NCBI GenBank assembly: GCA_027488985.1
Contig: JAIYAR010000009.1
Location: forward strand, 372,001-436,000
Direction of reading: 5' to 3'
Source: Comamonadaceae bacterium
Lineage (GTDB): Bacteria; Pseudomonadota; Gammaproteobacteria; Burkholderiales; Burkholderiaceae_C
DNA: 64,000 nucleotides
How positions within the stretch are numbered: position 1 is the stretch's first letter; the number at the start of each line of letters is the position of its first letter. The position numbers were made by a program, and so were the translations under genes. Below the pieces are notes generated by a model. It did no database searches, had not been told where the DNA came from, and saw nothing but the letters and a program-made list of their open reading frames with translations. Below, piece by piece: positions 1 to 64,000 of the stretch.

Positions 1-81
1 GAACAAAGGGGCCGTATGGGCTTGCCCGTTCAGGGGCGTTTCATAGTCGAGCGATTTGGCAGGGGAGAGCAAAAACAACAT
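1..81 (-). CDS. yaaA: YaaA family peroxide stress protein, partial (N-terminus only)
   Basis: The first 27 codons of a minus-strand gene run off the left edge. The translation opens MLFLLSPAKSLDYETPL, which matches the conserved start of the YaaA/DUF328 family. YaaA lowers free intracellular iron during peroxide stress in E. coli (family knowledge). The ATG at 81 is chosen because the family begins at exactly this methionine. About 230 residues should lie outside the window. The gene is divergent from the exported esterase-like gene at 236, with a 154-base gap that would hold both promoters. No clear promoter was picked out in that gap. Confidence 0.8.
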   Translation of the reverse strand, partial: MLFLLSPAKSLDYETPLNGQAHTAPLF

Positions 82-235
82 GGCGATGGTGAAGGGGCAC
101 GCAGGGAGCGGGCCAGTTTATCGCGAAGGTTGGTGACGCACAGGCAGAGGCAACGAAGGCCCGCCGCTGCGTCACGGTTTCTTCATATCGGCGGCTTAGT
201 CTCGGCGCCTTCTTCAACAGGGAGTCTTGACCACC

Positions 236-1612
236 ATGATCGCTTTTTCACCCACCCGCTTGGCCGCCGCCCTGGCCTTGGTCACCACTGCTTTCGGCGC
301 AAGCGCCCAGACCGAAGTGACCGCCGTTTTGGCCGGCCATGCCGCCTTGTCCACCTTCACCACGGTGGAAGCCCCCAAAGCCGCCGGCCCCTTCTTTGAG
401 ACCGCCGGCAAGTTCAACGCCGCCAACCGCCAGCGCACCGAAGTACTGAACAGCATTGAAGGCGTTACCTTCGTGGGTGATCCCAAGCACCCCCGCAAGT
501 CCGGCGGCACCCTGCCTATCAAGGGCCAGTCGGTACAAGGCTTCTCGGGCATCGTTTCTCTGGGTAATGCAGAGTTTCTGGCACTTACCGACAACGGCTT
601 CGGCAGCAAGCTGAACTCGCAGGACGCGCTGCTGATGGTCCACAACGTCAAAGCCGATTGGGCCAACGGCGAAGTCACCCGCCTCAAGACCACCTTCCTG
701 CAAGACCCCGACCGCAAAGTGCCCTTCGCCATCCAGAACGAAGCCACCGCTGAGCGCTTTTTGACTGGCATCGATTTCGACCCTGAATCCATCCAGATCG
801 TGGGCGACGAATGGTGGATCGGTGACGAGTTCGGTCCCTATGTGCTGCGTGTGACCCCCCAAGGCAAAGTGCTGGGCGTGATCGAAACCGTGGTGGGTGG
901 CAAAGCCTACCGCAGCCCTGACCACTACATGAATGGCCGTTTGCCCAACTACCCCGGCGACGCCAGCTTCGAAGCACGCCGCAGCGGTGGCTTTGAGCCC
1001 ATGGCCAAGTCGCTGGACGGAAAAACGCTGTACCCGATGTTCGAGTGGCCTCTGTGGGACGCTGCCACCAAGGCACAGGAAAGCCGCAATGGCAAGCCTT
1101 ACACCCGCATTCTGGAGCTGGATGCCGCCAGCAAAACCTACAGCACCCGGCAGTGGAAATATGCGTTTGAAGAAACCGGCAACATTGCCGCCGACTTCCA
1201 GATGCTGAGCATGACGACCGGCCTCGTGATCGAGCGCGATGACATGACCGAAGGTTCCGGTAACGTCTGCAAGGATGAGCCACGCACCGACTGTTTCACC
1301 CGCCCTGCCAAGTTCAAACGTATCTACAAGATCGACTTCGCGCAGACGGACGCCGATGGTTTTGTGAAAAAGGTGGCCTTTATTGACCTCACCAAAATCG
1401 CCAACCCCCAGCGCGTGGCCAAGCGCGGACCGAACGAAGAAACTTTTGTGCTGCCTCACCTCGGACCTGAAGGCCTGACGGTGGTGGACGCCAAGCACAT
1501 CGTGGTGGTGAACGACAACAACTTCCCCTACTCCAGCGGCCGCACGCTGGGCAAGCCGGATGACAACGAGCTGACCCTGCTCAACATCCAGGCGCTGATC
1601 GACGCGAAGTAA
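236..1612 (+). CDS. Exported esterase-like phytase-family protein
   Basis: This encodes 458 residues of the phytase-like esterase family (Pfam Phytase-like). Members are predicted six-bladed propeller enzymes in the periplasm with poorly defined substrates. The ATG at 236 is preferred over the TTG at 227 because an AGGGAG ribosome site at 219-224 lies 11 bases upstream of it. The first 25 or so residues form a signal peptide (hydrophobic AAALALVTT stretch, then GASAQ). Family signatures include GFSGIVSLGNAEFLALTDNG near residue 100, the WWIGDEFGPYV segment near 190, and a C-terminal HIVVVNDNNFPYSSGR. It seems to stand alone. Phosphatase, phytase and esterase activities cannot be told apart from sequence. 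Confidence 0.78.
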   Translation: MIAFSPTRLAAALALVTTAFGASAQTEVTAVLAGHAALSTFTTVEAPKAAGPFFETAGKFNAANRQRTEVLNSIEGVTFVGDPKHPRKSGGTLPIKGQSVQGFSGIVSLGNAEFLALTDNGFGSKLNSQDALLMVHNVKADWANGEVTRLKTTFLQDPDRKVPFAIQNEATAERFLTGIDFDPESIQIVGDEWWIGDEFGPYVLRVTPQGKVLGVIETVVGGKAYRSPDHYMNGRLPNYPGDASFEARRSGGFEPMAKSLDGKTLYPMFEWPLWDAATKAQESRNGKPYTRILELDAASKTYSTRQWKYAFEETGNIAADFQMLSMTTGLVIERDDMTEGSGNVCKDEPRTDCFTRPAKFKRIYKIDFAQTDADGFVKKVAFIDLTKIANPQRVAKRGPNEETFVLPHLGPEGLTVVDAKHIVVVNDNNFPYSSGRTLGKPDDNELTLLNIQALIDAK

Positions 1613-1654
1613 TTGGGTTTGAAGGCTGGTGCCGCCATGCACAATGGTGGCACC

Positions 1655-2536
1655 ATGTCACTCACCACGTCGCCCCCTGTTTCTCTGGCGTTTTCATCCC
1701 GACCCCGCAATGGCGAGGCATTGTTCCGCAGCCTGCTGGCGGGAAGGCCAGCCCAGGCCGCGCCTGATCAACTTTCCATCGCCATCGATGCCCGCTGGCA
1801 TGGTGCCCAAGCGGATGCCAGGCGCCTGAAGCAGTACCGCGCGGTCTGCGGCCGCAGTGATGCCGGTTTTTTGCCACCTCTCTACCTGCACGCCATGGCC
1901 ATGCCCCTGCACATGGCGGTCATGAGTCACCCGACATTTCCCCTGCGGCTGCTGGGCCTGGTGCATCTGGCCAACAGCATGCAATGCCTGCGCCCCATCG
2001 GCGACTTTGAAACGCTGGACATGGACTGCCAGCTGCATGGCATTGAGGCGACTGAACGCGGCCAGACATTCACCCTGCACACACGGTTGCAAACGGGCGG
2101 GGAAACCGTATGGACCGAGACCAGCACCTTTCTGGCCCCCCTGCCCCGTAGCGGAAAACGTCAGACACCGGACGATCTGCCCGACTGGGGAAGCCCCGTG
2201 GTTCGCTGGGCCGTGGCAGGGAGCGCCGGACGACGATTTGCGGGCCCGTCCGGTGACTGGAACCCCATCCATGTGAGTGCACCTACCGCGCGTTTGTTCG
2301 GCTATCCACGTGCGATAGCGCACGGCATGTTCAGCGCAGCCCGCTGTGTGGACTTGCTCTGCCGCGACCTGCCTCCCTGCGCGCCGCTACAAATTGACCT
2401 GCGCTTCAAGCGCCCCCTGTTGATTCCCGGCGAAGTGGCCTTACATACCCGGCAAGAGGCAGACAGCACCCGCTTTGTGCTGAACGTGCTGCCGCAGGGC
2501 GAGCCGCATATTGAGGGCGCCTTGCGCAGGCTGTAA
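1655..2536 (+). CDS. MaoC-like hot-dog fold dehydratase-family protein
   Basis: A 293-residue protein. The MaoC/(R)-hydratase signature lies in the C-terminal third: SGDWNPIH followed by [13 protein letters not shown]. In this family the Asp and His of that region hydrate enoyl-CoA. The N-terminal 150 residues probably form the second, non-catalytic half of a double hot-dog, as in larger MaoC proteins. The ATG at 1655 is chosen over the upstream TTG (1613) and ATG (1637) because it gives a conventional N-terminus, but the start is uncertain. The gene follows the esterase gene by 42 bases and precedes moaC by 68 bases. Substrate chain length is unknown; an acyl-CoA role is inferred. Confidence 0.7.
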
Positions 2537-2604
2537 GGTCGCACAGCACCTGGCCCGGAAGCTGCCCGCCTCACCCATCATTGATTGCGAACGAGGAAAC
2601 CACT

Positions 2605-3123
2605 ATGAGCAACCCCGCAGACGCAGGCTCCGCCCTGACCCATTTCGACAACAAGGGCGATGCCCACATGGTCAATATCGCCGGCAAACCGTTGACGCAC
2701 CGCAAGGCGGTGGCGGGCGGACGCATCCAGATGCAACAGCACACGCTGGACCTGATCCAGAACGCTCAGGCCGCCAAGGGTGATGTACTAGGCGTAGCGC
2801 GCGTGGCCGGCATCATGGCCGCCAAGAAAACCAGCGACCTGATTCCCCTGTGCCACCCCATCATGCTGACCCGCGTGGCTATCGAATTTGAGGTGATTCA
2901 CGCCACGGCCACCACCCTGCCCGCCATCCAATGCCTGGCGATTGCCGAAACCACCGGTGGCACCGGCGTAGAAATGGAAGCGCTGACCGCCGTGCAGATC
3001 ACTCTGCTCACCATTTACGACATGTGCAAGGCCGTCGACAAAGGCATGGTCATGACCGATGTGAAGCTGTTGGAAAAGCACGGTGGCAAATCGGGCACCT
3101 ATTTGGCCCCGCCTTCCGCCTGA
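2605..3123 (+). CDS. moaC: Cyclic pyranopterin monophosphate synthase MoaC
   Basis: MoaC acts with MoaA to turn GTP into cyclic pyranopterin monophosphate, the first intermediate of molybdenum cofactor synthesis, in the cytoplasm. The 172-residue length fits the family. Diagnostic segments are [18 protein letters not shown] at the start, [13 protein letters not shown] near residue 90, and [20 protein letters not shown] near 125. The ATG at 2605 has a GAGGAA ribosome site at 2593-2598. It stands alone here, away from other moa genes. A use for the cofactor is hinted at by xdhC and coxG at the right end of the window. Confidence 0.95.
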
Positions 3124-3139
3124 CCGCGCTGCAAGCCGC

Positions 3140-3448
3140 TTAATCCCCCGGCTGCACGCCCTCGTAACCCTCGACCAGGATCAGGTCGATCACCGACACG
3201 TCTTTGCGCAAGGCGATGGCGGCCTGATATTCGGGGGAATGCCAGCAGTCCACCGCAGCCTGGTAGCTGGGGAATTCAATCACCACATTGCGGCTGCGGC
3301 TCTCACCCTCGGGGTTCTCAAAGCGCCCGGCGCGCACCAGAAAGCGGGCACCGTACTTTTTAAACGGTGCGGCATTTGCTGCCTGATACCCCTTGTAGGC
3401 CTCGGTATCGAACACTTCTACACGGCCTATCCAGTAACCCTTGGGCAT
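3140..3448 (-). CDS. DUF1330 family protein
   Basis: A 102-residue cytoplasmic protein of the DUF1330 family, small dimeric alpha-beta barrel proteins of unknown function. Recognisable segments are MPKGYWIGRVEV at the start, YGARFLVRAGRFE in the middle, NVVIEFPSYQAAVDCWHSPEYQ, and a final DLILVEGYEG. A GGAGACAA ribosome site precedes the ATG. The gene converges with moaC, with 16 bases between the stop codons. No function can be assigned. Confidence 0.85.
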   Translation of the reverse strand: MPKGYWIGRVEVFDTEAYKGYQAANAAPFKKYGARFLVRAGRFENPEGESRSRNVVIEFPSYQAAVDCWHSPEYQAAIALRKDVSVIDLILVEGYEGVQPGD

Positions 3449-3534
3449 ATTTGTCTCCTGTGGAATGCTGGGCAGCAGTGTAGAAGATGCCGCACCGGGC
3501 TGCCCCGTGCACGATTACAGATGAAATGTGCCCC

Positions 3535-3577
3535 TAGCGCTCGTTAAATATGCGCTACTAGCTATCAAAAGCATAGC
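3535..3577 (-). repeat. Dispersed 43-bp-register repeat, copy 1
   Basis: An intergenic copy between the DUF1330 gene and valS. It reads TAGCGC, 11 bases, GCGC, 9 bases ending AGCTA, 8 bases, ATAGC. Strand is set so that the GCTAT end comes first. The outer TAGCGC and inner GCGCTA can pair. The spacing is identical to the other copies in this window. Confidence 0.8.
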
Positions 3578-3604
3578 GAATATCGGACTACAGCCCTGCA
3601 CCGG

Positions 3605-3610
3605 TAAAAT
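3605..3610 (+). promoter_or_regulatory. Possible -10 element of the valS promoter
   Basis: TAAAAT lies 27 bases upstream of the valS ATG and matches the sigma-70 -10 consensus at five of six positions. No good -35 hexamer lies 16-18 bases upstream, so the call is tentative. Confidence 0.35.
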
Positions 3611-3636
3611 CGCCGCTCGCTCTTAGAAGAACCTCC

Positions 3637-6576
3637 ATGTCTGACAACGCCAACACCCCCATTGCCGCCCCCACCGCCCCCGAACAACCGGGTCTGCAAT
3701 CCCTCTCCAAATCGTTCGAGCCCGCTGCGCTGGAAGCGCACTGGGGCCCCGAGTGGGAAAAGCGCGGCTACGGCATAGCCGGCTTCCGCGGCACCAGCTC
3801 GCCGGATGCCGCTGCGGCAGCGCAGGGAAAGAACTTCTCCATCCAGCTGCCCCCACCCAATGTGACCGGTACGCTGCACATGGGCCATGCGTTCAACCAG
3901 ACCATCATGGACAGCCTAACCCGCTACCACCGCATGGCCGGTTTCAACACCGCATGGATTCCTGGCACGGACCACGCCGGCATTGCCACCCAGATCGTGG
4001 TGGAGCGCCAGCTGCAAGAGCAAAAAGTCAGCCGCCACGACCTGGGTCGTGAGGCTTTCACCAAAAAGGTCTGGGAGTGGAAAGAAAAGTCCGGCAACAC
4101 CATCACCACCCAGATGCGCCGCATGGGCGACAGCGTGGACTGGAGCCGCGAATACTTCACCATGGACCCCAAGTTGTCGCAAACGGTCACCGAGACCTTT
4201 GTGCAGCTCTACGAGCAAGGCCTGATTTACCGCGGCAAGCGACTGGTGAACTGGGACCCGATCTTGATGAGCGCGGTGTCGGACCTAGAAGTGGAAAGCG
4301 AAGAGGAAGACGGTTCGCTCTGGCACATCCGTTACCCGTTGGCCGACGGCTCCGGTGACATCACTGTAGCCACCACCCGCCCAGAGACCATGCTGGGCGA
4401 CGTGGCCGTGATGGTGCACCCCGAAGACGAGCGCTACACCGCGCTGATCGGCAAGCAAGTCACCCTGCCCCTGTGCGGCCGCACCATCCCCGTGATTGCG
4501 GACGATTACGTGGACAAGGCCTTCGGTACCGGCGTGGTGAAGGTCACCCCCGCCCACGACCAGAACGACTATGCCGTCGGCCAGCGCCACAAGCTGCCCA
4601 TGATCTGCGTGCTCACCCTGGACGCCAAGATCAACGAGAATGCCCCCGCTGCCTACCAAGGCCTGGACCGTTTTGTGGCCCGCAAAAAAGTGGTGGCAGA
4701 CCTCGAAGCCGGTGGTTTCTTGGTTGAGGTGAAAAAGCACAAGCTCATGGTGCCGCGTTGCGCCCGCACCGGCCAGGTCATTGAGCCCATGCTGACTGAC
4801 CAGTGGTTTGTCGCCATGAACCAAGTCGGCAAAGGCGACGCCACCGGCAAGTCCATCGCCCAGAAAGCCATCGACGCGGTGCAAAGCGGCGAAGTGAAGT
4901 TTGTGCCCGAAAACTGGGTCAACACCTACAACCAGTGGATGAACAACATCCAGGACTGGTGTATCAGCCGCCAACTCTGGTGGGGCCACCAGATCCCGGC
5001 GTGGTACGACGAAGACGGCAACGTGATCGTGGCCCGTAACGAAGCCGAGGCCCAAGCCAAGGCGCCCGGCAAAAACCTGCGCCGCGATGAAGACGTGCTC
5101 GACACCTGGTACTCCAGCGCACTGGTGCCGTTCTCGACCATGGGCTGGGGCAACGAAGGCGCCGGCACTGGTGTCAGCGACGACTACAACCTCTACCTAC
5201 CCAGCAGCACGCTGGTGACCGGCTACGACATCATCTTCTTCTGGGTCGCCCGGATGATCATGATGACCACGCACTTCACCGGCCGCGTGCCGTTCAAGCA
5301 CGTCTACATCCACGGCCTGGTGCGCGATGCCCAGGGCAAGAAGATGAGCAAATCCGAGGGCAATGTGCTTGACCCCGTGGACTTGATCGACGGCATTGCG
5401 CTCGCTCCCTTGCTGGACAAGCGCACTACCGGCCTGCGCAAGCCCGAGACGGCGCCAGCGGTGCGCAAGAACACCGAAAAAGAGTTCCCCGAAGGCATTC
5501 CCGCCTACGGTGCTGACGCGCTGCGCTTCACCTTTGCAGCACTCGCCTCGCTGGGACGCAGCATCAACTTCGACAGCAAGCGTTGCGAGGGCTACCGCAA
5601 TTTCTGCAACAAGCTGTGGAACGCCACCCGCTTTGTACTGATGAACTGCGAAGGCCAGGACTGCGGCTTGCTGGAGCACACCAAGGAACAGTGCGCCCCC
5701 GGAGACGTTGCCCACGGCTACCTGGAGTTCAGCCAGAGTGACCGTTGGATCGTGTCGCTGCTGCAAAAGACCGAGGCCGACGTGGCCCAAGGCTTTGCCG
5801 ACTACCGTTTGGACAATGTCGCCAACACGATTTACGACTTCGTGTGGAACGAGTTCTGCGACTGGTACCTGGAAATTGCCAAGGTACAGATCAACACCGG
5901 CACTGACGCGCAAAAACGCGCCACTCGCCGCACCCTGATCCGCACCCTCGAGACCATCCTGCGCATGGCACACCCCATCACGCCTTTCATCACCGAAGAG
6001 CTGTGGCAAAAGGTAGCGCCCGTGGCCGGTCGTGGCGGCCCATCGATCTCGATTGCGGCCTACCCCGTCAGCCAGCCCGAGCGCATTGACGAAGCCGCGA
6101 TTGCGCACGTCGCCAAGCTCAAGCAACTGGTGGACGCATGCCGCAACCTGCGTGGCGAAATGAACGTGTCGCCTGCGACCCGTCTGCCCCTGTATGTGGT
6201 GGCCCAGACAGAAGCTGAAGGTGCTTTCCTGCAATCGTCTGCCGCCGTGCTGCAGGCATTGGCCAAGTTGAGTGAAGTGAAGCTCTTCGACAACGAGGCT
6301 GCATGGCAAGCCGCTGCCCAGTCTGCCCCGGTGGCGGTGGTGGGTGAAGCCCGCGTATGCCTGTTTGTGGAAGTGGACGTGGCGGCCGAAAAGCTGCGTT
6401 TGGGCAAGGAAGTCAGCCGCCTGGAAGAGCAGATTGCCAAAGCCAGCACCAAACTCAACAACGAAGCTTTCGTTGCCAAGGCCCCTGCTGCCGTGCTGGA
6501 GCAGGAACGCAAGCGTGTGGCGGATTTCGCCGCCACCCTGACCAAGGTGCAAGAGCAGCTGGCCCGCTTGGGCTGA
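3637..6576 (+). CDS. valS: Valine--tRNA ligase
   Basis: A class I aminoacyl-tRNA synthetase that charges tRNA-Val. The 979 residues are slightly longer than the E. coli enzyme (951), mainly from an N-terminal extension of about 20 residues. The HIGH-type motif is HMGH at residues 81-84, within [13 protein letters not shown]. The editing (CP1) domain follows with [18 protein letters not shown] is at 569-573 ([14 protein letters not shown]). The anticodon-binding helices carry [10 protein letters not shown]. The last 65 residues form the family's coiled-coil arm ([20 protein letters not shown]). A clear terminator follows the gene, so it is probably a single-gene unit. Confidence 0.98.
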
Positions 6577-6603
6577 TGCCAAGTTTGCCGGTACGCCGGC
6601 AGA

Positions 6604-6637
6604 CAACAAAAAAGCCGGCTCCAAGCCGGCTTTTTTG
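6604..6637 (+). terminator. Bidirectional intrinsic terminator after valS
   Basis: A stem AAAGCCGGCT / AGCCGGCTTT with a short loop is followed by a T run on the plus strand. It is preceded by an A run, which gives a T run on the minus strand. It serves valS and the convergent tusA-like gene. Confidence 0.9.
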
Positions 6638-6657
6638 TGAGCGTGCTGATCGCAATG

Positions 6658-6885
6658 TCAGCGGCGACGCAGCACGTGGATGAACATGGTTCCTACGGTT
6701 TGCTGGTCCACGAGTTCATGCCCGGTCTGCTTGGTGAAAGCCTGGAAATCGCGCAACGAACCGGGGTCGGTAGCCAGCACCTTGAGAGTCTGTCCACTGT
6801 GCAATTCAGCCAGCGCTTTCTTGGCTTTCAGGATGGGGAGCGGGCAATTCAAACCGCTGGTGTCAATTTCTTTGTCGAAGTTCAT
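6658..6885 (-). CDS. TusA-family sulfurtransferase
   Basis: A 75-residue protein of the TusA/SirA-like family, which passes persulfide sulfur to acceptors in tRNA thiolation, molybdenum cofactor synthesis or sulfur metabolism. The signature CPLP follows LDTSGLN-type residues, with the active cysteine at residue 14 (GLNCPLPILKAKKAL). The rest fits the compact beta-alpha fold (TLKVLATDPGSLRDF, then GHELVDQQT). It lies 30 bases downstream of the Nudix gene on the same strand, with cysM upstream of that, so a sulfur-related group is possible. Whether it is true TusA or a paralogue cannot be told. Confidence 0.85.
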   Translation of the reverse strand: MNFDKEIDTSGLNCPLPILKAKKALAELHSGQTLKVLATDPGSLRDFQAFTKQTGHELVDQQTVGTMFIHVLRRR

Positions 6886-6915
6886 GCAGGCTGCTTTCTG
6901 GCGTTGGAGCAGATT

Positions 6916-7467
6916 TTAGTCGGCCCGTTGCTCGATGTCTTTGCGCCATACCGGATCGATGAACTGTGGCACATAGCCACGGGAGCGCAAAAACTCAGCG
7001 AGGGCATAACCGGTGCCTGCGGGCCAGCATTTGACGTCCTCCAAGTCGTACAGGCGGTAGTCCACCAGCTCGGGGCTGAGATTCACATCTCCATCACACA
7101 CCGCGTGATAGGCAATGATGACCTGGTTCATGCGTTGGAAGTCATACACCCCCAAGAGCTTGAGAGCACTGGTGTGCAGATTGGTCTCCTCTGAAATTTC
7201 CCGCGCAATGCCTTCCTCGGGCGTCTCGCCGGCTTCCATGAAGCCGGTAATCAACGCATACATCTTGCCGGGCCAGGCGGCATTGCGGGCCAAAAGCACT
7301 TTCCCGCGGTACTCAATCACCGCCGCAAGGACGGGTGTGGGGTTGTTCCAGTGCGTGAATTCGCAGGACGGGCAACGCAGGCGTGTTTTGTCGCCTCCGT
7401 CTTCGGCCAGGGTGATCTCGGCCAATGGTGTAGCGCATTGCGGGCAAAACTTGAAAACTGCAGACAT
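6916..7467 (-). CDS. Zinc-ribbon Nudix hydrolase
   Basis: A 183-residue cytoplasmic hydrolase of nucleoside-diphosphate-linked compounds. An N-terminal zinc ribbon uses Cys8, Cys11, Cys32 and Cys35. The Nudix box spans residues 75-97 (GFMEAGETPEEGIAREISEE) and has Asn where the consensus has its last Gly. The arrangement resembles NudC-like NAD(H)/NADH-cap hydrolases but lacks their N-terminal domain, so the substrate is open. The ATG at 7467 is chosen because residues upstream of MSAVFKFCPQC would be read out of the dispersed repeat at 7478-7520. It follows cysM on the same strand after 74 bases. Confidence 0.85.
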   Translation of the reverse strand: MSAVFKFCPQCATPLAEITLAEDGGDKTRLRCPSCEFTHWNNPTPVLAAVIEYRGKVLLARNAAWPGKMYALITGFMEAGETPEEGIAREISEETNLHTSALKLLGVYDFQRMNQVIIAYHAVCDGDVNLSPELVDYRLYDLEDVKCWPAGTGYALAEFLRSRGYVPQFIDPVWRKDIEQRAD

Positions 7468-7477
7468 GGAAGCCTTT

Positions 7478-7520
7478 GCTATTGTTTCAGGAGCTGCCCG
7501 CGCAATATCCACGAGCGCCG
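7478..7520 (+). repeat. Dispersed 43-bp-register repeat, copy 2
   Basis: An intergenic copy between cysM (stop at 7542) and the Nudix gene (start at 7467), inside the leader of the Nudix gene. It reads GCTAT, 8 bases, GAGCTGCCC, GCGC, 11 bases, GCGCCG, then a GGCCTATTT-like flank ending near 7531. Confidence 0.8.
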
Positions 7521-7541
7521 ATGGCCTATTTACCTTAAATT

Positions 7542-8444
7542 TCAGGCGGGAAAAACACCGGTAGACAAGTAACGGTCGCCGCGGTCGCACACGATGAAAA
7601 CGATCACCGCATCGCGCTCGCGTTTGGCGATTTCCTGTGCCACCCAGCATGCACCGGCAGCAGAAATGCCACCGAAAATGCCCTCTTCCCGCGCCAGGCG
7701 GCGGCACATGTCTTCGGCGTCACCCTGGCTTACGTAGATCAGCTCGTCCACGTTGGACGGGTCGTAAATCTTGGGCAGGTATTCCTGCGGCCACTTGCGG
7801 ATGCCGGGAATGCGCGAGCCTTCAGAGGGCTGCGCGCCGACGATGCGAATGGCAGGGTTCTTCTCTTTCAGATAACGAGAGACACCTGTGATAGTGCCTG
7901 TAGTGCCCATGGCGCTCACAAAGTGGGTCACACGCCCGCCGGTTTGTTCCCAGATCTCAGGGCCGGTCGTTTCGTAATGAATTCGCGGGTTGTCGCCGTT
8001 GGCGAACTGGTCCAGCACGCGGCCTTTGCCTTCACGCTGCATCTGTTCCGCGAGGTCCCGCGCGTACTCCATGCCGCCGCTCTTGGGCGTGAGGATCAAC
8101 TCAGCGCCAAAGGCCTTCATGGTCTGTGCACGCTCGATGGACAGGTCCTCAGGCATGATCAAAATCATGCGATAGCCCTTGACTGCAGCAGCCATGGCCA
8201 ACGCAATGCCGGTGTTGCCGGAGGTGGCTTCAATAAGCGTATCGCCGGGCTGAATGTCACCGCGCTCCTGGGCGCGCTGGATCATGGAGAGTGCGGGGCG
8301 GTCTTTGACTGAACCCGCAGGGTTGTTGCCTTCGAGCTTGCCTAGCAATACGTTGTTGCGGGCGAGGTTGTCTGTAGCCTGAATGCGTTGCAGGGCCACC
8401 AAAGGTGTTTTTCCGATTGCTTCTTCAATGGTTGGATATTTCAT
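7542..8444 (-). CDS. cysM: Cysteine synthase B (O-acetylserine sulfhydrylase)
   Basis: A PLP enzyme that makes cysteine from O-acetylserine and sulfide or thiosulfate. The 300-residue length fits CysM. The PLP lysine is Lys47 in AGSVKDRPAL. The substrate loop is EATSGNTGIALA, and the C-terminus FIVCDRGDRYLSTGVF is typical of the CysM branch rather than CysK. The ATG at 8444 (MKYPTIEEAIGKTPLV) starts the conserved fold. The upstream in-frame ATG at 8474 would run close to the tRNA gene and is rejected. The gene is divergent from tRNA-Leu, with a 39-base gap. Confidence 0.93.
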   Translation of the reverse strand: MKYPTIEEAIGKTPLVALQRIQATDNLARNNVLLGKLEGNNPAGSVKDRPALSMIQRAQERGDIQPGDTLIEATSGNTGIALAMAAAVKGYRMILIMPEDLSIERAQTMKAFGAELILTPKSGGMEYARDLAEQMQREGKGRVLDQFANGDNPRIHYETTGPEIWEQTGGRVTHFVSAMGTTGTITGVSRYLKEKNPAIRIVGAQPSEGSRIPGIRKWPQEYLPKIYDPSNVDELIYVSQGDAEDMCRRLAREEGIFGGISAAGACWVAQEIAKRERDAVIVFIVCDRGDRYLSTGVFPA

Positions 8445-8457
8445 GCCATAAATGTGC

Positions 8458-8463
8458 CATAAT
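8458..8463 (+). promoter_or_regulatory. Possible -10 element for tRNA-Leu
   Basis: CATAAT lies 20 bases before the tRNA 5' end and matches the -10 consensus at five of six positions. A weak TTGGAT at 8432-8437 would give a long 20-base spacer, so the -35 is doubtful. Confidence 0.35.
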
Positions 8464-8483
8464 TCGAGCTTCACGGAATACCT

Positions 8484-8568
8484 GCCCAGGTGGTGAAATT
8501 GGTAGACTCAGGGGACTCAAAATCCCCCGCCGCAAGGCGTGCCGGTTCGAGTCCGGCCCTGGGCACCA
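8484..8568 (+). tRNA. tRNA-Leu (anticodon CAA)
   Basis: An 85-base class II tRNA. The acceptor GCCCAGG pairs with CCTGGGC, followed by discriminator A and an encoded CCA. The D-loop carries TGGTAGA. The anticodon stem GGGGA/TCCCC holds loop CTCAAAA, giving anticodon CAA, which reads UUG. There is a long variable arm (CGCCGCAAGGCG), and the T-arm GGTTCGAGTCC is standard. Confidence 0.97.
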
Positions 8569-8574
8569 GATTAA

Positions 8575-8606
8575 AGCCGAATGTTCTTGCAACATTCGGC
8601 TTTTTC
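8575..8606 (+). terminator. Intrinsic terminator of tRNA-Leu
   Basis: The stem AGCCGAATGTT / AACATTCGGCT (11 bp) with a five-base loop is followed by TTTTTC. It lies 7 bases after the CCA end. Confidence 0.92.
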
Positions 8607-8699
8607 TTTGTCCGGGTTCCGGCTGACAATGCCCCGATCCGGTGTATGCCCGAAACGGCTTGCATCACAATCCCCCTTTCCCCGCCACTTGCATTCACC

Positions 8700-9416
8700 A
8701 TGTTCATTCGCCTTACTGAAGACCACACACCTCTTTTGTTTTGGAAACTGGTGGCGGCTTCTGTTTTGGTGGCGCTGATCCCCACCTTCTGGCCTGAGCT
8801 GGACCTGCGTGCTGCTGCGCTGTTTACCGGAGCCACGCCCGCGATCGAATCGAGCCGTTGGTGGTGGGTGGAGTGGATCAATGCGTGGGTGCCCGCCGCA
8901 TTCCGCACTTTGCTAGCCATTTGCGCACTAGGCTGGTTGCTTGCCCACTTTGCGTCGCGCTGGAAGGCATGGCGCCTGCCCCTGGCATTTGTGGTGTGCG
9001 CCGGCATTGCGGGACCGGGTGCCATCGTCAACTGGGGTTTCAAAGAGAACTGGCAACGCGCCCGCCCTTACCAGGTCGAAAACTTCGGTGGCACCCAGCA
9101 ATTCAGTCGCGCGACCGTGATGACCGACCAATGCGACAACAACTGCTCTTTTGTCAGCGGGCATGTGGCCTGCGGTTTCTTCTTCAGCAGCCTGATGCTT
9201 ATCCACCTGCGCAGGCGTAAAGCCTGGCTATTGGTGGGTACCGCTGCCGGATTGGCCATCGGCTTCTCCCGTATGTCGGCTGTTGCCCACTGGTTCAGTG
9301 ACGTGCTGTGGGCCTACCCGATCACACTGATGAGCAGTTGGCTCGTCTGGCAACTGCTGTCGCGGCTCTACGGCTTTGCGGGCCCAGACACCAAACCGGA
9401 AGCCACGTCCGGGTAA
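8700..9416 (+). CDS. PAP2-family membrane phosphatase
   Basis: A 238-residue inner-membrane protein with about five or six hydrophobic segments. All three PAP2 motifs are present: KENWQRARP, then SFVSGH, then SRMSAVAHWFSDV with the catalytic His. The family dephosphorylates lipid phosphates such as phosphatidylglycerol phosphate or undecaprenyl pyrophosphate. The ATG at 8700 is chosen because the reading frame upstream runs back through the tRNA gene. The 3' end overlaps the convergent epimerase-like gene by 49 bases. Substrate is unknown. Confidence 0.85.
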   Translation: MFIRLTEDHTPLLFWKLVAASVLVALIPTFWPELDLRAAALFTGATPAIESSRWWWVEWINAWVPAAFRTLLAICALGWLLAHFASRWKAWRLPLAFVVCAGIAGPGAIVNWGFKENWQRARPYQVENFGGTQQFSRATVMTDQCDNNCSFVSGHVACGFFFSSLMLIHLRRRKAWLLVGTAAGLAIGFSRMSAVAHWFSDVLWAYPITLMSSWLVWQLLSRLYGFAGPDTKPEATSG

Positions 9417-10297
9417 CGCAACCGCAACTGCAGCTCTGTCTTCATGCGGTGGTTGTCGATACGACGTGACTCGCTCATGAAGCTCAGCAGCATCAGCGGC
9501 AACTGCTCTTTGGCACTGTTACGTGCCACACGGGGTGGCCGTGCCAAACCGAAAAGGTCCGCCGCCAAATCGAAGTAGTCACCCATCTTCAGTTGGGTGT
9601 CGTCACTCACGTTGTAAACCCGTTGGGGAGAACCTACCCAGAGTGCCCGCACGCAGGCTCGCGCCAGGTCGTCCGCATGAATATGGTTGGTATAAACATC
9701 GTCTTGCGACTGAAGCACAGGTGTGCCCTTCTGAAGCCGGTTTCGCGGAGTTCCACCTTCGCGGTCAGGCGCGTAAATGCCGGGAATCCGCAAGACGGCG
9801 GAAGGCGTGCCCGTGGCCTTGCCCCAAGTGCGTAGAACGGCCTCCGCATGCACCCGGCGCTGGGCGCGCGGAGTTTGGGGTGCGACCGCGCGAGTTTCTT
9901 TCACCCAGTCACCGTCGCAATCCCCATAGACGCCGGTTGTCGACCCGTAGACCGCTGACTGCAAGGGGCTGCGCAAACGAAGCACCCGCGTCAACGCAGA
10001 TGCCCGTGGATCAACCCAACCTTCTGAGGGCGGGGGTGCCAGGTACAACAAACGGGTACCCAAACCCGCCAATCGCCTCAGGGTCGCCGGCCTGTCCAGA
10101 TTTCCCGACAACGGCGTCACGCCGGCTCTGCGCAGCTCAGCAATGCGGTCTGCGCTCGAGGTGAGCGCGAGCCACCGGATGCGAGGGCTGGACTGACGCA
10201 CAGCGCGCATCGCTACATCGCCACAGCCGATGACCAGCACACGTTGGCGCCTGAATCGCGACGGCAGCGCGCCGAGGGGGGATTGGTTTGAAGGCAA
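9368..10297 (-). CDS. NAD-dependent epimerase/dehydratase-like protein
   Basis: About 309 residues with an N-terminal Rossmann start (RVLVIGCGDVAMRAVRQ). Further segments typical of atypical extended SDR proteins follow: YGSTTGVYGDCDGDWVKET, LRIPGIYAPDREGGTP, and NHIHADDLARACVRAL. This pattern resembles the YeeZ/WcaG-like SDR_a5 group, whose substrates are mostly unknown. No ATG fits upstream of the fold, so I chose TTG at 10297. The reading frame stays open far upstream, but that part is antisense to the divergent reductase gene. The C-terminal 16 codons overlap the end of the PAP2 gene antisense. Confidence 0.7.
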   Translation of the reverse strand: MPSNQSPLGALPSRFRRQRVLVIGCGDVAMRAVRQSSPRIRWLALTSSADRIAELRRAGVTPLSGNLDRPATLRRLAGLGTRLLYLAPPPSEGWVDPRASALTRVLRLRSPLQSAVYGSTTGVYGDCDGDWVKETRAVAPQTPRAQRRVHAEAVLRTWGKATGTPSAVLRIPGIYAPDREGGTPRNRLQKGTPVLQSQDDVYTNHIHADDLARACVRALWVGSPQRVYNVSDDTQLKMGDYFDLAADLFGLARPPRVARNSAKEQLPLMLLSFMSESRRIDNHRMKTELQLRLRYPDVASGLVSGPAKP

Positions 10298-10339
10298 AAT
10301 CGAGGGTTGTTGACAAAGCAGCCACCTAGGATACCGAAG

Positions 10340-11389
10340 ATGAGCGAGACCGCATCTGCCACCATGACTTTTTCTGTTGCCGTGCAGCCTAGCGGACGCA
10401 ACTTCCAGGCACAAAGCGACGAAACGTTGCTGGCCGCTGGCATACGCCAGGGCGTGGGCTTGCCCTATGGCTGCAAAGACGGCGCCTGCGGCTCCTGCAA
10501 GTGCAAGATGCTGTCCGGAAGCGTAATACACGGAGCTCACCAGAGCAAAGCCCTGAGCCCGGAAGAGGAAGCCCAAGGACTGGTGTTGACCTGCTGCGCA
10601 ACCGCGACTTCCGACGTGGTGCTGGAATCCCGCCAAGTATCAGCCGAAGGTGCATTGCCGATCAAGAAGATGCCCACCCGCGTGACAACCCTGCAGAAGG
10701 TTTCTGACGATGTGATGGTGTTGCAGTTGCAACTGCCCGCGAACGACACTTTTTTGTACCGCCCCGGGCAATACATCGAATTCTTGCTCCGCGATGGCGC
10801 GCGCCGCAGCTACTCAATGGCCAATGCGCCACAAGGTAATAGCGTGGAGCTGCACATCCGCCACATGCCCGGAGGCAAATTCACCGACCATGTGTTCGGC
10901 GCAATGAAAGAGAAAGAAATTCTCCGGGTAGAAGGCCCACATGGCTCTTTCTACCTTCGGGAAGATTCCGACAAACCCGTCATCTTGCTGGCGTCCGGAA
11001 CCGGCTTTGCCCCCATCAAGGCCTTGCTGGAGCACATGCTGGCGCAAGGCATTACCCGCACAACCACGCTCTACTGGGGCGGACGCCGGCCCCACGACCT
11101 GTACATGGACGCGTGGGTGCGCGATTTCCAAACCCGCATGCCCTCGCTGAACTACGTACCTGTCGTCTCAGACGCCCTACCCGAAGATGGCTGGAGCGGT
11201 CGGACCGGCTTTGTTCATCGTGCGGTGCTTACCGACTTTCCGGACCTGAGCGGACATCAGGTTTACGCCTGCGGCGCTCCGATCGTCGTGGAGTCCGCAC
11301 AGCGCGATTTTGCGGCGCTGGCGAAACTGTCTGAGGACGAGTTCTACGCCGACGCCTTCACCTCCGAAGCAGACAAAGCGCTCGCCTGA
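10340..11389 (+). CDS. Ferredoxin-FAD-NAD(P) reductase (CDP-6-deoxy-delta-3,4-glucoseen reductase-like)
   Basis: A 349-residue three-domain electron transfer protein. Residues 8-95 form a plant-type 2Fe-2S ferredoxin with Cys45, Cys50, Cys53 and a fourth Cys at 85 or 86 (GCKDGACGSCKC). A FAD domain follows (RPGQYIEFLL, then RRSYSMAN). The C-terminal NAD(P) domain has LLASGTGFAPIKALLEH. This arrangement is usually annotated as CDP-glucoseen reductase (AscD/RfbI) or an oxygenase reductase. No deoxysugar genes or oxygenase lie nearby, so its partner is unknown. The ATG at 10340 is preferred over TTG at 10307 because the latter overlaps the divergent gene's start region. Confidence 0.82.
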   Translation: MSETASATMTFSVAVQPSGRNFQAQSDETLLAAGIRQGVGLPYGCKDGACGSCKCKMLSGSVIHGAHQSKALSPEEEAQGLVLTCCATATSDVVLESRQVSAEGALPIKKMPTRVTTLQKVSDDVMVLQLQLPANDTFLYRPGQYIEFLLRDGARRSYSMANAPQGNSVELHIRHMPGGKFTDHVFGAMKEKEILRVEGPHGSFYLREDSDKPVILLASGTGFAPIKALLEHMLAQGITRTTTLYWGGRRPHDLYMDAWVRDFQTRMPSLNYVPVVSDALPEDGWSGRTGFVHRAVLTDFPDLSGHQVYACGAPIVVESAQRDFAALAKLSEDEFYADAFTSEADKALA

Positions 11390-11397
11390 CCAAACAA

Positions 11398-11420
11398 AGC
11401 CGCTGCCATTGACAGCGGCT
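11398..11420 (-). terminator. Stem-loop between convergent genes
   Basis: AGCCGCTG / CAGCGGCT is an 8-bp stem with a 7-base loop. On the minus strand it is followed by TTTGTTTGG, so it mainly suits the quinone oxidoreductase gene. On the plus strand there is no T run. Confidence 0.55.
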
Positions 11421-11439
11421 CCATGGCCACAAGCCCCAC

Positions 11440-12435
11440 TTACAGGGTCAGGATGGTGCAACCGGTGGTCAGGCGGGCTTCCAAGTCTTTGTGGGCCTGT
11501 TGCACGTCTTCCAGGGCATAGCGCTGGGCGATGTGGATGTTGACTTTGCCACTCAGCACGATGTCAAACAAGTCGTCCGCCATGGCCTGCGTGCTTTCGC
11601 GGGTAGCAATGTGCGTGAACAGGGTTTGGCGAGTCACATAGATGGAGCCCTTGGGCCCGAGGATGCCGGGTGAGAACGGGGCCACGGGACCCGATGCATT
11701 GCCGAAGCTCGCCATCAAGCCGAAGGGGGCCAGACAATCCAGCGACTTGTCCCAGGTGTCTTTGCCCACCGAGTCGTACACCACTTTCACCCCTTTGCCG
11801 CCTGTGATTTCCTTGACACGGGCCGCAAAGTCTTCCGCTCTGTAATTGATAGCATGCTCCGCACCATTGGCGAGCGCCAGAGCACATTTTTCTTCTGAAC
11901 CGGCAGTTCCAATCAGGCGCAAGCCCAAAGCCTTGGCCCACTGGCAGGCAATCAGGCCTACCCCACCCGCCGCCGCATGGAAGAGCACAAAGTCACCGGC
12001 CTGCAAGCCGCCTTGAGGCAGCGTGCGCTTGAGCAGGTACTGGGCGGTCAGGCCCTTGAGCATCATGGCGGCACCGGTTTCGAAACTGATGCCATCTGGC
12101 AGCTTGCACACGCACTTGGCAGGCATCACCCGCACTTCGCAGTAGCTGCCCGGCGGCTGGCTGGCGTAGGCGGCGCGGTCGCCCACCTTGAGATGACTCA
12201 CACCCTCGCCCACTGCTTCAATAACGCCCGCTGCTTCCATACCCAACTGCACCGGCAGATTCATAGGGTACAGGCCGGAGCGCTGGTACACGTCGATGAA
12301 GTTCAGCCCCACCGCATGGTGGCGCATGCGCACCTCACCGGGGCCGGGTTCGCCCACCGTGACCTGCACCAACTGCAGCTGTTCGGGGCCGCCATGCTGG
12401 GCGATGTGAATGGCGCGGGATGTCACTGAACTCAT
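11440..12435 (-). CDS. Zinc-independent NADPH:quinone oxidoreductase family protein
   Basis: A 331-residue medium-chain dehydrogenase/reductase of the quinone oxidoreductase (Qor) type, which reduces quinones or activated alkenes with NADPH. Markers are the N-terminal PGPGEVRMRHHAVGLNFIDVYQRSG, GMEAAGVIEAVG, the cofactor segment AAAGGVGLIACQWAKALG, and GAEHAINYRAEDF. The catalytic and structural zinc cysteines of alcohol dehydrogenases are absent, as expected. The ATG at 12435 has a GGAGACAA ribosome site. It converges with the ferredoxin reductase gene and is divergent from the EamA carrier gene. Confidence 0.88.
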   Translation of the reverse strand: MSSVTSRAIHIAQHGGPEQLQLVQVTVGEPGPGEVRMRHHAVGLNFIDVYQRSGLYPMNLPVQLGMEAAGVIEAVGEGVSHLKVGDRAAYASQPPGSYCEVRVMPAKCVCKLPDGISFETGAAMMLKGLTAQYLLKRTLPQGGLQAGDFVLFHAAAGGVGLIACQWAKALGLRLIGTAGSEEKCALALANGAEHAINYRAEDFAARVKEITGGKGVKVVYDSVGKDTWDKSLDCLAPFGLMASFGNASGPVAPFSPGILGPKGSIYVTRQTLFTHIATRESTQAMADDLFDIVLSGKVNIHIAQRYALEDVQQAHKDLEARLTTGCTILTL

Positions 12436-12544
12436 GGTTTTGTCTCCATCGATGGTGGTTGTTATGAACGCACAACATGGTGCCAGAAATCGGCAACAAC
12501 TGCAGGCCGGCGACAGCTTTGCACTCCTTGCTACAGTGCAGCCC

Positions 12545-13447
12545 ATGACGCACCGCCTGACCCCGACCGCCGCCCTCCTGCTTGTGATTCCCCCCCTGAT
12601 GTGGTCCGGCAATGCGGTGGTAGGCCGTATGGTGGCGCCACTGATTTCGCCCATGACGCTCAACCTGCTGCGCTGGGCCATTGCTTTCCTGATTTTGCTG
12701 CCCCTGGCCAGCCGCGTGCTGCGCGCTAACAGCGGTTTATGGCCGCAATGGAAACGGTTTGCCCTGCTCAGCCTGTTCAGCATCGGCGGATACAACGCAC
12801 TGCTGTATCTGGCTCTGAACACCTCCACCGCCATCAACGTCACCCTGGTAGGCGCCAGCACACCTGTGTGGATGCTGCTCATCGGCCGCCTGCTGTTCAA
12901 GGCACCGGTATCGCGCAAGCAACTGTTGGGCGCAGTGCTGTCCATAGGAGGCGTGTTGCTGGTGCTGGGCCGTGGGAACTGGCAGGTCATCACCCACTTG
13001 CGCCTTGTGCCCGGTGATTTGTATGTACTGCTGGCCTCCATCGGGTGGGCCGCCTACAGCTGGTTGTTGGCCCACCCCACCCCGGAGTCCGAAGAAATCC
13101 GCTCCGACTGGTCCACGTTTTTGATGGGGCAGATTGTGTTCGGGCTGGGCTGGTCTCTGGCGTTTACCAGCGGCGAATGGCTACTCACTCCCGCACACAT
13201 CGACTGGAGCCTCGGGCTCGCAGCTGCGTTGGCATTTATTGCATTGGGGCCCGCCGTCATTGCCTATGGCACTTGGGGGGCCGGCGTCTCGCGCGCGGGC
13301 CCTGCGGTAGCGGGGTTTTTCATCAACCTCACACCCTTGTTCACCGCAGTGCTTTCATCCATATTCCTGGGTGAAGCACCCAAGCTTTACCACGCGCTGG
13401 CCTTTGTGCTCATCGTCTCCGGCATTGTTCTCTCTTCCCGCAAATAA
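12545..13447 (+). CDS. EamA (DMT) family transporter
   Basis: A 300-residue inner-membrane protein with about ten hydrophobic segments and the internal duplication of the drug/metabolite transporter superfamily. Markers are PPLMWSGNAVVGRMVAP at the start, YLALNTSTAINVTLVGASTPVWMLL in the first half, and GPAVAGFFINLTPLFTAVLSSIFLGE at the end. Such proteins usually export amino acids or metabolites. The ATG at 12545 leaves 109 bases to the divergent oxidoreductase. The gene ends 6 bases before the alpha-glucosidase start, so the two may be co-transcribed. Substrate is not predictable. Confidence 0.85.
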   Translation: MTHRLTPTAALLLVIPPLMWSGNAVVGRMVAPLISPMTLNLLRWAIAFLILLPLASRVLRANSGLWPQWKRFALLSLFSIGGYNALLYLALNTSTAINVTLVGASTPVWMLLIGRLLFKAPVSRKQLLGAVLSIGGVLLVLGRGNWQVITHLRLVPGDLYVLLASIGWAAYSWLLAHPTPESEEIRSDWSTFLMGQIVFGLGWSLAFTSGEWLLTPAHIDWSLGLAAALAFIALGPAVIAYGTWGAGVSRAGPAVAGFFINLTPLFTAVLSSIFLGEAPKLYHALAFVLIVSGIVLSSRK

Positions 13448-13453
13448 GCATCC

Positions 13454-15199
13454 ATGAACGCCCTCACACGCACCGGCACTCCTTGGTGGAAACACTGCAC
13501 CGTCTACCAGATTTACCCTCGCTCGTTTGCTGACAGCAACGGCGACGGCATCGGCGACCTGCCGGGCATTACCTCTCGCTTGGACCATCTGCAAACGCTT
13601 GGTGTCGATGTGGTGTGGCTCTCGCCCATCTACAGCTCGCCCAACGACGACAACGGCTACGACATCTCGGACTACCGCAACATCATGGCGGACTTCGGAA
13701 CGCTGGCCGATTTCGACACCATGCTGGCGGCCATGCATGCACGCGGCATCAAGCTCATGATGGACCTGGTGGTCAACCACAGCTCGGACGAGCACCACTG
13801 GTTTAACGAGGCGCGCAAAAGCCGCGACAACCCGTACCACGACTACTACATCTGGGGCGAGCCTCAGGCGGACGGGTCCCCACCCACCAACTGGGAAGCC
13901 GCTTTCACTGGTTCCGTGTGGGAATGGAACGAGCCCACCGGCGAGTACTACATGCACATGTTCAGCAAAAAACAGCCGGACCTGAACTGGGAGAACCCTG
14001 CGCTGCGCCAGGAGGTGTATGCCCTCATGCGCTTCTGGCTGGACCGGGGGGTGGACGGTTTCCGCATGGACGTGATCAACATGATCTCCAAGCCCTGGAA
14101 TGCAGATGGCAGCCTGCCGCAAGCGCCGGTGGTGCGCGAAGGCTTTTTGCAGCCCGGCTTTGCGCTTAGTTGCAACGGCCCCAAGCTGGGTGAATTCCTG
14201 CGCGAAATGCGCGAGCAGGTGCTGAACCACTACGACACCATCACCGTGGGCGAGGCACCGCTGGCCACCATCCGCCAGGGCGTGGAGCTGACCCACGCGC
14301 AGGAAGGTGCGCTCAACATGCTGTTCCAGTTCGAGCACATGGATCTGGATTGCATCAGCGGCCACCCCAACGGCAAGTGGGCCCTCAAGCCCCTGCATCT
14401 GCCCGACCTCAAAGCCAGCATGATGCGCTGGCAGGATGCACTGGCCGAGCATGGCTGGAACAGCCTGTACTTGTGCAACCACGACCAGCCCCGCCCGGTA
14501 TCCCGCTTCGGGGACGATGGTTTTTACCGGGTGCAAAGCGCCAAAATGCTGGCCACCTTTTTGCACGGTTTTCAGGGCACGCCCTATGTGTATCAGGGTG
14601 AAGAGCTGGGCATGACGAATGTGCAGTTCCCAAGCATCGAGGACTACCAGGACATCGAGATCCGCAATATGTACCGCGTGGCAGTGCACGAGCGCGGCCA
14701 GGACCCGCAGCAGGTGATGCAATCCATCTGGACCAAGGGCCGGGACAACGCGCGTACCCCCATGCAGTGGAGCGATAGCCCCAACGCAGGCTTCACCACC
14801 GGTACTCCGTGGCTCTCGCTGAACCCGCGCTACCCGGAGATCAATGCAGCCCGAGCGGTCGCCGATGCGGACTCGGTGTTCCACCACTACCGCCAGTTGA
14901 TTGCCCTGCGCAAGCTGGAGCCTTTGCTGGTGCACGGCCGCACAGAGATGTTGCTGCCGGAGCACCCCCATGTAGTGGCTTACCTGCGCACGATTGACAG
15001 CGACAGTGCCCGCCTGCTGGTGCTGTGCAACTTCAGCGCAGAACCGCAAACCGTAGTGTGGGATGGCGTGTTGTCGTTCGATTCCACGGGGCTGCTGCTG
15101 GGCAACTACCCGACAGACAACGCCGAACTGGCGCAGCGGCTGCAGAGTCCGGCCCTGCGCCCCTATGAGGCACTACTGGTCAAGCTGCACCCACATTGA
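13454..15199 (+). CDS. GH13 alpha-glucosidase / oligo-1,6-glucosidase-like
   Basis: A 581-residue alpha-amylase family enzyme that removes glucose from alpha-linked oligosaccharides or sucrose-like substrates. It opens WWKHCTVYQIYPRSFADSNGDGIGDL, typical of the oligo-1,6-glucosidase/alpha-glucosidase group. Catalytic residues are Asp206 (GVDGFRMDV), Glu267 (ITVGEAP) and Asp344 (CNHDQPR). There is no signal peptide, so it is cytoplasmic. Region II reads GFRMDVINM, and a Val/Ile there often marks alpha-1,6 activity. It is flanked by an EamA carrier and an MFS carrier rather than a sugar ABC transporter, so the source of its substrate is unclear. Confidence 0.87.
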   Translation: MNALTRTGTPWWKHCTVYQIYPRSFADSNGDGIGDLPGITSRLDHLQTLGVDVVWLSPIYSSPNDDNGYDISDYRNIMADFGTLADFDTMLAAMHARGIKLMMDLVVNHSSDEHHWFNEARKSRDNPYHDYYIWGEPQADGSPPTNWEAAFTGSVWEWNEPTGEYYMHMFSKKQPDLNWENPALRQEVYALMRFWLDRGVDGFRMDVINMISKPWNADGSLPQAPVVREGFLQPGFALSCNGPKLGEFLREMREQVLNHYDTITVGEAPLATIRQGVELTHAQEGALNMLFQFEHMDLDCISGHPNGKWALKPLHLPDLKASMMRWQDALAEHGWNSLYLCNHDQPRPVSRFGDDGFYRVQSAKMLATFLHGFQGTPYVYQGEELGMTNVQFPSIEDYQDIEIRNMYRVAVHERGQDPQQVMQSIWTKGRDNARTPMQWSDSPNAGFTTGTPWLSLNPRYPEINAARAVADADSVFHHYRQLIALRKLEPLLVHGRTEMLLPEHPHVVAYLRTIDSDSARLLVLCNFSAEPQTVVWDGVLSFDSTGLLLGNYPTDNAELAQRLQSPALRPYEALLVKLHPH

Positions 15200-16366
15200 T
15201 CAAGACGCCTTCTCCGGCACAAAACGGGCACTGAGCGCGAGGATGGTGGCAGCCACCACCACCACCGCCATGGCAGCGGTCAGCGATGCGTGCTGCGCGA
15301 TCACACCAATCAGCGGCGGGCCGACCATGAAGCCGGCATAGCCGATGGACGAGACTGCTGCAATCGCTGCCGCCGGCGTGGTGCCCGGCACGCGGCTGGC
15401 AGCGCCGTAGAGGATGGGAACAATCATGGCCAGCCCCGCACCCACCAGTCCACAACCCACGATGGCCACCCATGGCTGCCCGACGATGAGCACCACCGCC
15501 ATGGAAACGGCGGTGATGGTGCCGCTGACCTGCAGCAGCAGCCGCTCGCTATGGCGAGCCCGCAGCCGGTCGGCGGCAAATCGCATCACCGCCATGGCCC
15601 CGGCACAAGCGGAGTAACCCAAGGCCGCCAGCTCGTGCGGCATGCGCACCTCCTGCTGCAGGTAAAGCACACACCAGTCAAACATCACACCCTCGGCACT
15701 CATACCTGCAAAGGTGAGCAAACCCATGATGAGCAAGGCGCCACGCGGCCAGGTGAAATGCACCTTGGGCTTGCCGCTGGGCGCCGGCGTGGGCAGCATC
15801 CAGCGCGAGCCCACCAGAATGCACAGTGCCACCAACGCGGCCACCACCGACAACTGCCAAGCTGCGGGCACCTCCGCGCGCAACAGGCCGGACGCCAGCG
15901 CCGCACCACCCATGGCCCCCACACTGAACATGCCGTGCAAGCTGCCCATGATGGGCCGCCCACCTGCCGTCTCCAGCACAGAGCCTTCGGTATTGATGGC
16001 CACGTCATATACGCTGAGCGAGGCACCAAACACCAGCATGGACGCCAACACCCACGGCAGCCCCGGCCAGTGCAACACCATGCTCAACATGGCAGCCATC
16101 ACCACCGCGCAAGCCGCCGCCGCATTGCGCGCGCCCAGCCGGCCAATCACCCGGCCCGCGAAGAACAATGCCGCAATCGCCCCCAGTGCGGCTGCCACCA
16201 GCACCAGTGAGAGGGCCGCCTCACCCAGGTCGTATTGCCGCTTGACGGACGGAATGTGCACACCCCACACCGCACTGAAGACGCCGAGCACGGTAAACAG
16301 CCCGCGCGTCGCCCAAATGGCGTGGCGGATTTGCGCGGGCGTACCGTGATATTCAGCTGCGCTCAT
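15200..16366 (-). CDS. MFS transporter
   Basis: A 388-residue carrier with about twelve hydrophobic segments. It starts MSAAEYHG and has a first segment WATRGLFTVLGVFSAVWGVHIPSVKRQY. FFAGRVIGRLGARNAAAAC resembles the loop 2-3 signature of the major facilitator superfamily, and the overall pattern resembles YbjJ/FucP-like members. The ATG at 16366 is preferred over one at 16384. It converges with the alpha-glucosidase, with stops directly abutting, and is divergent from the AraC regulator, a layout that suggests control by that regulator. Substrate is unknown. Confidence 0.82.
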   Translation of the reverse strand: MSAAEYHGTPAQIRHAIWATRGLFTVLGVFSAVWGVHIPSVKRQYDLGEAALSLVLVAAALGAIAALFFAGRVIGRLGARNAAAACAVVMAAMLSMVLHWPGLPWVLASMLVFGASLSVYDVAINTEGSVLETAGGRPIMGSLHGMFSVGAMGGAALASGLLRAEVPAAWQLSVVAALVALCILVGSRWMLPTPAPSGKPKVHFTWPRGALLIMGLLTFAGMSAEGVMFDWCVLYLQQEVRMPHELAALGYSACAGAMAVMRFAADRLRARHSERLLLQVSGTITAVSMAVVLIVGQPWVAIVGCGLVGAGLAMIVPILYGAASRVPGTTPAAAIAAVSSIGYAGFMVGPPLIGVIAQHASLTAAMAVVVVAATILALSARFVPEKAS

Positions 16367-16394
16367 GGGCAGCCCTTGGCACAAAAATAGTTAA

Positions 16395-16405
16395 ATTCTT
16401 AGAAT
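16395..16405. promoter_or_regulatory. Small palindrome in the MFS/AraC divergent region
   Basis: ATTCT-T-AGAAT is a perfect inverted repeat 29 bases upstream of the MFS start, in the 143-base divergent gap. It could be an operator half, but AraC proteins usually bind direct repeats, so it may be chance. Confidence 0.25.
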
Positions 16406-16509
16406 GTTGACCGGGGCCTGCGCAAACAACGGCTGGTGAAAACAGGTTTTTCATACTTATAGCGTAATCAGAAGGCTGGTACTCTCCGCCGGAATTCGAT
16501 ACCACTCCC

Positions 16510-17469
16510 ATGTCAAAAGTAGTAAAAATCTTCGATAGCATTGATGGCGGTGGTCCCTGCATTGCCGCCGTTGCCTGCGATCACCCGGATGCACCCGTGC
16601 ACGCCAATCACATGCGCAGCGCGCTGGCTGGCTTTATCACCGAGGCGGCGTCCGGCACCCTGCGCTTGCGCAACCCGCCGCCTCTGCCAGAGGACAGCCT
16701 GCGCGGCGCCGGGCACATGCATTTGCACGCGGAGGTGTTTTTGCAACTGCAAGGCCATACGACCTTCACCTTCCCGCACGCGCAGCTCACCCTGCTGCCC
16801 GGCGAGGTGCTGGTGGTCCCCCCTAAGTTGCTGCACGACGAGCGCGTGAGCGGGATTGAGGGGCAGGTTTTTTCCAACATGGTGATCTCCGCGGACAGCC
16901 AGCGCATGTCCTGCCACCTGGCCCATGAAGACCGGCCCGGCCACCCCGCCAGCTTGTACCTGGAGACTTGCAGCCACCTGGAGGCCATGCGCATTGAGGG
17001 CTGGCTGCGCGATGCCGCCCGCCCACCCGCGCAGGATTCGCCCGGGCTGTGGCCGCTGCAACAGAGGGCCTTGCTCGCTGCTGCGCTCAGTAGCGTGGCC
17101 CGCTTGTTGGACGCCCCGCAAAAGACCCTGTCCCAAGAGCCTGCCTTGTTGAGCCAGCTACGTCGTCTGGTGCAAAACCGCATGGGCGAGGTGGACCTGA
17201 CGGTCGCTTCATTGGCGCAAGAGCTGGGCTGCACGGCGGACTACCTGTCGCACCTGTACAGCAGCCACACCGGCGAGCACCTGTGGCAGGTCATCCTGCA
17301 GCAGCGCCTGGCCCGCTCTGCCCGCTTGTTGACAGAGGGCGATGCAGCCGTCAAAGAGGTGGCCTGGTGCTGCGGCTTTGCCAGCGCCAGCTATTTCATC
17401 CGATGCTTCCGCCAGCACTTCGGACTCACACCCAAGGCCTACCGCACCCGTCGGGTCGCAACGGCCTAG
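16510..17469 (+). CDS. AraC family transcriptional regulator
   Basis: A 319-residue DNA-binding regulator. The N-terminal half looks like a cupin ligand domain (HMHLHAEVFLQLQGHTTFTFP, then LLPGEVLVVPPKLLHDERV). The C-terminal 100 residues form the two helix-turn-helix units: VASLAQELGCTADYLSHLYSS, then VKEVAWCCGFASASYFIRCFRQHFGLTPKAYR. It is divergent from the MFS carrier gene, the likeliest target, and the alpha-glucosidase lies beyond that. Its stop overlaps the convergent Cache/CheW gene by 4 bases. The ligand is unknown; a sugar is plausible from context only. Confidence 0.88.
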   Translation: MSKVVKIFDSIDGGGPCIAAVACDHPDAPVHANHMRSALAGFITEAASGTLRLRNPPPLPEDSLRGAGHMHLHAEVFLQLQGHTTFTFPHAQLTLLPGEVLVVPPKLLHDERVSGIEGQVFSNMVISADSQRMSCHLAHEDRPGHPASLYLETCSHLEAMRIEGWLRDAARPPAQDSPGLWPLQQRALLAAALSSVARLLDAPQKTLSQEPALLSQLRRLVQNRMGEVDLTVASLAQELGCTADYLSHLYSSHTGEHLWQVILQQRLARSARLLTEGDAAVKEVAWCCGFASASYFIRCFRQHFGLTPKAYRTRRVATA

Positions 17470-19988
17470 TCGTACACACGCTCGAAGCAGGCTTTCACAT
17501 CCACCACCTGCACTAGCACATCACCGCCATTGGCCTTGATGAAGGCCCTCACCAGCGCGGGCCGGCCAGCGCTGCCGCCGAAGGGAGTGGGAATGATCTG
17601 GTCGGTGCGGAACTCGGTCACACCATGCAGGGCATCCACCAGCAGGCCCAACAATCGGTCCTGATGGCGCAGCACAATGATCTGGCTGCTCTTTTGCACC
17701 ACTGCGCGACGGCCGGTCAGCAACAGGCACAGGTCAAACACCCAGACCGATGCCTGCTCGCGGCCGTTTTGCGTCCAGGCCATCAGGCCTACCCGCCCCC
17801 GGCCATCGTCGACCGGTACCGAGGTGAGCTTGGTCGCCGATACGGCCTCCTGCACATGCTCTGCAGAGAGGGCAAACAACTTGCCATCGCCCCAGAAGGT
17901 GGCGTACTCCGCGCGCTCGCCACCTTGCAGGCCCACCAAGGGCAACTCTAGGTCAGCACTGCGGCCCTGGCCCTCACGCACCGCACCCAAAGCGTCGTAC
18001 ACCACGGCAATCACGTCATCGCGGTAGCCATCGCTGGTTTTGAATTCCCGGTAGCCCTGGGATGCTGCACTGCCCATGATGGTGTAGTTTCCACCCCGTT
18101 CCACCACTTTGGAGAGGCTGCGCCCGGACGGCAGCTGCTGCACCTCGGCCTGCAGAGCCAGTTGGGCGCCTACCGGCATGGTCAGGTCGGTGCTGGCAAT
18201 GACTTTGCCTGCGCGGTCCACAAACAAGGCCTGCATGCCTTTGCGCTCGCCCACACCGCTGCGCAGCATAGCTGTGAATTCCGGCGCCGAATTGAACACA
18301 ATGCCCACACCGCCCACCAACCGGTCCGGGCGCAGCGGGTCGCGCACGGCCGCGTGGTAGGTGTACGTGGACTGCCCATCGTAAAAAGGGTCCGGACCGA
18401 AAGGCGTGACGTAATAGTCCTGCTCGGTGCGCAGCGCCTTGACCTGGGACAGCGTGAGCGCATCGAGTTGCTCACCAGCGATGCCGGGGCCATGGGTTTC
18501 GTTGAGCTCGGTGCTGGCCACAATGCGCCCCTGCGCGTCGTACACAAACAAGCGGGTGTACACGGTGTAGAGCGAGTTGATGTAGCGGAGAATGCCGGTC
18601 ACCTCCTCGGCCAGCGTGTCGGTCCACACCGGAGCACTAAGTGCCTGGCGCAGCTCCGGTGTCAGGGCCCACCAGCGGCAGTCGTCGGAGCGCTCGTACA
18701 AGTTACGGTCCAACAAATCCACCAGCAAGCGCGCCACAAACTCCGACTTCTGCAGGCTGGTGTTGAGCACGGTTTCATACAAATCGCCAATCGACTTGGC
18801 GAACAGCGCGTTGCTGCGGGCACCGGTCTCGCTGATCTGCGCGAGGATGGCCTTGAGTTTGCTCAGATCGCCCTGCTGACCGGCCGACATGACCTGCCCG
18901 TTCCACACCACGCAGCGAATGGTCTCTGCCGCTGCCATTATTTCAAACAACGGCCCCGAGAGCGCCTGCGCGTGCGACAGCAAACCGCTGCGCATGCCCG
19001 CATCCAGCGCGGCCAGGGCTTGGGTGTCGCGCCCGGTGAAGGCGATGTCCACGGGAATCATGACCTGCCCTTGCCAGCCCGGCGGGCCGGGGTAGCCCTG
19101 ATAGCCGCCTGAGCGGAAGGTGCGAACCAAATACTGCCGCCCCATGAACACCCACAAACGTGGCGATGCGCTGTGATTCACTGGCACCACCGAGCCCAGG
19201 GGAATCCAGGTCGGGTCTGCTGACTCGATGACACGGTTAGCACCATCCAGCAGCAGCATGTTGGAGCGTTTGGCCGCGTCCCGGTGCGAACGGAAAATGC
19301 CCGCCATTTCCTGCTCGAAATGAAAGCACAGGCACAGCACGCCCACCACCCGCTGCGTCTGGGGGTGCAGCATGCGCTTGGAGTAAATCAGGGCCAGCCG
19401 CTTGTTGGGCCGCAGTTGGCTAAAGCGAAAGGTCTCCACAAAGCCGTCGCTGGCCAGCGTTTGCGCGATCAGCGGGTCGTCACTGCCCTCCATGGGCGTG
19501 GTCTCGTCAATCTGGACCAGCACGTTGCCCGCGGTATCGAGCAACATGATTTCGTCATACACGGTGTACTTAGTGGCATAAGCCCGCAAGCGCGCGCGGG
19601 CAGCGGCCTGGTCATCGGTGATGCCGGCCACAAAGTTGCACAGCTCGTTGTCAGTGGCCAGAAAGCCCACGTCGGCCGTGCGCTCGTACAGGTTGCGCAC
19701 CACGATGTCGATGACGTACTGCGCCTGGGTGCCAATCTCGTCAAGCACCGTGCCCACTTTCTCACTGACCAGGCTGGCCACCAGCTCATGCTCCAAGCGG
19801 GTAAAGCCCTCGCGCGTAGCGGCCATGGTGGGGAGGATGGCCTGCGCCTCGTCCGGGCAGTTCATCTTGGCGGACGACTCGATCAGCCGCCACATCAGGT
19901 TAAGTTCGTGCAGAGCCCCTTCACACCGGATCACGTCTCGCATGTAAGGCAAGAAGGTGTCGATATCCAGCCTGACTGTTTCGGTCAT
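17466..19988 (-). CDS. Soluble multi-Cache protein with a C-terminal CheW domain
   Basis: An 840-residue protein with no evident signal peptide or membrane segment. Two related units are visible. Near residue 95, NLYERTADVGFLATDNEL is followed by a Cache-like strand pair (MLLDTAGNVLVQID). Near residue 425, NLYERSDDCRWWALTPEL is followed by LFVYDAQGRIVASTEL. A third Cache-like stretch, ALFVDRAGKVIASTDL, lies near 590. From about 685 to the end is a CheW-like domain (YATFWGDGKLFALSAEHVQEAV, then IIVLRHQDRLLGLLVDALHGVTEF). CheW couples receptors to the CheA kinase. No methyl-accepting domain or che genes are present here. It may be a cytoplasmic sensor adaptor, which is inference. Confidence 0.75.
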   Translation of the reverse strand: MTETVRLDIDTFLPYMRDVIRCEGALHELNLMWRLIESSAKMNCPDEAQAILPTMAATREGFTRLEHELVASLVSEKVGTVLDEIGTQAQYVIDIVVRNLYERTADVGFLATDNELCNFVAGITDDQAAARARLRAYATKYTVYDEIMLLDTAGNVLVQIDETTPMEGSDDPLIAQTLASDGFVETFRFSQLRPNKRLALIYSKRMLHPQTQRVVGVLCLCFHFEQEMAGIFRSHRDAAKRSNMLLLDGANRVIESADPTWIPLGSVVPVNHSASPRLWVFMGRQYLVRTFRSGGYQGYPGPPGWQGQVMIPVDIAFTGRDTQALAALDAGMRSGLLSHAQALSGPLFEIMAAAETIRCVVWNGQVMSAGQQGDLSKLKAILAQISETGARSNALFAKSIGDLYETVLNTSLQKSEFVARLLVDLLDRNLYERSDDCRWWALTPELRQALSAPVWTDTLAEEVTGILRYINSLYTVYTRLFVYDAQGRIVASTELNETHGPGIAGEQLDALTLSQVKALRTEQDYYVTPFGPDPFYDGQSTYTYHAAVRDPLRPDRLVGGVGIVFNSAPEFTAMLRSGVGERKGMQALFVDRAGKVIASTDLTMPVGAQLALQAEVQQLPSGRSLSKVVERGGNYTIMGSAASQGYREFKTSDGYRDDVIAVVYDALGAVREGQGRSADLELPLVGLQGGERAEYATFWGDGKLFALSAEHVQEAVSATKLTSVPVDDGRGRVGLMAWTQNGREQASVWVFDLCLLLTGRRAVVQKSSQIIVLRHQDRLLGLLVDALHGVTEFRTDQIIPTPFGGSAGRPALVRAFIKANGGDVLVQVVDVKACFERVYD

Positions 19989-20069
19989 GGTTCCAACTCC
20001 CTGTGTTCGGGGCCCGGGGAGGCCGCTTGATCCTTATCAAGCAAGTCGGATGCCACAAGTTACAAAGGG

Positions 20070-20864
20070 CTAAAAAGTACCGCCGAATGCCCCTCCGTCC
20101 ACCAGCACGTTCTGGCCTGTCATGTAGCCGGCTTGCTGGCTGCACAGGAAAGCGCAGACCTGGCCGAACTCGGCCGGTGTGCCATAGCGGCCCACCGGAA
20201 TCTGGGCCTGCTGCAGGCGGCGGATGTCTTCCACACTCTGGCCGGTTTTAGCCGAAGTGGCCTTCACGGTGGCGGCAATGCGATCGGTATCGAACTTGCC
20301 GGGCAGCAGGTTGTTGATGGTCACACCCTTGGCGGCCAGGCTGCTGCGAGCCACGCCGGCCACAAAGCCGGTCAGACCACTGCGCGCACCATTGGACAGG
20401 CCCAGTATGTCGATGGGCGACTTCACCGCGCTGGAGGTGATGTTCACAATGCGCCCGAAACCGCGCGCGGCCATGCCGTCCACCGTGGCCTTGATGAGCT
20501 CGATGGGGGTGAGCATGTTGGCGTCCACCGCCTTGATCCAGGCCTCGCGGTCCCAGTCGCGGAAGTCGCCGGGCGGCGGGCCGCCGGCGTTGGTAACCAC
20601 GATGTCAAAGTCCGCGCGCATGGCAAATACGGCCGCACGACCAGCCACCGTGGTAATGTCCTGGGCACAAAAAAGCACCTCAGCGCCCGTCTTGTCTGCG
20701 TGAACCGCTCTCAAATTCATAGCAGATTGCTCCAGAGCCTCCGCACCCCGCGCCACGATCAGCAGGTTCACACCCTCGGCGGCCAGCGCTTGCGCACAAC
20801 CCAGACCCAGCCCCTTGCTGGCACCACACACCAATGCCCATTTGCCTTTGATTCCCAAATCCAT
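20070..20864 (-). CDS. SDR family oxidoreductase with altered active site
   Basis: A 264-residue short-chain dehydrogenase/reductase. The NAD(P) motif is CGASKGLGLGCAQALAAEG, and the NNAG-type motif is VVTNAGGPPPG. The catalytic serine region is NITSSAVKSPIDILGLSNGARSG. Where classical members have YxxxK, this one has SNGAR (Tyr to Ser, Lys to Arg). A C-terminal DVDGG-like LVDGGAFGG is present. Similar SNGAR proteins occur in other betaproteobacteria as far as I recall, so this is likely a subfamily rather than a mutant. Residues near 50-65 are encoded by dispersed repeat copy 3. The substrate is unknown. Confidence 0.83.
   Translation of the reverse strand: MDLGIKGKWALVCGASKGLGLGCAQALAAEGVNLLIVARGAEALEQSAMNLRAVHADKTGAEVLFCAQDITTVAGRAAVFAMRADFDIVVTNAGGPPPGDFRDWDREAWIKAVDANMLTPIELIKATVDGMAARGFGRIVNITSSAVKSPIDILGLSNGARSGLTGFVAGVARSSLAAKGVTINNLLPGKFDTDRIAATVKATSAKTGQSVEDIRRLQQAQIPVGRYGTPAEFGQVCAFLCSQQAGYMTGQNVLVDGGAFGGTF
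20681..20723 (-). repeat. Dispersed 43-bp-register repeat, copy 3 (inside the SDR gene)
   Basis: On the plus strand: CAGCGC, 11 bases, GCGT, 9 bases, 8 bases, ATAGC, in the same register as the intergenic copies. In the gene's sense it begins GCTAT and encodes part of AMNLRAVHADKTGA. The GCGC core is changed to GCGT here. Confidence 0.7.
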
Positions 20865-20903
20865 GTCGCGTCCTTCTAAGTTGATTGATTACGTAGCGCT
20901 GCA

Positions 20904-21839
20904 TTAGCGCCGGCTACTCACCACATACACACCCAGCAGCACCAAAATGGTGCCCGCCACAATCCACAGGTTCATGGGCTCATCCAGCAGCAGCACTCCC
21001 ATGAAGATGGTGGACATAGGCCCCACCATGCCCACCTGCGCAGCCAGACCGGAGCCGATGCGTTCGATCGCCATCATCACCATCAGTACCGGCACCACGG
21101 TGCAGGCCGTCGCATTGAGCAGCGAGAGCCACAGCACCTCCGGTGCCACGGCAAATGCGGTGTCCAGCGGCCGCAACAGCACAAACTGCGCAATGCACAG
21201 CACGCAAGCCACGCTGGTGGCCAAACCCACCAGCCGCAGGGAACCCAGGCGTTGCACCAGCTCGCCGCTGTAGCTCAGGTACAGCGCGTAACTGATGGCG
21301 CTGCCCAGCACCAGGGCTGCGCCCAGCGCCACATGGCTGCCGGCCAAGGTCACTTCGTGGCCGAACACCAGCAGCACGCCGCCGTAACTGATGGCCATGC
21401 CCACGCCCTGCGGCAAGGTGACCTTTTTGCCGTACAAGGCCACGCCCAGCAACACGACCAGCGTGGGGTTGAGGTAAAGAATCAGCCGTTCCAGCGAGGC
21501 GGAGATGTAGGCCAGCCCCGCAAAGTCCAGATAGCTGGCGAGGTAGTAGCCGGTAATCCCCAGGCCCAGAATGCCCAGCTTGTCTCGGGTGGTCAGCGCC
21601 ACCACGTCCCGGCCCATGCGTCGGGCACGCGGGCCGGTCCACCACACGATGACCAAGAAGAATGGCAGCGCCATCAACATACGCAGCATGATGAGGCTGA
21701 CCGCATCTACCCCGGGGTAGCGGTAGGCCAGCTTGACGATGATGGCCTTGCCACTAAAGGCAATGGCACCGGCTATCGCCAGGGCCAAACCGGTTGCTAT
21801 GGATTTAGGAGCTGCTTGCACAGATTGCACGCGCGCCAA
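20904..21839 (-). CDS. EamA (DMT) family transporter
   Basis: A 311-residue inner-membrane carrier with about ten hydrophobic segments and two EamA units. Markers are GLALAIAGAIAFSGKAIIVKLAYRY at the start, YLASYLDFAGLAYISASLERLILYLNPTLVVLLG in the first half, and GLAAQVGMVGPMSTIFMGVLLLDEP in the second. There is no ATG before the first membrane segment. The start is TTG at 21839 or GTG at 21830. Its first dozen codons are made of dispersed repeat copy 4. It lies 3 bases after the DUF808 stop on the same strand, so they are probably co-transcribed. Substrate is unknown. Confidence 0.8.
   Translation of the reverse strand: MARVQSVQAAPKSIATGLALAIAGAIAFSGKAIIVKLAYRYPGVDAVSLIMLRMLMALPFFLVIVWWTGPRARRMGRDVVALTTRDKLGILGLGITGYYLASYLDFAGLAYISASLERLILYLNPTLVVLLGVALYGKKVTLPQGVGMAISYGGVLLVFGHEVTLAGSHVALGAALVLGSAISYALYLSYSGELVQRLGSLRLVGLATSVACVLCIAQFVLLRPLDTAFAVAPEVLWLSLLNATACTVVPVLMVMMAIERIGSGLAAQVGMVGPMSTIFMGVLLLDEPMNLWIVAGTILVLLGVYVVSSRR
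21796..21838 (+). repeat. Dispersed 43-bp-register repeat, copy 4 (start of the EamA gene)
   Basis: GCTAT, 8 bases, GAGCTGCTT, GCAC, 11 bases, GCGCCA, then a GGCTATTTT flank. On the minus strand the copy spans the TTG start region and codes for the MARVQSVQAAPKSIA-type N-terminus of the permease. The flank reaches the DUF808 stop codon. Confidence 0.75.
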
Positions 21840-21842
21840 TGG

Positions 21843-22745
21843 CTATTTTCCCTTGAAACCACTGCGTACGCGCTGCACGAGCATCACAGCGGCCAGCACG
21901 AGTGCGCCGGCCACAATGCCGACCAGGCCTTCCCACACAAAGCCCAAGGGCAGGCCTTCCAGCAGATGATGCAAAAACGGCAAGCCGTGCACCAGAATGC
22001 CGCCACCCACCAGAAACATGGCTGCGGTGCCTGCCACTGACAGCACCTTCATCAGCACCGGCGCGGCGCGCAGCAAACCACGCCCCAGCGCCTGGGTGAA
22101 GCCGCCTTCGGGGGTGGCGGAAGGCCGGCGGGTCAGGTAAAGGCCCAGATCATCAATCTTCACGATGCCGGCCACCAGACCGTACACACCCACCGTCATG
22201 ATCAGGGCGACGCCGGCCAGCACGGCCAGCTGCGTCGTCCATGGCACGGCTTGCACCGTGCCGAGGGTGATTGCGATGATTTCGGCGGAGAGGATGAAGT
22301 CGGTCCGGATGGCACCCTTGATCTTGTCTTTTTCCAGTGCCACCAGATCCACCGCGGGGTCTTGCAAGGCCTTTAGAAGCTCAGCCTCGTGGGCCTGGTC
22401 GTCTTCTGCACGGTGCAGAAACTTGTGGGCCAACTTCTCAAAGCCTTCAAAGCACAAAAAGGCCCCGCCCACCATGAGCAGCGGTGTCACCAACCAGGGC
22501 GCCACGATGCTGATAGCCAGGGCTGCGGGCACCAAAATCACCTTGTTCAGCAGCGAGCCTTTGCATACCGCCCACACCACCGGAATTTCGCGATCGGCGG
22601 ATACGCCGGTGACCTGCTGTGCATTGAGCGCAAGGTCGTCGCCCAGCACGCCGGCGGTTTTCTTGGCGGCAACTTTGCTAAGGACAGCCACGTCATCAAG
22701 AATGGTGGCAATGTCATCCAAAAGGGCGAGAAGGCTGCTGGCCAT
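21843..22745 (-). CDS. DUF808 family membrane protein (YedI-like)
   Basis: A 300-residue inner-membrane protein of the DUF808/YedI family, whose function is unknown. It starts [44 protein letters not shown], the strongly conserved family N-terminus. Then come several hydrophobic segments ([33 protein letters not shown]) and [19 protein letters not shown]. The ATG at 22745 is chosen because the family begins there. An upstream ATG at 22796 adds unrelated residues. Confidence 0.88.
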
Positions 22746-22871
22746 GGAAATCCTGTGAAGCAAGAAGAGTTGGATTGTCACCCGTTTGGCGTACACCCAT
22801 CAGGGCATACCCCATGCCGGCTGGCGCAAAGCTTGCTGGAGAATGAAAAACATAGCGGCAACGCGAACACC

Positions 22872-23393
22872 ATGCCTCCGACTGTCACTTTGGACCGACA
22901 CACCACCCACCTTGCCCCCACGGTGCTCGACATCGAGGCCTCGGGCCTGGGCCGCAGTAGCTACCCTATTGAGGTGGGCTATGTGCTGCCGGACGGACAC
23001 GCCTACTGCACGCTGGTGCAGCCCGAGCTGGAGTGGACCCACTGGGACGACAGCGCCGCTGCATTGCACCGCATCACCCGCGAGTTGCTGCACGAGCGCG
23101 GCCTGCACGCCCGGGATGTTGCCACCCTGCTCAATACCCAACTGGCCGGCCAAACCGTGTATTCCGATGGCTGGGCCAACGATTTCACCTGGCTCAACGT
23201 GTTGTTTGAAGCTGCCGGCATGTCGCCCCGCTTCAAGCTGGAAAATCTGCGCAGTCTGCTCAGCGATGAAGAGGCGGACCAGTGGCATGTTGTCAAAGCC
23301 CAGATCGCCAGCGAGCGCGGCAACCAGCGCCACCGGGCGAGCTCGGATGCGCGCTTGATCCAACTGACCCTGCAGCGCATTAGGGCGGGTTAG
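22872..23393 (+). CDS. DEDDh-type 3'-5' exonuclease-like protein
   Basis: A 173-residue protein that appears to be a minimal exonuclease domain. The four acidic residues and the His of the DEDDh group can be placed: Asp20 and Glu22 in VLDIEASGLG, Asp104 in WANDFTWLN, His144 and Asp149 in HRASSDARL. Such enzymes (RNase T, DnaQ epsilon, oligoribonuclease) degrade nucleic acid from the 3' end with two metal ions. The motif assignment is my own reading; the family is usually annotated as hypothetical or exonuclease. The ATG at 22872 fits the domain start, and the gap to the divergent DUF808 gene is 126 bases. Confidence 0.72.
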   Translation: MPPTVTLDRHTTHLAPTVLDIEASGLGRSSYPIEVGYVLPDGHAYCTLVQPELEWTHWDDSAAALHRITRELLHERGLHARDVATLLNTQLAGQTVYSDGWANDFTWLNVLFEAAGMSPRFKLENLRSLLSDEEADQWHVVKAQIASERGNQRHRASSDARLIQLTLQRIRAG

Positions 23394-23487
23394 TCCCCAG
23401 CGCTTTTGGGGCCCTGCCTCCACGGGCAACGGTCGCTTAGGCAGTAACATGCGGCGGTCAAGCACCACAAAACAGGAGACAACAGCC

Positions 23488-23958
23488 ATGGCAATCACCG
23501 TAGAGATCAACCTGGGTTACGAATTTGATGTGAAGGCCAAGGCCAGCGAAGTCTTCGCCGTGCTGTCGGACGTGCCCACCTCGGCCAGCCACTTCCCCAA
23601 GGTCGACCAATTGGTTGATCTGGGCGACAACACCTATCGCTGGGAGATGGAGAAAATCGGCATCGCCTCCATCACGCTGCAAACGGTGTACGCGTCCAAA
23701 TACACCTCCAACAAAGCCAAGGGCACCGTGAACTGGACGCCTGTCAAAGGCGAAGGCAACGCCCTGGTGGCAGGCAGCTGGAAGATCACCGACAACAAAA
23801 AATCCACCAACGTGGTCCTCGAAATCCAGGGCGAACTGACCCTGCCCCTGCCTGGCCTCATGAAGATGGTCGCCGCACCGGTTGCCGAAGCAGAGTTCGA
23901 AAAAATGGTGGAGCAGTACATCGACAACCTGACCCAACATTTCGGCGGAGAAGCGTAA
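23488..23958 (+). CDS. SRPBCC family protein
   Basis: A 156-residue protein with the START/Bet v1-like (SRPBCC) pattern. An N-terminal strand and helix FDVKAKASEVFAVLSDVPTSASHFPKV lead to alternating strands, then a long C-terminal helix (VAEAEFEKMVEQYIDNLTQHF). Such folds bind hydrophobic ligands, and no ligand can be inferred. The ATG at 23488 has a CAGGAGAC ribosome site. The gene is followed by repeat copy 5, which also forms a strong terminator hairpin. Confidence 0.78.
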   Translation: MAITVEINLGYEFDVKAKASEVFAVLSDVPTSASHFPKVDQLVDLGDNTYRWEMEKIGIASITLQTVYASKYTSNKAKGTVNWTPVKGEGNALVAGSWKITDNKKSTNVVLEIQGELTLPLPGLMKMVAAPVAEAEFEKMVEQYIDNLTQHFGGEA

Positions 23959-23996
23959 GGTCCAAACCAGCACGCACTTGCTATCGGCAAGCGGAC

Positions 23997-24039
23997 GCTA
24001 CGAAATCAGGAGCTACTGGCGCACTATTGATAGGCGCCA
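23997..24039 (+). repeat. Dispersed 43-bp-register repeat, copy 5
   Basis: GCTAC, 8 bases, GAGCTACTG, GCGC, 11 bases, GCGCCA. In this copy the two arms are perfectly complementary for 12 bases. Confidence 0.8.
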
Positions 24040-24051
24040 GTAGCTTTTTTT
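24011..24051 (+). terminator. Intrinsic terminator built from repeat copy 5
   Basis: AGCTACTGGCGC (24011-24022) and GCGCCAGTAGCT (24034-24045) form a perfect 12-bp stem with an 11-base loop, followed by a run of seven T. It ends the SRPBCC transcript 53 bases after the stop codon. Confidence 0.85.
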
Positions 24052-24095
24052 ATTGGGCAAAGAAATCTGCTGGCGATCCAAAGCAGACGCATCTT

Positions 24096-24101
24096 TACAA
24101 T
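24096..24101 (+). promoter_or_regulatory. Possible -10 element for the CNNM/CorC gene
   Basis: TACAAT lies 42 bases before the start codon and matches the -10 consensus at five of six positions. The -35 region is poor. Confidence 0.35.
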
Positions 24102-24142
24102 AACCCGTTCTTAATTGCCGAGGGGAAACTCTTCCCCGATGT

Positions 24143-25453
24143 ATGGAAATCGCCCTACTTTTCGCCCTGATTTTGATCAACGGCTTGTTCGCAATGTCCG
24201 AAATTGCCTTGGTGACCGCGCGCAAAACGCGACTCCAAAAGCTTATTGATGAGGGCGACCATGGCGCTGTAGCCGCCATCAAGCTGGGGGAAGACCCCAC
24301 CCGTTTTCTCTCCACCATTCAAATCGGCATTACGTCTATTGGTGTACTCAACGGTATTGTGGGCGAGGCAGCATTGGCGCAACCTCTGAGCCTGTGGCTG
24401 GTGGAAATGGGTATGGAACAGGTTTATGCCAACTACGCCGCAACGGGCCTGGTGGTGGTGCTGATCACCTACTTCTCAATCGTGGTGGGCGAGCTGGTTC
24501 CGAAACGGCTCGGACAAAGCAGTCCTGAAACCATTGCCCGTTTGGTGGCCAGGCCCATCAACTTTCTTGCGCTGGCCACCAAGCCGTTTGTCCGCCTGTT
24601 GTCGATATCGACCCACACGCTGCTGCGGTTGATGGGCGTCAAAGACAACGGAACCAACGCTGTCACCGAAGCCGAAATCCATGCAGTGCTTGCAGAGGGC
24701 ACGAGTGCAGGCGTGATCGACTCCCATGAACACACCATGGTGCGCAATGTGTTTTTGCTCGACGATCGGCAAATCGGCTCTTTGATGGTTCCCCGGGCGG
24801 ACGTGAAATGCCTGGACGTGGAACTCAGCTTTGAAGAGAACATGGCACTTATCGATAGCTCGGACCATGCGCGGTTCCCGGTGGTGCGGGGTGACATGGG
24901 TGATTTACTGGGCGTCATCAATGCCCGGCAGTGGTTGTCCCGCGCCTTGAAGGAGCCGAACTCCGATCTGGCTGCTCAACCCATGCAAACGGCGCTTTAC
25001 GTACCGGAAACCATTACCGGCATGGAGCTGCTGGACAACTTCCGCTCCTCAGACGTGCACATGGCGTTCATCATTGACGAGTACGGAGAGGTGCAAGGCA
25101 TAGTGACTTTGCAGGACCTGATTGAAGCCATCACCGGCGAATTTCATCCGCGGGACCCCAAAACCTCCTGGGCAGTGCAGCGGGAAGACGGAAGCTGGCT
25201 TCTGGATGGCCACATTCCAGTTCCTGAACTCAAGGATCGACTGGCGCTGGACACTGTGCCCGAGGAGGACCGGGGCCGCTACCACACCCTTAGCGGGATG
25301 ATCATGCTGCTGACGGGCAAGTTACCCAAGGTCGCAGAAACCGTGATCTGGGAAGGCTGGAAACTCGAAATCGTGGACATGGACGGCCGCACCATAGACA
25401 AGGTGCTGGCTACCAAACAAACCCCTGTCGCGGCAAGCGAAGACGCCTTTTGA
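24143..25453 (+). CDS. CNNM/CorC (hemolysin C) family membrane protein
   Basis: A 436-residue protein with three parts. Residues 1-200 form the DUF21 membrane domain, with about four hydrophobic segments (ALLFALILINGLFAMSEIALVTARKTRLQKL, then IGITSIGVLNGIVGE). Residues 215-335 are a pair of CBS domains (DRQIGSLMVPRADVKCLDV, then FIIDEYGEVQGIVTLQDLIEAITGE). The last 80 residues are the CorC_HlyC domain (DGSWLLDGHIPVPELKDRL). Relatives take part in magnesium or cobalt export, and direct haemolysin activity is unlikely. The start at 24143 keeps the first membrane segment at the N-terminus. It precedes an unknown lipoprotein gene by 15 bases. Confidence 0.9.
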   Translation: MEIALLFALILINGLFAMSEIALVTARKTRLQKLIDEGDHGAVAAIKLGEDPTRFLSTIQIGITSIGVLNGIVGEAALAQPLSLWLVEMGMEQVYANYAATGLVVVLITYFSIVVGELVPKRLGQSSPETIARLVARPINFLALATKPFVRLLSISTHTLLRLMGVKDNGTNAVTEAEIHAVLAEGTSAGVIDSHEHTMVRNVFLLDDRQIGSLMVPRADVKCLDVELSFEENMALIDSSDHARFPVVRGDMGDLLGVINARQWLSRALKEPNSDLAAQPMQTALYVPETITGMELLDNFRSSDVHMAFIIDEYGEVQGIVTLQDLIEAITGEFHPRDPKTSWAVQREDGSWLLDGHIPVPELKDRLALDTVPEEDRGRYHTLSGMIMLLTGKLPKVAETVIWEGWKLEIVDMDGRTIDKVLATKQTPVAASEDAF

Positions 25454-25468
25454 AGACTCATTCTTTTT

Positions 25469-25945
25469 ATGCGCTTTAGTTTGATATCTCGTACCCTCAT
25501 ACCGGCCAGGATGGCGTTTGTAGTGTGTATGGCAGCCATCCCACTGGCCGGGTGCTTGGAGGGATACCCGCACAACGTTGCGCCAGTGGCGCCGGTGGAG
25601 AGCATGTCTCAACAACAGCGCATTGCTGCCCTGAACGCCGCTGGAAACTTGCACTACCTGGAAGAACGTTGGCGCTACAAGCTGAACAAACAATGTGAGC
25701 TGCGGGTCACCAACGGAGAGTGGTGGACTAGAAGTCACAGCGACTGGATCCCGCTTCATGAAGTGCGCATCGTCAGGGGGTTTGACCGGTCCGACAAGAC
25801 ACACGACATTTTCCTGGAGAGGGCAGAAGACCCAGGCACCCGCTCCGCCCCTTTGCCTTTGTTGGCTGGTGCCAATTGGGCTGACGCGTTACACATCATG
25901 TCTCTGGCGCAGCATATTCAGCGGGATTGCGCACAAAGTGCCTGA
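25469..25945 (+). CDS. Hypothetical lipoprotein
   Basis: A 158-residue protein I do not recognise. The N-terminus is a lipoprotein signal (AFVVCMAAIPLAGC), so Cys29 would be lipidated and the mature protein anchored to a membrane facing the periplasm. The mature part starts with a Pro/Val-rich linker, then a helical stretch and WWTRSHSDWIPLHEVRIVRGF. It begins 15 bases after the CNNM/CorC gene and overlaps or abuts the next small membrane protein gene, so it is probably in the same transcript. A role linked to the CorC-like protein is possible but unsupported. Confidence 0.6.
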   Translation: MRFSLISRTLIPARMAFVVCMAAIPLAGCLEGYPHNVAPVAPVESMSQQQRIAALNAAGNLHYLEERWRYKLNKQCELRVTNGEWWTRSHSDWIPLHEVRIVRGFDRSDKTHDIFLERAEDPGTRSAPLPLLAGANWADALHIMSLAQHIQRDCAQSA

Positions 25946-25946
25946 A

Positions 25947-26255
25947 GTGTCCTCTCAGCTCGAATGCAGCAATCACTGGGCTCGCCCACTGACCACCCGA
26001 TGGGCCGGGCAGATTCCTCTGTCCACCCTTGTCTGGCGCGACACTCTGGCATTCGGGACATTTGCGAACTTGCTGATGTCGTTTGTGGGGCTGATGTTGC
26101 TTGCGAAAGGACACACGGTTGCCGCGATGGCCGTTCATTTTTCCCTGATGCCGATGAACATTTTTTTATGGCTCTGCATCAACCGCTTAACCGGCGTTCC
26201 CGCGTGGATCCGGTTTGGGGCAACTGTCTGGCTAGTGTTCGTGACATTCATTTGA
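25947..26255 (+). CDS. Small hypothetical membrane protein
   Basis: About 102 residues with a likely GTG start at 25947. Another GTG at 25938 would overlap the lipoprotein gene by 8 bases. Three hydrophobic stretches are visible: FGTFANLLMSFVGLMLLAKG, VAAMAVHFSLMPMNIFLWLCI and ATVWLVFVTFI. No known family was recognised. The close spacing after the lipoprotein gene suggests co-expression. It converges with the amine oxidase gene, leaving an 18-base gap. The lack of an ATG makes the exact start uncertain. Confidence 0.5.
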   Translation: MSSQLECSNHWARPLTTRWAGQIPLSTLVWRDTLAFGTFANLLMSFVGLMLLAKGHTVAAMAVHFSLMPMNIFLWLCINRLTGVPAWIRFGATVWLVFVTFI

Positions 26256-26273
26256 TGGGCAAGAAACCTCGGA

Positions 26274-27647
26274 TCACATGGCCAAGATGTTTCTGGCAGC
26301 ACGCAGACCTGACATATAGGCGCCGTGCGCGGTGCCGAAATGGTTGTCTTCGGTCGCCTCTCCGGCGAATGAGACTGCTGTTCCCATGGCTGCGGCCAAG
26401 TCCTTGCGCATTGTTGGCGTCGAACCTACACGGTTGAATGAATACGATCCCAAAGCAAACGGGTCAGAAGCCCAACGCGTGAGTTGGTAGTCAATGGGAC
26501 TGGGAATCTCTGCGCCAAATATGGTCTTCAGAGTTTGCATCGCGCTTGCCACGATTTGAACGTCAGACATTTGCTCTATCGCTCGCCCCCGGTCGGCGGC
26601 ATTGAACCCCAACAATATGGGAGCATTTGCGGACCGCTTGAAGCTCACCCATTCCGTCCATTCGCCATGTCGGGCCGGAATGTATTCCAGCCAATCGACA
26701 TCTGCGGGCCAAAACGCCTCCGGGAAGCGCAGATAGCATTTATTCAGCACCCCCATTCCCAGTTTCGCAATCGCGTTCTGTTTGGCCTTCGGCAATTCAG
26801 GGGTGAACCTCACGCTCCGGGCCTGCAAAACCCCAAGCGGTAGCGTGACGACCACATGGTCGGCCACAAACTCGGACTTCTGAGTCACCACCCGCACGGG
26901 CGATTGCCGCCATTGCACTTCACGTACCGCTTGGTCAAATTGGATATTCAGACCCTTGGCCAGGAACTCTGTAACCACTCGAAATCCTTGCGCGAAAAAA
27001 ACATCACCACCTCCAAACTCTTTGGCACTGTCGTACCAGCTTGCGGAAAGCTGAGCGGCACTTCCGGAATATTCCTGCTCGACTGAAGCACTCAATGCAA
27101 AGTTGATGAATCGGTAGGCCTCCGAGGATTCATCGAACTGGCGCATCAAAGGCTCTATGGCTTGGCGTATCGAAATGTCAGCACTTCGGTCATGAGCGTT
27201 TTTCAATGCACCGAATACTTGCTTTGTCAGCGCATCCAAGCGCTCCCCTTCTGCTTTGGCGAGAGCTTGCCCCGATGTGTTGTAAGTGATGGATCTCTCG
27301 TACTTCGTTGCAACCCGGTCGGCGCGAATGTCGTCTGCCAAACCGGTTAGCGGGTTGCCCTTCATCCCATGTATCCAAGTGGCTCCAAAATCAAGCGGCA
27401 TGTCCGGCCATTTGGTACTGGTCCAGATGCGCCCGCCAATACGATCGCGCGCCTCCAGGACAACGACATCGTGGCCGTGCCGCTGCAATTCTCTTGCAGT
27501 GGCAAGGCCAGCCAGCCCGGCACCGATCACAAACACGCGCTTCTTTTTGGAGGCCGGCACCTGCTCTTTCGCTAGGGCGCTACTCGAAGCTGCCGCAAAG
27601 CTCAGTAGAGCCAATCCAAAGACTGCCAAAGACTTGCGCCTATCCAT
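26274..27647 (-). CDS. Exported flavin monoamine oxidase-family protein
   Basis: A 457-residue FAD enzyme of the amine oxidase family (monoamine, polyamine or L-amino acid oxidases). It starts MDRRKSLAVFGLALLSFAAASSSALA, a signal peptide with an RR pair suggesting Tat export of the folded flavoprotein. The FAD motif is VFVIGAGLAGLATARELQRHG, followed by LEARDRIGGRIWTS. The C-terminal flavin contact is SFAGEATEDNHFGTAHGAYMSG. It is divergent from the formylglycine-generating-enzyme-like gene, with a 160-base gap. The substrate is unknown. Confidence 0.85.
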   Translation of the reverse strand: MDRRKSLAVFGLALLSFAAASSSALAKEQVPASKKKRVFVIGAGLAGLATARELQRHGHDVVVLEARDRIGGRIWTSTKWPDMPLDFGATWIHGMKGNPLTGLADDIRADRVATKYERSITYNTSGQALAKAEGERLDALTKQVFGALKNAHDRSADISIRQAIEPLMRQFDESSEAYRFINFALSASVEQEYSGSAAQLSASWYDSAKEFGGGDVFFAQGFRVVTEFLAKGLNIQFDQAVREVQWRQSPVRVVTQKSEFVADHVVVTLPLGVLQARSVRFTPELPKAKQNAIAKLGMGVLNKCYLRFPEAFWPADVDWLEYIPARHGEWTEWVSFKRSANAPILLGFNAADRGRAIEQMSDVQIVASAMQTLKTIFGAEIPSPIDYQLTRWASDPFALGSYSFNRVGSTPTMRKDLAAAMGTAVSFAGEATEDNHFGTAHGAYMSGLRAARNILAM

Positions 27648-27807
27648 AAATCATCTCCACATTATTGGTAATCACCAGGTTCCAATAGAAGTTGAACGGG
27701 AATCAAAGCGGGGCGCATGCCCTGCAACCTAACGAGCTTTACTGGATATTCACCCCTTTTCATCACCACACAAAACCGGGGAATTCGACCATCACCAGAA
27801 TCAACCC

Positions 27808-28566
27808 ATGCGAAATTTATTGCTGTTCACATTGTTTTGGATGTTTGCCGGTTCCATGGCGAAGGCGGCGAACGATGACATGCAGGCAATACGAGGGTTT
27901 GCCATTGACCGTAGCGAAGTGAGCATTGCACAGTTTGCGCGCTATGTTCAGGCCACCGGCGTCGTGACCACTGCTGAAAGAGCGGGCGGCGGTAGCACCT
28001 ATGAACGCGGTTGGGTGCAACGCAAGGGTTGGACTTGGCGCACCCCTTACGGCATTCCTGCAAACGACAGAGAACCTGCGGTACACATCACGTTCAACGA
28101 GGCCAAAGCCTATTGTCAATGGGCGGGAAAGCGGCTTCCCGATGACGCCGAATGGATGGAGGCTGCTTACACCGAACGGCGTATCGCTCCAACTTCTGGC
28201 TTTGCAAAAGACACACGCTATCCATATCCGACAGGAATCAGTCCTGAAGGCGCCAACTGCCTGGGAGATTGCGGAGCAAGCGACACCATTGCTGCTTATT
28301 CTGGTGGCTTAGTGACCTCCAGGGGTGGGGGCCATGTCTTGACCGGTAGTACGCGAGTTGGCGTCAATGGTTTGTGGGACATGGGCGGCAACGTATGGGA
28401 GTGGACCGATGACGGTAAGGCCTCAGCGTCAGATACCGATCGCCCAACGCGCGGTGGTTCCTGGTGGTACGGTGCGGCCCAGATGCATCGCGACCATCTG
28501 CAAACCAAACCGGCCTCTACTGCGGTTGTTTACATCGGCTTCAGGTGTGCAAGAAGCCTGAGGTAA
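27808..28566 (+). CDS. Exported formylglycine-generating-enzyme (SUMF1) family protein
   Basis: A 252-residue protein with a signal peptide (LLLFTLFWMFAGSMAKA). The FGE-sulfatase fold is clear: GFAIDRSEVSIAQFARYVQATG, PAVHITFNEAKAYCQWAGKRLPDDAEWMEAA, GLWDMGGNVWEWTDDG, then RGGSWWYGAAQMHRDH and GFRCARS at the end. The two active-site cysteines of true FGE, expected after GGS, are replaced here by non-cysteine residues. It is therefore unlikely to convert sulfatase cysteine and may instead act like PvdO-type or other modified members. It is divergent from an amine oxidase. No sulfatase gene is present in the window. Confidence 0.83.
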   Translation: MRNLLLFTLFWMFAGSMAKAANDDMQAIRGFAIDRSEVSIAQFARYVQATGVVTTAERAGGGSTYERGWVQRKGWTWRTPYGIPANDREPAVHITFNEAKAYCQWAGKRLPDDAEWMEAAYTERRIAPTSGFAKDTRYPYPTGISPEGANCLGDCGASDTIAAYSGGLVTSRGGGHVLTGSTRVGVNGLWDMGGNVWEWTDDGKASASDTDRPTRGGSWWYGAAQMHRDHLQTKPASTAVVYIGFRCARSLR

Positions 28567-28760
28567 TGACTTTGGCAATCGCTTCTGATGAAATGAAAGG
28601 TAAGCGCCCTGCGAGCCAGAGCGGACCTCCAACAAAAGCTCAACAGACGGGTACGATGGACAGCTGATATGCGGCGATAGCGGTCCATCAAGCTACCGTC
28701 CAGTGGCCTCTGGTTTCCTAGCCGGTATACGCTCATTCATTCTCGTCTTCATCAAAATCG

Positions 28761-29375
28761 ATGTTTCCTAATGTCCGTTTTAGCACTGCCCGACTTGCAT
28801 TTCGTCAGGTGACTCCGGCAGATCGCGACGATCTGTTGTCGTTAGAAGCGAGTCCAGAAGTAATGCTGTACCTCAATGGTGGTCGCCCGGTACCAGAAGA
28901 AGGCCTTACCGACAGCGATTTTCTGACGCCCCGTGGAACCGAAGCAGAGGTTTTCGCTGCACATGAAATTGCAACCGGTCGGTTTGTTGGTTGGTTTGGT
29001 GTTTTTGACGATGGCATCCAACATGGGCTGCATACCGCTGAGCTTGGCTATCGCTTGGCACGCAGGGCTTGGGGCCAAGGCTTTGCAACAGAAGGAGCCA
29101 AGGGATTGATCGCAGCCGCCTTCGGTCCATGGGGCTTCGATTGCTTACGGGCTCAGACCATGACGGTCAATTTAGGATCGCGCCGGGTCTTGGAGAAAGC
29201 GGGTTTTCACTTCGTAGAGACGGTGTTTCCCAACTTTCCAGACCCTGTCCCAGGACAAGAACATGGCGAAGTGATCTACGAGATCCGGCGAGGGATGCCG
29301 GCGACAACGGATATGCAGCCCCCAGGCAGGTCTGCTCCCCTAAGCCAATGTGGCGTGGGCTTGCTTGCGGACTAA
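28761..29375 (+). CDS. GNAT acetyltransferase (RimJ/RimL type)
   Basis: A 204-residue N-acetyltransferase. It opens FSTARLAFRQVTPADRDDLLSLEASPEVMLYL, then has ELGYRLARRAWGQGFATEGAKGLI (acetyl-CoA pyrophosphate site) and VNLGSRRVLEKAGFHFVET near 145. These are standard for the RimJ/RimL group, which modifies N-termini or small amines. The last 25 residues look unstructured. The gene overlaps the convergent Gre-like gene by 4 bases. The 194-base gap upstream holds no gene I can see. Confidence 0.85.
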   Translation: MFPNVRFSTARLAFRQVTPADRDDLLSLEASPEVMLYLNGGRPVPEEGLTDSDFLTPRGTEAEVFAAHEIATGRFVGWFGVFDDGIQHGLHTAELGYRLARRAWGQGFATEGAKGLIAAAFGPWGFDCLRAQTMTVNLGSRRVLEKAGFHFVETVFPNFPDPVPGQEHGEVIYEIRRGMPATTDMQPPGRSAPLSQCGVGLLAD

Positions 29376-29848
29376 CCGACGTTCAGCACCTCAAATTTCT
29401 GTTGGATTGAAGCGTTCTGTATCCAAACCTCATCACCTTCACACAGCATGGCCTTACCCAAAGGGGCTTCGCTACTGATGACCTGAACGAACTGAGCACC
29501 GTTGACCAACTTCATGCTGCCCCCAAGCGGCCCGAGAAAGACCTGTTGCTGCTTGCCGTTGGAATCGACCAGGCAGACCAGCGCGCCGAGCTGAATACCT
29601 TTGCTGGCGTCATAGGGGCGCGGCCGGAACTGGCGCCAAGTGGCCATCGCTTGGCGGATGCCCTCGGCACGCCGAGCCTGGCCGGTGGCTAAGTAGGCGG
29701 CTTCGAGTCCCAATGTGTCGTATTTGTTTTCGGCAATGTTTTCTTCGTGAGTCGCCGTCTCATGGGCCGTACGCACTGCCTGTTCGGCTTGCAGCAGGTC
29801 TTCGGCGAGCCGCTCCAGCACCTGCTGCTGCAGCAAGAATTTATCCAT
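29372..29848 (-). CDS. GreA/GreB-like transcription factor
   Basis: A 158-residue protein. It has an N-terminal coiled coil ([33 protein letters not shown]) and a C-terminal FKBP-like Gre domain ([24 protein letters not shown], then [20 protein letters not shown]). Gre proteins enter the secondary channel of RNA polymerase and restart backtracked complexes. The acidic tip is present in altered form ([14 protein letters not shown]), as in the Gre-like paralogues of pseudomonads and their relatives. The ATG at 29848 is preferred over 29995 because it starts at the coiled coil. It is divergent from the hybrid kinase. Its role as a true Gre factor is inferred. Confidence 0.75.
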
Positions 29849-30031
29849 GATGAAAGGTGGGCATCTCGAAAGACGGGGGTGGTCTTGATTATGAAGTGCT
29901 TTACCAGCCTTGGTCGATTCTGTTGGTTTCAACAAACTAACCCTGCGGGAACCGGCTTTTGCATTGGGATGAAGCGGGCTAAACTGTGTTTGCAAAAGTC
30001 ACTGTTTCAGCATCTTCAAATCAAATCCAAC

Positions 30032-31825
30032 ATGCCTGACTTGCCAGATCAGATCGGTCGCGATTCTCTACGAGCGCCGCAAGTGATCGGCGAGGAGCAA
30101 CTTGCAAATGAGCGCTATTTCGGGCTGGGTTTGATCGCAGCCCTGATCGCCAATGTTCTTTTCGGCGTTCAACGCTTCGCCACTGAACTGCTTACGAATA
30201 AGGTAACGGGTTGGTGGATCAACGTGTTCGGCGCTGCGGCACTGACCTTGCTTTATTTCTACTTTCGAATGGACCAGACGAAGCGCTTTCGACTCTGCGC
30301 CCATATTGGAATTGCCCTGTGCGCGCTTGGCTTGGTGGTCCCTGTGCTTTATGGCATGACTTCTTCGTCATGGTGGCTCGTGATTCTTCCGCTGGCAGCT
30401 GTACTCCTTATGGGGGTGCGGCATGGAGTACCTTGGGCTGGTGTCTGCGCGTTAACGATGGTTGCAATACATCTGTTTGGCCCGAGTCTCCTTATCGCGA
30501 ACGCAGCGGGGGAGACTACCGTTGAGTCCTCAGGAAGTCGAGTCATGCTGGTGCTGATTCTTTTTGGAATTGCAGCACGCTCGAGGTGGGTAGCGGAGCG
30601 TCAAGCTGATGAGTTGCGCCAAGCCCGTGACGCAGCAGAACAGGCCAATCAGGCGAAGAGTGATTTTTTGGCCAACATGTCACATGAGATTCGTACCCCG
30701 ATGAATGGCGTACTTGGCATGACAGGCTTGCTTTTGGAAAGTAATCTCAATCAGGAGCAGAGGGACTACGCCACCAGTATTTCGCATTCAGGTGAGGCAT
30801 TGCTTGCCATCATCAACGACATTCTTGACCTCTCCAAGATAGAGGCCGGGCGCATGGAGTTTGAGTCGAATCCCTTTTCGCTGGATGTGCTGGTGGATTC
30901 GGTGGTTTCTGTTCTGCGGATTCGCGCCGAAGACAAGGGCGTTTACTTCAGCGTCCATCTCCCTGCGGGAGACGGAATGGATTACGTCGGTGACAGTCTT
31001 CGCATTCGACAGGTGCTGTTCAACCTCCTGGGCAATGCCGTTAAATTTACGATGCAGGGTGAGGTTCGGCTCGAGATCAAAGTCATCACAGACGGACTGC
31101 GCTTTGAAGTGCGTGATTCCGGAATTGGCATCTCGCAAGAAGGTCTGGCAAGAATCTTTTCAAGCTTTGTTCAAGTCGACTCATCAACTTCACGCAAGTT
31201 CGGCGGTACCGGCCTCGGACTGGTGATTTCCAGAAAGTTGGTTGAAGGCATGAACGGATCCATGGGGGTCGAGAGCGAACTGGGGCAAGGTAGTTGCTTC
31301 TGGTTTGAGTTGCCTCTGATGCAAACTGAGCGCAGCGTTTGGAATGCCCCGTTTGATGCTGTAACCAAGACGGCCGGGGATGTGCCTGTGTCGAAAATCA
31401 ACCCAGAGCATCTTGGCGATAAACAATCACCATCGAAATCTCATGGATCAGACGAACGTCCAGCTTCTCCAATACTTTTGGTAGAGGACCATCCGATCAA
31501 TCAGAAGGTTGCAACCGTTTTGCTCCAGCGCATGGGTTACGAAGTCGACCTCGCAGAAGATGGTGAAAAGGCGGTCAGCGCAGCCAGTAAAAAGCTTTAC
31601 GCCGTCATCTTGATGGACGTCCAGATGCCGAATATGAACGGTTTTGATGCTACGCGAGCCATACGTTCGGGTGGCGGGCTCAATGCAGACACCAAGATCA
31701 TCGCTCTCACCGCCAACGCCATGCAGTCAGATAAAGACGCCTGCCTGAGTGCAGGCATGAACGATTTTTTGACTAAGCCATTCAGCAAAGAAGCCTTAGC
31801 TGCTTGTATCCAAAGCAATCTTTAA
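30032..31825 (+). CDS. Membrane hybrid histidine kinase
   Basis: A 597-residue sensor. About six N-terminal hydrophobic segments ([17 protein letters not shown] to [17 protein letters not shown]) are followed by a short coiled coil. Then comes HisKA with the phosphorylated His in [15 protein letters not shown] and a HATPase domain with N, G1 and G2 boxes ([27 protein letters not shown]). A receiver domain occupies residues 485-597 with its Asp in [12 protein letters not shown]. No PAS or periplasmic sensor domain is seen, so the membrane bundle may be the sensor. The ATG at 30032 is chosen, and one at 29969 is possible. No response regulator partner lies nearby. Confidence 0.87.
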
Positions 31826-32122
31826 GGCCGCTGTGAGAGGGCGAATCCCCGGCTTCTCTGCAGCCAACTGCTTATTCTTGGTGAGTGAATCGTAGACGCC
31901 AACTGGCTTGGTGTTCCGAGTCGAAATGTAGCGATAACTTGCTCTCTAGTCTCCTCGCATTGCACCATTGATTTTGCTGATTCAATAACTGAAGCAGTCA
32001 TTCTCAGGAGCCTGCGTCTGGCCCAAAGCCGCCTTTGTCAGTTCACTCCAAAACATTGACAAAATCGCTTGCAGCGCTTACCGAATATGCGCAAGCAGCT
32101 ACCAAATTTATAGCATTTCGCA
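31826..32122. other. Intergenic region (297 bases) between convergent genes
   Basis: The longest gap in the window. Apart from repeat copy 6 near its right end I see no gene, tRNA or clear terminator. No convincing coding sequence was found on either strand in the first 220 bases, which may be decayed sequence. Confidence 0.5.
32072..32114 (-). repeat. Dispersed 43-bp-register repeat, copy 6
   Basis: CAGCGC, 11 bases, GCGC, 9 bases ending AGCTA, 8 bases, ATAGC. It lies just past the stop of the SBF-like carrier gene. Confidence 0.8.
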
Positions 32123-33091
32123 TCAGTCGGTCCGCTGCCCGTAGCGCTGCGCCATGATCGCGCAGACCATGAGCTGTATCTGGTGAAAGATCATGAGCGG
32201 CAGCAGCATCATACCCACCTGCGGGGCGGCGAACAGCACTTTGGCCATGGGCACGCCGCTGGCCAGGCTCTTCTTGGAGCCGCAAAAGACGATGGTAATT
32301 TCGTCTTCTTTGGAGAAGCCAAGTTTTCGACTGCCCACTGTCGTAATCCATAGCACGAGAGCCAGCAACGCGCAACAAGCGGCCGTGAGCACCAAGAGCA
32401 ATGGCAAGGGCACACGAGTCCACAAACCTTCAATGACCGCTGCACTAAACGCCGTGTAGACCACCAGCAAAATGGAGCTTTGGTCCACCATGCGCAGGGT
32501 TGAAGCGTGCCTTTTCACAAAGTTGCCAATCAAGGGCTGCATGAGCTGACCGAGGGCGAAAGGCAACAATAACTGTTGCATGATGCGCCAGACCGCGTCC
32601 CACGCTTGGGTGCCTGCCCCCTCCCCGGGCACTACCAGCCAACTCACCAGCAAGGGCGTGACAAACACCCCGATCAGGCTGGAGGCTGACGCGCTGCAGA
32701 CAGCCGCCGCCACATTGCCCCGCGCCATGGCGGTGAATGCAATAGCTGACTGCACCGTGGCCGGCAAGGCGCACAAAAATAGCATGCCCACCGCAAGCTC
32801 CGGGCTCAGCGTCCAGGCAAACACCGGCTTGAGCAGCAGCCCCAGCATGGGAAACAGCCCGAAAGTAAAGCCCAGCACCAGCAGATGCAGCCGCCAGTGG
32901 CTCAGGCCAGCCACCACGTTGGCGCGGGAGAGCTTGGCGCCGTGCATGAAAAAAAGCAAGGCAATAGCGGCGGTGGTGATCCATTCAAACGCCTGCTCCA
33001 CCGCACCTCGGGCGGGGAACAGGCTGGCTAGCGTGACTACGCCGATAAGGACCAAAGTGAAGTCGTCAGGGAGGAAGCGTGGACGTTGCAT
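32123..33091 (-). CDS. Bile acid:sodium symporter family (SBF-like) protein
   Basis: A 322-residue inner-membrane carrier with about nine or ten hydrophobic segments. It resembles the SBF-like (YfeH) group. Markers are AIALLFFMHGAKLSRANVVAGLSHWRLH near residue 45, LCALPATVQSAIAFTAMARGN near 110, and FCGSKKSLASGVPMAKVLF near 265. The substrate of this group is not known; bile acids are unlikely in a free-living bacterium. It is followed on the same strand (upstream end) by an alcohol dehydrogenase 27 bases away, so the two may share a transcript. Confidence 0.83.
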   Translation of the reverse strand: MQRPRFLPDDFTLVLIGVVTLASLFPARGAVEQAFEWITTAAIALLFFMHGAKLSRANVVAGLSHWRLHLLVLGFTFGLFPMLGLLLKPVFAWTLSPELAVGMLFLCALPATVQSAIAFTAMARGNVAAAVCSASASSLIGVFVTPLLVSWLVVPGEGAGTQAWDAVWRIMQQLLLPFALGQLMQPLIGNFVKRHASTLRMVDQSSILLVVYTAFSAAVIEGLWTRVPLPLLLVLTAACCALLALVLWITTVGSRKLGFSKEDEITIVFCGSKKSLASGVPMAKVLFAAPQVGMMLLPLMIFHQIQLMVCAIMAQRYGQRTD

Positions 33092-33118
33092 GGGGGCAGA
33101 GCATACCTGTGCGGAAGC

Positions 33119-34135
33119 TCAGGCAAAGTCCGCATCCAGCACCACCCGGTAACGGGCATTGCCACTGCGCAAATGGGCCACCGCATCGTTGACGCGGGAC
33201 ATGGGGAAATGCTCCACCTGCGGCGCAATGCCGTGGCGGGCACAAAAGTCCATCATCTTCATGAGCGTGACTGGCGAAGGCGTGGGGGATGCCGATATGC
33301 TGCGCTGCCACGACAACAGGCTACCCGTGCGCAGCTTCATGGCCTCAGTGACCACGCCCACCACATGCATGCGACCCTTGGGGGCCAGAGTGCCGAGTAG
33401 CGCATCCCACTCCAAGCTGGCACCTACGGTGACCAGCAAAAAGTCCAGTTGGCCGGCAAAGGCCTTGAGTTCTTTCACATCCACACTCGACACCGTGCGG
33501 TGCGCACCCAGCGCGAGCGCCTCTTCCCGCTTGGAGGGGCTGGAGGTGAACGCGGTCACATCACAACCCCATGCTTTGGCGAACTTGACGGCCAAATGGC
33601 CCAGCCCGCCTATGCCCACCACACCCACGCGGTCGGTGGGTTTGATGTCGTTGATCACAAAGGGCAAAAACGCCGTACCGCCACCACACATCAGCGGGCC
33701 GGCAGCTGCGGGGTCCAGCCCCTCGGGGATGGGCAAGGCCCAGCTCCAGTGCGAACGCACCTTGTCGGCAAAACCCCCATGGCGACCGATGATGGTGGGC
33801 TGACGCGTGGCGCACAGGTTTTGCTCTCCCCCCTGGCAGAAGCGGCAGTGCTGGCAACTGTTGCTGTGCCAGCCCAGGCCCACACGCTGCCCCACACTGC
33901 GCCCCTTGACCTGGGGCCCTACCGCCACGATAGTACCGACGACCTCATGCCCGGGCACTACCGGGTAGCTCACCGGGAACCACTCACTGTCGACCATGGC
34001 GAGGTCGGAGTGGCAGATGCCGCAGTACTCCACAGCGATCTCCACCTCTTCAGCGCCCATGGTGCCGGGATCGAAGTCCAACCGCTCCAGATCAGCACTT
34101 TTGCCGGGGGCTGCCCAGCCGCGAAATGTAGTCAT
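33119..34135 (-). CDS. Zinc-dependent NAD(P) alcohol dehydrogenase
   Basis: A 338-residue medium-chain dehydrogenase of the YahK/cinnamyl alcohol dehydrogenase group, which reduces aldehydes with NADPH. Catalytic zinc ligands are Cys38 (CGICHSD) and His63-Glu64 (PGHEVVG). The structural zinc cysteines are 94, 97, 100 and 108 (CQHCRFCQGGEQNLC). The cofactor motif is VGVVGIGGLGHLAVKFAKAWG. The ATG at 34135 gives the conserved N-terminus MTTFRGWAAPGK. The SBF-like carrier gene follows 27 bases downstream. Divergent from the FabH-like gene over 169 bases. Confidence 0.9.
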   Translation of the reverse strand: MTTFRGWAAPGKSADLERLDFDPGTMGAEEVEIAVEYCGICHSDLAMVDSEWFPVSYPVVPGHEVVGTIVAVGPQVKGRSVGQRVGLGWHSNSCQHCRFCQGGEQNLCATRQPTIIGRHGGFADKVRSHWSWALPIPEGLDPAAAGPLMCGGGTAFLPFVINDIKPTDRVGVVGIGGLGHLAVKFAKAWGCDVTAFTSSPSKREEALALGAHRTVSSVDVKELKAFAGQLDFLLVTVGASLEWDALLGTLAPKGRMHVVGVVTEAMKLRTGSLLSWQRSISASPTPSPVTLMKMMDFCARHGIAPQVEHFPMSRVNDAVAHLRSGNARYRVVLDADFA

Positions 34136-34304
34136 AGGGGTCTCCTGCATAGGTCGTGGCACGCGCGCCATGGCGCAGCGTACCGCGAATAGGTGGCGCC
34201 AAATGTCGGCCTTGTAACCCCCGCGACTGCCGCCGCTTGGACAGATAATCCACCGGCACGGCCCGTAAGCCTCGCCCAGACCAACCCAGCCCGAGAAGAC
34301 ATTT

Positions 34305-35423
34305 ATGCATCGCGTCGCCATCAGCAGCACCGGAATCTTCACCCCGCCCGAGGTCATTACCAATGCGGAATTGGTGGCCTCCTACAACGCATATGCGGCC
34401 CTGCAGAACGCCCGCCATGCCGACGAGATTGAAGCGGGCACCCGAGTAGCGCTCACGGACTCCAGCGTGGAGTTCATTGAAAAGGCCTCCGGCATTCAGC
34501 GCCGCTATGTCATGGAAAAATCCGGTGTGCTGGACCCTGAGCGCATGCGCCCGCACTTCACGCCCCGGCCTGACACCGAGATTTCCCTGATGGCTGAAAT
34601 TGCCGTCAAAGCCTGCCAGGACGCACTCACAGCTGCCGGCAAAACCGCAGCCGATTTGGACGGTGTGATTTGCGCCAGCGCCAACATGCAGCGCCCCTAC
34701 CCGGCCATGGCCATCGAGATTCAAACCGCGTTGGGCGTACAGGGCTACGGTTTTGACATGAACGTGGCCTGCTCTTCGGCCACCTTTGCGCTGGAGCAAG
34801 CGGTGAACGCCGTGCGCTGCGGCAGCGCCCGCGCGGTGCTAGTGGTGAACCCCGAAATCACATCAGCCCACCAGGCATGGATTGACCGGGACTGCCATTT
34901 CATCTTTGGTGATGTGTGCACAGCTATTCTTGTGGAGCGATTGGAACTAGCGCCCGCCGGCAGCTTTGAGGTGCTGGGCACCAAGCTGCTGAGCACTTTC
35001 AGCAACAACATCCGCAACAACAACGGCTTCATGTCGCGCTCGGAAGACCGTGACCCGGACGACCGCGACCAGCTCTTCCGCCAGGAAGGCCGCAAAGTGT
35101 TCAAAGAGGTGTGCCCCATGGCGGCCGAGCATATCGAGCAGCACTTGAAGTCTCTGGACCTCACGCCTCAACAGGTGCGACGTTTCTGGTTGCACCAAGC
35201 CAACCTCGGCATGAACCAGTTGATTGCCAAAAAGCTCTTGGGACGGGACGCTACGGTGGATGATGCACCGGTGATTCTTGATGAATTCGCCAACACGGCG
35301 TCGGCGGGCTCCATCATCTCTTTCCACCGCCACCACGGTGACATTGCGTCGGGTGAGGTGGGAGTGATCTGCTCGTTCGGAGCAGGCTACTCCATCGGAA
35401 GCGTGGTGGTGAAGCGCCTGTAA
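34305..35423 (+). CDS. Beta-ketoacyl-ACP synthase III-like protein
   Basis: A 372-residue thiolase-fold enzyme that condenses an acyl-CoA with malonyl-ACP or a related acceptor. The catalytic triad is Cys156 (NVACSSATFAL), His297 (FWLHQANLGMN) and Asn330 (EFANTASAGS). It is about 50 residues longer than housekeeping FabH, with an N-terminal insert (ELVASYNAYAALQNARHADEIEAGT), and there is no fab cluster here. It therefore looks like the FabH paralogue of gamma- and betaproteobacteria, whose role in priming is less certain. A 10-bp hairpin overlaps its stop codon. Confidence 0.87.
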   Translation: MHRVAISSTGIFTPPEVITNAELVASYNAYAALQNARHADEIEAGTRVALTDSSVEFIEKASGIQRRYVMEKSGVLDPERMRPHFTPRPDTEISLMAEIAVKACQDALTAAGKTAADLDGVICASANMQRPYPAMAIEIQTALGVQGYGFDMNVACSSATFALEQAVNAVRCGSARAVLVVNPEITSAHQAWIDRDCHFIFGDVCTAILVERLELAPAGSFEVLGTKLLSTFSNNIRNNNGFMSRSEDRDPDDRDQLFRQEGRKVFKEVCPMAAEHIEQHLKSLDLTPQQVRRFWLHQANLGMNQLIAKKLLGRDATVDDAPVILDEFANTASAGSIISFHRHHGDIASGEVGVICSFGAGYSIGSVVVKRL

Positions 35424-35436
35424 GGCCAGGCGCTTC
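35411..35436. terminator. Hairpin at the FabH-like stop codon
   Basis: GAAGCGCCTG / CAGGCGCTTC is a perfect 10-bp stem with a 6-base loop. It includes the stop codon and sits between convergent genes. There is no T run, so intrinsic termination would be weak. Confidence 0.35.
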
Positions 35437-35448
35437 GGGGAAGCATCC

Positions 35449-35976
35449 TTAGTTCAGAGGTCGCTTGAGGCGCATTTCCTCGATCTTGACGGCACCAAAC
35501 TGCACGGTTTTGGCAGTGTTCATCTCGCGCTTAAAGCCGGCGAGCTCGTGGAAACGCATGGCGCGCTCGTTGGCAATCGGCAGCCACACGCTGACGTTGG
35601 CACAACCTTCTTCGAGCAGTCCTTCACGGGCAGCGTCCCACAAGGCCAGGCCTACGCCTTTGTCCCAGTGGCTCGAGGCCACATAAATGGCCCAGATCTC
35701 GCCCATGGTGGGTGGGGTGCCCTTGTCGCGGGAGCGGTCAAAACCAACGAATCCGACGATTTTGTCATCGTCCATAGCCACCTGAACCTGGGGTTCGGCG
35801 TACTCAATCGCTTCGCGCCAGTAAGCCTGGCGCTTTTCCAGAGGGGTTACGGGAACCGGTGTATCGGCCAGCATGCTTTTGAAGGCTTCGCGAACAGAAG
35901 AATTGTGGAGCTCAGCGATGGCTTTGGCATCACGTAGTGTGGCGGGGCGAACCTTGAAAGTAGTCGTACTGGACAT
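35449..35976 (-). CDS. GNAT acetyltransferase
   Basis: A 175-residue N-acetyltransferase. It begins FKVRPATLRDAKAIAELHNSSVREAF. The acetyl-CoA region is EIWAIYVASSHWDKGVGLALWDAAREGLLEEG, then VWLPIANERAMRFHELAGFKRE. This matches the general GNAT fold, and the substrate is unknown. The ATG at 35976 (MSSTTTFKVRPA) is chosen over a far upstream ATG because the upstream part is not conserved-looking. It converges with the FabH-like gene and is divergent from a ferredoxin gene. Confidence 0.84.
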   Translation of the reverse strand: MSSTTTFKVRPATLRDAKAIAELHNSSVREAFKSMLADTPVPVTPLEKRQAYWREAIEYAEPQVQVAMDDDKIVGFVGFDRSRDKGTPPTMGEIWAIYVASSHWDKGVGLALWDAAREGLLEEGCANVSVWLPIANERAMRFHELAGFKREMNTAKTVQFGAVKIEEMRLKRPLN

Positions 35977-36089
35977 GTCTAACGCAAACTCAAGCAAAAT
36001 TGAAAAAAAGAGCGTGATTGTCGCAGCATTCGACAAAGGCCTCTTGTGCCGTCGTTTTTCAGGGCTTTGACAGGCCGACCAGTCACCGG

Positions 36090-36407
36090 ATGACCACTCC
36101 AAAAAGCCACGGAACACCTCCCGCAAGCCACCAAGTTTCGGTGCTGCCTGACGGTCTGCACTTCATGACTGATGGGGTGGCCAGTGTGTTGGAGTCCGGC
36201 CTGCAGGCAGGTGTGGAACTACCGAGCTCTTGCCGCAATGGCACCTGCCGCGAATGCATGTGCCGGCTGATATCGGGCAACGTGCGCTATCGCATTGACT
36301 GGCCGGGCCTTAGTGCCGATGAAAAGGCCGTAGGCTGGTTTCTGCCCTGTGTAGCCATTGCCAGATCTGATCTGCAGATCGAACAGCCCCTCGCGCAAGC
36401 ACGCTGA
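36090..36407 (+). CDS. 2Fe-2S ferredoxin
   Basis: About 105 residues with one plant-type ferredoxin domain. Cluster cysteines are in SCRNGTCRECMC and a final Cys in FLPCVAIA. It is a soluble electron carrier for an unidentified partner. The ATG at 36090 is preferred to one at 36018 because the latter adds residues unlike ferredoxins. It precedes the acyl-CoA synthetase by 105 bases on the same strand. It might serve the same partner as the ferredoxin-linked reductase at 10340, but this is only speculation. Confidence 0.83.
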   Translation: MTTPKSHGTPPASHQVSVLPDGLHFMTDGVASVLESGLQAGVELPSSCRNGTCRECMCRLISGNVRYRIDWPGLSADEKAVGWFLPCVAIARSDLQIEQPLAQAR

Positions 36408-36512
36408 ATCGGTACAAACACGGGGGTCGCAGGCATGCGGCACCTAGGGTCATCACCATTGCCCCGTACCGGTGCCAAAAGAACAATTCCCTCAAACCAC
36501 ACAGGGACCACC

Positions 36513-38207
36513 ATGACACCCATCACCGTACAACCTGCCGACCTGCCGCTGGCCTGCCTGTACCGTTGGGAGAAGGAGCGACCCAACGAGATTTACCTAT
36601 CGCAGCCCATGAGCGGCGGGCAAGTGCTGGAGATCACCTGGGCACAAGCGGCCGGGCAAGTGCGTTGTATGGCCCAGTGGCTGCAGGCCCAAGGCTGGCC
36701 TGCCGGCAGCAGGGTTGCCATCATCGGCAAGAACAGCGCGCACTGGATACTGGCAGACATGGCCATAGCCATGGCGGGTTATGTGTCGGTACCGATTTAC
36801 CCCACCTTCAACGGTGAGGCCCTGAGCTACATCCTGTTGCACAGCGAGAGCAAAGCCTTGTTTGTGGGCAAGATGGATGACATTGCCAACCTGCGCACCG
36901 GTGTGCCCCCTGAGCTGCCGCTGATTGCCCTGCCCTTGGCACCCAATATGCACGCCCGCCAGTGGTTAGAGCTGGTGAGCGCCACTAGCCCCATGGCTGC
37001 TAGCCCCGAGCCCGCCGGGGAAAACACCAGCACCATCATTTACACCTCTGGCACTACCGGTAAGCCCAAGGGCGTGGTGCACACCTTCAACAGCATGGCC
37101 TGGGGCGTGAGCTGCGCCACGCAGCGCTTCCCCATGAGCAGCGCGGACCGCTACATCTCATACCTGCCACTGGCACACGTCGCAGAGCGCATGCTGATTG
37201 AACAGGCATCCATGCGCTACGGCGGGCATATCTTCTTTGCCGAGTCTCTGGATACTTTCTTGCAAGACCTGCAGCGCGCACGGCCGACTATCTTCTTCTC
37301 GGTGCCGCGCCTCTGGGTCAAGTTCCAGCAAGGTGTGCTGGGCAAGGTGCCGGCAAAAAAGCTGCGCACCCTGTTGAGTTTGCCCATCATCGGTACGCTG
37401 GTTCGGCGCAAGATTCTGAAGGGCTTGGGGCTGGACCAATGCCGCATTGCTGCAGGGGGCGCGGCCCCCATGCCCGCCGATGTGCTGCAGTGGTACCGCA
37501 ACCTGGGTCTGGACCTGGTCGAAGTCTATGGCATGACGGAAAACAGCGGCGTGTCGCACTCCACCTTGCCCGGCTCGCGTCAGACCGGCTCGGTTGGCAA
37601 GCCGTATGACGGCGTAGAGAGCCGGATCGACACCGCCAGCGGCGAGATCCATATGCGCAGTCCGGGCTTGATGAAGGCCTACTACCGCGAACCCGAGCTC
37701 ACAGCGGAAACATTCACGCCGGATGGCTGGCTGCGCACCGGTGACAAAGGTCAGATCGACCGCGAGGGCTACCTCAGCATCACCGGGCGCGTCAAAGACA
37801 TGTTCAAGACCAGCAAGGGCAAATACATCGCACCGGCCCCGATTGAGGACAAACTGGTCACCCACAGCTCCATCGAGGCTTGTGCGGTGACAGGCGCCAA
37901 CTTTGCCCAGCCGTTTGCCTTGGTGATGCTGTCACCCGACGCTATTGACCTCAGCAAAACCTCCGAGGGGCGGAGCACCCTCGAGAAGACATTGGAGGTG
38001 CATCTGCATGACGTCAACCAACAGTTGGAGCCGCACGAGAAGCTGGATTTTCTGGCCGCCGTCACCACCACATGGACCGCAGAGAACGGCATGGTGACAC
38101 CTACATTGAAAGTCAAACGCCCTTGCATAGAAAGCGCCTACGGCGCCTCGTTCGAGCGCTGGTCGCACATGAAAAAAGGGGTAGTCTGGGCTGACAGCAC
38201 CGCATAA
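36513..38207 (+). CDS. Long-chain fatty acid--CoA ligase-family enzyme
   Basis: A 564-residue AMP-forming synthetase that activates a carboxylic acid to acyl-AMP and then acyl-CoA. The P-loop-like motif is TIIYTSGTTGKPKGVVHTFN, and the adenylate motif is VYGMTENSG. TGDKGQIDREGYLSITGRVKDMFKTSKGKYIAPAPIE is the typical C-terminal hinge of long-chain members. The ATG at 36513 starts the domain. Its neighbours (ferredoxin upstream, two cytochromes c downstream) do not suggest a fatty-acid operon. Chain length cannot be told. Confidence 0.88.
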   Translation: MTPITVQPADLPLACLYRWEKERPNEIYLSQPMSGGQVLEITWAQAAGQVRCMAQWLQAQGWPAGSRVAIIGKNSAHWILADMAIAMAGYVSVPIYPTFNGEALSYILLHSESKALFVGKMDDIANLRTGVPPELPLIALPLAPNMHARQWLELVSATSPMAASPEPAGENTSTIIYTSGTTGKPKGVVHTFNSMAWGVSCATQRFPMSSADRYISYLPLAHVAERMLIEQASMRYGGHIFFAESLDTFLQDLQRARPTIFFSVPRLWVKFQQGVLGKVPAKKLRTLLSLPIIGTLVRRKILKGLGLDQCRIAAGGAAPMPADVLQWYRNLGLDLVEVYGMTENSGVSHSTLPGSRQTGSVGKPYDGVESRIDTASGEIHMRSPGLMKAYYREPELTAETFTPDGWLRTGDKGQIDREGYLSITGRVKDMFKTSKGKYIAPAPIEDKLVTHSSIEACAVTGANFAQPFALVMLSPDAIDLSKTSEGRSTLEKTLEVHLHDVNQQLEPHEKLDFLAAVTTTWTAENGMVTPTLKVKRPCIESAYGASFERWSHMKKGVVWADSTA

Positions 38208-38230
38208 GGCAGCTGGGGTAAGCTCACCCC

Positions 38231-38962
38231 ATGCGAGCAAGCCTGACCTTCCTCCAGCGCAGTGCCATCACTGCGCTTTTTTGTTTTTGTTGCGTACTTC
38301 TGGCATGGCCTCTGGCGGGGCATGCGCAAGGCAGTGGCATGGCCGAGCGAACTCTCGCCTGCACAGCGTGTCACGGAGAGCAAGGCAAGGCCGGGCCCGA
38401 TGGCTACTACCCCCGTTTGGCGGGCAAACCTGCCGGCTATCTTTACAACCAGCTGCAAAACTTTCAGGAGGGGCGCCGCCAGTACAGCCCCATGCAGCAC
38501 CTGATTGCCCCCCTGAGCGACGAGTACTTGCGCGCCATGGCGGACTACTTTGCCAGCCTGCATGTGCCCTACCCTGCGCCAGCAACTGCTACGGTAGCCC
38601 CTGATGTCTTGGCGCGCGGCAAAGCACTGGTGCTGCAGGGCGATGAAAGCCGGCGCTTACCCGCCTGTATCGCCTGCCACGGCCAGGCCCTAACCGGACT
38701 ACAACCCGGTGTTCCCGGCTTGCTCGGCTTGCCGCGTGACTACCTGAACGCCCAACTGGGCGGCTGGCAAACCGGCCAGCGCAGAGCCCACGCGCCTGAC
38801 TGCATGGCAACCATCGCCAAGCGCCTGAGCGATGCAGATGTGAATGCCATCTCCCAGTGGTTGTCGTCCCAACCCGTGCCTGCCAATAGCACGGCGGTAT
38901 CGGCGCGACCAGCGCGATCCGCGCAACTGAGCCCCCTGCCTGAATGCGGGAGTGCGCCATGA
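38231..38962 (+). CDS. Periplasmic dihaem cytochrome c
   Basis: A 243-residue exported protein. A signal peptide (ALFCFCCVLLAWPLAGHA) is followed by two haem c sites, CTACH near residue 44 and CIACH near 140. This is the cytochrome c4-like pattern of two fused class I domains, which carry electrons to terminal oxidases or from periplasmic dehydrogenases. A short GGGGT/ACCCC hairpin lies right before the start codon. The next cytochrome gene overlaps its stop by ATGA, so the pair is translationally coupled. Confidence 0.85.
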   Translation: MRASLTFLQRSAITALFCFCCVLLAWPLAGHAQGSGMAERTLACTACHGEQGKAGPDGYYPRLAGKPAGYLYNQLQNFQEGRRQYSPMQHLIAPLSDEYLRAMADYFASLHVPYPAPATATVAPDVLARGKALVLQGDESRRLPACIACHGQALTGLQPGVPGLLGLPRDYLNAQLGGWQTGQRRAHAPDCMATIAKRLSDADVNAISQWLSSQPVPANSTAVSARPARSAQLSPLPECGSAP

Positions 38963-40236
38963 ATAAGATTTTTGCCGGACTCTGCGCTGCGGCTATGTTG
39001 TTTGTAGTGGTAGCGGAATGGGTGGCCCCGGCGGTGCGCAAGTCAACGCCATCGCCGCAAGCTCTACCCGCGATCCAAGACACCACTCAGGTGCAGCGCG
39101 GCGCTTACCTGGCACGCCTAGGCAATTGCGCCCAATGCCACACCGCGCGTGGCGGGCAGGCATACACGGGAGGAGATGGATTGCAAACGCCATTCGGGCG
39201 TGTGAATCCCGGCAACCTCACTCCCCACCCCACCGATGGCATTGGTCAATGGAGCGAGGGCGACTTCTGGCGTGCCATGCACCAGGGCGTGGGACCTGAC
39301 GGGCGCGTGCTAAACCCCGCCTTTCCGTACACCAGCTTCACCCGGGTGAGCCGCGCTGACAGCGATGCCTTGTTTGCCTTTCTGCGCACCCTGCCTGCCT
39401 CTGACGCAAAGAACAAGCCGCATGAATTGCCTTGGCCACTGGGCACCCAAACTGCACTCACCGCATGGCGCATCCTGCATTTCAGCGAGGCAGATACAAC
39501 GACGACCAATCAGGTGGATACCACTCCCTCGGCACGCCGCGGTGCAGAATTGGTGCAGGGATTGGGACATTGCGCCGAATGCCATACCCCGCGCAACCGG
39601 CTGGGTGGTCTTCGCACCTCGGCCGCGTGGGATGGCGCGACCATGCCTGATGGCCGCTGGTATGCGCCCGCCTTGAATGACGCCTCTGAAGCCGGACTTA
39701 GCAATTGGGAAGCCGCGGACATCGCCGCACTGTTGAGACAGGGTCAGCATGGGCAAGCTTATGTGGCCGGCCCGATGGCTGAAGTTGTGCGCAATAGCAC
39801 CCAGTACTTGGCGCCTGTAGATGCCTTGTCCATGGCGCTGTATCTGCAAACGCTGAACAAGGGCAAGGATGCCCACAAGCCGGCCACGGGCTCAGTTCGC
39901 GAGAATGCATTGGGCGCCAAGGTTTACGAAAACCATTGTGCGCAATGCCATGGCAAAAGCGGTGAAGGGGTGGACAACGCTTACCCTGCCTTGGCCGGCA
40001 ACCGCGCTGTGTTGATGGGCAACACCAACAACCTGGTCCTGATATTGCTCAAAGGGGCATACGGACCCTCCACGACCGGCAAACCGCAACCCTTCGGCAT
40101 GCCGCCATATCAATTTGCGCTCAACGATCTGGAGATGGCCAGCGTGCTCAGTTTCATTCGCAACAGCTGGGGCAACCACGCGTCGCCGGTGACTGAGTTT
40201 GATATAAACAAGATTCGCAATGCCCCTGACCGATAG
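38959..40236 (+). CDS. Trihaem membrane-associated cytochrome c
   Basis: A 425-residue protein with an N-terminal membrane anchor or signal (ALCAAAMLFVVVAEWV-type) and three haem sites: CAQCH at 57-61, CAECH at 205-209 and CAQCH at 327-331. The arrangement matches the cytochrome c subunit of membrane alcohol, aldehyde or gluconate dehydrogenase complexes (AdhB/GcdC-like). No dehydrogenase subunit lies next to it, so its electron donor is unknown. It could pair with the upstream dihaem cytochrome, with which it overlaps by 4 bases. Confidence 0.85.
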   Translation: MNKIFAGLCAAAMLFVVVAEWVAPAVRKSTPSPQALPAIQDTTQVQRGAYLARLGNCAQCHTARGGQAYTGGDGLQTPFGRVNPGNLTPHPTDGIGQWSEGDFWRAMHQGVGPDGRVLNPAFPYTSFTRVSRADSDALFAFLRTLPASDAKNKPHELPWPLGTQTALTAWRILHFSEADTTTTNQVDTTPSARRGAELVQGLGHCAECHTPRNRLGGLRTSAAWDGATMPDGRWYAPALNDASEAGLSNWEAADIAALLRQGQHGQAYVAGPMAEVVRNSTQYLAPVDALSMALYLQTLNKGKDAHKPATGSVRENALGAKVYENHCAQCHGKSGEGVDNAYPALAGNRAVLMGNTNNLVLILLKGAYGPSTTGKPQPFGMPPYQFALNDLEMASVLSFIRNSWGNHASPVTEFDINKIRNAPDR

Positions 40237-40243
40237 GCTCTCC

Positions 40244-41881
40244 ATGCACTCCACTTTTCGTCTGATTCCCTTGTGTTCCGCGCTCGTCCTTGCAGGCTGT
40301 GCAGGTCTGCCATCCGGCGGCCCGCAAGCGGACAGGGAATATGCCATCACCATCCTCCATACCAACGACCACCATGGTCGATTCTGGAAGAACCGCGATG
40401 GGGAATACGGCATGGCCGCTCGCAAAACCGTGGTGGACCAAATTCGCAAGGAAGTGGCTACTGCGGGCGGATACAGCCTGTTGCTTGATGGTGGTGATGT
40501 GAACACCGGTGTGCCCGAGTCTGATTTGCAGGATGCCATGCCCGACTTCCGCGGCATGAACCTGCTGGGCTATGACGCGATGGCCGTGGGAAATCATGAA
40601 TTCGACAAGCCGCCCGTGGTACTGCAAATGCAGCGTGACCTGGCTACCTTCCCCATGCTGTCGGCCAACATTTACCGCGACGGCAAGCGTATGTTTGAGC
40701 CCTACAAAGTGTTCAACTTGGGGGGAGTTCGCGTCGCGGTGATGGGACTGACCACCGAAGACACCCAGAAGATGGTGCATCCCGACAACATTCGCAATGT
40801 CGAATTCCGAAATGTGCAGACGGAAGCGGCCAAGGTGGTGCCTGAACTGCGCGGCAAAGCCGACGTGGTGATTGCCGCCACCCACATGGGGCACTATGAA
40901 AACGGCATGCATGGCACCCAAGCCGCCGGCGATGTGGAACTGGCCCGTGCTGTCAAAGGCCTTGACATGATTGTGGGCGGTCACACCCAGAACCCCGCCT
41001 GCATGAAAGCCGAAAACGTGGTCGACCGAGCCTACGTGCCCGGCAGCGAATGCAAGCCCGACCGGCAGAACGGCACTTGGGTCGTGCAAGCGCACGAATG
41101 GGGCAAATATGTAGGCCGGGCCGACTTCATCTACAAGAACGGTGAATTCAGGCTGGTGAAGTACGCGCTGATCCCCATCAACCTCAAAAAGCCGGTCAAG
41201 ACGGCCGATGGCAAGACCAGCTTGGTGACCTATACCCCTGAGATTGCAGAGTCGCCCGAAATGCTGCAACTGCTCAAGCCCTTCCAGGATTTCGGTCAGC
41301 AGAAGCTCATGGTGGAAGTGGGCAGCAGTGACAGCAGGCTGGAAGGCGACCGCGCAGTCGTGCGCAATCAGCCCGCCACATTGGCAGTGATGATCGGCCG
41401 CTCCATGATGGAAAAGACCAAGGCGGACTTTGCAGTGGTGAACGCCGGTGGCGTGCGCGATTCTTTGCCCGCCGGCAAGATCACTTACAAAGATGTGCTC
41501 ACCGTGCATCCTTTTGGCAACACCATCGCGGTGGTGGACTTGAGTGGCAAAGAAGTCATGGACTACCTGGGAGCGATTGCCAAAATAAGCAAAGGCTCCG
41601 GCGGCTTCCCGCAATTTGCGGGCATCCGTCTCGTCATTGATACCAATGTGGTGGTGCAAGCCACGGTGGCCGGCAAAGCCATTGATCCCAACGGCAAATA
41701 CCGCGTAGCACTCAACAACTTTGTAGCTGCGGGGGGTGATGGCTACCCCAAAGTGGTCAACCACCCGAGTTACGTGGACACCGGCTTTGTGGATGCGGAT
41801 GTGCTGCGCGGCTTTATTGCCGTACACAGCCCGCTGAAAGCGGCCGACTACCAGCCGGGCGATCAGGTGGTCCGCCGCTGA
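40244..41881 (+). CDS. 5'-nucleotidase / UshA-family metallophosphatase
   Basis: A 545-residue exported enzyme that hydrolyses nucleotides or UDP-sugars. It has a lipoprotein signal (LVLAGCAG). The metallophosphatase motifs are ITILHTNDHHGRFW, GGDVNTG and AVGNHEFD, then a HMGHYENG metal ligand and VGGHTQNP. The C-terminal substrate domain ends with VNAGGVRDSLPAGKITYKDVLTVHPFGNTI. The ATG at 40244 gives the lipobox at a normal distance. It is 8 bases after the cytochrome gene and overlaps the next kinase gene by one base. Confidence 0.88.
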   Translation: MHSTFRLIPLCSALVLAGCAGLPSGGPQADREYAITILHTNDHHGRFWKNRDGEYGMAARKTVVDQIRKEVATAGGYSLLLDGGDVNTGVPESDLQDAMPDFRGMNLLGYDAMAVGNHEFDKPPVVLQMQRDLATFPMLSANIYRDGKRMFEPYKVFNLGGVRVAVMGLTTEDTQKMVHPDNIRNVEFRNVQTEAAKVVPELRGKADVVIAATHMGHYENGMHGTQAAGDVELARAVKGLDMIVGGHTQNPACMKAENVVDRAYVPGSECKPDRQNGTWVVQAHEWGKYVGRADFIYKNGEFRLVKYALIPINLKKPVKTADGKTSLVTYTPEIAESPEMLQLLKPFQDFGQQKLMVEVGSSDSRLEGDRAVVRNQPATLAVMIGRSMMEKTKADFAVVNAGGVRDSLPAGKITYKDVLTVHPFGNTIAVVDLSGKEVMDYLGAIAKISKGSGGFPQFAGIRLVIDTNVVVQATVAGKAIDPNGKYRVALNNFVAAGGDGYPKVVNHPSYVDTGFVDADVLRGFIAVHSPLKAADYQPGDQVVRR

Positions 41882-44088
41882 TGCCTTCTTTCCCTCGCAA
41901 CCGCAGGCCGCAATTCAACCTGCGGACGGTGCCGGCACCCTGGGCCGAAGGTCGTGCAGGCCAGCACATGATCATCGACGGCTATGCGCCGTCACAGATG
42001 ATCGAGGACCTGCGCAAATACCAGGCTGAACTGGAGATCCAGAACAAGGCCCTGCGCTATTCGCAACAGGAAGCCGAGGGCGCATCGGAACGTTTCGCCA
42101 CCCTGTTTTCTAACGTGCCTTTGGCACTCATGGTGGTGGATGAAGAAGGCCTGGTCCTTGCCAGCAATGCGATGGCTTTGCGCCTTTTCCAGCCGCTGGA
42201 GAACGATCCACCCCTGAACTTTCTGTTGCCTTTTGTAGGCCCCGATCACACCGATGAGGTGGCAGTGGCCTTCTCCAGCGCGCGTCAGGAGGGCACCAGC
42301 GAGGTCAATGAGGTTCAGTTTTTCTCCGGGGCCAAAGGCACTTTCACCGGTGACCTGCACATAGCCCGCATCGAAAACCCCAGCGATGACCTGGCGCACT
42401 TCATTTGCGCCGTTATCGACCAGGGCCCATTGCTCACCCAGCGCCACGCGTTGCTGGAGAGTGCCGCAGTACTTCGTCAACGCAATGAGGATCTGCTGCT
42501 CAGCGAAAACCGCATGGCGGCCATCATCAACTCGTCGCTGGATGCCATTTTGTGTATCGACGACAAACAGCTCATCACCGTATTCAACCCGGCGGCGACC
42601 GCCTTGTTTGAATGCCCGGCGGAGCAGGCTTTCGGTGCACGCTTGGGGCAGTTCCTACCGGATGTGGAAAGAGCTCTGAGCGAAGGTAATGTGCCCGCGC
42701 AAGCCATGCTGGGCGAGTTCACAGCCACCACTCTGGGCGGTAAACAAATCTATGTGGAAATCAGTGTGTCGCTGGAGCGACGCCTGCGCACCCGCACACC
42801 CTTCCGTTCGGATGACCCGAATGCCATCGCCATGCGGGGCCAGCCGGGAGTCCAAGGCTCCATCACCACCATTTTTGCGCGCGACCTGACCTCCAAAAAG
42901 CTGGCAGAAGCCCAACGGATTGCGCTGGAAACCCAGCTGCGCGAGTCACAAAAAATGCAGGCCATGGGTACGATGGCCGGCGGCATTGCGCACGACTTCA
43001 ACAACATCCTCAGCGCCATTCTGGGCAATGTGGATCTTGCCAAGCAGGACACGCCCTCGGGTTCTTCTGCCTTGGTGAGTCTGGTGGAAATCGAGAAAGC
43101 CGGCAGACGCGCACGCGATCTGGTTCGCCAGATTTTGACCTTCAGCCGCAATGAGCCACCCAAGCGGGTGCCGATCCAGTTGGCGGAAGTCATCCACGAA
43201 ACCCAGCGCCTGGTGCGCGTGGCCATACCGCCGGGTGTGGACTTCAAACTGGTGGTAGCCGATGGTTGCCCGCTGGTACTTGCGGACGCGACCCAGGTCG
43301 AACAAGCACTGCTGAACCTGTGCACCAATGCGATCCTGGCCCTGGGGCACAACAAAGGCTCCGTCACCATCGAATTGGGAAACACGACTTTGTCGCTCCC
43401 CTTCAACGACCGGATCGGCGTGCCGCCCGGTCGTTATGTGACGCTGCGTGTGCGCGATACCGGCAGCGGCATGAGCCAGGAAACCATAGAGCGTATCTTT
43501 GAACCGTTCTTCACTACCCGCCAGGTGGGTCAGGGCACCGGGCTTGGCTTGGCGGTGGTGCACGGAATCATGCAAACCCACCAAGGTGGCATTGATGTGC
43601 AGAGCGCACCCAACGAGGGTAGCGTTTTCACACTGTATTTCCCGGCCACAGGAGCCACACCTGTTGAGGTACTGGAACCCGAGCCGGTTACTGAGGTTGA
43701 GGGTCGCGGCCGGCATGTGATGTACGTGGACGACGACCAGGCACTGGTCTTTCTGGTGAACCGGGTACTCACCCGCAAGGGCTTCAAAGTCACAGTGTTT
43801 ACCGACCCTCTGGAGGCCGAAGCCGCCCTGCGCAGCCAACCCGAGATTTATGACCTGCTGGTCACTGACTACAACATGCCCGGCTACAGCGGCTTGGACT
43901 TGTTGCGGGATGCCAAAGCCATTCGTGCCGACCTGCCGGTGGCGGTGGCCTCCGGCTATGTCACTCCGGAAATTGAGCAACGGGCCCTTCAAGAGGGCGC
44001 CAGCGCCCTCATCTACAAACCCAATGATGTGAACGAGCTGTGCGAAACCGTACAGCGTTTGATCAGCCACCCCGATGCACAGCCCTGA
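41881..44088 (+). CDS. PAS-containing hybrid histidine kinase with C-terminal receiver
   Basis: A 735-residue cytoplasmic sensor with no membrane segment. Two PAS-like regions lie near 75-190 (LFSNVPLALMVVDEEGLVLASNAMALRLF) and 215-340 (IINSSLDAILCIDDKQLITVFNPAATALFECP). The kinase core has His371 in GGIAHDFNNILSAILGN, the NtrB-like subgroup. ATP boxes follow (NLCTNAILALG, DTGSGMS, GTGLGLAVVHG). The receiver domain has Asp663 (LLVTDYNMPG). Its ATG overlaps the nucleotidase stop by one base, suggesting coupling. The signal is unknown, and no separate regulator is adjacent. Confidence 0.88.
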   Translation: MPSFPRNRRPQFNLRTVPAPWAEGRAGQHMIIDGYAPSQMIEDLRKYQAELEIQNKALRYSQQEAEGASERFATLFSNVPLALMVVDEEGLVLASNAMALRLFQPLENDPPLNFLLPFVGPDHTDEVAVAFSSARQEGTSEVNEVQFFSGAKGTFTGDLHIARIENPSDDLAHFICAVIDQGPLLTQRHALLESAAVLRQRNEDLLLSENRMAAIINSSLDAILCIDDKQLITVFNPAATALFECPAEQAFGARLGQFLPDVERALSEGNVPAQAMLGEFTATTLGGKQIYVEISVSLERRLRTRTPFRSDDPNAIAMRGQPGVQGSITTIFARDLTSKKLAEAQRIALETQLRESQKMQAMGTMAGGIAHDFNNILSAILGNVDLAKQDTPSGSSALVSLVEIEKAGRRARDLVRQILTFSRNEPPKRVPIQLAEVIHETQRLVRVAIPPGVDFKLVVADGCPLVLADATQVEQALLNLCTNAILALGHNKGSVTIELGNTTLSLPFNDRIGVPPGRYVTLRVRDTGSGMSQETIERIFEPFFTTRQVGQGTGLGLAVVHGIMQTHQGGIDVQSAPNEGSVFTLYFPATGATPVEVLEPEPVTEVEGRGRHVMYVDDDQALVFLVNRVLTRKGFKVTVFTDPLEAEAALRSQPEIYDLLVTDYNMPGYSGLDLLRDAKAIRADLPVAVASGYVTPEIEQRALQEGASALIYKPNDVNELCETVQRLISHPDAQP

Positions 44089-44749
44089 AGACCACTACAA
44101 CCCGCCTGCACAGACCGAGCTGCCAGTGGTGTACGTGGATGATGCGATGCTGGTGCTCAACAAACCCGCCGGCCTGCTGACCGTACCCGGCCGGGGGGAG
44201 GCCAAGCAGGACTGCCTGAGCAAACGTGCACAAGACGTGTACCCGGAAGCACTGATCGTGCACCGGCTGGACCGGGACACCTCAGGCCTGGTGGTCATGG
44301 CACGCGGCATAGTCGCCCAACGGGCCATCAACCTGTCATTCGAGAAACGGCTGGTAGACAAGCGTTACGAGGCCGTAGTGATCGGCCTGCTGCCGGTCAG
44401 TGACGACTGGTACGAAATCGACCTGCCTTTGCTGGTGGACTGGCCCAACCGCCCCAAACGCACGGTCAACCATGCCGAAGGCCAGCAAGCCCTGACCCGC
44501 TGGCGCTGTATCGCCGTAGATGCTGCCCGTGGCTGCTCGCGTGTGGAGCTGGAGCCGGTAACCGGCCGCACTCACCAACTGCGCGTACACATGCAGGCCC
44601 TGGGCCACCCCATGCTGGGCGACACGCTGTACGCCACCCCGGAGGCCTTGGCGCTGTCTGACAGGCTGCAGCTGCATGCACGTACCCTGTCCATCCCCCA
44701 CCCGGTCAGCGGACAGGTGGTCGAATTCGCTGCTCCGGTACCGTTTTAA
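44075..44749 (+). CDS. RluA-family RNA pseudouridine synthase
   Basis: A 224-residue enzyme that isomerises uridine to pseudouridine in rRNA or tRNA. The catalytic motif is HRLDRDTSGLVVMAR, with the catalytic Asp in HRLDRDT. Other markers are GLLTVPGRGEAKQDCLSKR near the start and LEPVTGRTHQLRVHMQALGHPMLGDTLY. Length and sequence fit the short RluA/TruC branch without an S4 domain. The start overlaps the kinase gene by 14 bases. The target base cannot be told from sequence. Confidence 0.88.
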   Translation: MHSPEDHYNPPAQTELPVVYVDDAMLVLNKPAGLLTVPGRGEAKQDCLSKRAQDVYPEALIVHRLDRDTSGLVVMARGIVAQRAINLSFEKRLVDKRYEAVVIGLLPVSDDWYEIDLPLLVDWPNRPKRTVNHAEGQQALTRWRCIAVDAARGCSRVELEPVTGRTHQLRVHMQALGHPMLGDTLYATPEALALSDRLQLHARTLSIPHPVSGQVVEFAAPVPF

Positions 44750-44781
44750 GCCCCTTGCGGCAGTGCAGGCGGGGCAGCGCC

Positions 44782-44787
44782 TAAAAT
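44782..44787 (+). promoter_or_regulatory. -10 element that could give a leaderless PHP transcript
   Basis: TAAAAT lies 7 bases before the GTG start at 44794, so transcription from it would start at or next to the start codon. No usual ribosome site is present. A possible -35 (TTGCGG, 44755-44760) has an overlong 21-base spacer. Confidence 0.3.
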
Positions 44788-44793
44788 GAAGCA

Positions 44794-45648
44794 GTGACCA
44801 ACATACTTAACGCTGACCTCCATTGCCACTCTGTGGTGTCCGATGGCACGCTCACACCGGAAGCCCTGGCCGAGCGCGCCAAGTCCAACGGTGTGGAACT
44901 CTGGGCCCTGACCGATCACGACGAGATCGGTGGCCTGCAGCGCGCCCGTGATGCCGCCCACGCACAAGGCATGCACTACCTCACCGGGGTGGAGATTTCG
45001 GTCACGTTTTTGCACCAGACCGTGCACATCGTCGGCCTGGGCTTTGATGCAGACAACGACGATTTGCGCCAGGGGCTGCAACGCACCCGCGGCGGGCGCA
45101 AAGAACGGGCGATTGAAATGTCCGACGGGCTGGCCAAAGTCGGCATCAAAGACGCCTTTGAGGGTGCCTTGAAGTTTGTTGGCAACCCCGAACTGATTTC
45201 GCGCACCCACTTCGCCCGTTTTCTGGTCGAGACCGGGGCCTGCAAAGACACCAATGAAGTTTTCCGCAAGTACCTGACTGAAGGCAAACCGGGCTATGTG
45301 CCCCACCGCTGGGCGACCCTGAAGGACTCCGTGCAGTGGATTACGCAAGCTGGTGGCATGGCCATCATTGCGCACCCGGCGCGCTACAAGTTCAGTCCGA
45401 ACGAGGAATTCGCCTTGTTCACCGAATTCAAAGGGCATGGTGGCCAAGGCGTGGAAGTCGTGACGGGCAGCCATTCGGCGGCTGAATACGTGACCTACGC
45501 GGGCACCGCCAAGGAATTCGGATTGGCAGCTTCACGCGGCAGCGATTTCCACAGCCCGGATGAAAGCCACACCGAACTGGGCACCCTGCCCTACCTGCCG
45601 GGCGGTCTGACCCCCGTATGGGAACTGCTGAGCGCACGCATCCAGTAA
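44794..45648 (+). CDS. PHP-family nucleoside bisphosphate phosphatase (RNase AM-like)
   Basis: A 284-residue metallophosphatase of the PHP family. Family members such as YciV/RNase AM split 3',5'-nucleoside bisphosphates and trim 5' ends of rRNA. The metal motifs are visible: NADLHCHSVVSDGTL at the start, LTDHDEIGG near 55, and VEISVTFLHQTVHIVGLG. A later HPARYKF and the SRGSDFHSPDE near 247 complete the site. The start is GTG at 44794. It follows the pseudouridine synthase by 44 bases. Its cytoplasmic location fits a housekeeping RNA role. Confidence 0.87.
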   Translation: MTNILNADLHCHSVVSDGTLTPEALAERAKSNGVELWALTDHDEIGGLQRARDAAHAQGMHYLTGVEISVTFLHQTVHIVGLGFDADNDDLRQGLQRTRGGRKERAIEMSDGLAKVGIKDAFEGALKFVGNPELISRTHFARFLVETGACKDTNEVFRKYLTEGKPGYVPHRWATLKDSVQWITQAGGMAIIAHPARYKFSPNEEFALFTEFKGHGGQGVEVVTGSHSAAEYVTYAGTAKEFGLAASRGSDFHSPDESHTELGTLPYLPGGLTPVWELLSARIQ

Positions 45649-45690
45649 ACCGACAACCTTTGAGGACCGGCGCTTTCGCGTCACCCCGCC

Positions 45691-46314
45691 ATGGCGCAGT
45701 ATTTCGAAGTTCACCCCGATAACCCCCAGCCCCGCTTGCTCAAGCAGGCCATTGCCCTGCTTGAAAAAGGCGGCATTCTGGCGGTGCCTACCGACTCCAG
45801 CTACGCACTGGTCTGCCACCTGGACGACAAGGCCGCTGCCGACAAATTGCGCAGCATCCGCGGGGTGGATGACAAACACCACCTGACGCTGCTGTGCCGC
45901 GACCTGAGTGAGCTGGCCAACTACGCGCGTGTAGACAACAAGCAATACCGCCTGCTCAAAGCCGCCACACCGGGTGCCTACACCTTCATTCTGGAAGCCA
46001 GCAAAGAAGTGCCGCGCCGGGTGAGCCACCCTTCACGCAAGACCATTGGCCTGCGGGTGCCGGAGCATCAAGTGCTCCAGGAGCTGCTAGCGCTTTACGG
46101 ATCTGCGCTGCTAGCTACTACTTTGATAGCAAAAGGCGAATCCGAACCGCTCAACGACGCGCACGACATCCGGGAACGCTACGAACACCAGATTGCTGCC
46201 GTCATCGACGCCGGCGCTTGTGCATTGGAGCCCACCACTGTCATTGACCTGACCGGCGATGAGCCGGAGCTGATCCGCCAAGGTCGCGGAGACCCCGCAT
46301 TGCTCGGGCTCTGA
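45691..46314 (+). CDS. YciO/Sua5/YrdC-family protein
   Basis: A 207-residue protein of the YrdC domain family, which makes threonylcarbamoyl-AMP for tRNA t6A. The YciO branch may have a distinct role. Markers are GGILAVPTDSSYALVCHLDDKAAADKLRSIRGVDDKHHLTLL near the N-terminus, GAYTFILEASKEVPRR, and RKTIGLRVPEH. The piece LLALYGSALLATTLIAKG at about 132-149 is read from dispersed repeat copy 7, yet lines up with the LLSTTL-type segment of YciO. The C-terminus TTVIDLTGDEPELIRQGRGDP is standard. The gene follows the PHP gene by 42 bases. Confidence 0.87.
   Translation: MAQYFEVHPDNPQPRLLKQAIALLEKGGILAVPTDSSYALVCHLDDKAAADKLRSIRGVDDKHHLTLLCRDLSELANYARVDNKQYRLLKAATPGAYTFILEASKEVPRRVSHPSRKTIGLRVPEHQVLQELLALYGSALLATTLIAKGESEPLNDAHDIRERYEHQIAAVIDAGACALEPTTVIDLTGDEPELIRQGRGDPALLGL
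46088..46130 (-). repeat. Dispersed 43-bp-register repeat, copy 7 (inside the YciO-like gene)
   Basis: TAGCGC, 11 bases, GCGC, 9 bases ending AGCTA, 8 bases, ATAGC, in exact register with the intergenic copies. It is read in frame by the YciO-like gene without a stop codon. Confidence 0.75.
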
Positions 46315-46374
46315 AGCTGGCGGCGTATCCTAATTTCTCTTGCACTCCCCTGACCAACCAAGAAAACCGCCCCT

Positions 46375-47043
46375 GTGGACATTGCCAACCTGATCCAAAC
46401 CGTCGCCATCTTTGCCTTGCCGGTGTTATTCGCCATCACCGTGCACGAGGCGGCCCACGGCTACGCAGCCCTGTACTTCGGCGACAACACCGCGGCCATG
46501 CTCGGTCGCATCACCCTCAACCCGGCCAAACACATCGACCCGGTGGGCACCATCCTGATGCCGCTGTTGCTGTACTTTGCGACCTCCGGTGCCTTTTTGT
46601 TCGGCTATGCCAAACCCGTACCCGTGCGGTTCGGAAATTTGCGTAACCCCAAGCGCGACATGATCTGGGTGGCCTTGGCCGGCCCTGGTGCCAATCTGGC
46701 CATGGCGTTGGCTTGGGGCATAGGCATGTACCTGCTCAGCGGCGCCGGCGTAACCGAGCCCTTCTTTCTCAAAATGTGCGAAGGCGGCGTGCTGGTCAAC
46801 GTGGTGATGTTCGCGTTCAACCTGTTTCCTTTGCCCCCGCTGGATGGCGGGCGCATCATGGTGGGCCTGCTACCGCTCAAGCAAGCCATGACCTTCTCGC
46901 GCATTGAGCCCTGGGGCTTCTTCATTGTGATGGCGCTGGTAATTGCAGGAGTGCTCAGCACTCTCTGGATGCAGCCGGTCATGTCCCTGACCTTCGGATT
47001 GCTGGACCTGTTGCTGACCCCTTTTTCCATGCTGGCACGATAA
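46375..47043 (+). CDS. Site-2 protease (M50) family membrane metallopeptidase
   Basis: A 222-residue inner-membrane protease with about five hydrophobic segments. The zinc motif HEAAH lies at 24-28 (TVHEAAHGYAALYFG), and the second motif PLDGGRI appears near residue 155. NPAKHIDPVGTI is another family marker. It starts with GTG at 46375. The group is often encoded next to trpS and the YciO/PHP genes in Burkholderiales, as here. Substrates are unknown. It is 60 bases after the YciO-like gene and 39 bases before trpS, so co-transcription is likely. Confidence 0.88.
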   Translation: MDIANLIQTVAIFALPVLFAITVHEAAHGYAALYFGDNTAAMLGRITLNPAKHIDPVGTILMPLLLYFATSGAFLFGYAKPVPVRFGNLRNPKRDMIWVALAGPGANLAMALAWGIGMYLLSGAGVTEPFFLKMCEGGVLVNVVMFAFNLFPLPPLDGGRIMVGLLPLKQAMTFSRIEPWGFFIVMALVIAGVLSTLWMQPVMSLTFGLLDLLLTPFSMLAR

Positions 47044-47082
47044 AGCGTCACGCACCCTGATTCGACTGATAGATTTGCACCC

Positions 47083-48417
47083 ATGAGTACTGTTCGTTTC
47101 CTCACCGGCATCACTACCTCCGGCACCCCGCACCTGGGAAACTACGTGGGCTCCATCCGGCCCGCAGTGCGACACAGCAAAGCGCCGGGCGTGGAGAGTT
47201 TTTACTTCCTGGCCGACTACCACGCGCTCATCAAAATTGACGAACCCGAGCGCATCCAACGTTCCACGCTGGAGATCGCTGCGAGCTGGTTGGCCGCCGG
47301 GCTGGATCCATCGCATGTGACCTTCTACCGCCAGTCAGACGTGCCCGAGATCCCCGAGTTGTGCTGGTTCCTGACCTGCGTGACCGGCAAGGGCGTACTC
47401 AATCGCGCACACGCCTACAAGGCCTCGGTGGACAAAAACACCGCTGCGGGCGTAGACTTGGATGCCGATGTAACCGCCGGCCTTTTCATGTACCCGGTGC
47501 TCATGGGCGCAGATATTTTGATGTTCAACGCGCACAAGGTGCCTGTGGGACGCGACCAGATTCAACACATTGAGATGGCCCGCGACATGGCGGCCAGTTT
47601 CAACCACCGCTATGGCGAGCATTTTGTGCCGCCCCAGGCCGAAATTGAAGAGTCCGTCGCCACCTTGCCCGGCCTGGACGGCCGCAAAATGAGCAAGAGC
47701 TATGACAACACCATTCCGCTGTTCAGCAGCCGCGAGCAGCTCAAGAAGCTGATTGCCGGCATCAAGACCGATTCCCGCGCGCCCGGCGAGCCCAAGGACA
47801 CCGAGGGCTCGGCCCTGTTCCAGATCTACCAGGCCTTTGCCTCGGAAGAGGAAACCGCCAAGTTGCGCCAAGCCTTCGCGGATGGCATTGCCTGGGGGGA
47901 TGCCAAAACCATCCTGTTCGAGCGCATTGACCAGGAAATTGCCCCCATGCGAGCCGCCTACGAAGACTACATGGCCCACCCTGAAAAGGTGGAGGCTCTG
48001 TTGCTGGCTGGTGCGGCCAAGGCGCGCGCGATTGCCACGCCTTTCATGACCCAGCTACGCAGCGCCGTGGGCCTGCGCCGTTTGAGTGCTACGGCACAGA
48101 CCGGTACAGCCAAAGTGGACAAGGTGGCGCTGGCGTCCTTCAAGCAGTACCGCGAGAAAGACGGTCAGTTCTACTTCAAGCTCGCAGCCGCAGACGGCGC
48201 GGTTTTGCTGCAAAGCAAGGCGTTTGCCTCCGGCAAAGACGCAGGTCAGACCATTGCGCAGTTGCAGCGCGAAGGTGCCGCGGGTCTGCCCGCTCTGCAA
48301 TCCTTGCTGGAACCCGTGGATGCTGCGGGCCTGGCATCAGTCAGCGATGCCTTGGACGCACTATCAGCTGCTGCCGCAGAAGCAGCCAAAGAAAAAGCAG
48401 CCAAGGCGCAGAGCTGA
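47083..48417 (+). CDS. trpS: Tryptophan--tRNA ligase with C-terminal extension
   Basis: A class I synthetase charging tRNA-Trp. The catalytic core shows TPHLGNYVGSI (HIGH-like), GVDLDADVTAGLFMYPVLMGADILMF, and GRKMSKSYDNTI (KMSKS). The 444 residues are about 110 more than the E. coli enzyme. The extra C-terminal part has FKQYREKDGQFYFKLAAADGAVLL and an Ala/Lys-rich tail. The middle of the extension resembles a DUF1508 (YegP-like) domain, which I infer only from pattern. The start ATG at 47083 is standard. Repeat copy 8 follows the stop. Confidence 0.93.
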   Translation: MSTVRFLTGITTSGTPHLGNYVGSIRPAVRHSKAPGVESFYFLADYHALIKIDEPERIQRSTLEIAASWLAAGLDPSHVTFYRQSDVPEIPELCWFLTCVTGKGVLNRAHAYKASVDKNTAAGVDLDADVTAGLFMYPVLMGADILMFNAHKVPVGRDQIQHIEMARDMAASFNHRYGEHFVPPQAEIEESVATLPGLDGRKMSKSYDNTIPLFSSREQLKKLIAGIKTDSRAPGEPKDTEGSALFQIYQAFASEEETAKLRQAFADGIAWGDAKTILFERIDQEIAPMRAAYEDYMAHPEKVEALLLAGAAKARAIATPFMTQLRSAVGLRRLSATAQTGTAKVDKVALASFKQYREKDGQFYFKLAAADGAVLLQSKAFASGKDAGQTIAQLQREGAAGLPALQSLLEPVDAAGLASVSDALDALSAAAAEAAKEKAAKAQS

Positions 48418-48420
48418 TTT

Positions 48421-48463
48421 GCTATTTATTTAGTAGCTTCTCGCGCAGTATTGACGGGCGCTA
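48421..48463 (+). repeat. Dispersed 43-bp-register repeat, copy 8
   Basis: GCTAT, 8 bases, TAGCTTCTC, GCGC, 11 bases, GCGCTA, then a GAAGCCTATTTG flank. It starts 3 bases after the trpS stop. The arms CTTCT and AGAAG pair with one mismatch before GCGC. Confidence 0.8.
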
Positions 48464-48500
48464 GAAGCCTATTTGACCCTCAACCTGACGGAGCAAGACC

Positions 48501-49133
48501 ATGAGTGACTTTCCCAAAGACATTTACACCGAACCTCATCCGGTCGATGTAAATACATTGGCCAACCTCGGCCCGCTGCGAGGCATGGCAGGCGTTTGGG
48601 AAGGCATGCGGGGCCTCGATGTGAAGCCCAAGGCCGAAGGCCCCAAGAAGCAGGCGTTTCACGAGCGCATCGAGCTGCAGCCGATCGACCCGCAAACCAA
48701 TGGCCCGCAATTGCTCTACGGCCTTCGCTACCACACCCATGTCACCAAGCCGGACCAGGTCAAGACCTACCACGACCAGGTAGGCTACTGGCTGTGGGAG
48801 CCGGCCACTGGCACGGTCATTCACACGCTAACCATCCCGCGCGGGCAGGTGGCCATGGCAGCCGGCCAGGCCAGTGCAGACGCCACCGAATTCGAGCTGG
48901 TCGCCACCCACGGGCTGGACACTTATGGCATTTGCTCAGCGCCGTTCTTGCAGCATGCGTTCAAGACCACTGAGTTCCGCATCAAAGTGACCACCCACGC
49001 CGATGGCACATGGAGCTATGACGAAGACACAGTGCTGCAGATTTTGGGCCGGGACGAGCCCTTCCACCACACTGACCGCAACACCTTGCACAAGGTGGCG
49101 GAACCCACTCCCAACCCTCTGGCCCGCCGCTAA
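48501..49133 (+). CDS. FABP/nitrobindin-like heme-binding beta-barrel protein
   Basis: A 210-residue protein with the beta-barrel pattern of the THAP4/nitrobindin-like DUF1794 group. LRGMAGVWEGMRGLDVKPK opens the barrel, then HERIELQPIDPQTNGPQLLYGLRYHTHV, VGYWLWEPATGTVIHTLTIPRGQ, and a C-terminal HHTDRNTLHKV. Relatives bind haem and may sense or detoxify nitric oxide, and this variant may bind other ligands. It is a single gene with a ribosome-site-like GGAGC in the leader. It converges with the exported protein gene at 49167. Confidence 0.8.
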   Translation: MSDFPKDIYTEPHPVDVNTLANLGPLRGMAGVWEGMRGLDVKPKAEGPKKQAFHERIELQPIDPQTNGPQLLYGLRYHTHVTKPDQVKTYHDQVGYWLWEPATGTVIHTLTIPRGQVAMAAGQASADATEFELVATHGLDTYGICSAPFLQHAFKTTEFRIKVTTHADGTWSYDEDTVLQILGRDEPFHHTDRNTLHKVAEPTPNPLARR

Positions 49134-49166
49134 GGCTGCACTAGCGCTCAGGCGCTGCCGCCGCAC

Positions 49167-49793
49167 TCAGGGTGCGAGCACCCGTACCTGCAACAGCCGC
49201 CGTGCCTCGGCGCTACCCTCACTGCTAAAGCTACCCTGACGGGCCGGCGCGTTGCCGGTAGCCGCAATCGTGACCCACTGACCCAAAGGGGTGGTCACGG
49301 TGGTGCTGAGCTGGTTGCGGGTCTGGCGCGGCATATCCGCGTTGTTGCGCACCGCCATATCGGCTTGCTGCACATCGACTTCCACCGTTGCATCTTTGTT
49401 GCCACCCGGCCAGCGCGGCGTCACGGTAATGCTTTGGCCCACGTCAAACCACTGCACGGATTGCGTGACACCGCCCCCGCTACTGCTGACCGAAGTGCCG
49501 CCCGAGCTGATGCTGCTGCTTTGGCTGTTGGCGGACTGCACCCACTGCATGGGCACGGACTGGTTCATGCGCAGGCTGCCCTTTTCGCCATTGCGCACCT
49601 GAATTTTTTGAGGCGCCATCAAACGCGTGTCGGGCTTGGTACCCAGTCGCATGGCGCCGTCTTCCCGCCCCTCCTCCACCTGACGCAACTCCACTGTCAG
49701 GTCCCGCTTGGGCAGCTGTGCATGTGCGGCACCCAGCAAAGGCAGCGACAGGACCACCACGCGCATCACAGCAAAAGACATTCGTTTCAGCAT
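49167..49793 (-). CDS. Exported Ser/Gly-rich protein, secretin-like pattern
   Basis: A 208-residue protein with a signal peptide (FAVMRVVVLSLPLLGAAHA). The mature part includes a long Ser/Gly stretch (SSSISSGGTSVSSSGGG) between QWVQSANSQ and QSVQWFDVGQSITVTPRWPGG. The sequences VGQSITVTPRWPG and VEVDVQQADM resemble strands of the secretin homology domain. The Ser/Gly stretch could be the loop of such a gate, but the protein is far too short for a secretin. Function is unknown. It lies 10 bases after the SRPBCC gene on the same strand. The ATG at 49793 is the first that gives a clean signal peptide. Confidence 0.6.
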   Translation of the reverse strand: MLKRMSFAVMRVVVLSLPLLGAAHAQLPKRDLTVELRQVEEGREDGAMRLGTKPDTRLMAPQKIQVRNGEKGSLRMNQSVPMQWVQSANSQSSSISSGGTSVSSSGGGVTQSVQWFDVGQSITVTPRWPGGNKDATVEVDVQQADMAVRNNADMPRQTRNQLSTTVTTPLGQWVTIAATGNAPARQGSFSSEGSAEARRLLQVRVLAP

Positions 49794-49803
49794 GGCCGTC
49801 GTC

Positions 49804-50304
49804 TCACAATGCCGGTGGCAGACCGGTCTGGCTTTGGATGGAGAGGCTCTTGAGCCACAGGTCGTGCCCGTCGTACATCCGGTGGGGCTGCAAAAAGTGC
49901 ATGAGGCGCGCGCCCCAGCCATGCTGGGTCTCTTCGGTGCGCACCAGGCAGCCTCCTTCTTGCGGGATAAGGAGCCATGCGTGGTAGACATAGGCTCCCA
50001 GACCCCTACCATCCCAGGCGATGCGTTCGGAAGGCACGAACTCCTGTACCTGAGACCGGATGCCCACGCCAAATGTCTTCCAAGCGAATGTCACACCCAA
50101 CGCAAGGTCGCGGCTCTGGCCGCTGACCCAGTCGACCCGCGAGTTGGCGTACCAAGTGGGCCACAGAGGGGCACGCGCCAGCCAAGCCCAAATGTGCTCT
50201 GCGCTGGCGGGGATGAACATCTCGTTAACCACATGCACCGGAGCGTTCGCGGGGTGGAAGTGATCGGGCCAATGGATAGCGGGTTCAGAGGCGGGTGAAG
50301 TCAT
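49804..50304 (-). CDS. SRPBCC family protein
   Basis: A 166-residue protein with the polyketide-cyclase/START-like pattern. The N-terminal segment VHVVNEMFIPASAEHIWAWLARAPLWPTWY forms the first strand and helix. IRSQVQEFVPSERIAWDGRG and the C-terminal helix region (ARLMHFLQPHRMYDGHDLWLKSLS) follow. The fold holds hydrophobic ligands, and no ligand is known. It precedes the exported protein gene by 10 bases and follows the EAL gene's stop by 29 bases on the same strand. Confidence 0.8.
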   Translation of the reverse strand: MTSPASEPAIHWPDHFHPANAPVHVVNEMFIPASAEHIWAWLARAPLWPTWYANSRVDWVSGQSRDLALGVTFAWKTFGVGIRSQVQEFVPSERIAWDGRGLGAYVYHAWLLIPQEGGCLVRTEETQHGWGARLMHFLQPHRMYDGHDLWLKSLSIQSQTGLPPAL

Positions 50305-50333
50305 GGAGTAATTCGTTGAACAGGAGGTAGGCC

Positions 50334-52313
50334 TCAGGCCGTGGGGACATTGCGCTCTAGGGACCAAGACTGGAACTGCGACAAAGGCAAAGCTTTGGAA
50401 AACAGCCAGCCCTGCCCCAGATCGCAACCGGCCTCGCGCAACAGGGTACAGGTCATTTCATCCTCAATGCCTTCGGCCAGCACTTTGAGACCCAAGTCAT
50501 GCCCCAGTTCGATGGACGAAAACACAATCGCCTGCTCTTTGCTGCCAGCCGCCAGGTTGTCGATGAAGGACTTGTCGATTTTCATTTCCTGCGCGGGCAA
50601 CTGCTTGAGGTAGGTGAGCGAAGAAAAACCGGCACCGTAATCGTCAATCGAGAGTTGCACGCCCAAAGCGATGAAGCTGGCCATGCGGGCCAAGGCGTCT
50701 TCAGGCGATTTGAGCAGCACGCTCTCGGTCAGCTCGATGACCACGAGGCTGGGTTCCAAACCACTGTTCGCCAAATGGCGTTGGACAGTTTGCAGCACCT
50801 CCGGCTCATGCAATGCATCCGCCGACAGGTTGATGGAAACACTCACCCCGGGCAAGCGGGTCTGCCAAGCGGTGCAATCCGCCAGCGCGCGGGCGACGGT
50901 CCAAACCGAAAAGCGACGCAGCAGCCCGGTGGATTCGATGATGGGGATGAACTTGTCAGGGGGAATCATGCCGTCCCGCGGATCGTCCCAGCGGGCTAAT
51001 GCCTCGCCGCCCACCACCCGGCCGGTTTTCAGGTCCACTTGCGGTTGGTAGTACAGCATCAGCGTGTTCTGCAGCACTGCTTCGCGCAACTTTTCGTACA
51101 GGTGGTTGCGATTCACAAAGTGACTGCGCAGGGCCGAGTCAAAGAACTGGTACTCCAAGCGGTTATCCACCGCAAACAGCAGCGCCTGGCCGGCGTTACG
51201 CATCAGCTCATCGGCAGAGGCTTCTGTATCCAGCCGCTGTGCTGCCACGCCGAAAGCCATCTCCACGTGCACTGCGAACTCCCCCAGATCGGCAGCGTCG
51301 CGCAGGAGGGCAATTGCTTGCAGGGGTCGAACCGCATCGGCATCCACGGTACGGCTGTGCAACACAATGCCCAGCTTATCCTGCCCCACCCGCCCCAGGG
51401 CGACCAGCCCTGCCAAGTGTTTCTCCAGCAAACTCGCCAACTGCCGCAGGGACTCATCCACCTTCACCGAGCCTACGATGCTCGCCAGCTCCGGCACGCG
51501 GAAAAACCGCACATGGGCCACCAACAGGTAGCCTTCATTGCCGGCGTTCGCTTTCAGGCAATCATCGAGTTGGGCCGTCAGGCCCTGGCTGTTCAACAGG
51601 CCGGAAGGTACATCATGCAATGCGTTGTGTTGCAGGGCCTCCCAATGTCGTTTCACCTCTCCCGTGTGAAAGGCAACTTGATCCCACAAATGGGATTGAA
51701 AGCGACTGCGCAAAAGATTGAAGTACGCGGCTGTGACGACGTTGAAGAAATAGGCAATGCCGTAATAGAAGCAGTGCGCATCCAGGTACTTCCAATAACT
51801 CCAGTGGTTGGAGCTGTAGTACATCAGCACAGGAACCACCAGGGCAAATGCGATGCCCACTATCCAGCCGGTTTTCTGCCCCCGCAAAAAAAACACGAGG
51901 TAGGGGAACACGAAGGTCCAATAGGGCGAGTCGCCGGTCTGCCCGCCGAACACCACGTTCGAGGCAAAGATCACAAAGCCTGCGAACACGAGCATGTTTT
52001 CAGACACGACCGGTGGCGCATTCCGGCTGGTCAGGAAGATGGCAGGCACCAGCAACAGCCCCACCTCCAGCAACTGCACCACGCCCAGGGCGAACAAACG
52101 TGCATCTGACGTCTGCTGCACATTGCCGATCCCGAAGGCCAGCAAGGTGAGCGTACCGATGATGGTGAAGATCAGCGTATTGCTGCGCCGGCTCGCCGCC
52201 GGCATGATCTCTTGCTCACCCACACCCAGCAGCTGCCACAGGGTCGCACGCAGGCTCTGCGGCGGCGGTGGCGGGCTCTGCCCTAACGGAAGTGGATAGG
52301 CATCGGAATCCAT
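50334..52313 (-). CDS. Membrane GGDEF-EAL protein (predicted c-di-GMP phosphodiesterase)
   Basis: A 659-residue protein. The N-terminal 200 residues carry about six hydrophobic segments (TLIFTIIGTLTLLAFGIGNV, VVQLLEVGLLLVPAIFLTS, and others). A GGDEF domain follows with VGQDK in place of the signature, so it is probably not a cyclase. The EAL domain keeps its metal and catalytic residues: GGEALARWDDP, INLSADAL, IELTESV, SIDDYGAGFSSLTYLKQLP and MKIDKSFID. The protein should therefore hydrolyse c-di-GMP. The degenerate GGDEF may bind GTP as an activator, a known arrangement. The ligand of the membrane region is unknown. Confidence 0.9.
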   Translation of the reverse strand: MDSDAYPLPLGQSPPPPPQSLRATLWQLLGVGEQEIMPAASRRSNTLIFTIIGTLTLLAFGIGNVQQTSDARLFALGVVQLLEVGLLLVPAIFLTSRNAPPVVSENMLVFAGFVIFASNVVFGGQTGDSPYWTFVFPYLVFFLRGQKTGWIVGIAFALVVPVLMYYSSNHWSYWKYLDAHCFYYGIAYFFNVVTAAYFNLLRSRFQSHLWDQVAFHTGEVKRHWEALQHNALHDVPSGLLNSQGLTAQLDDCLKANAGNEGYLLVAHVRFFRVPELASIVGSVKVDESLRQLASLLEKHLAGLVALGRVGQDKLGIVLHSRTVDADAVRPLQAIALLRDAADLGEFAVHVEMAFGVAAQRLDTEASADELMRNAGQALLFAVDNRLEYQFFDSALRSHFVNRNHLYEKLREAVLQNTLMLYYQPQVDLKTGRVVGGEALARWDDPRDGMIPPDKFIPIIESTGLLRRFSVWTVARALADCTAWQTRLPGVSVSINLSADALHEPEVLQTVQRHLANSGLEPSLVVIELTESVLLKSPEDALARMASFIALGVQLSIDDYGAGFSSLTYLKQLPAQEMKIDKSFIDNLAAGSKEQAIVFSSIELGHDLGLKVLAEGIEDEMTCTLLREAGCDLGQGWLFSKALPLSQFQSWSLERNVPTA

Positions 52314-52445
52314 TTACATCCCTGAACGACGTGTTTTTCTGGCGACTGTCGCGGCGCAGTCAGGTGTTCAAAACCGGCGCGCTGTGCTAACTTACCCCGC
52401 CCGCGGCTTCATGTCCACCATCACCGCGGATTTTCAGGGGGATGC

Positions 52446-54191
52446 ATGACACAAAAACGCTTTCTGGAGGCGATTATTGTTGGTAGCGGGTTCGGCGGCG
52501 CGGTCGCGTGCTGCCGATTGGCGGCCCGATGGCCCGGAGAGGTGATGCTGCTGGAGCGCGGCAAGCGTTACCCCAAAGGCAGCTTCGCGCGCAGCCCCCA
52601 CGACTTCGCCAACAACTTCTGGTCTGAGGCCGAGCCCGGCCGCCCCCGCAAACTCAACGGTCTGTTCGACATCCGCAACTACCGCCGCATGGACTCCGTG
52701 GTCAGCGCGGGCCTGGGTGGAGGCTCGCTCATTTACGCCAATGTGTTTATGCCAGCCCCCGCTTGGGTGTTCGAGACCCGCTGGCCGGCCCAAGTGAATG
52801 CAGCTGCCCTAGCGCCCTATTACCGCATCAGCCAGAGCGTGCTGGGCGCCCGCCCGGTGCCTCCGGCCCAAGGGGACGCCAGGCGCACCATCCAACGCAC
52901 CGCCTTGTATGCCGCCTTTGCCAAGGCCGATGGCGCTACCAGCCGCCCGGCGGACATCTGTGTGTTCTTCGGCAAAGGCTACGCAGCACAACAGGGCCCT
53001 GCACTGCCCATCGGCGAGCAAGAACGCAACCGCTACGGCGCCACTCAGACATCGTGCACCTACTGCGGTGAGTGCGACGTAGGCTGCAATGTGCACGCCA
53101 AAAACACCTTGGACCTGAATTACCTGTTCGCGGCGGAAAAACAACATAGTGCCTTGATAGAGACCAGCTGCGAGGCCACCCGCATCACCCCCCTGAATGA
53201 AGCCGGGGCCGAAGACACCACTGCTGACGGCCGCCACGGCTACCGGGTGGACTACCGGGACGATGCCGGCAACGCGCGTCATGCTTTTACCCGACGCGTA
53301 GTGGTCTCCGCCGGCACACTGGGCAGCAACGAACTACTACTGCGTTGCCGGGATGAGTTCGGCACCCTGCCCCGATTGAGTCGCAAACTGGGTGAAGGCT
53401 TTTCCGGCAATGGCGACTTCCTGTCCTTTGTGACTGGGGGCGAGCGCGATGCCGATCCTAACTATGGTCCGGTCATCACCCAGTACATCGACTACGGCCT
53501 GCAGCAGCCCATAGACGGCAAGCCTGCTTTCCTGCTGGAGGACGCTGCCTACCCGTCGTTTGCCGCCTGGTATGTGGAGGGCATCCGCCCCGCCCTGAGC
53601 CTGAGTTACATCTTTACCCGCATCGCCAGGATGATGCGCTTGGTTTGGCGGTTTGCGGTGCAGTCGCTCGGCTCCGGCAAGTGGGGCGGCTCGGTGGTGG
53701 CATACCTCCACGCGCTGCTCAAGGGCGATGTGTCTTACAGAAGCAGCGTTTTGCTCTTTATGGGGCACGATGCAGCAGATGGGGTGATGAGCCTGCGGGG
53801 TGGCAAATTGGCGCTTGACTGGCCGCAAAAAAAAAGCCGCCCGCTCTACGACGCCATCGTGGCTTGCGGCAAACGCTTCAAGGAATTCACCAAGGCCAGC
53901 AGCTACATCCCGCAGCCCACTTGGTCCAGGCCGGTGCGCAACAACATCACAGTGCACCCGTTAGGCGGCTGTGCCTTGGCCGAAGACGCAGCGCATGGTG
54001 TTGTGAGCAGCATCGCCGGAAGCCGTGGACAGGCTTTCGGCTACCGCAGCCTGTATGTGGCAGATGGCTCCATCTTTCCCACCGGAGTAGGCGCCAACCC
54101 CAGCGCGACCATTGCCGCGCTGGCGGAATGGATTGCAGAAGACATCACCGGTAATACCCCGGACGACACCCTTGGAGTTCCTCATGCCTGA
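52446..54191 (+). CDS. GMC-family oxidoreductase (cholesterol oxidase-like)
   Basis: A 581-residue FAD enzyme that oxidises an alcohol. The FAD motif is AIIVGSGFGGAVACCRLAARWPG, and the GMC signature is VVSAGLGGGSLIYANV. Between lies a Cys-rich TYCGECDVGCNVHAKNTLDLNYL, as in cholesterol-oxidase-like proteins. The C-terminal VHPLGGCALAED and GANPSATIAAL hold the catalytic His and second flavin contact. It overlaps the following hydrolase gene by 8 bases, so they are translationally coupled. In some other bacteria the two parts are a single fused protein. Substrate could be a sterol-like or fatty compound. Confidence 0.85.
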   Translation: MTQKRFLEAIIVGSGFGGAVACCRLAARWPGEVMLLERGKRYPKGSFARSPHDFANNFWSEAEPGRPRKLNGLFDIRNYRRMDSVVSAGLGGGSLIYANVFMPAPAWVFETRWPAQVNAAALAPYYRISQSVLGARPVPPAQGDARRTIQRTALYAAFAKADGATSRPADICVFFGKGYAAQQGPALPIGEQERNRYGATQTSCTYCGECDVGCNVHAKNTLDLNYLFAAEKQHSALIETSCEATRITPLNEAGAEDTTADGRHGYRVDYRDDAGNARHAFTRRVVVSAGTLGSNELLLRCRDEFGTLPRLSRKLGEGFSGNGDFLSFVTGGERDADPNYGPVITQYIDYGLQQPIDGKPAFLLEDAAYPSFAAWYVEGIRPALSLSYIFTRIARMMRLVWRFAVQSLGSGKWGGSVVAYLHALLKGDVSYRSSVLLFMGHDAADGVMSLRGGKLALDWPQKKSRPLYDAIVACGKRFKEFTKASSYIPQPTWSRPVRNNITVHPLGGCALAEDAAHGVVSSIAGSRGQAFGYRSLYVADGSIFPTGVGANPSATIAALAEWIAEDITGNTPDDTLGVPHA

Positions 54192-55929
54192 GCACCGCAC
54201 CGCACCGGTAGGATTCCGGTTTACCGAAGAGATGAAGGGCTTCATCAGCCCCGGTCAGCGCACCTGCCAACATGGCTACGACGAAGGCAAAGCCCAAGGG
54301 CTGGCACTGATGTTCCACCTGACCATCGCCATGGACGACCTGGACGCCTTCATCGCCGACCCGGAGCACCAAGCAAAGACGATTGGTTACCTGGATGGCA
54401 GCTACATCGGCGGACAGCGGCCCGTGTTGGCGGGCGACTTCAATCTGTTTGCCGATAGCGGAGATGCCGACCGCAAAACCATGTTGTACCGCCTGCATTT
54501 TGAAAATGCGGCCGGTGAACCCCTGACCCTGAGCGGGCGCAAAGACATACGCAACGACTTTGGCTTCGATGCCTGGTCCGACACCACCACCCTGTACGTC
54601 AACATCTACCAGGGGCGTGTGAGCGCAGACCAAGAAGGCGCAGCCCATCTGCTGGCCAGCGGTATTTTGCATATCGGGGTGCGCGACTTTCTGCACCAGC
54701 TCACCACGTTCCGCGCCGATGCCCCCACGCTATCCGGGCGGCTGGATGCGATCCAGCGCTTTGGAAGGCTGTTTCTCGGCAAGCTGTGGGAAACGCATGG
54801 CCTGCCACGCCGCCACGGCCGCGAGCCGCGTATTCGCACCATCCCTTTGAACAGCCTGGAAGGCGTGAAGGGCGCAGATGTCAGTACCCACTACGCCAGC
54901 ACCGGAGACGGTCTGGGCATCAGCCTGCTGCGGTTTCAACGCGCCCCATGCAAGGACGTGGTGCTGCTGGTGCCGGGCCTTACTGCGTCCAGCGACATGT
55001 TCATCATGCCCGAGCACCGCAACCTCACCCAGGTGCTGCTCGATGAGGGTTTTACCGATGTGTGGACGCTGGACGGACGCATCAGCAAGCGCCAGCCCTA
55101 CAACCACAGTCGCCACCGCTTTAACGTGGACGACGTGGCCCTCTACGACAACCCTGCCGCGCTGGACGTGGTGCGCCGCGCTGTCGGGCCGGGGGCACGC
55201 ATCCACATCATCAGCCACTGCCTGGGGGCCCTGTCAGTGGCCATGAGCCTGTTCGGCAAAACCATCCAGGGCGTGCGCAGCGTCATCGTGAATGGCATAG
55301 CGCTCACGCCCAAGGTAGGCACATTTGCCAAGGCCAAGCTGGCCGTGGGTCCGTTTCTGGCGGAGTCAGTGTTAGGCGCGGACTACCTCAACCCGGAGTG
55401 GAACCAGCAGGCCGGCATCTCGCCCGGCAAGTTGTTGGCCAAAGGGGTGTCCTTGATGCACCGTGAATGCGATGTGCCCGAGTGCCACATGACCAGCTTC
55501 ATGTGGGGCTACGGTTACCCGGTGCTGTTCCGGCATGAGAACCTGCATGAAGTCACGCACCGCCGCACCGGCGATCTGTTCGGCGGCAGTGGTGTGCACT
55601 ACTACCGGCACATTCGCAAGATGGTGAGCGCCAACAATACCGCAGTGAAATTTGACCCCAAAGACGTGCGCTACCGCCACTTGCCCGACAACTACCTGCA
55701 GGACGCCGTCGACATCACCACGCCCTTACTGCTGGTGGCCGGCCAGGAAAACGCCCTGTTCCTCGACTCCAATGTGCTCTGCCATGAGCGGCTGGAGCAA
55801 GTGGTTCCGGGCCGACACCAGCTAGAGGTGATTCCTGGCTACGGGCATGCCGACGTGATCATCGGCAAGAACGCCGCGCAGGATGTTTTCCCGCGCTTCC
55901 TGAAGTTTTTGCGTCAGCACACCCACTGA
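54184..55929 (+). CDS. Alpha/beta hydrolase with N-terminal domain and Cys nucleophile
   Basis: A 581-residue protein. Residues 1-200 form a beta-rich domain (FRFTEEMKGFISPG, then MLYRLHFENAAGEPLTLSGRKDI, then DAWSDTTTLYVNIY). I associate this domain with proteins fused to GMC oxidoreductases. From about 250 an alpha/beta hydrolase follows: VVLLVPGLTASSDMFIM holds the oxyanion region. The nucleophile elbow is SHCLGA with Cys346 where most have Ser, and the His is in VIPGYGHADV. Cys nucleophiles occur in dienelactone hydrolases and PHA synthases. The gene overlaps the oxidoreductase by 8 bases, so the two likely act in sequence on one substrate. Confidence 0.8.
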   Translation: MPEHRTAPVGFRFTEEMKGFISPGQRTCQHGYDEGKAQGLALMFHLTIAMDDLDAFIADPEHQAKTIGYLDGSYIGGQRPVLAGDFNLFADSGDADRKTMLYRLHFENAAGEPLTLSGRKDIRNDFGFDAWSDTTTLYVNIYQGRVSADQEGAAHLLASGILHIGVRDFLHQLTTFRADAPTLSGRLDAIQRFGRLFLGKLWETHGLPRRHGREPRIRTIPLNSLEGVKGADVSTHYASTGDGLGISLLRFQRAPCKDVVLLVPGLTASSDMFIMPEHRNLTQVLLDEGFTDVWTLDGRISKRQPYNHSRHRFNVDDVALYDNPAALDVVRRAVGPGARIHIISHCLGALSVAMSLFGKTIQGVRSVIVNGIALTPKVGTFAKAKLAVGPFLAESVLGADYLNPEWNQQAGISPGKLLAKGVSLMHRECDVPECHMTSFMWGYGYPVLFRHENLHEVTHRRTGDLFGGSGVHYYRHIRKMVSANNTAVKFDPKDVRYRHLPDNYLQDAVDITTPLLLVAGQENALFLDSNVLCHERLEQVVPGRHQLEVIPGYGHADVIIGKNAAQDVFPRFLKFLRQHTH

Positions 55930-55951
55930 CCCGGGCGGCCTGCCCGCCGCT

Positions 55952-56935
55952 TTATTCGATCTTCAGATTCTGGGTGCGCACCACGTCACGCCATGCTTGG
56001 TAATCCGCCTCGATGAAACGGGTTTGGGCTGAGGGAGTACCGGGCATGGCGTCCACCGCGTCCACTTTGAAGCGGGCCTGCACCTCGGGCAGAGCAACGA
56101 CTTTGTTCAGGGCCGTGTTGAGTTTCTCAATCACCGCAGCTGGTGTTCCTGCAGGCGCAGCCAGGGCGAAGAAGTTCTGCACATCAAAGCCCTTGAAGCC
56201 AGCCTCGGTCATGCTGGGTACATCGGGCATGGCGCTGGAGCGTTTGGCACTGGTCACAGCCAGAGGCTTGACCCGGCCTTCCTTGATCATGGGCAGCAAC
56301 GCGGGGATGGTGCCCGTAACCAACTGCAGCTGGCCGGAGATCATGTCCATGGTGGCAGGCGCCACGCCACGGTAGGGAATATGCGTGATGAAGGTGCCGG
56401 TGCGTGCTTTGAGCAATTCCAACACCAAATGATTCACACCGCCGGCACCTGCGGAACCGTAATTCAGTGCGCCAGGTTGTGCCTTGGCTTTGTTCACCAA
56501 ATCTTGCATGGAAGTAATGCCGGTTTGTGGCGTGGTAGCCCAGACCAAGGGGCCACTGGCAATCATGCCCACAGGCGTGAAGCTCTTGACAGGGTCATAG
56601 CCCGCAGTAGGCAAGGACGCTGCCACTGTGGTGAAAGGTGAGGCGATCAGGAGCAAGGTGTAGCCGTCGGCAGCCTGTTGCGCCACGTACTGGGTGCCGA
56701 TGGCACCGGAAGCACCGGTGCGGTTTTCCACCACAAAGCTGCCACCCATCACCTCGCCCAGCTTCTGGGCCATCAGACGGCCCATGGCATCGGTTCCGGC
56801 GCCGGGTGCGAAGGGCACGACGATCTTGACTGGTTTTTCGGGGAAGCTGCCCTGTGCCCGGGCACCAGTGATGCAAAGACCTGCCAGCATCAAGGTAAAC
56901 AACGTGGAACGGCGGGAAGTGAAAGCGGTTTTCAT
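55952..56935 (-). CDS. Bug-family tripartite tricarboxylate transporter substrate-binding protein
   Basis: A 327-residue periplasmic receptor with a signal peptide (STLFTLMLAGLCITGARAQG). The family opening FPEKPVKIVVPFAPGAGTDAMGRLMAQKLGE is clear, followed by VVENRTGASGAIGTQYVAQQAADGYTLLL and a C-terminal MTEAGFKGFDVQNFFALAAPAGTPAAVIEKLN. Such receptors are greatly expanded in Comamonadaceae and bind carboxylates or aromatic acids. No membrane partner genes (TctA/TctB) are near, so it may be an orphan receptor. It converges with the hydrolase gene. Confidence 0.92.
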   Translation of the reverse strand: MKTAFTSRRSTLFTLMLAGLCITGARAQGSFPEKPVKIVVPFAPGAGTDAMGRLMAQKLGEVMGGSFVVENRTGASGAIGTQYVAQQAADGYTLLLIASPFTTVAASLPTAGYDPVKSFTPVGMIASGPLVWATTPQTGITSMQDLVNKAKAQPGALNYGSAGAGGVNHLVLELLKARTGTFITHIPYRGVAPATMDMISGQLQLVTGTIPALLPMIKEGRVKPLAVTSAKRSSAMPDVPSMTEAGFKGFDVQNFFALAAPAGTPAAVIEKLNTALNKVVALPEVQARFKVDAVDAMPGTPSAQTRFIEADYQAWRDVVRTQNLKIE

Positions 56936-57023
56936 GGTGAAAGCACTGGAGAGTGAGTCTTAAAGATCTCCACTATGGGCGCATCGAATTGCAAACCCAT
57001 GACATCCTTGTAAACACATACTG

Positions 57024-57052
57024 TTGACACTGTCCATATGGCAAAGAAGAAT
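57024..57052 (+). promoter_or_regulatory. Possible sigma-70 promoter of the orphan membrane protein gene
   Basis: TTGACA (57024-57029) matches the -35 consensus fully. A 17-base spacer leads to AAGAAT (57047-57052), which matches the -10 consensus at four of six positions. The start codon is 31 bases downstream. Confidence 0.45.
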
Positions 57053-57082
57053 GTTTGATAGCCTCAAATTGAAGGAATGACT

Positions 57083-57877
57083 ATGTCGATATCGGCAATG
57101 GGTGATTTGCAGTCTTGGGCGCACATCCATGGGGCAGGTTGGAGCTTGGCGTCCAAGGCGCTGATCGTCTATGGCGGCTTGATGGCATTGGCAATGGCTA
57201 TCACTTACTTCGTGTCCTTGAGTGACGCACGGACGATCCGGGACGTTGGCATTTGGGCCAAACCCATGAAATTCATGGCTGCCACGGCGCTATTTGCATG
57301 GACTACCGTGTGGCTGACGCACTTGGCCAGCAACACAGTTGCAAACGGGAGCGCTTTTACCTGGATCGCACTATTGCTCATCATCACTTCACTGTTTGAA
57401 GTGGTTTACATCACCTACCAGGCGTCCCAAGGCGCGGCGTCTCACTACAACACCAGCGACCCGGTTCACGCCCGATTGTTCGGTCTCATGGGGATCGCAG
57501 CGGTGGGCTTGACGGCATCCCAAGCCTGGCTGGCTTGGGAAATCTGGAAGGTTCAGAATAGCCCGGACATCCCGGTTGTCACACTGAGCGTCATCGTAGG
57601 ATTGATACTCACTTTTTTGCTGGCTACAGTGAGTGGTTTTCTATTGGGTGGCAACCAGCCACCACCCGGGCAAGGTCTGCCAATCGTTGGCTGGCATTTG
57701 CACAAAGACATTCGACCATCGCACTTTCTGGGCGTGCATGCCCAGCAATTCATTCCCTTGCTCGGGCTATTTGCAGAGCGGTTTCTGGGGAACTGGGCCA
57801 CTCAAGGCTTTGGCGTGGGAACAACGCTGTACGTGGTCGCGTGGGCGGTTTTGACTTGGACCGGCCTCAGCGCCTAG
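57083..57877 (+). CDS. Hypothetical multi-pass membrane protein
   Basis: A 264-residue protein I do not recognise. About seven hydrophobic segments are seen: ALIVYGGLMALAMAITYFVSL, KFMAATALFAWTTVWLTHLA, TWIALLLIITSLFEVVYITYQA, GLMGIAAVGLTASQAWLAW, VVTLSVIVGLILTFLLATVSGFLL, a reentrant QFIPLLGLFAE and TTLYVVAWAVLTWTGL. A His in GWHLHKDIRPSHFLGVHAQQF could bind a metal or haem. The ATG at 57083 is preferred over 57077 because of its distance to GAAGGA at 57071-57076. Function is unknown. Confidence 0.65.
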   Translation: MSISAMGDLQSWAHIHGAGWSLASKALIVYGGLMALAMAITYFVSLSDARTIRDVGIWAKPMKFMAATALFAWTTVWLTHLASNTVANGSAFTWIALLLIITSLFEVVYITYQASQGAASHYNTSDPVHARLFGLMGIAAVGLTASQAWLAWEIWKVQNSPDIPVVTLSVIVGLILTFLLATVSGFLLGGNQPPPGQGLPIVGWHLHKDIRPSHFLGVHAQQFIPLLGLFAERFLGNWATQGFGVGTTLYVVAWAVLTWTGLSA

Positions 57878-57891
57878 TCGGTCGGCCCATG

Positions 57892-57917
57892 AAAAAAGCC
57901 CGCAACCCATTCGGGCT
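57892..57917 (-). terminator. Intrinsic terminator of tRNA-Ser
   Basis: On the minus strand AGCCCG / CGGGCT forms a 6-bp stem followed by TTTTTT. It lies 15 bases past the tRNA CCA end. Confidence 0.8.
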
Positions 57918-57932
57918 GCAGGCTTCGTCATT

Positions 57933-58022
57933 TGGCGGAGAAGGTGGGATTCGAACCCACGGTAGGGTCGCCCCTACGCTTGATTTCGAGTCAAGTACAT
58001 TCGACCACTCTGCCACTTCTCC
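57933..58022 (-). tRNA. tRNA-Ser (anticodon CGA)
   Basis: A 90-base class II tRNA on the minus strand. The acceptor GGAGAAG pairs with CTTCTCC, discriminator is G and the CCA is encoded. The anticodon stem CTTGA/TCAAG encloses CTCGAAA, giving anticodon CGA, which reads UCG. There is a long variable arm (GCGTAGGGGCGACCCTAC) and a T-arm GGTTCGAATCC. It lies 62 bases downstream of serS, the enzyme that charges it. Confidence 0.97.
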
Positions 58023-58084
58023 TGAATTCGCATCGGTCGAAACGAAGCCGCGATTCTAGCAGGCTCCGCCAACCGACCACTGCC

Positions 58085-59419
<1,335 letters not shown>

Positions 59420-59427
59420 TCAGGCTC

Positions 59428-59470
59428 TAGCGCCCTATTCTATTGCGCGAGCAGCTATGTTTTTCATAGC
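59428..59470 (-). repeat. Dispersed 43-bp-register repeat, copy 9
   Basis: TAGCGC, 11 bases, GCGC, 9 bases ending AGCTA, 8 bases, ATAGC. It lies in the 89-base gap between ispH and serS, upstream of serS on its coding strand. Confidence 0.8.
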
Positions 59471-59484
59471 GACCCGCACTGTGC

Positions 59485-60435
59485 TCATGCGTCCAGCTTC
59501 AGGCCTTTGGGCAGCGGGAACTTCACGGTTTCTTCAATGCCGTCCATCTTGCGCACCGACACGGCGCCCAGCGCCTTGATGCGGTCGATCACGGCTTTCA
59601 CCAGTATCTCAGGGGCGCTGGCGCCTGCAGTAAGGCCCACGCGGGAGCGGCCTTCAAACCACTCGGGCTTGAGCTCATCGGCGTTGTCCACCATGTAGCT
59701 CTCGGTGCCCAGCTTCTTGGCCACTTCGCGCAGGCGGTTGCTGTTGGAGCTGGTGGGGCTGCCCACCACAATCACGATGTCGACTTGCGGGCTCATCACC
59801 TTCACTGCGTCCTGGCGGTTCTGGGTGGCGTAGCAAATGTCCTGCATCTTGGGCTTTTTGATCAGCGGGAAGCGGGCGACCACCGCATCGGTAATCTCCT
59901 TTGCGTCGTCCACACTCAGGGTGGTTTGCGTCACCACGGCCAGTTTGGTGGTCTGGCTGGGCTGCACTTTGGCTACGTCGGCCACGTCTTCCACCAAGTG
60001 AATCCCGCTATCGAGCTGCCCCATGGTGCCTTCCACCTCAGGGTGGCCCTTATGGCCGATCATGATGAACTCGTAGCCCTCTTTGTGCAGCTTGGCTACT
60101 TCCACGTGCACCTTGGTCACCAGCGGGCAGGTGGCGTCAAAAATCTGGAAACCACGTCGCTCCGCCTCGCGCTGGATGGCCTGGCTCACGCCATGGGCTG
60201 AGAATACCAGTGTGGCACCCGGCGGCACATCGTCCAGCTCTTCAATGAAGATGGCGCCGCGCTCCTTGAGGTCGTTTACCACGTAGGTGTTGTGCACGAT
60301 CTCGTGACGTACGTAGATGGGGCGGCCGAACTTGGCCAAGGCTTTTTCCACGATTTCGATGGCACGGTCCACGCCGGCACAAAAGCCACGTGGCTCAGCC
60401 AGCAAAATCTCTTGGGGTAATACCGGCGCAGTCAT
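59485..60435 (-). CDS. ispH: 4-hydroxy-3-methylbut-2-enyl diphosphate reductase
   Basis: The last step of the non-mevalonate isoprenoid pathway, making IPP and DMAPP with a 4Fe-4S cluster. The 316-residue length fits. Cluster ligands are Cys in PRGFCAGVDRAIEIVEK near residue 19, DATCPLVTKVHVEV near 100 and DICYATQNRQDAV near 200. A conserved VVGSPTSSNSNRL and a final IDRIKALGA-type region are present. The gene starts within the fkpB stop region (4-base overlap), so ispH is translated from an fkpB-ispH transcript. This is the usual linkage in betaproteobacteria. Confidence 0.97.
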   Translation of the reverse strand: MTAPVLPQEILLAEPRGFCAGVDRAIEIVEKALAKFGRPIYVRHEIVHNTYVVNDLKERGAIFIEELDDVPPGATLVFSAHGVSQAIQREAERRGFQIFDATCPLVTKVHVEVAKLHKEGYEFIMIGHKGHPEVEGTMGQLDSGIHLVEDVADVAKVQPSQTTKLAVVTQTTLSVDDAKEITDAVVARFPLIKKPKMQDICYATQNRQDAVKVMSPQVDIVIVVGSPTSSNSNRLREVAKKLGTESYMVDNADELKPEWFEGRSRVGLTAGASAPEILVKAVIDRIKALGAVSVRKMDGIEETVKFPLPKGLKLDA

Positions 60436-60896
60436 AGCACTCCGATCAGCTGCACTTCAAAGGTCACCGGCTGGCCGGCAAGCGGATGGTTGAAGTCGAA
60501 CAACACGGCCCGCTCCGCGCCCTCGCCACGCAGTTGCAGCACCACACCGGCAAACTGGCCTTGGCCATCGGGCGTGGGGAACTGCACCACATCGCCCACG
60601 TTGTAGGTCTCCAGCGGGTCGCCCATCTGGGTCAGCACCTTGCGGGCCAGCCATTGCTGCATGTCAGGGTTGCGCTCGCCAAAGGCAGCGCCTGCCGGCA
60701 GCTCAAAGGTGGCGCGTGCGCCCTCTTCCATGTCCATCAAGCAGGCCTCGACCGCAGGCGACAGCTCGCCAGTGCCCAGGCTCAGGGTAGCGGGCTTGCC
60801 GTCGAAGGTGTTGATGATGTCCCCGGCGGGGCCGCCCAGGCGGTAATGCAAGGTGAGAAAGGAGCCCGGCTGAACCCGGGGAAGCGTGCTGGTCAT
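60432..60896 (-). CDS. fkpB: FKBP-type peptidyl-prolyl isomerase FkpB (SlpA)
   Basis: A 154-residue prolyl isomerase and chaperone of the SlyD-like group. Its opening FLTLHYRLGGPAGDIINTFDGKPATLSLGTGELSPAVEACLMDMEEGAR matches the FKBP half-domains. The flap insert (ERNPDMQQWLARKVLTQ) and NHPLAGQPVTFEVQLIGV end are standard. The ATG at 60896 is preferred over an upstream ATG at 61154, whose extra residues would overlap radC. It overlaps ispH by 4 bases. No metal-binding tail as in SlyD is present. Confidence 0.9.
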   Translation of the reverse strand: MTSTLPRVQPGSFLTLHYRLGGPAGDIINTFDGKPATLSLGTGELSPAVEACLMDMEEGARATFELPAGAAFGERNPDMQQWLARKVLTQMGDPLETYNVGDVVQFPTPDGQGQFAGVVLQLRGEGAERAVLFDFNHPLAGQPVTFEVQLIGVL

Positions 60897-60920
60897 AAAA
60901 GTCCCGATAAACTGCCCTCT

Positions 60921-60926
60921 ATTGTA
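60921..60926 (-). promoter_or_regulatory. Possible -10 element for fkpB-ispH
   Basis: TACAAT on the minus strand, 25 bases upstream of the fkpB start, matches the -10 consensus at five of six positions. The -35 region is weak. Confidence 0.35.
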
Positions 60927-60998
60927 GAAAGCCAGGCCTGATAACCCCATCCGGCACTGGTTTGGCCCTGAATTCACCCTTGCACAGCCTCTGCTGCC

Positions 60999-61718
60999 AT
61001 GCCCCTCAAAGACCTCCCTCTGGAAGCCCAACAGCGCGAGAAGTTGCTCGCGCGCGGCCCAGGGGCGCTCAGCGATGCGGAGTTGCTGGCCATTTTGTTG
61101 CGCACCGGCATTGCGGGCAAAGGGGTGTTGCAGATGGCTGAAGAGCTTTTGCAACTCAAAAATGATAGCGCTTCACGCACAGCCGACGGGCGCCAAGGCG
61201 GGTTTGGAGGCATAGCCGGCTTGCTGCATGCCACGGCAGACGACCTCAAGCGCGTCAAAGGCCTGGGGCCTGCCAAGCGGGCCGAGATCGTGGCGGTGCT
61301 CGAGCTCGCCCGCCGCGCCATGGCGCAGCGCCTGCAGGAGCGCGAGGTGTTTGCCGACCCGCAGGCCGTCAAGCACTACCTGCAACTGCACCTGGCCGCC
61401 AAAGGGCATGAGGTGTTTGCGGTGCTTTTCTTGGACAGCCAAAACAAACTGCTGGCCATGGAAGAGCTGTTTCGCGGCACGCTTACTCAAACCAGCGTGT
61501 ACCCCCGCGAAGTCGTCATCCGCGCGCTGCACCACAGTGCGGCCGCCGTGGTACTGGCGCATAACCACCCCAGCGGCAGTGTGCGGCCCAGCCGTGCGGA
61601 CGAGGCTCTCACGCAAACACTCAAGGCCGCACTCGCACTGGTGGATGTGCGGGTGCTGGACCACATCATCGTAGGCCCCGGCCAGGCACTGTCCATGGCC
61701 GAGACCGGACTCATCTAA
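60999..61718 (+). CDS. radC: RadC family protein (JAMM domain) with an in-frame repeat insert
   Basis: A 239-residue protein with an N-terminal helix-hairpin-helix part and a C-terminal JAMM (MPN) metalloprotease-like domain. The metal motif is [15 protein letters not shown] (HxH, then Asp). A role in DNA repair was proposed and later disputed, and function remains open. Compared with E. coli RadC, about 16 residues are extra near 50-66 ([16 protein letters not shown]). They fall on dispersed repeat copy 10. The domain that follows ([32 protein letters not shown]) is intact, so the protein is probably functional. Divergent from fkpB over 102 bases. Confidence 0.92.
61153..61195 (+). repeat. 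Dispersed 43-bp-register repeat, copy 10 (inside radC)
   Basis: The GCTAT end is degraded, but TAGCGCTTC, ACGC, 11 bases and GCGCCA follow in the standard register. The flank GGCGGGTTTGG matches the GCCTATTTG-type end of other copies. It encodes the extra residues of RadC. Confidence 0.65.
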
Positions 61719-61727
61719 AGGGCAGCC

Positions 61728-62372
61728 ATGAAGATCAACGCCCTTTCCGACCTGAAGTTGGTCAAAAAAGAAATCGAAGCTCAGGCCGCACGCGAGGCCG
61801 CGCTAGCCGCTCAAAAGGCTTTAGAGGCCAAACGCAAAGCCGCTGCCAGCAACCTGTTTCAGGCGGCCATCGGCAAAGTGAAGCCCATGGAGCCGCCTCA
61901 GCGCGCCAAGCTGACACCGGATCCGCCCAAACCCATTCCCAAGCAGCAGATGCTGGATGACGCTGCTGCGCTGCAAGAAGCACTGAGCGACGAGGTGGAC
62001 GTGACCACCCTGCTGGACACGGACGACAACCTGAGTTTTCGCCGCCCCGGCGTGGGCACGGATGTGACCCAGAAACTGCGCAAAGGCAAGTGGAGCATCC
62101 AGAAGCAGATTGACCTGCACGGCTACCGCAGCGACGAGGCGCGCGAGGCATTGGGCGCTTTCATCCGCGAATCGCACCGCAACGGTATTCGGTGTGTGCG
62201 CGTGGTGCATGGCAAAGGACTCGGCTCGCCCGGCAAGGCCCCGGTGCTCAAGGAAAAAGTGCACAAGTGGCTGGTGCAAAAGGCCGAAGTAGTGGCCTTT
62301 GTGCAAGCCCAGCCCGCGCAGGGCGGCGCAGGTGCGCTGGTGGTGCTGCTGCAGCCGCAGAACCGCGCTTGA
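61728..62372 (+). CDS. Smr/MutS2-type domain protein
   Basis: A 214-residue protein with a C-terminal Smr domain. The typical IDLHGYRSDEAREALGAFIRESHRNG is followed by CVRVVHGKGLGSPGKAPVLKEKVHKWLVQ and a C-terminal GGAGALVVLLQP. In MutS2 and related proteins this domain has nuclease activity. The first 60 residues are a charged helix rich in Ala/Lys (AAREAALAAQKALEAKRK). The proteins of this size are annotated YdaL/SmrA-like. The ATG at 61728 lies 9 bases after the radC stop, so they probably share a transcript. Confidence 0.87.
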   Translation: MKINALSDLKLVKKEIEAQAAREAALAAQKALEAKRKAAASNLFQAAIGKVKPMEPPQRAKLTPDPPKPIPKQQMLDDAAALQEALSDEVDVTTLLDTDDNLSFRRPGVGTDVTQKLRKGKWSIQKQIDLHGYRSDEAREALGAFIRESHRNGIRCVRVVHGKGLGSPGKAPVLKEKVHKWLVQKAEVVAFVQAQPAQGGAGALVVLLQPQNRA

Positions 62373-62384
62373 ACTGAACGCGGC

Positions 62385-63470
62385 TCAGTCCCCCGCGCGG
62401 GGCATGCCGCACACCAAAGCCCCGCTATCGTTGTGGGCCAGTGCCAGCCCGTCTTTGGCGACCGAGACCTCCATGTCGCGGGGAAGTTTGACGCCATTTT
62501 TGACCGCCAGAATCTCCGCCATCACGCTCACAGCAATCTCGGGAGGAGTTTTGCTGCCGATGTAAATGCCAATCGGGCCGCGCAGCCGAGCCAGGGTTTC
62601 CGGCGTCTGGTCCAAGTGCTCGACCATACGCTGATGGCGGGACAGATTGTTTCGCCGGGATCCGATGGCACCGATATAAAAAGCTTCTGACTTCAGGGCT
62701 TCCAAGAGCGCCAGGTCATCCAGCTTGGGGTCGTGGGTCAGTGCAATCACGCAGCTGCGGCGGTCTGGCTGGAAGGCAATAACCACATCGTCGGGCATGT
62801 CGCTCACTACCGTCACCCCGGGCACCGCCCAAGCGCCGCGGTACTCCTCCCGGGGGTCACATACCGTCACGGCAAAGCCGCTGAACAAGGCCATGGTGGC
62901 CACGTATTCGCTCAGCTGGCCAGCGCCAATCATCAGCATGCGGTACTCGGGGCCGAAGGTATTGACCAGCTCAGTCACGTTGACGCTCAAATCCGCCGGC
63001 TCGGTACTGGCCTGCAAGCTCGCCGCCCCATCGGCCAAGCGCACACTGCGACGCACCAGTTGACCCCGTGACAACTGCTCCACCAATGCCTGCAAAGAGG
63101 CTGCATCGGGGTCGAACTCCAGCAGTAGCTCAAGCGTACCGCCACATGGCAGGCCGAAGCGGTGGGCCTCGTCCGCCGTGATGCCGTACTTGACGAACTG
63201 CGGCGGACCACTCGGGATCTGCTGCGCATGCGGCGCCTCGCTGGAAACAGGAGCGGTATAGGCGCGGGTGAAGCGATAAATCAGGTCGTCTTCAATACAG
63301 CCGCCCGACACCGAGCCCACCACCGCGCCGTCTTCGCACAAAGCCATGATGGAGCCCACCGGTCTGGGCGATGAGCCCCAGGTGCGCACCACCGTGGCCA
63401 GCAGCGCATGGCGCCCGGCACGGCGCCAGTCCAACAGGGTGCGCAGCACTACGACATCGAGGTTTTCCAT
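62385..63470 (-). CDS. XdhC/CoxI family molybdenum hydroxylase maturation protein
   Basis: A 361-residue protein with an N-terminal XdhC_CoxI domain (LLATVVRTWGSSPRPVGSIMALCEDGAVVGSVSGGCIEDDL) and a C-terminal Rossmann domain (YRMLMIGAGQLSEYVATMALFSGFAVTVCDPREEY, then DPKLDDLALLEALKSEAFYIGAIGSRRN). XdhC binds molybdenum cofactor and aids its sulfuration and insertion into xanthine dehydrogenase-type enzymes. It follows coxG by 14 bases on the same strand, so the catalytic subunits probably lie past the right edge. It converges with the Smr gene. Confidence 0.9.
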   Translation of the reverse strand: MENLDVVVLRTLLDWRRAGRHALLATVVRTWGSSPRPVGSIMALCEDGAVVGSVSGGCIEDDLIYRFTRAYTAPVSSEAPHAQQIPSGPPQFVKYGITADEAHRFGLPCGGTLELLLEFDPDAASLQALVEQLSRGQLVRRSVRLADGAASLQASTEPADLSVNVTELVNTFGPEYRMLMIGAGQLSEYVATMALFSGFAVTVCDPREEYRGAWAVPGVTVVSDMPDDVVIAFQPDRRSCVIALTHDPKLDDLALLEALKSEAFYIGAIGSRRNNLSRHQRMVEHLDQTPETLARLRGPIGIYIGSKTPPEIAVSVMAEILAVKNGVKLPRDMEVSVAKDGLALAHNDSGALVCGMPRAGD

Positions 63471-63484
63471 GCCAAGCTACCCGT

Positions 63485-64000
63485 TCAGCGTGACAAGGCG
63501 ATAGCAGCGATCACCACGACAGCGGCGCCCAGTACCCACACCCAGGTAGGCATGCCACCGGAGGCCTCAGCGCCGGCAACCTCGGTGGGCCCACCACCGG
63601 CCAGGGAATCGGCCACCGCCTGCGCGGCGTAAGCACCGGGATGTTGCTTTTGCATCTCGTCGTCAAATCGCTTAAAGAAATCTTCGGCCATGGATTTGGC
63701 CACTCCGTCGATCAAGCGCTGCCCCATCTGGGCGATCTTGCCGCCCACCGAGGCCTGCACGCTATAGCTGAGCTCGCAGCCACGGTCGTTGGGCGTGAGC
63801 TGCACTTTGGCATTGCCCTTGCCGAAGCCGGCCGGGCCACCCTGCCCCTCAAAGCTGATGGTGTAACTGTGCGGAGGCGCGATGTCTGACAGAGTGATCT
63901 TGCCGGTGAACTTGGCTGCGACCGGCCCGATCTTGAGCGCCATGCCGATGCTGAACTGGTTCTCACCGCTGGCCTCAACCTTGTCGCAGCCGGGGATGCA
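63485..64000 (-). CDS. CoxG family protein, partial (N-terminus outside the window)
   Basis: The last 171 residues of a CoxG (CO dehydrogenase subunit G) protein. The coding frame runs to the right edge as IPGCDKVEASGENQFSIGMALKIGPVAAKF. Domain features are FEGQGGPAGFGKGNAKVQLTP and VGGKIAQMGQRLIDGVAKSMAEDFFKRFDDE, then a C-terminal membrane anchor (WVWVLGAAVVVIAAIALSR). CoxG is thought to hold the oxidoreductase at the membrane. About 25-30 N-terminal residues lie beyond the edge. It is 14 bases upstream of xdhC on the same strand. Confidence 0.9.
   Translation of the reverse strand, partial: CIPGCDKVEASGENQFSIGMALKIGPVAAKFTGKITLSDIAPPHSYTISFEGQGGPAGFGKGNAKVQLTPNDRGCELSYSVQASVGGKIAQMGQRLIDGVAKSMAEDFFKRFDDEMQKQHPGAYAAQAVADSLAGGGPTEVAGAEASGGMPTWVWVLGAAVVVIAAIALSR

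Follow-up and report, generated by a model that had tools for sequence, protein, structure and literature searches.

The 64-kb window (the whole stretch of DNA analysed) carries eleven copies of a dispersed motif, ten full and one weak, as located by a scan with a 66-bp profile (Table 1). These copies are scattered over intergenic regions and over genes for a quinone oxidoreductase, a short-chain dehydrogenase, an EamA transporter, a Sua5/YciO/YrdC-family protein and RadC. The initial annotation of this DNA had reported ten copies of a 43-base block kept in a fixed register. The repeat is real and all ten were found in their places, nine of them as full sites; the copy at 61153 is only a weak match, and the one in the quinone oxidoreductase gene had been missed. 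At the position orthologous to the radC site, the scores are 19.0 bits in genome G178, 22.7 in G120 and 20.9 in G163, and fall below 18 in G126. The fixed register was correctly described but the length was not, since the conserved unit is 66 bp long, of which the 43 bases cover the left two thirds.

Table 1. Sites of the 66-bp motif in the 64-kb window.
Site and context	Position	Strand	Score (bits)	Gene family source
Full 66-bp site, intergenic	3514..3579	-	68.5
Full 66-bp site, intergenic	7476..7541	+	61.3
Site within quinone oxidoreductase gene 11440-12435(-), absent from the initial annotation	11835..11900	+	36.6
Site within short-chain dehydrogenase gene 20070-20864(-)	20660..20725	-	44.7
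Full site over the start of EamA transporter ORF 20904-21839(-)	21794..21859	+	61.5	Pfam
Full site, intergenic	23995..24060	+	55.3
Full site, intergenic	32051..32116	-	65.2
Site within Sua5/YciO/YrdC-family gene 45691-46314(+)	46067..46132	-	38.5	Pfam
Full site directly 3' of a stop codon	48419..48484	+	72.9
Full site, intergenic	59407..59472	-	59.7
Weak site within radC (60999-61718+), tenth copy of the initial annotation	61151..61216	+	14.7	Pfam

The boundaries of this unit are sharp. In an alignment of 93 rows (98 collected, minus five duplicates), the information content rises at -1/0 and drops near +63, and the flanks are random, without conserved sequence. Three matches had been taken out by hand before alignment (an overlapping reverse reading, a match with a GCC start and a match at 232403), and seven matches with six mismatches were left out. 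In the + orientation, the motif begins one base 5' of GCTAT and continues with RKAGCTGCTYGCGCA, an ATTCCA-like middle and RRGCGCTA; its right part comprises GAGGCC, an ATTTT tract and a terminal AA, at which conservation ends. A tetranucleotide-like block (RTAG/GGAG) stands 5' of a possible stem, and a T-rich stretch 3' of it. The A/T-rich positions lie near 9, 30, 52 and 62 and show AA/TT coupling at two of these places, where AA and TT tracts replace one another in the manner of duplex DNA that is read by its shape. The ten window copies are 66 bp long with 47% GC. The motif holds about 56 bits of information where 13.5 bits would be enough to mark 77 places in 450 kb, and is over-specified in this respect.

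The motif is in large excess throughout the genome. Its core pattern, with up to three mismatches, gave 384 matches (191 forward, 193 reverse) in the 3.56-Mb genome, against none for reversed-pattern controls over the same 3.56 Mb. Similarly, the 66-bp profile detected 77 copies of at least 10 bits in 450 kb and none in the reversed sequence. This enrichment is far above chance, with a density per Mb of about 110 copies by the core pattern and 170 by the profile. Intermediates are few, only 5 of the 77 copies scoring between 10 and 30 bits. According to a simple gene caller of our own, 32 of the 77 copies lie within genes, 25 of these 32 in one frame, on either strand. Copies are depleted in low-GC windows, used as a proxy for foreign DNA, and a copy-free gap at 208-240 kb of contig 7 holds surface-polysaccharide genes. 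A low-sensitivity search with one copy as query returned 0 and 0 matches in plasmid and phage records; the exact core pattern is present in four IMG/VR stretches.

The register of the motif is rigid. When the half-sites were scanned independently over the 450 kb (each >8 bits, with an underlying profile itself built from fixed-register copies), 68 pairs were found at spacing 0, one at -6 and none at ±1 to ±5 or +6. The spacing is kept in further copies, and the fixed length argues, as proposed initially, for selection on a protein footprint. Decaying transposon copies are expected to carry indels. At their free positions, the copies show no relatedness to one another; when all 66 positions are compared, the similarity of the closest pair is 0.788, and that in shuffles 0.741.

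The initial annotation had suggested that such a family is common in Comamonadaceae. Indeed, 35 of 120 genomes of this family (one per genus, the window genome included) have at least one match, with a top count of 393, and the figure is 32 of 105 for the good genomes alone. Of 60 genomes sampled from the window's genus, 34 contain between 1 and 454 matches. A survey of 300 genomes of the order yielded five with a match, namely the window genome, three other family members and one genome outside the family, the latter with a single 3-mismatch match among the 291 genomes from other families. Among exact matches to a stricter pattern (14 stretches), the named records are Rhodoferax, Acidovorax and Curvibacter, and the middle part has genus-specific variants outside the window's genus. 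Two lineages that branch within the bearing species lack the whole set of sites. In a 32-species tree, rooted at the midpoint for drawing only, the bearer label requires two changes, which appear to be two genome-wide losses. These losses may be decay, because at three of four sites the orthologues of element-free species still partly resemble the motif (at the DUF4149 gene they do not).

Individual sites are old. Those in folP, the SpoU methylase gene and lpxB each score above 10 bits in 19 of the 21 species that bear the motif, representing ten genera together, and in none of the element-free species (0/12, 0/12 and 0/11, respectively); species of ten genera thus carry the motif at identical codons. 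One of the two SpoU misses (G134) is a site displaced by an 18-nt indel. Genome G009 has 136 copies elsewhere, yet lacks all three sites, and G023 lacks that of folP. Orthologous copies differ at a rate of 0.061 at informative positions, compared with 0.131 at uninformative ones and 0.132 and 0.124 in the flanks (the pairs are not independent), so that the rate of change within the motif is half that of its surroundings. Rarer codons are used in the in-gene site than elsewhere in its gene (29 of 29 cases); the CTA codon, which makes up 2.3% of leucine codons, recurs in the folP site in 10 of 11 bearing rows (by eye).

A small inserted element of the REP/MITE type had been proposed initially. 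This proposal is not upheld for most of the copies tested within genes, because the host genes keep their length there. In 12 element-free congeners, with each species counted once, a distance of exactly 66 nt between the flanks of the site was measured for folP in 11 of 12, for lpxB in 10 of 11, for the SpoU methylase gene in 8 of 12 and for the DUF4149 gene in 4 of 6. Codon alignments of folP (33 species) and lpxB (32 species), bearing or free, contain no indel at the site. FolP, LpxB and the quinone oxidoreductase align to solved structures of other genera without a 22-residue insert, the last being collinear with solved quinone oxidoreductases at its 11835 site; the short-chain dehydrogenase is 4 aa longer at its 20660 site than solved homologues. 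The Sua5-family gene (46067 site) has an equal length in all five aligned congeners, four of them element-free. An in-frame insert of 22 aa was dropped on the basis of these collinear spans and structures. Rickettsia-type in-frame palindromic inserts add residues to their host protein, whereas the motif described here does not in the proteins compared, apart from the four extra residues of one dehydrogenase. At the stretch itself, element-free orthologues of exactly 66 nt resemble G000 almost as much as one another in folP (0.49 against 0.53), lpxB (0.52 against 0.57) and SpoU (0.43 against 0.49), but the DUF4149 stretch (0.34 against 0.49) is near the unmatched baseline of 0.30.

The DUF4149 gene is an exception. 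The bearing species G039 has 3 nt there in place of 66, the spans of other species range from 54 to 81, and this site may have been gained or lost in one piece. The copy at C7:354334 lies in a linker which is 9 or 54 nt shorter in two element-free species. Among intergenic sites, the 59407 span is shorter by 41, 71, 71 and 80 nt in four element-free congeners, and that of C7:282516 by 32 to 73 nt in four element-free species, one other being longer. The copy at C7:285609, near a gene start, is within a span of variable length, and one copy present in G163 is missing in G120. Insertion may apply at the intergenic sites with such length differences.

Our preferred reading, with modest confidence, is that duplex DNA of this 66-bp unit serves as a recognition site, maintained through selection or biased recombination, which in most of the genes tested would have arisen without insertion. 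A putative trans-acting DNA-binding system would read the whole 66-bp duplex at several hundred sites per genome. Within most of the genes tested, sites would arise by base substitution in existing sequence and be held in place by selection or biased recombination (molecular drive). The rigid register, the slower change of motif positions, the collinear host genes and the lack of the whole set in two nested lineages are observations; from them we infer both the binding of a protein to the motif and, after loss of this putative reader, the genome-wide loss of sites. Repeat families become over-specified through copying and uptake signals, in the molecular-drive model, through biased recombination toward the best match. 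Biased recombination is favored here over copying because the free positions are unrelated, the genes are collinear and the low-GC windows are poor in copies. Against a recognition site, the excess of information and the few intermediate scores suit copying; the closest-pair similarity of 0.788, the 3-nt DUF4149 span of G039, the near-baseline similarity at this stretch, the shorter linkers at C7:354334, the intergenic length differences, the copy missing in G120 and a ComEC distribution that does not follow the motif also weigh on that side.

The most likely concrete mechanism, although a tentative candidate, is self-recognition through a signal of the DNA-uptake type. It would be much longer than the known signals, which are short (10 to about 30 bp). 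It is conceivable, at a similarly low level of confidence, that an uptake-type signal of Burkholderiales, 66 bp long and read as a duplex by its shape, dictates core-gene codons in at least ten genera and vanishes genome-wide with the loss of its putative reader. A correlation with competence genes was discarded, ComEC being nearly universal (74 of 80 genomes, motif-bearing or not) and not tracking the motif.

A chromosome-organising site is about as likely as an uptake signal, both being kept at this tentative level because ComEC gives no support and the reader protein is only putative. A nucleoid or segregation protein, for example, could bend DNA at phased A-tracts. The A/T-rich positions with their coupling, the rigid register, the occurrence on both strands and the absence as a set agree with this role, as does a slightly even, not significant spacing between copies (CV 0.84 vs 0.98, P 0.08). 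On the other hand, there is no replichore polarity (it had been suggested by one-strand matches among those listed for G126 and G178, and sampling of G126 showed none), a purely structural role would not lead one to expect the depletion in low-GC windows, and no protein is known to have a site as long as 66 bp.

A REP-like non-autonomous element spread by a RAYT (Y1_Tnp) transposase, and by now mostly fossil, is an improbable source of the motif. The initial annotation had pointed to a RAYT as a possible mobiliser, and a Y1_Tnp match does exist in 35 of the 37 genomes of the genus searched, exactly one in 25 of them. In eight genomes, a copy scoring at least 20 bits lies immediately next to the RAYT stop codon and points the opposite way, and a decayed copy overlaps the RAYT gene end in the bearing genomes examined. 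A TAGC-type start at the RAYT end was seen by eye in all 14 examined genomes with at least ten copies, compared with one clear (G142) and one doubtful (G123) case among 17 with fewer than ten. A different RAYT (G134, L077) is flanked by full copies on both sides, and the RTAG/GGAG block before the possible stem and the length differences at DUF4149 and between genes are also in line with such an element. However, RAYT is equally present in element-bearing and element-free species and does not predict the motif, which weakens the case for RAYT as the mobiliser, and the bearing genome G150 (91% complete) has no Y1_Tnp match. The unchanged length of most host genes tested, the stem without covariation, the unrelated copies, the rigid register and the constraint on motif positions are further arguments against it. 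The copy adjoining RAYT is taken here as one more ancient site, and RAYT may have had a past role in spreading intergenic copies.

A transcription terminator or other RNA-level element is very unlikely: a T-rich stretch follows the possible stem and many copies lie near gene ends, but the hairpin with compensating changes noted initially was not borne out (proposed pairs are about as frequent as independent columns predict in 101 copies), orientation to genes is neutral (13 tandem-same, 11 tandem-opposite, 68 copies in all), antisense copies occur within genes, and Rfam at gathering score found nothing but two tRNAs in the window.

If the recognition-site reading is true, the proteins encoded by core genes are constrained, in a large part of a bacterial family, by a large set of DNA sites. 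Genome comparison could identify the missing factor, because lineages nested among bearers lack the motif altogether. A REP-like copy number, moreover, need not mean a mobile repeat.

In the literature searched, whose coverage leaves out most subscription journals, no paper unifying this motif was found; Tong and colleagues (2017) and possibly the work on BRE come near. In the text available of the former (PMC5217627), two unexplained pairs are reported, GCTTAT(N)5AAGCG with 114 copies in Acidovorax ebreus and ATAGCT(N)22CAAAAG with 125 copies in Polaromonas naphthalenivorans, and Rhodoferax ferrireducens has the most significant pairs (140). The Acidovorax pair lies, by eye, inside copies of G085 and G088 among the matches listed, and in none of the few fetched copies from ten genera searched by script; the Polaromonas pair, compared as its published string only, has the ATAGCT block in common with our motif. 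Fragments of the motif were thus already on record in 2017, unexplained, and presented in that text as separate, mostly intergenic motifs without unit length, family distribution, conservation or mechanism. BRE is, in the part of its report available (PMC3110155), a small repeat also found in Comamonadaceae, with some copies within genes; it is 75-91 bp long with 69% GC and forms tandem arrays in Bordetella, and differs by this description only from our 66-bp, 47% GC motif in length, GC content and tandem arrangement. REP/RAYT systems, as portrayed in the accessible portions of PMC8266576 and PMC3733652, are alike in copy number, in a GTAG/GGAG-like block and in that bearing species have a RAYT next to which a copy lies; unlike them, the present motif has an unsupported hairpin, copies inside genes as well and, in genes, mostly no insertion.

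The DUS of Neisseriaceae and the USS of Pasteurellaceae have, according to the sections consulted of PMC1939737 and PMC3630211, many copies, also in genes, with lineage variants and no orientation bias, and their evolution is attributed to in situ point mutation rather than to insertion. Gain and loss by substitution fits the folP, lpxB, SpoU and Sua5-family genes, but neither the DUF4149 gene nor all intergenic sites. As for the receptor, ComEC is not informative for our motif. The latter resembles DUS and USS in its genome-wide excess on both strands without polarity; it is unlike DUS in its length and in having fewer copies per Mb, and the putative system would read far more DNA per site than known uptake or chromosome-marking signals.

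Over all 72 of the 66-bp copies compared, the strands of neighbours look shuffled. Locally, on contig C7 of the genome that supplied the window, copies cluster by strand, with 16 plus vs 3 minus. The same contig holds a site-free stretch of low GC (0.48-0.55), and surface-polysaccharide genes are among the 10 ORFs tested from its 220-240 kb portion.

By eye, AATTGGGGTCAGAnnCCAATTA-like and GGGGACAYATYAAA-like blocks follow many genes of the candidate mobiliser, the Y1_Tnp-type transposase RAYT, and are seen in element-free as well as element-bearing species; they are perhaps end signals belonging to the RAYT unit itself. In G134, an element-bearing genome, a RAYT gene of a different type (MPRRPRIHLDG) has a full 66-bp copy on each side (n=2), in identical orientation.

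Coordinates of the features discussed
Feature	Genome, contig	Position	Loci
Strand-clustered copies	G000 (own), C7	100-200 kb	L036-L040
Site-free stretch	G000, C7	208000-240000	L041-L042
Blocks after RAYT	G000, C5	L071:5012-5737	L071
Blocks after RAYT			L072-L130
MPRRPRIHLDG-type RAYT	G134, C65	L077:5455-6402	L077
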